64,000 nucleotides of DNA from Siphonodentalium dalli. Its lineage: Eukaryota > Mollusca > Scaphopoda > Gadilida > Siphonodentaliidae. Where the stretch lies: contig CP136062.1 of the NCBI GenBank assembly GCA_032622095.1, positions 17,611,739 through 17,675,738 on the forward strand, given 5' to 3'. Position numbers and translations under genes: made by a program. Below are positions 1 through 64,000 of this stretch, piece after piece; position 1 is the first letter of the stretch, and every line of letters starts with the position of its first letter. Below the pieces are notes generated by a model. It saw nothing but the letters and a program-made list of their open reading frames with translations, made no database searches and was not told where the DNA came from.

Positions 1-16425
<16,425 letters not shown>

Positions 16426-16714
16426 CTGAAACAAACAAAAAAACAAACAAACTGAATATTGATGCAAGTGTTGGAATTTTGAAAATAAGTGTATTATATC
16501 AAATCAAATTAAATTCAACCTATTTGATTCACTGCTAAATGACATGACGGCATGGGCCATGAAGTTATGGCCATTTTCCAGTGGAAAAATAAAATGGGAA
16601 TACATTGTATCACAGAAATCTGAAAACTGACTGTTACCATTCACAATCCAGAAACATAATCATACACTGTTTCAAACTTCCGAGATACAATGGTTCCAAC
16701 GCACCAATGTCTGA
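16426..16714. other. Spacer between the small exon and the satellite
   Basis: AT-rich; starts with an AAAC-rich tract that is the polypyrimidine tract of the exon on the other strand. I looked for an upstream exon on the minus strand ending in phase 1 and saw none. A possible ATG with a weak donor near 16,637 is in the wrong phase. Confidence 0.5.
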
Positions 16715-17286
16715 GTTGTGAATAATTACCGACTGCCAGTGTGCTGAAATAGGCCTGTACTAAGTCCATTGTGAGTAGGTCTGTACGCAGTACAGTGTGA
16801 ATAATGACCGACTGCTCGTGTGCTGAAGTAAGTCTGTACTCAGTATGGTGTGAATAATGACCGACTGCTCGTGTGCTGAAGTAAGTCTGTACTCAGTACG
16901 GTGTGAATAATGACCGACTGCTCGTGTGCTGAAGTAAGTCTATACTCAGTACGGTGTGAATAATGACCGACTGCTCGTGTGCTGAAGTAAGTCTATACTC
17001 AGTACGGTGTGAATAATGACTGACTGCTCGTGTGCTGAAGTAAGTCTGTACGCAGTACGGTGTGAATAATGACCGACTGCTCGTGTGCTGAAGTAAGTCT
17101 GTACGCAGTACGGTGTGAATAATGACCGACTGCTCGTGTGCTGAAGTAACTCTGTACTCAGTATGGTGTGAATAATGACCGAATGCTCGTGTGCTGAAGT
17201 AAGTCTGTACTCAGTACAGTGTGAATAATGACCGACTGCTCGTGTGCTGAAGTAACTCTGTACTCAGTATGGTGTGAATAATGACC

Positions 17287-19330
17287 GACTGCTCGTGTGC
17301 TGAAGTAACTCTGTACTCAGTACGGTGTGAATAATGACCGACTGCTCGTGTGCTGAAGTAAGTCTGTACTCAGTACAGTGTGAATAATGACCGACTGCTC
17401 GTGTGCTGAAGTAAGTCTGTACTCAGTATGGTGTGAATAATGACCGACTGCTCGTGTGCTGAAGTAAGTCTGTACTCAGTATGGTGTGAATAATGACCGA
17501 CTGCTCGTGTGCTGAAGTAAGTCTGTACTCAGTATGGTGTGAATAATGACTGACTGCTCGTGTGCTGAAGTAAGTCTGTACTCAGTACAGTGTGAATAAT
17601 GACCGACTGCTCGTGTGCTGAAGTAAGTCTGTACTCAGTACGGTGTGAATCATGACTGACTGCTCGTGTGCTGAAGTAAGTCTGTACTCAGTATGGTGTG
17701 AATAATGACCGACTGCTCGTGTGCTGAAGTAAGTCTGTACGCAGTACGGTGTGAATAATGACTGACTGCTCGTGTGCTGAAGTAAGTCTGTACTCAGTAG
17801 AGTGTGAATAATGACTGACTGCTCGTGTGCTGAAGTAAGTCTGTACTCAGTATGGTGTGAATAATGACCGACTGCTCGTGTGCTGAAGTAAGTCTGTACG
17901 CAGTACAGTGTGAATAATGACCGACTGCTCGTGTGCTGAAGTAGGTCTGTACTCAGTACGGTGTGAATAATGACCGACTGCTCGTGTGCTGAAGTAAGTC
18001 TGTACTCAGTACGGTGTGAATAATGACCGACTGCTCGTGTGCTGAAGTAAGTCTGTACGCAGTACAGTGTGAATAATGACTGACTGCTCGTGTGCTGAAG
18101 TAAGTCTGTACTCAGTATGGTGTGAATAATGACCGACTGCTCGTGTGCTGAAGTAAGTCTGTACTCAGTACGGTGTGAATAATGACCGACTGCTCGTGTG
18201 CTGAAGTAAGTCTGTACGCAGTACAGTGTGAATAATGACTGACTGCTCGTGTGCTGATGTAAGTCTGTACTCAGTACAGTGTGAATAATGACTGACTGCT
18301 CGTGTGCTGAAGTAAGTCTGTACTCAGTATGGTGTGAATAATGACTGACTGCTCGTGTGCTGAAGTAACTCTGTACTCAGTACGGTGTGAATAATGACCG
18401 ACTGCTCGTGTGCTGAAGTAAGTCTGTACTCAGTACAGTGTGAATAATGACCGACTGCTCGTGTGCTGAAGTAAGTCTGTACTCAGTATGGTGTGAATAA
18501 TGACCGACTGCTCGTGTGCTGAAGTAAGTCTGTACTCAGTATGGTGTGAATAATGACCGACTGCTCGTGTGCTGAAGTAAGTCTGTACTCAGTATGGTGT
18601 GAATAATGACTGACTGCTCGTGTGCTGAAGTAAGTCTGTACTCAGTACAGTGTGAATAATGACCGACTGCTCGTGTGCTGAAGTAAGTCTGTACTCAGTA
18701 CGGTGTGAATCATGACTGACTGCTCGTGTGCTGAAGTAAGTCTGTACTCAGTATGGTGTGAATAATGACCGACTGCTCGTGTGCTGAAGTAAGTCTGTAC
18801 GCAGTACGGTGTGAATAATGACTGACTGCTCGTGTGCTGAAGTAAGTCTGTACTCAGTAGAGTGTGAATAATGACTGACTGCTCGTGTGCTGAAGTAAGT
18901 CTGTACTCAGTATGGTGTGAATAATGACCGACTGCTCGTGTGCTGAAGTAAGTCTGTACGCAGTACAGTGTGAATAATGACCGACTGCTCGTGTGCTGAA
19001 GTAGGTCTGTACTCAGTACGGTGTGAATAATGACCGACTGCTCGTGTGCTGAAGTAAGTCTGTACTCAGTACGGTGTGAATAATGACCGACTGCTCGTGT
19101 GCTGAAGTAAGTCTGTACGCAGTACAGTGTGAATAATGACTGACTGCTCGTGTGCTGAAGTAAGTCTGTACTCAGTATGGTGTGAATAATGACCGACTGC
19201 TCGTGTGCTGAAGTAAGTCTGTACTCAGTACGGTGTGAATAATGACCGACTGCTCGTGTGCTGAAGTAAGTCTGTACGCAGTACAGTGTGAATAATGACT
19301 GACTGCTCGTGTGCTGATGTAAGTCTGTAC
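17287..19330. repeat. Higher-order repeat in the satellite, offset 1,060 bp (20 monomers)
   Basis: The variant pattern of 17,287-18,270 recurs at 18,347-19,330. Rare markers confirm the offset: CAGTAGAG at 17,794 and 18,854, GCTGATGTAAG near 18,253 and 19,313, and GTAACTCTG at 17,305 and 18,365. Patterns part after 19,330 and before 17,287. Confidence 0.93.
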
Positions 19331-19819
19331 TCAGTACAGTGTGAATAATGACCGACTGCTCGTGTGCTGAAGTAAGTCTGTACTCAGTACGGTGTGAATA
19401 ATGACTGACTGCTCGTGTGCTGAAGTAAGTCTGTACTCAGTACAGTGTGAATAATGACTGACTGCTCGTGTGCTGAAGTAAGTCTGTACTCAGTACGGTG
19501 TGAATAATGACCGACTGCTCGTGTGCTGAAGTAAGTCTGTACTCAGTATGGTGTGAATAATAACTGACTGCTCGTGTGCTGAAGTAAGTCTGTACTCAGT
19601 ATGGTGTGAATAATGACTGACTGCTCGTGTGCTGAAGTAAGTCTGTACTCAGTATGGTGTGAATAATGACTGACTGCTCGTGTGCTGAAGTAAGTCTGTA
19701 CTCAGTACAGTGTGAATCATGACTGACTGCTCGTGTGCTGAAGTAAGTCTGTACTCAGTATGGTGTGAATAATGACCGACTGCTCGTGTGCTGAAGTAAG
19801 TCTGTACGCAGTACAGTGT

Positions 19820-22800
19820 GAATAATGACCGACTGCTCGTGTGCTGAAGTAAGTCTGTACTCAGTACAGTGTGAATAATGACCGACTGCTCGTGTGCTGA
19901 AGTAAGTCTGTAAGCAGTACAGTGTGAATAATTACCGACTGCTCGTGTGCTGAAGTAACTCTGTACTCAGTATGGTGTGAATAATGACCGACTGCTCGTG
20001 TGCTGAAGTAAGTCTGTACTCAGTATGTTGTGAATAATGACCGACTGCTCGTGTGCTGAAGTAACTCTGTACTCAGTATGGTGTGAATAATGACCGACTG
20101 CTCGTGTGCTGAAGTAAGTCTGTACTCAGTACAGTGTGAATAATGACCGACTGCTCGTGTGCTGAAGTAAGTCTGTACTCAGTACAGTGTGAATAATGAC
20201 CGACTGCTCGTGTGCTGAAGTAAGTCTATACTCAGTATGGTGTGAATAATGACCGACTGCTCGTGTGCTGAAGTAACTCTGTACTCAGTATGGTGTGAAT
20301 AATTACCGACTGCTCGTTTGCTGAAGTAAGTCTGTACTCAGTATGGTGTGAATAAAGACCGACTGCTCGTGTGCTGAAGTAAGTCTGTACTCAGTATGGT
20401 GTGAATAATGACTGACTGCTCGTGTGCTGAAGTAACTCTGTACTCAGTACAGTGTGAATAATGACCGACTGCTCGTGTGCTGAAGTAAGTCTGTACTCAG
20501 TACAGTGTGAATAATGACTGACTGCTCGTGTGCTGAAGTAAGTCTGTACTCAGTATGGTGTGAATAATGACTGACTGCTCGTGTGCTGAAGTAACTCTGT
20601 ACTCAGTATGGTGTGAATAATGACCGACTGCTCGTGTGCTGAAGTAAGTCTATACTCAGTACAGTGTGAATAATGACTGACTGCTCGTGTGCTGAAGTAA
20701 GTCTGTACTCAGTATGGTGTGAATAATGACTGACTGCTCGTGTGCTGAAGTAACTCTGTACTCAGTACGGTGTGAATAATGACCGACTGCTCGTGTGCTG
20801 AAGTAAGTCTGTACTCAGTACAGTGTGAATAATGACCGACTGCTCGTGTGCTGAAGTAAGTCTGTACTCAGTATGGTGTGAATAATGACCGACTGCTCGT
20901 GTGCTGAAGTAAGTCTGTACTCAGTATGGTGTGAATAATGACCGACTGCTCGTGTGCTGAAGTAAGTCTGTACTCAGTACGGTGTGAATCATGACTGACT
21001 GCTCGTGTGCTGAAGTAAGTCTGTACTCAGTATGGTGTGAATAATGACCGACTGCTCGTGTGCTGAAGTAAGTCTGTACGCAGTACGGTGTGAATAATGA
21101 CTGACTGCTCGTGTGCTGAAGTAGGTCTGTACTCAGTATGGTGTGAATAATGACCGACTGCTCGTGTGCTGAAGTAGGTCTGTACTCAGTACGATGTGAA
21201 TAATGACTGACTGCTCGTGTGCTGAAGTAAGTCTGTACGCAGTACAGTGTGAATAATGACTGACTGCTCGTGTGCTGAAGTAAGTCTGTACTCAGTACAG
21301 TGTGAATAATGACTGACTGCTCGTGTGCTGAAGTAAGTCTGTACTCAGTATGGTGTGAATAATGACCGACTGCTCGTGTGCTGAAGTAAGTCTGTACGCA
21401 GTACAGTGTGAATAATGACCGACAGCTCGTGTGCTGAAGTAGGTCTGTACTCAGTACGGTGTGAATAATGACCGACTGCTCGAGTGCTGAAGTAAGTCTG
21501 TACTCAGTACGGTGTGAATAATGACCGACTGCTCGTGTGCTGAAGTAAGTCTGTACGCAGTACAGTGTGAATAATGACCGACTGCTCGTGTGCTGAAGTA
21601 ACTCTGTACTCAGTACGGTGTGAATAATGACCGACTGCTCGTGTGCTGAAGTAAGTCTGTACTCAGTACAGTGTGAATAATGACCGACTGCTCGTGTGCT
21701 GAAGTAAGTCTGTACTCAGTATGGTGTGAATAATGACCGACTGCTCGTGTGCTGAAGTAAGTCTGTACTCAGTATGGTGTGAATAATGACCGACTGCTCG
21801 TGTGCTGAAGTAAGTCTGTACTCAGTACGGTGTGAATCATGACTGACTGCTCGTGTGCTGAAGTAAGTCTGTACTCAGTATGGTGTGAATAATGACCGAC
21901 TGCTCGTGTGCTGAAGTAAGTCTGTACTCAGTACAGTGTGAATAATGACTGACTGCTCGTGTGCTGAAGTAAGTCTGTACTCAGTATGGTGTGAATAATG
22001 ACCGACTGCTCGTGTGCTGAAGTAAGTCTGTACGCAGTACAGTGTGAATAATGACCGACAGCTCGTGTGCTGAAGTAGGTCTGTACTCAGTACGGTGTGA
22101 ATAATGACCGACTGCTCGAGTGCTGAAGTAAGTCTGTACTCAGTACGGTGTGAATAATGACCGACTGCTCGTGTGCTGAAGTAAGTCTGTACGCAGTACA
22201 GTGTGAATAATGACCGACTGCTCGTGTGCTGAAGTAAGTCTGTACTCAGTATGGTGTGAATAATGACCGACTGCTCGTGTGCTGAAGTAAGTCTGTACTC
22301 AGTACGGTGTGAATAATGACCGACTGCTCGTGTGCTGAAGTAAGTCTGTACGCAGTACAGTGTGAATAATGACCGACTGCTCGTGTGCTGAAGTAAGTCT
22401 GTACTCAGTATGGTGTGAATAATGACCGACTGCTCGTGTGCTGAAGTAAGTCTGTACTCAGTACAGTGTGAATAATGACCGACTGCTCGTGTGCTGAAGT
22501 AAGTCTGTACTCAGTACGGTGTGAATCATGACTGACTGCTCGTGTGCTGAAGTAAGTCTGTACTCAGTATGGTGTGAATAATGACCGACTGCTCGTGTGC
22601 TGAAGTAAGTCTGTACGCAGTATGGTGTGAATAATGACTGACTGCTCGTGTGCTGAAGTAAGTCTGTACCGGTACTCAGTACAGTGTGAATAATGACTGA
22701 CTGCTCGTGTGCTGAAGTAAGTCTGTACTCAGTATGGTGTGAATAATGACCGACTGCTCGTGTGCTGAAGTAAGTCTGTACGCAGTACGGTGTGAATAAT

Positions 22801-25800
22801 GACTGACTGCTCGTGTGCTGAAGTAAGTCTGTACTCAGTACAGTGTGAATAATGACCGACTGCTCGTGTGCTGAAGTAGGTCTGTACTCAGTACGGTGTG
22901 AATAATGACCGACTGCTCGTTTGCTGAAGTAAGTCTGTACTCAGTACGGTGTGAATAATGACCGACTGCTCGTGTGCTGAAGTAAGTCTGTACGCAGTAC
23001 AGTGTGAATAATGACCGACTGCTCGTGTGCTGAAGTAAGTCTGTACTCAGTATGGTGTGAATAATGACCGACTGCTCGTGTGCTGAAGTAAGTCTGTACT
23101 CAGTACAGTGTGAATAATGACCGACTGCTCGTGTGCTGAAGTAAGTCTGTACGCAGTACAGTGTGAATAATGACCGACTGCTCGTGTGCTGAAGTAAGTC
23201 TGTACTCAGTACGGTGTGAATAATGACCGACTGCTCGTGTGCTGAAGTAAGTCTGTACGCAGTACAGTGTGAATAATGACCGACTGCTCGTGTGCTGAAG
23301 TAAGTCTGTACTCAGTATGGTGTGAATAATGACCGACTGCTCGTGTGCTGAAGTAAGTCTGTACTCAGTACAGTGTGAATAATGACCGACTGCTCGTGTG
23401 CTGAAGTAAGTCTGTACTCAGTACGGTGTGAATCATGACTGACTGCTCGTGTGCTGAAGTAAGTCTGTACTCAGTATGGTGTGAATAATGACCGACTGCT
23501 CGTGTGCTGAAGTAAGTCTGTACGCAGTACGGTGTGAATAATGACTGACTGCTCGTGTGCTGAAGTAAGTCTGTACCGGTACTCAGTACAGTGTGAATAA
23601 TGACAGACTGCTCGTGTGCTGAAGTAAGTCTGTACTCAGTATGGTGTGAATAATGACCGACTGCTCGTGTGCTGAAGTAAGTCTGTACGCAGTACAGTGT
23701 GAATAATGACCGACTGCTCGTGTGCTGAAGTAGGTCTGTACTCAGTACGGTGTGAATAATGACCGACTGCTCGTGTGCTGAAGTAAGTCTGTACTCAGTA
23801 CGGTGTGAATAATGACCGACTGCTCGTGTGCTGAAGTAAGTCTGTACGCAGTACAGTGTGAATAATGACCGACTGCTCGTGTGCTGAAGTAAGTCTGTAC
23901 TCAGTATGGTGTGAATAATGACCGACTGCTCGTGTGCTGAAGTAAGTCTGTACTCAGTACAGTGTGAATAATGACCGACTGCTCGTGTGCTGAAGTAAGT
24001 CTGTACGCAGTACAGTGTGAATAATGACCGACTGCTCGTGTGCTGAAGTAAGTCTGTACTCAGTACGGTGTGAATAATGACCGACTGCTCGTGTGCTGAA
24101 GTAAGTCTGTACGCAGTACAGTGTGAATAAAGACTGACTGCTCGTGTGCTGATGTAAGTCTGTACTCAGTACAGTGTGAATAATGACCGACTGCTCGTGT
24201 GCTGAAGTAAGTCTGTACTCAGTACGGTGTGAATAATGACTGACTGCTCGTGTGCTGAAGTAAGTCTGTACTCAGTACAGTGTGAATAATGACTGACTGC
24301 TCGTGTGCTGATGTAAGTCTGTACTCAGTACAGTGTGAATAATGACCGACTGCTCGTGTGCTGAAGTAAGTCTGTACTCAGTACGGTGTGAATAATGACC
24401 GACTGCTCGTGTGCTGAAGTAAGTCTGTACTCAGTATGGTGTGAATAATGACTGACTGCTCGTGTGCTGAAGTAAGTCTGTACTCAGTATGGTGTGAATA
24501 ATGACTGACTGCTCGTGTGCTGAAGTAAGTCTGTACTCAGTATGGTGTGAATAATGACTGACTGCTCGTGTGCTGAAGTAAGTCTGTACTCAGTACAGTG
24601 TGAATCATGACTGACTGCTCGTGTGCTGAAGTAAGTCTGTACTCAGTATGGTGTGAATAATGACTGACTGCTCGTGTGCTGAAGTAAGTCTGTACTCAGT
24701 ACAGTGTGAATCATGACTGACTGCTCGTGTGCTGAAGTAAGTCTGTACTCAGTATGGTGTGAATAATGACCGACTGCTCGTGTGCTGAAGTAAGTCTGTA
24801 CTCAGTACAGTGTGAATAATGACCGACTGCTCGTGTGCTGAAGTAAGTCTGTAAGCAGTACAGTGTGAATAATTACCGACTGCTCGTGTGCTGAAGTAAC
24901 TCTGTACTCAGTATGGTGTGAATAATGACCGACTGCTCGTGTGCTGAAGTAAGTCTGTACTCAGTATGTTGTGAATAATGACCGACTGCTCGTGTGCTGA
25001 AGTAACTCTGTACTCAGTATGGTGTGAATAATGACCGACTGCTCGTGTGCTGAAGTAAGTCTGTACTCAGTACAGTGTGAATAATGACCGACTGCTCGTG
25101 TGCTGAAGTAAGTCTGTACTCAGTACAGTGTGAATAATGACCGACTGCTCGTGTGCTGAAGTAAGTCTATACTCAGTATGGTGTGAATAATGACCGACTG
25201 CTCGTGTGCTGAAGTAACTCTGTACTCAGTATGGTGTGAATAATTACCGACTGCTCGTTTGCTGAAGTAAGTCTGTACTCAGTATGGTGTGAATAAAGAC
25301 CGACTGCTCGTGTGCTGAAGTAAGTCTGTACTCAGTATGGTGTGAATAATGACTGACTGCTCGTGTGCTGAAGTAACTCTGTACTCAGTACAGTGTGAAT
25401 AATGACCGACTGCTCGTGTGCTGAAGTAAGTCTGTACTCAGTACAGTGTGAATAATGACTGACTGCTCGTGTGCTGAAGTAAGTCTGTACTCAGTATGGT
25501 GTGAATAATGACTGACTGCTCGTGTGCTGAAGTAACTCTGTACTCAGTATGGTGTGAATAATGACCGACTGCTCGTGTGCTGAAGTAAGTCTATACTCAG
25601 TACAGTGTGAATAATGACTGACTGCTCGTGTGCTGAAGTAAGTCTGTACTCAGTATGGTGTGAATAATGACTGACTGCTCGTGTGCTGAAGTAACTCTGT
25701 ACTCAGTACGGTGTGAATAATGACCGACTGCTCGTGTGCTGAAGTAAGTCTGTACTCAGTACAGTGTGAATAATGACCGACTGCTCGTGTGCTGAAGTAA

Positions 25801-28800
25801 GTCTGTACTCAGTATGGTGTGAATAATGACCGACTGCTCGTGTGCTGAAGTAAGTCTGTACTCAGTATGGTGTGAATAATGACCGACTGCTCGTGTGCTG
25901 AAGTAAGTCTGTACTCAGTACGGTGTGAATCATGACTGACTGCTCGTGTGCTGAAGTAAGTCTGTACTCAGTATGGTGTGAATAATGACCGACTGCTCGT
26001 GTGCTGAAGTAAGTCTGTACGCAGTACGGTGTGAATAATGACTGACTGCTCGTGTGCTGAAGTAGGTCTGTACTCAGTATGGTGTGAATAATGACCGACT
26101 GCTCGTGTGCTGAAGTAGGTCTGTACTCAGTACGATGTGAATAATGACTGACTGCTCGTGTGCTGAAGTAAGTCTGTACGCAGTACAGTGTGAATAATGA
26201 CTGACTGCTCGTGTGCTGAAGTAAGTCTGTACTCAGTACAGTGTGAATAATGACTGACTGCTCGTGTGCTGAAGTAAGTCTGTACTCAGTATGGTGTGAA
26301 TAATGACCGACTGCTCGTGTGCTGAAGTAAGTCTGTACGCAGTACAGTGTGAATAATGACCGACAGCTCGTGTGCTGAAGTAGGTCTGTACTCAGTACGG
26401 TGTGAATAATGACCGACTGCTCGAGTGCTGAAGTAAGTCTGTACTCAGTACGGTGTGAATAATGACCGACTGCTCGTGTGCTGAAGTAAGTCTGTACGCA
26501 GTACAGTGTGAATAATGACCGACTGCTCGTGTGCTGAAGTAACTCTGTACTCAGTACGGTGTGAATAATGACCGACTGCTCGTGTGCTGAAGTAAGTCTG
26601 TACTCAGTACAGTGTGAATAATGACCGACTGCTCGTGTGCTGAAGTAAGTCTGTACTCAGTATGGTGTGAATAATGACCGACTGCTCGTGTGCTGAAGTA
26701 AGTCTGTACTCAGTATGGTGTGAATAATGACCGACTGCTCGTGTGCTGAAGTAAGTCTGTACTCAGTACGGTGTGAATCATGACTGACTGCTCGTGTGCT
26801 GAAGTAAGTCTGTACTCAGTATGGTGTGAATAATGACCGACTGCTCGTGTGCTGAAGTAAGTCTGTACTCAGTACAGTGTGAATAATGACTGACTGCTCG
26901 TGTGCTGAAGTAAGTCTGTACTCAGTATGGTGTGAATAATGACCGACTGCTCGTGTGCTGAAGTAAGTCTGTACGCAGTACAGTGTGAATAATGACCGAC
27001 AGCTCGTGTGCTGAAGTAGGTCTGTACTCAGTACGGTGTGAATAATGACCGACTGCTCGAGTGCTGAAGTAAGTCTGTACTCAGTACGGTGTGAATAATG
27101 ACCGACTGCTCGTGTGCTGAAGTAAGTCTGTACGCAGTACAGTGTGAATAATGACCGACTGCTCGTGTGCTGAAGTAAGTCTGTACTCAGTATGGTGTGA
27201 ATAATGACCGACTGCTCGTGTGCTGAAGTAAGTCTGTACTCAGTACGGTGTGAATAATGACCGACTGCTCGTGTGCTGAAGTAAGTCTGTACGCAGTACA
27301 GTGTGAATAATGACCGACTGCTCGTGTGCTGAAGTAAGTCTGTACTCAGTATGGTGTGAATAATGACCGACTGCTCGTGTGCTGAAGTAAGTCTGTACTC
27401 AGTACAGTGTGAATAATGACCGACTGCTCGTGTGCTGAAGTAAGTCTGTACTCAGTACGGTGTGAATCATGACTGACTGCTCGTGTGCTGAAGTAAGTCT
27501 GTACTCAGTATGGTGTGAATAATGACCGACTGCTCGTGTGCTGAAGTAAGTCTGTACGCAGTATGGTGTGAATAATGACTGACTGCTCGTGTGCTGAAGT
27601 AAGTCTGTACCGGTACTCAGTACAGTGTGAATAATGACTGACTGCTCGTGTGCTGAAGTAAGTCTGTACTCAGTATGGTGTGAATAATGACCGACTGCTC
27701 GTGTGCTGAAGTAAGTCTGTACGCAGTACGGTGTGAATAATGACTGACTGCTCGTGTGCTGAAGTAAGTCTGTACTCAGTACAGTGTGAATAATGACCGA
27801 CTGCTCGTGTGCTGAAGTAGGTCTGTACTCAGTACGGTGTGAATAATGACCGACTGCTCGTTTGCTGAAGTAAGTCTGTACTCAGTGCGGTGTGAATAAT
27901 GACCGACTGCTCGTGTGCTGAAGTAAGTCTGTACGCAGTACAGTGTGAATAATGACCGACTGCTCGTGTGCTGAAGTAAGTCTGTACTCAGTATGGTGTG
28001 AATAATGACCGACTGCTCGTGTGCTGAAGTAAGTCTGTACTCAGTACAGTGTGAATAATGACCGACTGCTCGTGTGCTGAAGTAAGTCTGTACGCAGTAC
28101 AGTGTGAATAATGACCGACTGCTCGTGTGCTGAAGTAAGTCTGTACTCAGTACGGTGTGAATAATGACCGACTGCTCGTGTGCTGAAGTAAGTCTGTACG
28201 CAGTACAGTGTGAATAATGACCGACTGCTCGTGTGCTGAAGTAAGTCTGTACTCAGTATGGTGTGAATAATGACCGACTGCTCGTGTGCTGAAGTAAGTC
28301 TGTACTCAGTACAGTGTGAATAATGACCGACTGCTCGTGTGCTGAAGTAAGTCTGTACTCAGTACGGTGTGAATCATGACTGACTGCTCGTGTGCTGAAG
28401 TAAGTCTGTACTCAGTATGGTGTGAATAATGACCGACTGCTCGTGTGCTGAAGTAAGTCTGTACGCAGTACGGTGTGAATAATGACTGACTGCTCGTGTG
28501 CTGAAGTAAGTCTGTACCGGTACTCAGTACAGTGTGAATAATGACTGACTGCTCGTGTGCTGAAGTAAGTCTGTACTCAGTATGGTGTGAATAATGACCG
28601 ACTGCTCGTGTGCTGAAGTAAGTCTGTACGCAGTACAGTGTGAATAATGACCGACTGCTCGTGTGCTGAAGTAGGTCTGTACTCAGTACGGTGTGAATAA
28701 TGACCGACTGCTCGTGTGCTGAAGTAAGTCTGTACTCAGTACGGTGTGAATAATGACCGACTGCTCGTGTGCTGAAGTAAGTCTGTACGCAGTACAGTGT

Positions 28801-29605
28801 GAATAATGACCGACTGCTCGTGTGCTGAAGTAAGTCTGTACTCAGTATGGTGTGAATAATGACCGACTGCTCGTGTGCTGAAGTAAGTCTGTACTCAGTA
28901 CAGTGTGAATAATGACCGACTGCTCGTGTGCTGAAGTAAGTCTGTACGCAGTACAGTGTGAATAATGACCGACTGCTCGTGTGCTGAAGTAAGTCTGTAC
29001 TCAGTACGGTGTGAATAATGACCGACTGCTCGTGTGCTGAAGTAAGTCTGTACGCAGTACAGTGTGAATAAAGACTGACTGCTCGTGTGCTGATGTAAGT
29101 CTGTACTCAGTACAGTGTGAATAATGACCGACTGCTCGTGTGCTGAAGTAAGTCTGTACTCAGTACGGTGTGAATAATGACTGACTGCTCGTGTGCTGAA
29201 GTAAGTCTGTACTCAGTACAGTGTGAATAATGACTGACTGCTCGTGTGCTGATGTAAGTCTGTACTCAGTACAGTGTGAATAATGACCGACTGCTCGTGT
29301 GCTGAAGTAAGTCTGTACTCAGTACGGTGTGAATAATGACCGACTGCTCGTGTGCTGAAGTAAGTCTGTACTCAGTATGGTGTGAATAATGACTGACTGC
29401 TCGTGTGCTGAAGTAAGTCTGTACTCAGTATGGTGTGAATAATGACTGACTGCTCGTGTGCTGAAGTAAGTCTGTACTCAGTATGGTGTGAATAATGACT
29501 GACTGCTCGTGTGCTGAAGTAAGTCTGTACTCAGTACAGTGTGAATCATGACTGACTGCTCGTGTGCTGAAGTAAGTCTGTACTCAGTATGGTGTGAATA
29601 ATGAC
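19820..29605. repeat. Tandem segmental duplication in the satellite, offset 4,941 bp (93 monomers plus 12 bp)
   Basis: About 4.84 kb (about 19,820-24,664) recurs at about 24,761-29,605. Markers: GTAAGCAGTA at 19,910 and 24,851; GGTACTCAGT after the 6-bp gain at 22,671 and 27,612; the second such gain at 23,571 and 28,512; AAAGACTGAC-GATGTAAG at 24,151 and 29,092. The two 6-bp gains per copy explain the extra 12 bp exactly. A private change (CAGTGCGG near 27,886) marks the second copy. Confidence 0.93.
21400..23900. repeat. Nested duplications of 12 and 17 monomers inside the larger block
   Basis: The pair of rare variants GACAGCTCG and CTCGAGTGC occurs at 21,421/21,481 and again at 22,057/22,117, an offset of 636 bp (12 units). 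The 6-bp gain making GTACCGGTAC occurs near 22,667 and 23,574, an offset of 907 bp (17 units plus 6 bp). Both are copied again 4,941 bp further on. Confidence 0.88.
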
Positions 29606-32600
29606 CGACTGCTCGTGTGCTGAAGTAAGTCTGTACGCAGTACAGTGTGAATAATGACTGACTGCTCGTGTGCTGAAGTAAGTCTGTACTCAGTATGGTG
29701 TGAATAATGACCGACTGCTCGTGTGCTGAAGTAAGTCTGTACTCAGTACAGTGTGAATAATGACTGACTGCTCGTGTGCTGAAGTACGTCTGTACTCAGT
29801 ACAGTGTGAATAATGACAGACTGCTCGTGTGCTGAAGTAAGTCTGTACGCAGTACAGTGTGAATAATGACTGACTGCTCGTGTGCTGAAGTAAGTCTGTA
29901 CTCAGTACAGTGTGAATAATGACTGACTGCTCGTGTGCTGAAGTAAGTCTGTACTCAGTATGGTGTGAATAATGACTGACTGCTCGTGTGCTGAAGTAAG
30001 TCTGTACTCAGTACGGTGTGAATAATGACTGACTGCTCGTGTGCTGAAGTAAGTCTGTACTCAGTACGGTGTGAATAATGACTGACTGCTCGTGTGCTGA
30101 AGTAAGTCTGTACTCAGTATGGTGTGAATAATGACCGACTGCTCGTGTCCTGAAGTAAGTCTGTACTCAGTACAGTGTGAATAATGACCGACTGCTCGTG
30201 TGCTGAAGTCTGTACTCAGTACAGTGTGAATAATGACTGACTGCTCGTGTGCTGAAGTAAGTCTGTACTCAGTACAGTGTGAATAATGACTGACTGCTCG
30301 TGTGCTGAAGTAAGTCTGTACTCAGTATGGTGTGAATAATGACTGACTGCTCGTGTGCTGAAGTAAGTCTGTACTCAGTATGGTGTGAATAATGACCGAC
30401 TGCTCGTGAGCTGAAGTAAGTCTGTACTCAGTATGGTGTGAATAATGACTGACTGCTCGTGTGCTGAAGTAAGTCTGTACTCAGTATGGTGTGAATAATG
30501 ACTGACTGCTCGTGTGCTGAAGTAAGTCTGTACTCAGTACGGTGTGAATAATGACCGACTGCTCGTGTGCTGAAGTAAGTCTGTACGCAGTACGGTGTGA
30601 ATAATGACCGACTGCTCGTGTGCTGAAGTAAGTCTGTACGCAGTACGGTGTGAATAATGACTGACTGCTCATGTGCTGAAGTAGGTCTGAACTCAGTATG
30701 GTGTGAATAATGACCGACTGCTCGTGTGCTGAAGTAAGTCTGTACACAGTACAGTGTGAATAATGACTGACTGCTCGTGTGCTGAAGTAAGTCTGTACTC
30801 AGTATGGTGTGAATAATGACCGACTGCTCGTGTGCTGAAGTAAGTCTGTACGCAGTACAGTGTGAATAATGACTGACTGCTCGTGTGCTGAAGTAAGTCT
30901 GTACTCAGTACAGTGTGAATAATGACCGACTGCTCGTGTGCTGAAGTAAGTCTGTACGCAGTACAGTGTGAATAATGACCGACTGCTCGTGTGCTGAAGT
31001 AAGTCTGTACGCAGTACGGTGTGAATAATGACCGACTGCTCGTGTGCTGAAGTAAGTCTGTACGCAGTACGGTGTGAATAATGACTGACTCCTCATGTGC
31101 TGAAGTAGGTCTGTACTCAGTATGGTGTGAATAATGACCGACTGCTCGTGTGCTGAAGTAAGTCTGTACTCAGTGCAGTGTGAATAATGACCGACTGCTC
31201 GTGTGCTGAAGTAGGTCTGTACGCAGTACAGTGTGAATAATGACCGACTGCTCGTGTGCTGAAGTAGGTCTGTACTCAGTATGGTGTGAATAATGACCGA
31301 CTGCTCGTGTGCTGAAGTAAGTCTGTACGCAGTACGGTGTGAATAATGACTGACTGCTCATGTGCTGAAGTAGGTCTGTACTCAGTATGGTGGGAATAGT
31401 GACTGACTGCTCGTGTGCTGAAGTAGGTCTGTACTCAGTACAGTGTGAATAATGACCGACTGCTCGTGTGCTGAAGTAAGTCTGTACTCAGTATGGTGTG
31501 AATAATGACTGACTGCTCATGTGCTGAAGTAAGTCTGTACTCAGTACAGTGTGAATAATGACTGACTGCTCGTGTGCTGAAGTAAGTCTGTACCCAGTAT
31601 GGTGTGAATAATGACTGACTGCTCGTGTGCTGAAGTAAGTCTGTACGCAGTACAGTGTGAATAATGACCGACTGCTCGTGTGCTGAAGTAGGTCTGTACT
31701 CAGAACAGTGTGAATAATGACCGACTGCTCGTGTGCTGAAGTAAGTCTGTACTCAGTATGGTGTGAATAATGACTGACTGCTCGTGTGCTGAAGTAAGTC
31801 TGTACTCAGTATGGTGTGAATAATGACTGACTGCTCGTGTGCTGAAGTAAGTCTGTACTCAGTATGGTGTGAATAATGACCGACTGCTCGTGTGCTGAAG
31901 TAAGTCTGTACTCAGTATGGTGTGAATAATGACCGACTGCTCGTGTGCTGAAGTAAGTCTGTACTCAGTATGGTGTGAATAATGACCGACTGCTCGTGTG
32001 CTGAAGTAAGTCTGTACTCAGTATGGTGTGAATAATGACTGACTGCTCGTGTGCTGAAGTAAGTCTGTACTCAGTATGGTGTAAATAATGACCGACTGCT
32101 CGTGTGCTGAAGTAAGTCTGTACGCAGTACAGTGTGAATAATGACCGACTGCTCGTGTGCTGAAGTAAGTCTGTACTCAGTACAGTGTGAATAATGACTG
32201 ACTAATCGTGTGCTGAAGTAAGTCTGTACGCAGTACGGTGTGAATAATGACCGACTGCTCGTGTGCTGAAGTAAGTCTGTACTCAGTACAGTGTGAATAA
32301 TGACCGACTGCTCGTGTGCTGAAGTAAGTCTGTACTCAGTACGGTGTGAATAATGACCGACTGCTCGTGTGCTGAAGTAAGTCTGTACTCAGTACGGTGT
32401 GAATAATGACTGACTGCTCGTGTGCTGAAGTAAGTCTGTACGCAGTACAGTGTGAATAATGACCGACTGCTCGTGTGCTGAAGTAAGTCTGTACTCAGTA
32501 CAGTGTGAATAATGACCGACTGCTCGTGTGCTGAAGTAAGTCTGTACTCAGTATGGTGTGAATAATGACTGACTGCTCGTGTGCTGAAGTAAGTCTGTAC

Positions 32601-32999
32601 TCAGTATGGTGTGAATAATGACTGACTGCTCGTGTGCTGAAGTAAGTCTGTACGCAGTATGGTGTGAATAATGACTGACTGCTCGTGTGCTGAAGTAAGT
32701 CTGTACTCAGTATGGTGTGAATAATGACTGACTGCTTGTGTGCTGAAGTAAGTCTGTACTCAGTATGGTGTGAATAATGACCGACTGCTCGTGTGCTGAA
32801 GTAAGTCTGTACTCAGTACAGTGTGAATAATGACCGACTGCTCGTGTGCTGAAGTAAGTCTGTACTCAGTACAGTGTGAATAATGACCGACTGCTCGTGT
32901 GCTGAAGTAAGTCTGTACTCAGTACAGTGTGAATAATGACCGACTGCTCGTGTGCTGAAGTAAGTCTGTACTCAGTACAGTGTGAATAATGACCGACTG

Positions 33000-35900
33000 C
33001 TCGTGTGCTGAAGTAAGTCTGTACTCAGTACAGTGTGAATAATGACCGACTGCTCGTGTGCTGAAGTAGGTCTGTACTCAGTACGGTGTGAATAATGACC
33101 GACTGCTCGTGTGCTGAAGTAGGTCTGTACTCAGTACGGTGTGAATAATGACCGACTGCTCGTGTGCTGAAGTAAGTCTGTACGCAGTACAGTGTGAATA
33201 ATGACTGACTGCTCGTGTGCTTAAGTAAGTCTGTACTCAGTATGGTGTGAATAATGACTGACTGCTCGTGTGCTGAAGTAAGTCTGTACTCAGTATGGTG
33301 TGAATAATGACTGACTGCTTGTGTGCTGAAGTAAGTCTGTACTCAGTATGGTGTGAATAATGACTGACTGCTCGTGTGCTGAAGTAAGTCTGTACCCAGT
33401 ATGGTGTGAATAATGACCGACTGCTCGTGTGCTGAAGTAAGTCTGTACTCAGTACAGTGTGAATAATGACCGACTGCTCGTGTGCTGAAGTAAGTCTGTA
33501 CTCAGTATGGTGTGAATAATGACTGACTGCTCATGTGCTGAAGTAGGTCTGTACTCAGTATGGTGTGAATAATGACTGACTGCTCGTGTGCTGAAGTAAG
33601 TCTGTACTCAGTACGGTGTGAATAATGACCGACTGCTCGTGTGCTGAAGTAGGTCTGTACTCAGTATGGTGTGAATAATGACTGACTGCTCGTGTGCTGA
33701 AGTAAGTCTGTACTCAGTACAGTGTGAATAATGACTGACTGCTTGTGTGCTGAAGTAAGTCTGTACTCAGTATGGTGTGAATCATGACTGACTGCTCGTG
33801 TGCTGAAGTAAGTCTGTACTCAGTACAGTGTGAATAATGACCGACTGCTCGTGTGCTGAAGTAAGTCTGTACTCAGTATGGTGTGAATAATGACCGACTG
33901 CTCATGTGCTGAAGTAAGTCTGTACTCAGTATGGTGTGAATAATGACTGACTGCTCGTGTGCTGAAGTAAGTCTGTACTCAGTATGGTGTGAATAATGAC
34001 CGACTGCTCGTGTGCTGAAGTAGGTCTGTACTCAGTACGGTGTGAATAATGACTGACTGCTCGTGTGCTGAAGTAAGTCTGTACTCAGTATGGTGTGAAT
34101 AATGACTGACTGCTCGTGTGCTGAAGTAAGTCTGTACTCAGTATGGTGTGAATAATGACTGACTGCTTGTGTGCTGAAGTAAGTCTGTACTCAGTATGGT
34201 GTGAATAATGACTGACTGCTCGTGTGCTGAAGTAAGTCTGTACTCAGTATGGTGTGAATAATGACTGACTGCTCGTGTGCTGAAGTAAGTCTGTACTCAG
34301 TATGGTGTGAATAATGACTGACTGCTTGTGTGCTGAAGTAAGTCTGTACTCAGTACGGTGTGAATAATGACTGACTGCTCGTGTGCTGAAGTAAGTCTGT
34401 ACTCAGTATGGTGTGTATAATGACTGACTGCTCGTGTGCTGAAGTAAGTCTGTACTCAGTATGGTGTGAATAATGACCGACTGCTCGTGTGCTGAAGTAG
34501 GTCTGTACTCAGTACGGTGTGAATAATGACTGACTGCTCGTGTGCTGAAGTAAGTCTGTACTCAGTATGGTGTGAATAATGACCGACTGCTCGTGTGCTG
34601 AAGTAAGTCTGTACTCAGTATGGTGTGAATAATGACCGACTGCTCGTGTGCTGAAGTAAGTCTGTACGCAGTACAGTGTGAATAATGACTGACTGCTCGT
34701 GTGCTTAAGTAAGTCTGTACTCAGTATGGTGTGAATAATGACTGACTGCTCGTGTGCTGAAGTAAGTCTGTACTCAGTATGGTGTGAATAATGACTGACT
34801 GCTTGTGTGCTGAAGTAAGTCTGTACTCAGTATGGTGTGAATAATGACTGACTGCTCGTGTGCTGAAGTAAGTCTGTACTCAGTATGGTGTGAATAATGA
34901 CCGACTGCTCGTGTGCTGAAGTAAGTCTGTACTCAGTACAGTGTGAATAATGACCGACTGCTCGTGTGCTGAAGTAAGTCTGTACTCAGTATGGTGTGAA
35001 TAATGACTGACTGCTCATGTGCTGAAGTAGGTCTGTACTCAGTATGGTGTGAATAATGACTGACTGCTCGTGTGCTGAAGTAAGTCTGTACTCAGTACGG
35101 TGTGAATAATGACCGACTGCTCGTGTGCTGAAGTAGGTCTGTACTCAGTATGGTGTGAATAATGACTGACTGCTCGTGTGCTGAAGTAAGTCTGTACTCA
35201 GTACAGTGTGAATAATGACTGACTGCTTGTGTGCTGAAGTAAGTCTGTACTCAGGATGGTGTGAATCATGACTGACTGCTCGTGTGCTGAAGTAAGTCTG
35301 TACTCAGTACAGTGTGAATAATGACCGACTGCTCGTGTGCTGAAGTAAGTCTGTACTCAGTATGGTGTGAATAATGACCGACTGCTCGTGTGCTGAAGTA
35401 AGTCTGTACTCAGTATGGTGTGAATAATGACTGACTGCTCGTGTGCTGAAGTAAGTCTGTACTCAGTATGGTGTGAATAATGACCGACTGCTCGTGTGCT
35501 GAAGTAGGTCTGTACTCAGTACGGTGTGAATAATGACTGACTGCTCGTGTGCTGAAGTAAGTCTGTACTCAGTATGGTGTGAATAATGACTGACTGCTCG
35601 TGTGCTGAAGTAAGTCTGTACTCAGTATGGTGTGAATAATGACTGACTGCTTGTGTGCTGAAGTAAGTCTGTACTCAGTCTGGTGTGAATAATGACTGAC
35701 TGCTCGTGTGCTGAAGTAAGTCTGTACTCAGTATGGTGTGAATAATGACTGACTGCTCGTGTGCTGAAGTAAGTCTGTACTCAGTACAGTGTGAATAATG
35801 ACCGACTGCTCGTGTGCTGAAGTAAGTCTGTACTCAGTATGGTGTGAATAATGACTGACTGCTCATGTGCTGAAGTAGGTCTGTACTCAGTATGGTGTGA

Positions 35901-36200
35901 ATAATGACTGACTGCTCGTGTGCTGAAGTAAGTCTGTACTCAGTACGGTGTGAATAATGACCGACTGCTCGTGTGCTGAAGTAGGTCTGTACTCAGTATG
36001 GTGTGAATAATGACTGACTGCTCGTGTGCTGAAGTAAGTCTGTACTCAGTACAGTGTGAATAATGACTGACTGCTTGTGTGCTGAAGTAAGTCTGTACTC
36101 AGTATGGTGTGAATCATGACTGACTGCTCGTGTGCTGAAGTAAGTCTGTACTCAGTATGGTGTGAATAATGACTGACTGCTTGTGTGCTGAAGTAAGTCT
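33000..36200. repeat. Higher-order repeat, offset 1,484 bp (28 monomers), with a partial third copy
   Basis: GCTTAAGTAAG occurs at 33,220 and 34,704, and the TATGG...GAATCATGAC variant near 33,781 and 35,265, both 1,484 bp apart. A third GAATCATGAC, at 36,111, is 848 bp (16 units) further. CTTGTGTG variants are frequent here. Confidence 0.85.
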
Positions 36201-38299
36201 GTACTCAGTATGGTGTGAATAATGACTGACTGCTCGTGTGCTGAAGTAAGTCTGTACTCAGTATGGTGTGAATAATGACTGACTGCTCGTGTGCTGAAGT
36301 AAGTCTGTACTCAGTATGGTGTGAATAATGACTGACTGCTTGTGTGCTGAAGTAAGTCTGTACTCAGTACGGTGTGAATAATGACTGACTGCTCGTGTGC
36401 TGAAGTAAGTCTGTACTCAGTATGGTGTGAATAATGACTGACTGCTCGTGTGCTGAAGTAAGTCTGTACTCAGTATGGTGTGAATAATGACCGACTGCTC
36501 GTGTGCTGAAGTAGGTCTGTACTCAGTACGGTGTGAATAATGACTGACTGCTCGTGTGCTGAAGTAAGTCTGTACTCAGTATGGTGTGAATAATGACCGA
36601 CTGCTCGTGTGCTGAAGTAGGTCTGTACGCAGTACGGTGTGAATAATGACCGACTGCTCGTGTGCTGAAGTAAGTCTGTACTCAGTATGGTGTGAATAAT
36701 GACCGACTGCTCGTGTGCTGAAGTAAGTCTGTACGCAGTACAGTGTGAATAATGACTGACTGCTCGTGTGCTGAAGTAAGTCTGTACTCAGTATGGTGTG
36801 AATAATGACCGACTGCTCGTGTGCTGAAGTAGGTCTGTACGCAGTACGGTGTGAATAATGACCGACTGCTCGTGTGCTGAAGTAAGTCTGTACTCAGTAT
36901 GGTGTGAATAATGACCGACTGCTCGTGTGCTGAAGTAGGTCTGTACGCAGTACAGTGTGAATAATGACTGACTGCTCGTGTGCTGAAGTAAGTCTGTACT
37001 CAGTATGGTGTGAATAATGACCGACTGCTCGTGTGCTGAAGTAAGTCTGTACTCAGTACAGTGTGAATAATGACTGACTGCTCGTGTGCTGAAGTAGGTC
37101 TGTACGCAGTACAGTGTGAATAATATCTGACTGCTCGTGTGCTGAAGTAAGTCTGTACGCAGTACAGTGTGAATAATGACTGACTGCTCGTGTGCTGAAG
37201 TAAGTCTGTACTCAGTACGGTGTGAATAATGACCGACTGCTCGTGTGCTGAAGTAGGTCTGTACTCAGTATGGTGTGAATAATGACCGACTGCTCGTGTG
37301 CTGAAGTAAGTCTGTACTCAGTATGGTGTGAATAATGACCGACTGCTCGTGTGCTGAAGTAAGTCTGTACTCAGTATGGTGTGAATAATGACTGACTGCT
37401 CGTGTGCTGAAGTAGGTCTGTACTCAGTATGGTGTGAATAATGACCGACTGCTCGTGTGCTGAAGTAAGTCTGTACTCAGCATGGTGTGAATAATGACCG
37501 ACTGCTCGTATGCTGAAGTAAGTCTGTACTCAGTATGGTGTGAATAATGACTGACTGCTCGTGTGCTGAAGTAAGTCTGTACTCAGTATGGTGTGAATAA
37601 TGACTGACTGCTCGTGTGCTGAAGTAAGTCTGTACGCAGTACAGTGTGAATAATGACCGACTGCTCGTGTGCTGAAGTAAGTCTGTACTCAGTACGGTGT
37701 GAATAATGACCGACTGCTCGTGTGCTGAAGTAGGTCTGTACTCAGTATGGTGTGAATAATGACTGACTGCTCGTGTGCTGAAGTAAGTCTGTACGCAGTA
37801 CAGTGTGAATAATGACTGACTGCTCGTGTGCTGAAGTAAGTCTGTACTCAGTACGGTGTGAATAATGACTGACTGCTCGTGTGCTGAAGTAAGTCTGTAC
37901 TCAGTATTGTGTGAATAATGACCGACTGCTCGTGTGCTGAAGTAAGTCTGTACACAGTACAGTGTGAATAATGACTGACTGCTCGTGTGCTGAAGTAAGT
38001 CTGTACTCAGTACGGTGTGAATAATGACCGACTGCTCGTGTGCTGAAGTAAGTCTGTACTCAGTACAGTGTGAATAATGACCGACTGCTCGTGTGCTGAA
38101 GTAAGTCTGTACTCAGTACGGTGTGAATAATGACCGACTGCTCGTGTGCTGAAGTAAGTCTGTACTCAGTACGGTGTGAATAATGACTGACTGCTCGTGT
38201 GCTGAAGTAAGTCTGTACGCAGTATGGTGTGAATAATGACTGACTGCTCGTGTGCTGAAGTAAGTCTGTACTCAGTATGGTGTGAATAATGACCGACTG

Positions 38300-40500
38300 C
38301 TCGTGTGCTGAAGTAAGTCTGTACGCAGTACAGTGTGAATAATGACTGACTGCTCGTGTGCTGAAGTAGGTCTGTACTCAGTACAGTGTGAATAATGACT
38401 GACTGCTCGTGTGCTGAAGTACGTCTGTACTCAGTACAGTGTGAATAATGACTGACTGCTCGTGTGCTGAAGTAAGTCTGTACTCAGTACAGTGTGAATA
38501 ATGACCGACTGCTCGTGTGCTGAAGTAAGTCTGTACTCAGTACAGTGTGAATAATGACCGACTGCTCGTGTGCTGAAGTAAGTCTGTACTCAGTATGGTG
38601 TGAATAATGACTGACTGCTCGTGTGCTGAAGTAAGTCTGTACGCAGTACAGTGTGAATAATGACCGACTGCTCGTGTGCTGAAGTAGGTCTGTACTCAGT
38701 ATGGTGTGAATAATGACCGACTGCTCGTGTGCTGAAGTAAGTCTGTACGCAGTACAGTGTGAATAATGACTGACTGCTCGTGTGCTGAAGTAACTCTGTA
38801 CTCAGTACGGTGTGAATAATGACCGACTGCTCGTGTGCTGAAGTAAGTCTGTACTCAGTATGGTGTGAATAATGACTGACTAATCGTGTGCTGAAGTAAG
38901 TCTGTACGCAGTACAGTGTGAATAATGACCGACTGCTCGTGTGCTGAAGTAAGTCTGTACTCAGTATGGTGTGAATAATGACTGACTGCTCGTGTGCTGA
39001 AGTAAGTCTGTACTCAGTATGGTGTGAATAATGACTGACTGCTCGTGTGCTGAAGTAAGTCTGTACTCAGTATGGTGTGAATAATGACTGACTGCTCGTG
39101 TGCTGAAGTAAGTCTGTACTCAGTACGGTGTGAATAATGACTGACTGCTCGTGTGCTGAAGTAAGTCTGTACTCAGTATGGTGTGAATAATGACTGACTG
39201 CTTGTGTGCTGAAGTAAGTCTGTACTCAGTATGGTGTGAATAATGACTGACTAATCGTGTGCTGAAGTAAGTCTGTACGCAGTACAGTGTGAATAATGAC
39301 CGACTGCTCGTGTGCTGAAGTAAGTCTGTACTCAGTATGGTGTGAATAATGACTGACTGCTCGTGTGCTGAAGTAAGTCTGTACTCAGTACGGTGTGAAT
39401 AATGACCGACTGCTCGTGTGCTGAAGTAAGTCTGTACTCAGTATGGTGTGAATAATGACTGACTGCTTGTGTGCTGAAGTAAGTCTGTACTCAGTATGGT
39501 GTGAATAATGACTGACTGCTCGTGTGCTGAAGTAAGTCTGTACTCAGTACAGTGTGAATAATGACCGACTGCTCGTGTGCTGAAGTAAGTCTGTACTCAG
39601 TACAGTGTGAATAATGACTGACTGCTCGTGTGCTGAAGTAAGTCTGTACTCAGTATGGTGTGAATAATGACTGACTGCTCGTGTGCTGAAGTAAGTCTGT
39701 ACTCAGTACAGTGTGAATAATGACTGACTAATCGTGTGCTGAAGTAAGTCTGTACTCAGTATGGTGTGAATCATGACTGACTGCTCGTGTGCTGAAGTAA
39801 GTCTGTACTCAGTACAGTGTGAATAATGACTGACTAATCGTGTGCTGAAGTAAGTCTGTACTCAGTATGGTGTGAATAATGACTGACTGCTCGTGTGCTG
39901 AAGTAAGTCTGTACTCAGTACGGTGTGAATAATGACTGACTGCTCGTGCGCTGAAGTAAGTCTGTACTCAGTATGGTGTGAATAATGACTGGCTGCTCGT
40001 GTGCTGAAGTAAGTCTGTACTCAGTACAGTGTGAATAATGACCGACTGCTCGTGTGCTGAAGTAGGTCTGTACTCAGTACGGTGTGAATAATGACCGACT
40101 GCTCGTGTGCTGAAGTAGGTCTGTACTCAGTATGGTGTGAATAATGACCGACTGCTCGTGTGCTGAAGTAAGTCTGTACGCAGTACAGTGTGAATAATGA
40201 CTGACTGCTCGTGTGCTGAAGTAAGTCTGTACTCAGTATGGTGTGAATAATGACTGACTGCTCGTGTGCTGAAGTAAGTCTGTACTCAGTATGGTGTGAA
40301 TAATGACTGACTGCTTGTGTGCTGAAGTAAGTCTGTACTCAGTATGGTGTGAATAATGACTGACTAATCGTGTGCTGAAGTAAGTCTGTACGCAGTACGG
40401 TGTGAATAATGACCGACTGCTCGTGTGCTGAAGTAAGTCTGTACTCAGTACGGTGTGAATAATGACCGACTGCTCGTGTGCTGAAGTAAGTCTGTACTCA
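38300..40500. repeat. About 2.1-kb satellite block with copies near 56.6-58.8 and 61.8-64.0 kb
   Basis: Markers GTACGTCTG (38,421; 56,705; 61,952), GTAACTCTG (38,789 and 57,072) and GACTGGCTG (39,987; 58,271; 63,517) keep their order and spacing in all three blocks. The later two blocks share a 1-bp loss (AATGACGACTG at 56,943 and 62,190) that the block at 38.7 kb lacks. Confidence 0.86.
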
Positions 40501-42599
40501 GTACGGTGTGAATAATGACCGACTGCTCGTGTGCTGAAGTATGTCTGTACTCAGTACGGTGTGAATAATGACTGACTGCTCGTGTGCTGAAGTAAGTCTG
40601 TACTCAGTACGGTGTGAATAATGACTGACTGCTCGTGTGCTGAAGTAAGTCTGTATACAGTACAGTGTGAATAATGACCGACTGCTCGTGTGCTGAAGTA
40701 AGTCTGTACTCAGTACGGTGTGAATAATGACTGACTGCTCGTGTGCTGAAGTAAGTCTGTATGCAGTACAGTGTGAATAATGACCGACTGCTCGTGTGCT
40801 GAAGTAAGTCTGTACGCAGTACAGTGTGAATAATGACTGACTGCTCGTGTGCTGAAGTAAGTCTGTACTCAGTATGGTGTGAATAATGACCGACTGCTCG
40901 TGTGCTGAAGTAAGTCTGTACTCAGTACAGTGTGAATAATGACTGACTGCTCATGTGCTGAAGTAAGTCTGTACTCAGTACGGTGTGAATAATGACCGAC
41001 TGCTCGTGTGCTGAAGTAAGTCTGTACTCAGTACGGTGTGAATAATGACTGACTGCTCGTGTGCTGAAGTAAGTCTGTACTCAGTATGGTGTGAATAATG
41101 ACTGACTGCTTGTGTGCTGAAGTAAGTCTGTACTCAGTACAGTGTGAATAATGACCGACTGCTCGTGTGCTGAAGTAAGTCTGTACGCAGTACAGTGTGA
41201 ATAATGACCGACTGCTCGTGTGCTGAAGTAAGTCTGTACTCAGTATGGTGTGAATAATGACTGACTGCTCGTGTGCTGAAGTAAGTCTGTACTCAGTACA
41301 GTGTGAATAATGACCGACTGCTCGTGTGCTGAAGTAAGTCTGTACTCAGTATGGTGTGAATAATGACTGACTGCTCGTGTGCTGAAGTAAGTCTGTACGC
41401 AGTACAGTGTGAATAATGACCGACTGCTCGTGTGCTGAAGTAGGTCTGTACTCAGTACAGTGTGAATAATGACCGACTGCTCGTGTGCTGAAGTAAGTCT
41501 GTACTCAGTACAGTGTGAATAATGACCGACTGCTCGTGTGCTGAAGTAAGTCTGTACTCAGTACGGTGTGAATAATGACTGACTGCTCGTGTGCTGAAGT
41601 AAGTCTGTACTCAGTACAGTGTGAATAATGACCGACTGCTCGTGTGCTGAAGTAGGTCTGTACTCAGTACGGTGTGAATAATGACCGACTGCTCGTGTGC
41701 TGAAGTAAGTCTGTACTCAGTATGGTGTGAATAATGACCGACTGCTCGTGTGCTGAAGTAAGTCTGTACTCAGTATGGTGTGAATAATGACTGACTGCTC
41801 GTGTGCTGAAGTAAGTCTGTACTCAGTATGGTGTGAATAATGACCGACTGCTCGTGTGCTGAAGTAAGTCTGTACTCAGTACAGTGTGAATAATGACTGA
41901 CTGCTCGTGTGCTGAAGTAAGTCTGTACTCAGTATGGTGTGAATAATGACTGACTGCTCGTGTGCTGAAGTAAGTCTGTACTCAGTACAGTGTGAATAAT
42001 GACTGACTGCTCGTGTGCTGAAGTAAGTCTGTACTCAGTATGGTGTGAATAATGACTGACTGCTCGTGTGCTGAAGTACGTCTGTACTCAGTATGGTGTG
42101 AATAATGACTGACTGCTCGTGTGCTGAAGTAAGTCTGTACTCAGTATGGTGTGAATAATGACTGACTGCTCGTGTGCTGAAGTAAGTCTGTACTCAGTAT
42201 GGTGTGAATAATGACTGACTGCTCGTGTGCTGAAGTAAGTCTGTACTCAGTATGGTGTGAATAATGACTGACTAATCGTGTGCTGAAGTAAGTCTGTACT
42301 CAGTACGGTGTGAATAATGACTGACTGCTCGTGTGCTGAAGTAAGTCTGTACTCAGTACGGTGTGAATAATGACTGACTGCTCGTGTGCTGAAGTAAGTC
42401 TGTACTCAGTACGGTGTGAATAATGACTGACTGCTCGTGTGCTGAAGTAAGTCTGTACTCAGTATGGTGTGAATAATGACTGACTGCTTGTGTGCTGAAG
42501 TAAGTCTGTACTCAGTATGGTGTGAATAATGACCGACTGCTCGTGTGCTGAAGTAAGTCTGTACTCAGTACAGTGTGAATAATGACCGACTGCTCGTGT

Positions 42600-45500
42600 G
42601 CTGAAGTAAGTCTGTACTCAGTACAGTGTGAATAATGACAGACTGCTCGTGTGCTGAAGTAAGTCTGTACTCAGTACAGTGTGAATAATGACCGACTGCT
42701 CATGTGCTGAAGTAAGTCTGTACTCAGTACAGTGTGAATAATGACCGACTGCTCGTGTGCTGAAGTAAGTCTGTACTCAGTACGGTGTGAATAATGACCG
42801 ACTGCTCGTGTGCTGAAGTAAGTCTGTACTCAGTATGGTGTGAATAATGACCGACTGCTCGTGTGCTGAAGTAAGTCTGTACGCAGTACAGTGTGAATAA
42901 TGACTGACTGCTCGTGTGCTGAAGTAAGTCTGTACTCAGTATGGTGTGAATAATGACTGACTGCTCGTGTGCTGAAGTAAGTCTGTACTCAGTATGGTGT
43001 GAATAATGACTGACTGCTCGTGTGCTGAAGTAAGTCTGTACTCAGTATGGTGTGAATAATGACTGACTGCTCGTGTGCTGAAGTAAGTCTGTACTCAGTA
43101 TGGTGTGAATAATGACTGACTGCTCGTGTGCTGAAGTAAGTCTGTACTCAGTATGGTGTGAATAATGACTGACTGCTCGTGTGCTGAAGTAAGTCTGTAC
43201 TCAGTATGGTGTGAATAATGACTGACTAATCGTGTGCTGAAGTAAGTCTGTACTCAGTATGGTGTGAATAATGACTGACTGCTCGTGTGCTGAAGTAAGT
43301 CTGTACTCAGTACGGTGTGAATAATGACTGACTGCTCGTGTGCTGAAGTAAGTCTGTACTCAGTACGGTGTGAATAATGACTGACTGCTCGTGTGCTGAA
43401 GTAAGTCTGTACTCAGTATGGTGTGAATAATGACTGACTGCTTGTGTGCTGAAGTAAGTCTGTACTCAGTATGGTGTGAATAATGACCGACTGCTCGTGT
43501 GCTGAAGTAAGTCTGTACTCAGTACAGTGTGAATAATGACCGACTGCTCGTGTGCTGAAGTAAGTCTGTACTCAGTACAGTGTGAATAATGACCGACTGC
43601 TCGTGTGCTGAAGTAAGTCTGTACTCAGTACAGTGTGAATAATGACAGACTGCTCGTGTGCTGAAGTAAGTCTGTACTCAGTACAGTGTGAATAATGACC
43701 GACTGCTCATGTGCTGAAGTAAGTCTGTACTCAGTACAGTGTGAATAATGACCGACTGCTCGTGTGCTGAAGTAGGTCTGTACTCAGTACGGTGTGAATA
43801 ATGACCGACTGCTCGTGTGCTGAAGTAGGTCTGTACTCAGTATGGTGTGAATAATGACCGACTGCTCGTGTGCTGAAGTAAGTCTGTACGCAGTACAGTG
43901 TGAATAATGACTGACTGCTCGTGTGCTGAAGTAAGTCTGTACTCAGTATGGTGTGAATAATGACTGACTGCTTGTGTGCTGAAGTAAGTCTGTACTCAGT
44001 ATGGTGTGAATAATGACTGACTGCTCGTGTGCTGAAGTAAGTCTGTACTCAGTATGGTGTGAATCATGACTGACTGCTCGTGTGCTGAAGTAAGTCTGTA
44101 CTCAGTATGGTGTGAATAATGACTGACTGCTCGTGTGCTGAAGTAAGTCTGTACTCAGTATGGTGTGAATAATGACTGACTGCTCGTGTGCTGAAGTAAG
44201 TCTGTACTCAGTATGGTGTGAATCATGACTGACTGCTCGTGTGCTGAAGTAGGTCTGTACTCAGTATGGTGTGAATAATGACTGACTGCTCGTGTGCTGA
44301 AGTAAGTCTGTACGCAGTACAGTGTGAATAATGACTGACTGCTCGTGTGCTGAAGTAAGTCTGTACTCAGTACGGTGTGAATAATGACTGACTGCTCGTG
44401 TGCTGAAGTAAGTCTGTACTCAGTATTGTGTGAATAATGACCGACTGCTCGTGTGCTGAAGTAAGTCTGTACACAGTACAGTGTGAATAATGACTGACTG
44501 CTCGTGTGCTGAAGTAAGTCTGTACTCAGTACGGTGTGAATAATGACCGACTGCTCGTGTGCTGAAGTAAGTCTGTACTCAGTATGGTGTGAATAATGAC
44601 TGACTGCTCGTGTGCTGAAGTAAGTCTGTACTCAGTATGGTGTGAATAATGACTGACTGCTCGTGTGCTGAAGTAAGTCTGTACTCAGTATGGTGTGAAT
44701 AATGACTGACTGCTCGTGTGCTGAAGTAAGTCTGTACTCAGTACGGTGTGAATAATGACTGACTGCTCGTGTGCTGAAGTAAGTCTGTACTCAGTATGGT
44801 GTGAATAATGACTGACTGCTTGTGTGCTGAAGTAAGTCTGTACTCAGTATGGTGTGAATAATGACTGACTAATCGTGTGCTGAAGTAAGTCTGTACTCAG
44901 TACAGTGTGAATAATGACCGACTGCTCGTGTGCTGAAGTAGGTCTGTACTCAGTACGGTGTGAATAATGACCGACTGCTCGTGTGCTGAAGTAAGTCTGT
45001 ACTCAGTATGGTGTGAATAATGACCGACTGCTCGTGTGCTGAAGTAAGTCTGTACTCAGTATGGTGTGAATAATGACTGACTGCTCGTGTGCTGAAGTAA
45101 GTCTGTACTCAGTATGGTGTGAATAATGACCGACTGCTCGTGTGCTGAAGTAAGTCTGTACTCAGTACAGTGTGAATAATGACTGACTGCTCGTGTGCTG
45201 AAGTAAGTCTGTACTCAGTATGGTGTGAATAATGACTGACTGCTCGTGTGCTGAAGTAAGTCTGTACTCAGTACAGTGTGAATAATGACTGACTGCTCGT
45301 GTGCTGAAGTAAGTCTGTACTCAGTATGGTGTGAATAATGACTGACTGCTCGTGTGCTGAAGTACGTCTGTACTCAGTATGGTGTGAATAATGACTGACT
45401 GCTCGTGTGCTGAAGTAAGTCTGTACTCAGTATGGTGTGAATAATGACTGACTGCTCGTGTGCTGAAGTAAGTCTGTACTCAGTATGGTGTGAATAATGA

Positions 45501-48500
45501 CTGACTGCTCGTGTGCTGAAGTAAGTCTGTACTCAGTATGGTGTGAATAATGACTGACTAATCGTGTGCTGAAGTAAGTCTGTACTCAGTACGGTGTGAA
45601 TAATGACTGACTGCTCGTGTGCTGAAGTAAGTCTGTACTCAGTACGGTGTGAATAATGACTGACTGCTCGTGTGCTGAAGTAAGTCTGTACTCAGTACGG
45701 TGTGAATAATGACTGACTGCTCGTGTGCTGAAGTAAGTCTGTACTCAGTATGGTGTGAATAATGACTGACTGCTTGTGTGCTGAAGTAAGTCTGTACTCA
45801 GTATGGTGTGAATAATGACCGACTGCTCGTGTGCTGAAGTAAGTCTGTACTCAGTACAGTGTGAATAATGACCGACTGCTCGTGTGCTGAAGTAAGTCTG
45901 TACTCAGTACAGTGTGAATAATGACAGACTGCTCGTGTGCTGAAGTAAGTCTGTACTCAGTACAGTGTGAATAATGACCGACTGCTCATGTGCTGAAGTA
46001 AGTCTGTACTCAGTACAGTGTGAATAATGACCGACTGCTCGTGTGCTGAAGTAAGTCTGTACTCAGTACAGTGTGAATAATGACCGACTGCTCGTGTGCT
46101 GAAGTAGGTCTGTACTCAGTACGGTGTGAATAATGACCGACTGCTCGTGTGCTGAAGTAGGTCTGTACTCAGTATGGTGTGAATAATGACCGACTGCTCG
46201 TGTGCTGAAGTAAGTCTGTACGCAGTACAGTGTGAATAATGACTGACTGCTCGTGTGCTGAAGTAAGTCTGTACTCAGTATGGTGTGAATAATGACTGAC
46301 TGCTTGTGTGCTGAAGTAAGTCTGTACTCAGTATGGTGTGAATAATGACTGACTGCTCGTGTGCTGAAGTAAGTCTGTACTCAGTATGGTGTGAATCATG
46401 ACTGACTGCTCGTGTGCTGAAGTAAGTCTGTACTCAGTATGGTGTGAATAATGACTGACTGCTCGTGTGCTGAAGTAAGTCTGTACTCAGTATGGTGTGA
46501 ATAATGACTGACTGCTCGTGTGCTGAAGTAAGTCTGTACTCAGTATGGTGTGAATCATGACTGACTGCTCGTGTGCTGAAGTAGGTCTGTACTCAGTATG
46601 GTGTGAATAATGACTGACTGCTCGTGTGCTGAAGTAAGTCTGTACGCAGTACAGTGTGAATAATGACTGACTGCTCGTGTGCTGAAGTAAGTCTGTACTC
46701 AGTACGGTGTGAATAATGACTGACTGCTCGTGTGCTGAAGTAAGTCTGTACTCAGTATTGTGTGAATAATGACCGACTGCTCGTGTGCTGAAGTAAGTCT
46801 GTACACAGTACAGTGTGAATAATGACTGACTGCTCGTGTGCTGAAGTAAGTCTGTACTCAGTACGGTGTGAATAATGACCGACTGCTCGTGTGCTGAAGT
46901 AAGTCTGTACTCAGTATGGTGTGAATAATGACTGACTGCTCGTGTGCTGAAGTAAGTCTGTACTCAGTATGGTGTGAATAATGACTGACTGCTCGTGTGC
47001 TGAAGTAAGTCTGTACTCAGTATGGTGTGAATAATGACTGACTGCTCGTGTGCTGAAGTAAGTCTGTACTCAGTACGGTGTGAATAATGACTGACTGCTC
47101 GTGTGCTGAAGTAAGTCTGTACTCAGTATGGTGTGAATAATGACTGACTGCTTGTGTGCTGAAGTAAGTCTGTACTCAGTATGGTGTGAATAATGACTGA
47201 CTAATCGTGTGCTGAAGTAAGTCTGTACTCAGTACAGTGTGAATAATGACCGACTGCTCGTGTGCTGAAGTAGGTCTGTACTCAGTACGGTGTGAATAAT
47301 GACGGACTGCTCGTGTGCTGAAGTAAGTCTGTACTCAGTATGGTGTGAATAATGACCGACTGCTCGTGTGCTGAAGTAAGTCTGTACTCAGTATGGTGTG
47401 AATAATGACTGACTGCTCGTGTGCTGAAGTAAGTCTGTACTCAGTATGGTGTGAATAATGACCGACTGCTCGTGTGCTGAAGTAAGTCTGTACTCAGTAC
47501 AGTGTGAATAATGACTGACTGCTCGTGTGCTGAAGTAAGTCTGTACTCAGTATGGTGTGAATAATGACTGACTGCTCGTGTGCTGAAGTAAGTCTGTACT
47601 CAGTACAGTGTGAATAATGACTGACTGCTCGTGTGCTGAAGTAAGTCTGTACTCAGTACGGTGTGAATAATGACTGACTGCTCGTGTGCTGAAGTAAGTC
47701 TGTACTCAGTACGGTGTGAATAATGACTGACTGCTCGTGTGCTGAAGTAAGTCTGTACTCAGTACGGTGTGAATAATGACTGACTGCTCGTGTGCTGAAG
47801 TAAGTCTGTACTCAGTATGGTGTGAATAATGACTGACTGCTTGTGTGCTGAAGTAAGTCTGTACTCAGTATGGTGTGAATAATGACCGACTGCTCGTGTG
47901 CTGAAGTAAGTCTGTACTCAGTACAGTGTGAATAATGACCGACTGCTCGTGTGCTGAAGTAAGTCTGTACTCAGTACAGTGTGAATAATGACAGACTGCT
48001 CGTGTGCTGAAGTAAGTCTGTACTCAGTACAGTGTGAATAATGACCGACTGCTCATGTGCTGAAGTAAGTCTGTACTCAGTACAGTGTGAATAATGACCG
48101 ACTGCTCGTGTGCTGAAGTAAGTCTGTACTCAGTACAGTGTGAATAATGACCGACTGCTCGTGTGCTGAAGTAGGTCTGTACTCAGTACGGTGTGAATAA
48201 TGACCGACTGCTCGTGTGCTGAAGTAGGTCTGTACTCAGTATGGTGTGAATAATGACCGACTGCTCGTGTGCTGAAGTAAGTCTGTACGCAGTACAGTGT
48301 GAATAATGACTGACTGCTCGTGTGCTGAAGTAAGTCTGTACTCAGTATGGTGTGAATAATGACTGACTGCTTGTGTGCTGAAGTAAGTCTGTACTCAGTA
48401 TGGTGTGAATAATGACTGACTGCTCGTGTGCTGAAGTAAGTCTGTACTCAGTATGGTGTGAATCATGACTGACTGCTCGTGTGCTGAAGTAAGTCTGTAC

Positions 48501-51500
48501 TCAGTATGGTGTGAATAATGACTGACTGCTCGTGTGCTGAAGTAAGTCTGTACTCAGTATGGTGTGAATAATGACTGACTGCTCGTGTGCTGAAGTAAGT
48601 CTGTACTCAGTATGGTGTGAATCATGACTGACTGCTCGTGTGCTGAAGTCGGTCTGTACTCAGTATGGTGTGAATAATGACTGACTGCTCGTGTGCTGAA
48701 GTAAGTCTGTACGCAGTACAGTGTGAATAATGACTGACTGCTCGTGTGCTGAAGTAAGTCTGTACTCAGTACGGTGTGAATAATGACTGACTGCTCGTGT
48801 GCTGAATAAGTCTGTACTCAGTATTGTGTGAATAATGACCGACTGCTCGTGTGCTGAAGTAAGTCTGTACACAGTACAGTGTGAATAATGACTGACTGCT
48901 CGTGTGCTGAAGTAAGTCTGTACTCAGTACGGTGTGAATAATGACCGACTGCTCGTGTGCTGAAGTAAGTCTGTACTCAGTATGGTGTGAATAATGACTG
49001 ACTGCTCGTGTGCTGAAGTAAGTCTGTACTCAGTATGGTGTGAATAATGACTGACTGCTCGTGTGCTGAAGTAAGTCTGTACTCAGTATGGTGTGAATAA
49101 TGACTGACTGCTCGTGTGCTGAAGTAAGTCTGTACTCAGTACGGTGTGAATAATGACTGACTGCTCGTGTGCTGAAGTAAGTCTGTACTCAGTATGGTGT
49201 GAATAATGACTGACTGCTTGTGTGCTGAAGTAAGTCTGTACTCAGTATGGTGTGAATAATGACTGACTAATCGTGTGCTGAAGTAAGTCTGTACTCAGTA
49301 CAGTGTGAATAATGACCGACTGCTCGTGTGCTGAAGTAGGTCTGTACTCAGTACGGTGTGAATAATGACCGACTGCTCGTGTGCTGAAGTAAGTCTGTAC
49401 TCAGTATGGTGTGAATAATGACCGACTGCTCGTGTGCTGAAGTAAGTCTGTACTCAGTATGGTGTGAATAATGACTGACTGCTCGTGTGCTGAAGTAAGT
49501 CTGTACTCAGTATGGTGTGAATAATGACCGACTGCTCGTGTGCTGAAGTAAGTCTGTACTCAGTACAGTGTGAATAATGACTGACTGCTCGTGTGCTGAA
49601 GTAAGTCTGTACTCAGTATGGTGTGAATAATGACTGACTGCTCGTGTGCTGAAGTAAGTCTGTACTCAGTACAGTGTGAATAATGACTGACTGCTCGTGT
49701 GCTGAAGTAAGTCTGTACTCAGTATGGTGTGAATAATGACTGACTGCTCGTGTGCTGAAGTACGTCTGTACTCAGTATGGTGTGAATAATGACTGACTGC
49801 TCGTGTGCTGAAGTAAGTCTGTACTCAGTATGGTGTGAATAATGACTGACTGCTCGTGTGCTGAAGTAAGTCTGTACTCAGTATGGTGTGAATAATGACT
49901 GACTGCTCGTGTGCTGAAGTAAGTCTGTACTCAGTATGGTGTGAATAATGACTGACTAATCGTGTGCTGAAGTAAGTCTGTACTCAGTACGGTGTGAATA
50001 ATGACTGACTGCTCGTGTGCTGAAGTAAGTCTGTACTCAGTACGGTGTGAATAATGACTGACTGCTCGTGTGCTGAAGTAAGTCTGTACTCAGTACGGTG
50101 TGAATAATGACTGACTGCTCGTGTGCTGAAGTAAGTCTGTACTCAGTATGGTGTGAATAATGACTGACTGCTTGTGTGCTGAAGTAAGTCTGTACTCAGT
50201 ATGGTGTGAATAATGACCGACTGCTCGTGTGCTGAAGTAAGTCTGTACTCAGTACAGTGTGAATAATGACCGACTGCTCGTGTGCTGAAGTAAGTCTGTA
50301 CTCAGTACAGTGTGAATAATGACAGACTGCTCGTGTGCTGAAGTAAGTCTGTACTCAGTACAGTGTGAATAATGACCGACTGCTCATGTGCTGAAGTAAG
50401 TCTGTACTCAGTACAGTGTGAATAATGACCGACTGCTCGTGTGCTGAAGTAAGTCTGTACTCAGTACGGTGTGAATAATGACCGACTGCTCGTGTGCTGA
50501 AGTAAGTCTGTACTCAGTATGGTGTGAATAATGACCGACTGCTCGTGTGCTGAAGTAAGTCTGTACGCAGTACAGTGTGAATAATGACTGACTGCTCGTG
50601 TGCTGAAGTAAGTCTGTACTCAGTATGGTGTGAATAATGACTGACTGCTCGTGTGCTGAAGTAAGTCTGTACTCAGTATGGTGTGAATAATGACTGACTG
50701 CTCGTGTGCTGAAGTAAGTCTGTACTCAGTATGGTGTGAATAATGACTGACTGCTCGTGTGCTGAAGTAAGTCTGTACTCAGTATGGTGTGAATAATGAC
50801 TGACTGCTCGTGTGCTGAAGTAAGTCTGTACTCAGTATGGTGTGAATAATGACTGACTGCTCGTGTGCTGAAGTAAGTCTGTACTCAGTATGGTGTGAAT
50901 AATGACTGACTAATCGTGTGCTGAAGTAAGTCTGTACTCAGTATGGTGTGAATAATGACTGACTGCTCGTGTGCTGAAGTAAGTCTGTACTCAGTACGGT
51001 GTGAATAATGACTGACTGCTCGTGTGCTGAAGTAAGTCTGTACTCAGTACGGTGTGAATAATGACTGACTGCTCGTGTGCTGAAGTAAGTCTGTACTCAG
51101 TATGGTGTGAATAATGACTGACTGCTTGTGTGCTGAAGTAAGTCTGTACTCAGTATGGTGTGAATAATGACCGACTGCTCGTGTGCTGAAGTAAGTCTGT
51201 ACTCAGTACAGTGTGAATAATGACCGACTGCTCGTGTGCTGAAGTAAGTCTGTACTCAGTACAGTGTGAATAATGACCGACTGCTCGTGTGCTGAAGTAA
51301 GTCTGTACTCAGTACAGTGTGAATAATGACAGACTGCTCGTGTGCTGAAGTAAGTCTGTACTCAGTACAGTGTGAATAATGACCGACTGCTCATGTGCTG
51401 AAGTAAGTCTGTACTCAGTACAGTGTGAATAATGACCGACTGCTCGTGTGCTGAAGTAGGTCTGTACTCAGTACGGTGTGAATAATGACCGACTGCTCGT

Positions 51501-54500
51501 GTGCTGAAGTAGGTCTGTACTCAGTATGGTGTGAATAATGACCGACTGCTCGTGTGCTGAAGTAAGTCTGTACGCAGTACAGTGTGAATAATGACTGACT
51601 GCTCGTGTGCTGAAGTAAGTCTGTACTCAGTATGGTGTGAATAATGACTGACTGCTTGTGTGCTGAAGTAAGTCTGTACTCAGTATGGTGTGAATAATGA
51701 CTGACTGCTCGTGTGCTGAAGTAAGTCTGTACTCAGTATGGTGTGAATCATGACTGACTGCTCGTGTGCTGAAGTAAGTCTGTACTCAGTATGGTGTGAA
51801 TAATGACTGACTGCTCGTGTGCTGAAGTAAGTCTGTACTCAGTATGGTGTGAATAATGACTGACTGCTCGTGTGCTGAAGTAAGTCTGTACTCAGTATGG
51901 TGTGAATCATGACTGACTGCTCGTGTGCTGAAGTAGGTCTGTACTCAGTATGGTGTGAATAATGACTGACTGCTCGTGTGCTGAAGTAAGTCTGTACGCA
52001 GTACAGTGTGAATAATGACTGACTGCTCGTGTGCTGAAGTAAGTCTGTACTCAGTACGGTGTGAATAATGACTGACTGCTCGTGTGCTGAAGTAAGTCTG
52101 TATGCAGTATTGTGTGAATAATGACCGACTGCTCGTGTGCTGAAGTAAGTCTGTACACAGTACAGTGTGAATAATGACTGACTGCTCGTGTGCTGAAGTA
52201 AGTCTGTACTCAGTACGGTGTGAATAATGACCGACTGCTCGTGTGCTGAAGTAAGTCTGTACTCAGTATGGTGTGAATAATGACTGACTGCTCGTGTGCT
52301 GAAGTAAGTCTGTACTCAGTATGGTGTGAATAATGACTGACTGCTCGTGTGCTGAAGTAAGTCTGTACTCAGTATGGTGTGAATAATGACTGACTGCTCG
52401 TGTGCTGAAGTAAGTCTGTACTCAGTACGGTGTGAATAATGACTGACTGCTCGTGTGCTGAAGTAAGTCTGTACTCAGTATGGTGTGAATAATGACTGAC
52501 TGCTTGTGTGCTGAAGTAAGTCTGTACTCAGTATGGTGTGAATAATGACTGACTAATCGTGTGCTGAAGTAAGTCTGTACGCAGTACAGTGTGAATAATG
52601 ACCGACTGCTCGTGTGCTGAAGTAAGTCTGTACTCAGTATGGTGTGAATAATGACTGACTGCTCGTGTGCTGAAGTAAGTCTGTACTCAGTACGGTGTGA
52701 ATAATGACCGACTGCTCGTGTGCTGAAGTAAGTCTGTACTCAGTATGGTGTGAATAATGACTGACTGCTTGTGTGCTGAAGTAAGTCTGTACTCAGTATG
52801 GTGTGAATAATGACTGACTGCTCGTGTGCTGAAGTAAGTCTGTACTCAGTACAGTGTGAATAATGACCGACTGCTCGTGTGCTGAAGTAAGTCTGTACTC
52901 AGTACAGTGTGAATAATGACTGACTGCTCGTGTGCTGAAGTAAGTCTGTACTCAGTATGGTGTGAATAATGACTGACTGCTCGTGTGCTGAAGTAAGTCT
53001 GTACTCAGTACAGTGTGAATAATGACTGACTAATCGTGTGCTGAAGTAAGTCTGTACTCAGTATGGTGTGAATCATGACTGACTGCTCGTGTGCTGAAGT
53101 AAGTCTGTACTCAGTACGGTGTGAATAATGACTGACTGCTCGTGTGCTGAAGTAAGTCTGTACTCAGTACGGTGTGAATAATGACTGACTGCTCGTGTGC
53201 TGAAGTAAGTCTGTACTCAGTATGGTGTGAATAATGACTGACTGCTTGTGTGCTGAAGTAAGTCTGTACTCAGTATGGTGTGAATAATGACCGACTGCTC
53301 GTGTGCTGAAGTAAGTCTGTACTCAGTACAGTGTGAATAATGACCGACTGCTCGTGTGCTGAAGTAAGTCTGTACTCAGTACAGTGTGAATAATGACAGA
53401 CTGCTCGTGTGCTGAAGTAAGTCTGTACTCAGTACAGTGTGAATAATGACCGACTGCTCATGTGCTGAAGTAAGTCTGTACTCAGTACAGTGTGAATAAT
53501 GACCGACTGCTCGTGTGCTGAAGTAAGTCTGTACTCAGTACGGTGTGAATAATGACCGACTGCTCGTGTGCTGAAGTAGGTCTGTACTCAGTATGGTGTG
53601 AATAATGACCGACTGCTCGTGTGCTGAAGTAAGTCTGTACGCAGTACAGTGTGAATAATGACTGACTGCTCGTGTGCTGAAGTAAGTCTGTACTCAGTAT
53701 GGTGTGAATAATGACTGACTGCTCGTGTGCTGAAGTAAGTCTGTACTCAGTATGGTGTGAATAATGACTGACTGCTCGTGTGCTGAAGTAAGTCTGTACT
53801 CAGTATGGTGTGAATAATGACTGACTGCTCGTGTGCTGAAGTAAGTCTGTACTCAGTATGGTGTGAATAATGACTGACTGCTCGTGTGCTGAAGTAAGTC
53901 TGTACTCAGTATGGTGTGAATAATGACTGACTGCTCGTGTGCTGAAGTAAGTCTGTACTCAGTATGGTGTGAATAATGACTGACTAATCGTGTGCTGAAG
54001 TAAGTCTGTACTCAGTATGGTGTGAATAATGACTGACTGCTCGTGTGCTGAAGTAAGTCTGTACTCAGTACGGTGTGAATAATGACTGACTGCTCGTGTG
54101 CTGAAGTAAGTCTGTACTCAGTACGGTGTGAATAATGACTGACTGCTCGTGTGCTGAAGTAAGTCTGTACTCAGTATGGTGTGAATAATGACTGACTGCT
54201 TGTGTGCTGAAGTAAGTCTGTACTCAGTACAGTGTGAATAATGACCGACTGCTCGTGTGCTGAAGTAAGTCTGTACTCAGTACAGTGTGAATAATGACCG
54301 ACTGCTCGTGTGCTGAAGTAAGTCTGTACTCAGTACAGTGTGAATAATGACAGACTGCTCGTGTGCTGAAGTAAGTCTGTACTCAGTACAGTGTGAATAA
54401 TGACCGACTGCTCATGTGCTGAAGTAAGTCTGTACTCAGTACAGTGTGAATAATGACCGACTGCTCGTGTGCTGAAGTAGGTCTGTACTCAGTACGGTGT

Positions 54501-55100
54501 GAATAATGACCGACTGCTCGTGTGCTGAAGTAGGTCTGTACTCAGTATGGTGTGAATAATGACCGACTGCTCGTGTGCTGAAGTAAGTCTGTACGCAGTA
54601 CAGTGTGAATAATGACTGACTGCTCGTGTGCTGAAGTAAGTCTGTACTCAGTATGGTGTGAATAATGACTGACTGCTTGTGTGCTGAAGTAAGTCTGTAC
54701 TCAGTATGGTGTGAATAATGACTGACTGCTCGTGTGCTGAAGTAAGTCTGTACTCAGTATGGTGTGAATAATGACTGACTGCTCGTGTGCTGAAGTAAGT
54801 CTGTACTCAGTATGGTGTGAATCATGACTGACTGCTCGTGTGCTGAAGTAGGTCTGTACTCAGTATGGTGTGAATAATGACTGACTGCTCGTGTGCTGAA
54901 GTAAGTCTGTACGCAGTACAGTGTGAATAATGACTGACTGCTCGTGTGCTGAAGTAAGTCTGTACTCAGTACGGTGTGAATAATGACTGACTGCTCGTGT
55001 GCTGAAGTAAGTCTGTACTCAGTATTGTGTGAATAATGACCGACTGCTCGTGTGCTGAAGTAAGTCTGTACACAGTACAGTGTGAATAATGACTGACTGC
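42600..55100. repeat. Mosaic higher-order repeat region with block lengths of 39, 44, 55 and 62 monomers
   Basis: The rare variant CAGTATTGTG lies at 44,421, 46,753, 48,819, 52,105 and 55,020. Steps are 2,332, 2,066 (39 units minus the 1-bp loss), 3,286 and 2,915 bp, all whole units. GACAGACTG lies at 42,637, 43,644, 45,923, 47,990, 50,321, 51,328, 53,395 and 54,349, again whole-unit steps. The neighbouring CACAGTACAG variant travels with the first marker. Confidence 0.88.
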
Positions 55101-56159
55101 TCGTGTGCTGAAGTAAGTCTGTACTCAGTACGGTGTGAATAATGACCGACTGCTCGTGTGCTGAAGTAAGTCTGTACTCAGTATGGTGTGAATAATGACT
55201 GACTGCTCGTGTGCTGAAGTAAGTCTGTACTCAGTATGGTGTGAATAATGACTGACTGCTCGTGTGCTGAAGTAAGTCTGTACTCAGTATGGTGTGAATA
55301 ATGACTGACTGCTCGTGTGCTGAAGTAAGTCTGTACTCAGTACGGTGTGAATAATGACTGACTGCTCGTGTGCTGAAGTAAGTCTGTACTCAGTATGGTG
55401 TGAATAATGACTGACTGCTTGTGTGCTGAAGTAAGTCTGTACTCAGTATGGTGTGAATAATGACTGACTAATCGTGTGCTGAAGTAAGTCTGTACGCAGT
55501 ACAGTGTGAATAATGACCGACTGCTCGTGTGCTGAAGTAAGTCTGTACTCAGTATGGTGTGAATAATGACTGACTGCTCGTGTGCTGAAGTAAGTCTGTA
55601 CTCAGTACGGTGTGAATAATGACCGACTGCTCGTGTGCTGAAGTAAGTCTGTACTCAGTATGGTGTGAATAATGACTGACTGCTTGTGTGCTGAAGTAAG
55701 TCTGTACTCAGTATGGTGTGAATAATGACTGACTGCTCGTGTGCTGAAGTAAGTCTGTACTCAGTACAGTGTGAATAATGACCGACTGCTCGTGTGCTGA
55801 AGTAAGTCTGTACTCAGTACAGTGTGAATAATGACTGACTGCTCGTGTGCTGAAGTAAGTCTGTACTCAGTATGGTGTGAATAATGACTGACTGCTCGTG
55901 TGCTGAAGTAAGTCTGTACTCAGTACAGTGTGAATAATGACTGACTAATCGTGTGCTGAAGTAAGTCTGTACTCAGTATGGTGTGAATCATGACTGACTG
56001 CTCGTGTGCTGAAGTAAGTCTGTACTCAGTACAGTGTGAATAATGACTGACTAATCGTGTGCTGAAGTAAGTCTGTACTCAGTATGGTGTAAATAATGAC
56101 TGACTGCTCGTGAGCTGAAGTAAGTCTGTACTCAGTACGGTGTGAATAATGACTGACTG

Positions 56160-59100
56160 CTCGTGTGCTGAAGTAAGTCTGTACTCAGTATGGTGTGAAT
56201 AATGACTGGCTGCTCGTGTGCTGAAGTAAGTCTGTACTCAGTACAGTGTGAATAATGACCGACTGCTCGTGTGCTGAAGTAGGTCTGTACTCAGTACGGT
56301 GTGAATAATGACCGACTGCTCGTGTGCTGAAGTAGGTCTGTACTCAGTATGGTGTGAATAATGACCGACTGCTCATGTGCTGAAGTAAGTCTGTACGCAG
56401 TACAGTGTGAATAATGACTGACTGCTCGTGTGCTGAAGTAAGTCTGTACTCAGTATGGTGTGAATAATGACTGACTGCTCGTGTGCTGAAGTAAGTCTGT
56501 ACTCAGTATGGTGTGAATAATGACTGACTGCTTGTGTGCTGAAGTAAGTCTGTACTCAGTATGGTGTGAATAATGACTGACTAATCGTGTGCTGAAGTAA
56601 GTCTGTACGCAGTACAGTGTGAATAATGACTGACTGCTCGTGTGCTGAAGTAGGTCTGTACTCAGTACAGTGTGAATAATGACTGACTGCTCGTGTGCTG
56701 AAGTACGTCTGTACTCAGTACAGTGTGAATAATGACTGACTGCTCGTGTGCTGAAGTAAGTCTGTACTCAGTACAGTGTGAATAATGACCGACTGCTCGT
56801 GTGCTGAAGTAAGTCTGTACTCAGTACAGTGTGAATAATGACCGACTGCTCGTGTGCTGAAGTAAGTCTGTACTCAGTATGGTGTGAATAATGACTGACT
56901 GCTCGTGTGCTGAAGTAAGTCTGTACGCAGTACAGTGTGAATAATGACGACTGCTCGTGTGCTGAAGTAGGTCTGTACTCAGTATGGTGTGAATAATGAC
57001 CGACTGCTCGTGTGCTGAAGTAAGTCTGTACGCAGTACAGTGTGAATAATGACTGACTGCTCGTGTGCTGAAGTAACTCTGTACTCAGTACGGTGTGAAT
57101 AATGACCGACTGCTCGTGTGCTGAAGTAAGTCTGTACTCAGTATGGTGTGAATAATGACTGACTAATCGTGTGCTGAAGTAAGTCTGTACGCAGTACAGT
57201 GTGAATAATGACCGACTGCTCGTGTGCTGAAGTAAGTCTGTACTCAGTATGGTGTGAATAATGACTGACTGCTCGTGTGCTGAAGTAAGTCTGTACTCAG
57301 TATGGTGTGAATAATGACTGACTGCTCGTGTGCTGAAGTAAGTCTGTACTCAGTATGGTGTGAATAATGACTGACTGCTCGTGTGCTGAAGTAAGTCTGT
57401 ACTCAGTACGGTGTGAATAATGACTGACTGCTCGTGTGCTGAAGTAAGTCTGTACTCAGTATGGTGTGAATAATGACTGACTGCTTGTGTGCTGAAGTAA
57501 GTCTGTACTCAGTATGGTGTGAATAATGACTGACTAATCGTGTGCTGAAGTAAGTCTGTACGCAGTACAGTGTGAATAATGACCGACTGCTCGTGTGCTG
57601 AAGTAAGTCTGTACTCAGTATGGTGTGAATAATGACTGACTGCTCGTGTGCTGAAGTAAGTCTGTACTCAGTACGGTGTGAATAATGACCGACTGCTCGT
57701 GTGCTGAAGTAAGTCTGTACTCAGTATGGTGTGAATAATGACTGACTGCTTGTGTGCTGAAGTAAGTCTGTACTCAGTATGGTGTGAATAATGACTGACT
57801 GCTCGTGTGCTGAAGTAAGTCTGTACTCAGTACAGTGTGAATAATGACCGACTGCTCGTGTGCTGAAGTAAGTCTGTACTCAGTACAGTGTGAATAATGA
57901 CTGACTGCTCGTGTGCTGAAGTAAGTCTGTACTCAGTATGGTGTGAATAATGACTGACTGCTCGTGTGCTGAAGTAAGTCTGTACTCAGTACAGTGTGAA
58001 TAATGACTGACTAATCGTGTGCTGAAGTAAGTCTGTACTCAGTATGGTGTGAATCATGACTGACTGCTCGTGTGCTGAAGTAAGTCTGTACTCAGTACAG
58101 TGTGAATAATGACTGACTAATCGGTGTGCTGAAGTAAGTCTGTACTCAGTATGGTGTGAATAATGACTGACTGCTCGTGTGCTGAAGTAAGTCTGTACTC
58201 AGTACGGTGTGAATAATGACTGACTGCTCGTGTGCTGAAGTAAGTCTGTACTCAGTATGGTGTGAATAATGACTGGCTGCTCGTGTGCTGAAGTAAGTCT
58301 GTACTCAGTACAGTGTGAATAATGACCGACTGCTCGTGTGCTGAAGTAGGTCTGTACTCAGTACGGTGTGAATAATGACCGACTGCTCGTGTGCTGAAGT
58401 AGGTCTGTACTCAGTATGGTGTGAATAATGACCGACTGCTCGTGTGCTGAAGTAAGTCTGTACGCAGTACAGTGTGAATAATGACTGACTGCTAGTGTGC
58501 TGAAGTAAGTCTGTACTCAGTATGGTGTGAATAATGACTGACTGCTCGTGTGCTGAAGTAAGTCTGTACTCAGTATGGTGTGAATAATGACTGACTGCTT
58601 GTGTGCTGAAGTAAGTCTGTACTCAGTATGGTGTGAATAATGACTGACTAATCGTGTGCTGAAGTAAGTCTGTACGCAGTACGGTGTGAATAATGACCGA
58701 CTGCTCGTATGCTGAAGTAAGTCTGTACTCAGTACGGTGTGAATAATGACCGACTGCTCGTGTGCTGAAGTAAGTCTGTACTCAGTACGGTGTGAATAAT
58801 GACCGACTGCTCGTGTGCTGAAGTAAGTCTGTACTCAGTACGGTGTGAATAATGACTGACTGCTCGTGTGCTGAAGTAAGTCTGTACTCAGTACGGTGTG
58901 AATAATGACTGACTGCTCGTGTGCTGAAGTAAGTCTGTATGCAGTACAGTGTGAATAATGACCGACTGCTCGTGTGCTGAAGTAAGTCTGTACTCAGTAC
59001 GGTGTGAATAATGACTGACTGCTCGTGTGCTGAAGTAAGTCTGTATGCAGTACAGTGTGAATAATGACCGACTGCTCGTGTGCTGAAGTAAGTCTGTACG

Positions 59101-62100
59101 CAGTACAGTGTGAATAATGACTGACTGCTCGTGTGCTGAAGTAAGTCTGTACTCAGTATGGTGTGAATAATGACCGACTGCTCGTGTGCTGAAGTAAGTC
59201 TGTACTCAGTACAGTGTGAATAATGACTGACTGCTCGTGTGCTGAAGTAAGTCTGTACTCAGTACGGTGTGAATAATGACCGACTGCTCGTGTGCTGAAG
59301 TAAGTCTGTACTCAGTACGGTGTGAATAATGACTGACTGCTCGTGTGCTGAAGTAAGTCTGTACTCAGTATGGTGTGAATAATGACTGACTGCTTGTGTG
59401 CTGAAGTAAGTCTGTACTCAGTACAGTGTGAATAATGACCGACTGCTCGTGTGCTGAAGTAAGTCTGTACGCAGTACAGTGTGAATAATGACCGACAGCT
59501 CGTGTGCTGAAGTAAGTCTGTACTCAGTATGGTGTGAATAATGACTGACTGCTCGTGTGCTGAAGTAAGTCTGTACTCAGTACAGTGTGAATAATGACCG
59601 ACTGCTCGTGTGCTGAAGTAAGTCTGTACGCAGTACAGTGTGAATAATGACCGACTGCTCGTGTGCTGAAGTAAGTCTGTACTCAGTATGGTGTGAATAA
59701 TGACTGACTGCTCGTGTGCTGAAGTAAGTCTGTACTCAGTACAGTGTGAATAATGACCGACTGCTCGTGTGCTGAAGTAAGTCTGTACTCAGTATGGTGT
59801 GAATAATGACTGACTGCTCGTGTGCTGAAGTAAGTCTGTACGCAGTACAGTGTGAATAATGACCGACTGCTCGTGTGCTGAAGTAGGTCTGTACTCAGTA
59901 CAGTGTGAATAATGACCGACTGCTCGTGTGCTGAAGTAAGTCTGTACTCAGTACAGTGTGAATAATGACCGACTGCTCGTGTGCTGAAGTAAGTCTGTAC
60001 TCAGTACGGTGTGAATAATGACTGACTGCTCGTGTGCTGAAGTAAGTCTGTACTCAGTACAGTGTGAATAATGACCGACTGCTCGTGTGATGAAGTAGGT
60101 CTGTACTCAGTACGGTGTGAATAATGACCGACTGCTCGTCTGCTGAAGTAAGTCTGTACTCAGTATGGTGTGAATAATGACCGACTGCTCGTGTGCTGAA
60201 GTAAGTCTGTACTCAGTATGGTGTGAATAATGACTGACTGCTCGTGTGCTGAAGTAAGTCTGTACTCAGTATGGTGTGAATAATGACCGACTGCTCGTGT
60301 GCTGAAGTAAGTCTGTACTCAGTACAGTGTGAATAATGACTGACTGCTCGTGTGCTGAAGTAAGTCTGTACTCAGTATGGTGTGAATAATGACTGACTGC
60401 TCGTGTGCTGAAGTAAGTCTGTACTCAGTACAGTGTGAATAATGACTGACTGCTCGTGTGCTGAAGTAAGTCTGTACTCAGTATGGTGTGAATAATGACT
60501 GACTGCTCGTGTGCTGAAGTACGTCTGTACTCAGTATGGTGTGAATAATGACAGACTGCTCGTGTGCTGAAGTAAGTCTGTACTCAGTATGGTGTGAATA
60601 ATGACTGACTGCTCGTGTGCTGAAGTAAGTCTGTACTCAGTATGGTGTGAATAATGACTGACTGCTCGTGTGCTGAAGTAAGTCTGTACTCAGTATGGTG
60701 TGAATAATGACTGACTAATCGTGTGCTGAAGTAAGTCTGTACTCAGTATGGTGTGAATAATGACTGACTGCTCGTGTGCTGAAGTAAGTCTGTACTCAGT
60801 ACGGTGTGAATAATGACTGACTGCTCGTGTGCTGAAGTAAGTCTGTACTCAGTACGGTGTGAATAATGACTGACTGCTCGTGTGCTGAAGTAAGTCTGTA
60901 CTCAGTATGGTGTGAATAATGACTGACTGCTTGTGTGCTGAAGTAAGTCTGTACTCAGTATGGTGTGAATAATGACCGACTGCTCGTGTGCTGAAGTAAG
61001 TCTGTACTCAGTACAGTGTGAATAATGACCGACTGCTCGTGTGCTGAAGTAAGTCTGTACTCAGTACAGTGTGAATAATGACAGATTGCTCGTGTGCTGA
61101 AGTAAGTCTGTACTCAGTACAGTGTGAATAATGACCGACTGCTCATGTGCTGAAGTAAGTCTGTACTCAGTACAGTGTGAATAATGACCGACTGCTCGTG
61201 TGCTGAAGTAAGTCTGTACTCAGTACGGTGTGAATAATGACCGACTGCTCGTGTGCTGAAGTAGGTCTGTACTCAGTATGGTGTGAATAATGACCGACTG
61301 CTCGTGTGCTGAAGTAAGTCTGTACGCAGTACAGTGTGAATAATGACTGACTGCTCGTGTGCTGAAGTAAGTCTGTACTCAGTATGGTGTGAATAATGAC
61401 TGACTGCTCGTGTGCTGAAGTAAGTCTGTACTCAGTATGGTGTGAATAATGACTGGCTGCTCGTGTGCTGAAGTAAGTCTGTACTCAGTACAGTGTGAAT
61501 AATGACCGACTGCTCGTGTGCTGAAGTAGGTCTGTACTCAGTACGGTGTGAATAATGACCGACTGCTCGTGTGCTGAAGTAGGTCTGTACTCAGTATGGT
61601 GTGAATAATGACCGACTGCTCATGTGCTGAAGTAAGTCTGTACGCAGTACAGTGTGAATAATGACTGACTGCTCGTGTGCTGAAGTAAGTCTGTACTCAG
61701 TATGGTGTGAATAATGACTGACTGCTCGTGTGCTGAAGTAAGTCTGTACTCAGTATGGTGTGAATAATGACTGACTGCTTGTGTGCTGAAGTAAGTCTGT
61801 ACTCAGTATGGTGTGAATAATGACTGACTAATCGTGTGCTGAAGTAAGTCTGTACGCAGTACAGTGTGAATAATGACTGACTGCTCGTGTGCTGAAGTAG
61901 GTCTGTACTCAGTACAGTGTGAATAATGACTGACTGCTCGTGTGCTGAAGTACGTCTGTACTCAGTACAGTGTGAATAATGACTGACTGCTCGTGTGCTG
62001 AAGTAAGTCTGTACTCAGTACAGTGTGAATAATGACCGACTGCTCGTGTGCTGAAGTAAGTCTGTACTCAGTACAGTGTGAATAATGACCGACTGCTCGT

Positions 62101-64000
62101 GTGCTGAAGTAAGTCTGTACTCAGTATGGTGTGAATAATGACTGACTGCTCGTGTGCTGAAGTAAGTCTGTACGCAGTACAGTGTGAATAATGACGACTG
62201 CTCGTGTGCTGAAGTAGGTCTGTACTCAGTATGGTGTGAATAATGACCGACTGCTCGTGTGCTGAAGTAAGTCTGTACGCAGTACAGTGTGAATAATGAC
62301 TGACTGCTCGTGTGCTGAAGTAACTCTGTACTCAGTACGGTGTGAATAATGACCGACTGCTCGTGTGCTGAAGTAAGTCTGTACTCAGTATGGTGTGAAT
62401 AATGACTGACTAATCGTGTGCTGAAGTAAGTCTGTACGCAGTACAGTGTGAATAATGACCGACTGCTCGTGTGCTGAAGTAAGTCTGTACTCAGTATGGT
62501 GTGAATAATGACTGACTGCTCGTGTGCTGAAGTAAGTCTGTACTCAGTATGGTGTGAATAATGACTGACTGCTCGTGTGCTGAAGTAAGTCTGTACTCAG
62601 TATGGTGTGAATAATGACTGACTGCTCGTGTGCTGAAGTAAGTCTGTACTCAGTACGGTGTGAATAATGACTGACTGCTCGTGTGCTGAAGTAAGTCTGT
62701 ACTCAGTATGGTGTGAATAATGACTGACTGCTTGTGTGCTGAAGTAAGTCTGTACTCAGTATGGTGTGAATAATGACTGACTAATCGTGTGCTGAAGTAA
62801 GTCTGTACGCAGTACAGTGTGAATAATGACCGACTGCTCGTGTGCTGAAGTAAGTCTGTACTCAGTATGGTGTGAATAATGACTGACTGCTCGTGTGCTG
62901 AAGTAAGTCTGTACTCAGTACGGTGTGAATAATGACCGACTGCTCGTGTGCTGAAGTAAGTCTGTACTCAGTATGGTGTGAATAATGACTGACTGCTTGT
63001 GTGCTGAAGTAAGTCTGTACTCAGTATGGTGTGAATAATGACTGACTGCTCGTGTGCTGAAGTAAGTCTGTACTCAGTACAGTGTGAATAATGACCGACT
63101 GCTCGTGTGCTGAAGTAAGTCTGTACTCAGTACAGTGTGAATAATGACTGACTGCTCGTGTGCTGAAGTAAGTCTGTACTCAGTATGGTGTGAATAATGA
63201 CTGACTGCTCGTGTGCTGAAGTAAGTCTGTACTCAGTACAGTGTGAATAATGACTGACTAATCGTGTGCTGAAGTAAGTCTGTACTCAGTATGGTGTGAA
63301 TCATGACTGACTGCTCGTGTGCTGAAGTAAGTCTGTACTCAGTACAGTGTGAATAATGACTGACTAATCGTGTGCTGAAGTAAGTCTGTACTCAGTATGG
63401 TGTGAATAATGACTGACTGCTCGTGTGCTGAAGTAAGTCTGTACTCAGTACGGTGTGAATAATGACTGACTGCTCGTGTGCTGAAGTAAGTCTGTACTCA
63501 GTATGGTGTGAATAATGACTGGCTGCTCGTGTGCTGAAGTAAGTCTGTACTCAGTACAGTGTGAATAATGACCGACTGCTCGTGTGCTGAAGTAGGTCTG
63601 TACTCAGTACGGTGTGAATAATGACCGACTGCTCGTGTGCTGAAGTAGGTCTGTACTCAGTATGGTGTGAATAATGACCGACTGCTCGTGTGCTGAAGTA
63701 AGTCTGTACGCAGTACAGTGTGAATAATGACTGACTGCTCGTGTGCTGAAGTAAGTCTGTACTCAGTATGGTGTGAATAATGACTGACTGCTCGTGTGCT
63801 GAAGTAAGTCTGTACTCAGTATGGTGTGAATAATGACTGACTGCTTGTGTGCTGAAGTAAGTCTGTACTCAGTATGGTGTGAATAATGACTGACTAATCG
63901 TGTGCTGAAGTAAGTCTGTACGCAGTACGGTGTGAATAATGACCGACTGCTCGTATGCTGAAGTAAGTCTGTACTCAGTACGGTGTGAATAATGACCGAC
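56160..64000. repeat. Tandem duplication in the satellite, offset 5,247 bp (99 monomers), second copy cut by the window edge
   Basis: Patterns from about 56,160 recur from about 61,407. GACTGGCTG at 56,204 and 61,451, the CTCATGTG variant near 56,371 and 61,618, GTACGTCTG at 56,705 and 61,952, and the shared 1-bp loss all give 5,247. A 1-bp gain (AATCGGTG near 58,124) exists only in the first copy, so it arose after the duplication. Confidence 0.92.

Follow-up and report, generated by a model that had tools for sequence, protein, structure and literature searches.

A 53-bp satellite array of apparent transposon origin within a predicted intron of a macrodomain-RING-Deltex gene of Siphonodentalium dalli

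The window analysed here, a stretch of 64,000 nucleotides of the scaphopod Siphonodentalium dalli (C2:17,611,739-17,675,738), carries a macrodomain-Deltex gene and, upstream of its 65-nt second coding exon, a tandem array that runs to the window's end. This raises two questions: whether the array fills an intron of the gene or lies in front of it, and how it came to be there. The genome searched comprises 2.23 Gb in 9 contigs, and all array lengths reported below come from this one assembly.

The gene, hereafter paralogue A, occupies the minus strand of the window with the following coding exons:

1063..1311, minus strand: last coding exon, with the Deltex C-terminal domain and the stop codon
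4345..4868, minus strand: exon with the RING finger and the start of the Deltex C-terminal domain
5815..6543, minus strand: exon with the end of macrodomain 1 and macrodomain 2
10460..11594, minus strand: exon with the initial part of macrodomain 1
16361..16425, minus strand: second coding exon, 65 nt, recognised by its splice borders and phase and present in all five gene copies (A-E)

Joined with the candidate first coding exon described below, the six exons give an open coding sequence of 2,874 nt, that is 957 aa and a stop. The predicted protein has the domain order macro-macro-RING-DTC, with the Macro domain in two stretches (Pfam PF01661, E 7.1e-46) and a RING finger (PF13923, E 9.9e-11) followed by the Deltex C-terminal domain (PF18102, E 4.7e-40). 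A PDB match to DTX3L (3pg6, E 7e-34) agrees with this, and the predicted product thus combines the domains expected of a DTX3L-like gene. Further PDB matches relate the RING and DTC to DTX2 (6y22) and the macrodomains to PARP14 (3vfq). Unlike DTX3L, the Deltex E3 ligases, PARP14 and PARP9, the predicted protein would carry RING, DTC and two macrodomains on a single chain, preceded by some 300 N-terminal residues without a recognised domain. The joined N-terminal 298 aa had no Pfam match above the cut-off, and the PDB search returned nothing below E 1.8; an RRM-like fold, suspected by eye for this region, found no support in these sequence searches. Other minisatellites are common within and near the gene in the window.

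The array itself is described by a single entry:

16774..64000, plus strand: 53-bp satellite array, in a single orientation, continuing past the window to C2:17,735,063; 1,945 units in total

Tandem Repeats Finder (TRF) reports a period of 53 for 16,774-64,000, with 890.7 copies and 95% matches, and a fuzzy search for the unit core, run from 16,701 up to where the window stops, gave 891 forward units and none in reverse. Both agree with the sequence-only reading, which had described at least 47 kb and about 890 units in one orientation. That estimate is a lower bound, the total array being more than twice the part seen in the window. Followed to its far end, it forms three blocks of same-strand units with 0 reverse units, about 106.5 kb with two insertions counted in. 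An exact 21-bp core occurs genome-wide 1,877 times forward and 941 times reverse; the arrays of paralogues A and C hold 1,647 and 230 of these, and that of B holds 941, so that the exact core is limited to the arrays of these three genes.

The 65-nt exon has the borders ttcag/AT...AAT/gtaagt, identical in the five gene copies, and is in phase with exon 10,460-11,594. It had been predicted that an exon must lie beyond the array, and a fitting candidate was found 1.6 kb past its far end:

C2:17,736,860-17,736,689, minus strand: candidate first coding exon, with a start codon, an open frame and a phase-1 donor that matches the 65-nt exon
C2:17,628,164-17,736,688, minus strand: predicted intron between the first coding exon and the 65-nt exon, 108,525 bp, its part in the window being 16426..64000

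The genome contains this far exon in four copies, once each in paralogues A, B, C and E and always on the strand of the gene: beyond the arrays of B and C as in A, and upstream in E. In all four it is open and in phase, carries a start codon and has kept its splice sites: the acceptor reads ttttcag/CACATATAGG-ATG and the donor AGCAG or GGCAG/gtataa, both retained in E. By gene anatomy, the array would therefore sit within an intron, of which its span with insertions makes up 98% in gene A, the splice itself being the predicted element.

Alternatively, the array could be 5' flank, the functional transcript beginning downstream of the array, with the far exon as a relic or part of another transcript. 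Between A and E, the far exon shows a dN/dS of 0.73 (19.3 nonsynonymous and 6.7 synonymous changes), so that purifying selection is not evident, and a shorter protein could start at the Met at residue 123 of the joint product of the window exons, ahead of the macrodomains; the lack of a domain match in the N-terminal 298 aa fits this alternative. Against it, the 65-nt exon has a good acceptor and begins mid-codon in all five gene copies, and the far exon is open, in phase and bordered by conserved splice sites in A, B, C and E. We regard a flanking position as unlikely and retain the intronic placement.

The far exon and a 53-bp array also occur in paralogues B and C, with 1,034 units in B and 254 in C and introns of 56.7 and 46.1 kb. 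Array length, which had been suggested to differ among individuals, thus differs among the paralogues. In A, B and C the array begins at an equal distance from the 65-nt exon and has shared sequence beyond it, the sequence adjoining the far end of the C array being rearranged. Paralogue E has no 53-bp units; its far exon, 70% identical, is separated from exon 2 by 14.6 kb. The intron between the same two exons thus measures 14.6 (E), 46.1 (C), 56.7 (B) and 108.5 kb (A). The flanks of A and B are about 99.2% identical, whereas their arrays are twofold apart in length and hardly alignable. The arrays of A and C have acquired their own insertions, and those of A and B long internal duplications. 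At the corresponding place D and E carry a 27-bp minisatellite instead, whose exact unit is found nowhere else in the genome and whose similarity to the 53-bp repeat (score 10) lies within the range of 200 shuffles (up to 12). Across the genome, the exact units of both repeats are confined to the sequence upstream of the 65-nt exon in this macrodomain-Deltex family. For D, no first exon turned up in the 24 kb searched ahead of exon 2, a stretch with a 100-N gap 17.5 kb upstream.

The presence of two dissimilar repeats (53-bp in A, B and C, 27-bp in D and E), each with exact units private to this family, and the span of intron lengths across four paralogues could be taken as signs of selection on the arrays, in that a long intron filled with repeats would delay or gate expression of the gene family. 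However, lengths sevenfold apart between paralogues indicate that no length has been kept, and the gene and its surroundings are rich in other minisatellites, which makes selection quite improbable. We hold equally doubtful the broader proposal that the intron is a recurrent nursery of locus-private arrays, with at least two independent origins, whose lengths of 15-108 kb would constitute an evolvable timer of immune-type genes. Assemblies often get the length of long tandem arrays wrong, but an array of wrong length or wrongly placed between the exons is extremely unlikely here, given 0 N in the fetched stretches of A, B and C, three separate loci with the same array-to-exon distance and shared far sequence (C's far end being rearranged), and insertions and long duplications proper to individual arrays.

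The borders of the array point to its source, a MITE-like element of which the following parts can be recognised:

16514..16714, plus strand: left arm of a MITE-like element, the apparent host element of the array
16715..16773, plus strand: diverged edge unit
L001:4065-4092: short right end of the element, about 28 bp, beyond the array

Paralogue D aligns with A up to window position 16,513 and resumes at L001:4,097, without the element at this place. Outside the three arrays, subtraction leaves 397 + 424 = 821 dispersed core sites with 1-2 mismatches. All eight dispersed copies that were fetched have one unit each, with common sequence around it. The left arm scored above the best of 40 shuffles in six of the eight (not in L036 and L038). 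The right end (32 bases, L001:4065-4096) likewise exceeded 40 shuffles in six, mostly narrowly (not in L032 and L037), its best match being L035 (20 versus 12). Arms of the element thus appear on both sides of the array, the right side being the weaker half. The element ends, TTAACCTCTT and AAGAGGTTAA, are inverted complements of each other; a search allowing up to 4 errors recovered the 5' end in four of the eight copies and the 3' end in seven, and the 5' end of the intron copy needed up to 5. Internal expansion of a single MITE-like element is the most likely origin of the satellite.

Comparable origins have been described. A review (PMC12628747) presents Xstir and miDNA4 of Xenopus as satellites grown inside MITEs, and PMC4079207 derives the TIR-220 satellite of Drosophila virilis from within the MITE Tetris and links its amplification to beta-heterochromatin. 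As in these cases, the units would come from inside a short non-autonomous transposon whose ends can still flank the array; here, by contrast, a single copy has apparently grown some 2,000-fold at one intron, the eight other inspected copies having one unit each.

How the array grew is reflected in its units. The longest runs of identical consecutive units, 58 in A and 57 in B, indicate recent duplication within the arrays. Unit-match comparison revealed no uniform higher-order repeat at lags below 400 units, best-lag exact-match rates being only 0.15-0.31 (blocks A1, A2, B and C2); irregular multi-unit duplications take its place. In the A array the longest stop-to-stop stretch measures 322 aa on the gene-sense strand, where several others have 264 aa, and 68 aa on the opposite strand; the long ones recur at equal length, as copied blocks would produce. 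A coding array is not supported, the unit length not being a multiple of 3 and the consensus frame containing stops, as read in the first units. The most variable sites of the unit are CpG-like: at positions 21-22, the 3,194 units of exactly 53 bases (out of 3,225 cut out) have CG 744, TG 1,503, CA 920 and TA 1 (437 expected). The CpG observed/expected ratio is 0.69 in the first array block, 0.72 in the gene part of the window and 0.78 in the flanking sequence ahead of the far exon; the array is not singled out by it, and gene-body methylation is not supported as the reading of its CpG decay. In the A array span GTRAGT occurs 0 times on the sense strand of the gene and 1,675 times on the opposite strand, a bias that a single insertion event would fix and that is no evidence of selection.

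Taken as a whole, the following account is very probably correct. A dispersed element of MITE-like type would have inserted one copy into an intron of a macrodomain-RING-Deltex gene, and repeated multi-unit duplication, through unequal exchange or replication slippage, would then have multiplied a 53-bp internal segment of it in tandem. The gene would have been duplicated (A, B and C) with the array already present, each array then independently undergoing expansion, contraction and insertions. In gene A, the array-filled intron would be transcribed and spliced out, joining the first coding exon to 16,361-16,425. The left arm, the short right end, the far exon with its phase and splice sites, and the paralogue copies can be read from the DNA; transcription, splicing and the order of events are what we infer from them.

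A precedent for such an intron is offered by the Drosophila Y genes kl-3 and kl-5, whose gigantic introns, according to PMC6508621, contain megabases of simple satellites that are transcribed, and whose expression requires RNA-binding proteins. The likeness lies in an intron made almost entirely of satellite between coding exons of one gene, which here too would be transcribed for mRNA. The difference lies in scale and setting: megabases in Y genes there, and here an intron of 108,525 bp, with some 0.1 Mb of 53-bp units, in a duplicated gene cluster.

The array is best read as a tolerated, fast-evolving, transposon-derived satellite in an intron that is probably transcribed, which most likely just makes the transcription unit longer, passively, and has hardly any selected function or none; consequences for transcription time, splicing and recombination, which had been proposed earlier, are speculative. 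The locus documents the likely life of a satellite at one site, from parent element family through arm remnants to expanded array, and three gene copies in which the arrays diverged much faster than their flanks. With introns of graded length between the same two exons, the four paralogues amount to a natural experiment, suited to testing the effect of intron length alone on expression timing or splicing. Should the timer reading be true, differences in intron length would set unlike delays or outputs of otherwise similar immune-type genes.

The sequence-only reading held that gene A, the macrodomain-Deltex gene of the window, required an earlier exon beyond the 53-bp satellite array, and a phase-1 open exon with an ATG has now been found 1.6 kb past the end of that array.

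Coding exons of gene A (window coordinates, except in L001, the fetched stretch C2:17,731,000-17,737,000; C2 is the contig of the window, which covers C2:17,611,739-17,675,738)
L001:5,861-5,690, minus strand, far exon, candidate first coding exon, open, starts with ATG
16,425-16,361, minus strand, 65-nt exon, phase consistent
11,594-10,460, minus strand, exon, phase consistent
6,543-5,815, minus strand, exon, phase consistent
4,868-4,345, minus strand, exon, phase consistent, borders from reading the sequence
1,311-1,063, minus strand, exon, phase consistent, borders from reading the sequence

Joined to the five window exons, the far exon (ATG preceded by tattttcag/CACATATAGG; 3' border AGCAG/gtataa, phase 1) gives 2,874 nt with a single terminal stop, or 957 amino acids; the array would lie, as proposed, inside an intron (C2:17,628,164-17,736,688; 108,525 bp). 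A domain search recognized two macro-domain stretches, a RING finger and a Deltex C-terminal domain in the product, whose nearest PDB entries are PARP14 macrodomains and DTX3L. Other introns of gene A also carry repeats: a 39-bp minisatellite of about 12 copies (7732-8218) and, downstream of the RING exon, 98-bp and 105-bp tandem repeats (3210-3574 and 4185-4372), which by eye look as if copied from the last part of that exon with its donor site and the beginning of the intron.

The array itself proved longer than the 47 kb or more first recognized. In the window, TRF reports a single period-53 array from 16,774 to the window end (890.7 copies, 95% matches), and a fuzzy search for the core, starting at 16,701, counted 891 units on the plus strand and 0 on the minus strand, bearing out the single orientation and the estimate of about 890 units. 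With the intervening stretches fetched and adjoined, the array continues to C2:17,735,063 (seen in L001) and totals 1,945 units in three blocks, with 0 reverse units and 0 N. The first gap between blocks (1,131 bp) contains an insertion that is foldback-like, its ends being 16-bp tandem repeats in inverted orientation; this 1.1-kb insertion (C2:17,686,195-17,687,326, in L017) has a possible 8-bp target duplication, read by eye. The second (2,337 bp) contains an element with internal repeats of about 160 bp. Stop-to-stop stretches within the array reach 322 amino acids on the gene's sense strand, several measuring 264, and at most 68 on the other; the long ones are probably chance variants spread by block duplication.

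A protein search of the species' own genome (2.23 Gb, 9 contigs) returned four close paralogues besides A, together with fragments and more distant relatives.

Close paralogues of gene A (protein search)
C2:17.35-17.42 Mb, inverted, paralogue B
C2:17.89-17.95 Mb, paralogue C
C2:18.03-18.05 Mb, paralogue D
C2:14.42-14.45 Mb, paralogue E

The 65-nt exon has identical borders in all five copies. Nine matches at E<=10 came from the far-exon search (10 candidates scored), four being the far exon and five the 65-nt exon. The far exon is identical in A, B and C (57/57 amino acids), as are its splice sites; E shows 70% identity over 57 amino acids and keeps the splice sites. None was found for D within the 24 kb fetched, which has a 100-N gap from C2:18,065,425. 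As a point against, the A-E comparison gives a dN/dS of 0.73 for the far exon (6.7 synonymous, 19.3 nonsynonymous changes) and is thus a weak test of selection. The intron between the two exons measures 56,679 bp in B and 46,050 bp in C, and 14,560 bp separate them in E. Gene B may be broken: the next RING-exon-like match lies 65 kb downstream, is split and contains a stop, and no last-exon match near B is among those listed by the protein search. D and E are 99.7-100% identical across about 10 kb upstream, yet they lie on one contig with 3.6 Mb between them; either the duplication is very recent or the assembly contains one stretch twice.

Genome-wide, the exact 21-bp core of the unit, GACTGCTCGTGTGCTGAAGTA, has 1,877 forward and 941 reverse copies. 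The fetched arrays account for the same numbers (A 1,647 and C 230, together 1,877 forward; B 941 reverse), so every exact core sits in these three introns. Allowing up to 2 mismatches, the genome holds 2,593 and 1,455 cores, against 2,196 in A and C and 1,031 in B, which by subtraction leaves 397 + 424 = 821 sites outside the arrays.

These dispersed sites point to the origin of the satellite. Eight of the 821 were fetched, namely those at the head of the list, which are confined to C1 and share a single base change; each holds one unit, within a MITE-like element whose TTAA may at most hint at a piggyBac-like family. With up to 4 errors, the element ends TTAACCTCTT (5') and AAGAGGTTAA (3') were found in 4/8 and 7/8 sites, respectively. 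Remnants of the element flank the array, clear on the left and short on the right. The left flank (16,514-16,714, without the edge unit) matches six of the eight sites (L031, L032, L033, L034, L035 and L037, not L036 or L038) better than the best of 40 shuffles. The 32 bases on the right (L001:4,065-4,096) also exceed shuffles at six sites, mostly narrowly, with the best match at L035 (score 20 vs 12) and failures at L032 and L037; adding 20 bases of the last unit brings this to 8/8, the score then including part of the unit. The alignment of paralogue D to A runs as far as 16,513 and resumes at L001:4,097; the sequence that D has in between is different and matches the eight dispersed sites no better than E 0.64. 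Because of the one-unit sites, the arm matches and a D copy without the element, the array most likely arose when the inside of one MITE-like copy expanded.

The fetched stretches of D and E contain no 53-bp cores at up to 4 errors; they carry a 27-bp minisatellite (D: L003, L004, L015; E: L014), which in E lies between the far and 65-nt exons and in D precedes the 65-nt exon, presumably within the same intron. Besides this minisatellite, D contains a 32-bp array and the 100-N gap. Genome-wide, the exact 27-mer has 223 forward and 0 reverse copies, 146 in D and 77 in E, and no similarity to the 53-bp unit is seen (score 10, against up to 12 in 200 shuffles). Since exact 53-bp cores are confined to A-C and exact 27-mers to D-E, two dissimilar repeats, their exact units private to this intron of the gene family (D's presumed), appear to have grown there. 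How special this is has to be weighed against the small minisatellites frequent in the window (TRF).

Outside exons, with unaligned stretches omitted (chiefly 6,668-10,428), A is 99.21% identical to B (5,312 ungapped aligned bases) and 99.11% identical to C (6,195). By contrast, the arrays number 1,945 units in A, 1,034 in B and 254 in C. Runs of identical consecutive units reach 58 within A and 57 within B; between A and B the longest shared run is 8 (five shuffles of B gave 4-5), and no run of 5 or more links A-C or B-C. A less strict comparison points the same way: the best 40-unit window is 100% identical within A and within B, and 97.45% between them vs 96.70% when shuffled (99.61% vs 99.22% with CpG sites masked). 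Colinearity of the A and B arrays is limited to the exon-side edge, where 8 of the first 10 units are identical. Units differ from the consensus at 1.89 positions on average, of which 1.24 fall on three CpG positions (21, 22 and 37), counted in the 3,194 of 3,225 units that are exactly 53 bases long. The element with 160-bp repeats by eye interrupts the unit at the same point in A and C; it sits near the far end in A and near the near end in C, as expected of arrays that gain and lose units to both sides of a common landmark; no matching gap exists in the B array. The C array carries a 24.7-kb insertion (C2:17,908,749-17,933,478; L027-L029), in which 82-bp and 162-bp arrays are followed by the same two inverted, forming a giant satellite palindrome, and the sequence adjoining the far end of the array is rearranged. 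In 300-base windows, the macrodomain block of A (5815-6668, 10428-11100) is about 90-96% identical to B and C, and other compared windows 97-100%; B and C share 98.8% over 1,531 bases including part of the macrodomain 1 exon. These alignments make gene A look like a mosaic of the kind that gene conversion or diversifying exchange would leave.

Parts of the literature describe related cases: satellite-filled introns in the Drosophila Y genes kl-3 and kl-5 (PMC6508621, in part), tandem repeats within MITEs expanding to satellites (PMC12628747, in part) and a satellite fed by a foldback element (PMC4079207, in part). Among the papers listed in literature searches on this combination, none was seen to describe an intron in which one MITE copy had expanded to about 100 kb. 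On this evidence, satellite-filled introns and MITE expansion are each known, and their combination is new within the literature covered.

Most likely the only effect of the array is a longer transcript; a selected role as a delay is conceivable but has no support. At an assumed transcription rate of 2-4 kb per minute, the 108.5-kb intron would add roughly 30-60 min to transcription of gene A, against 4-7 min in paralogue E.
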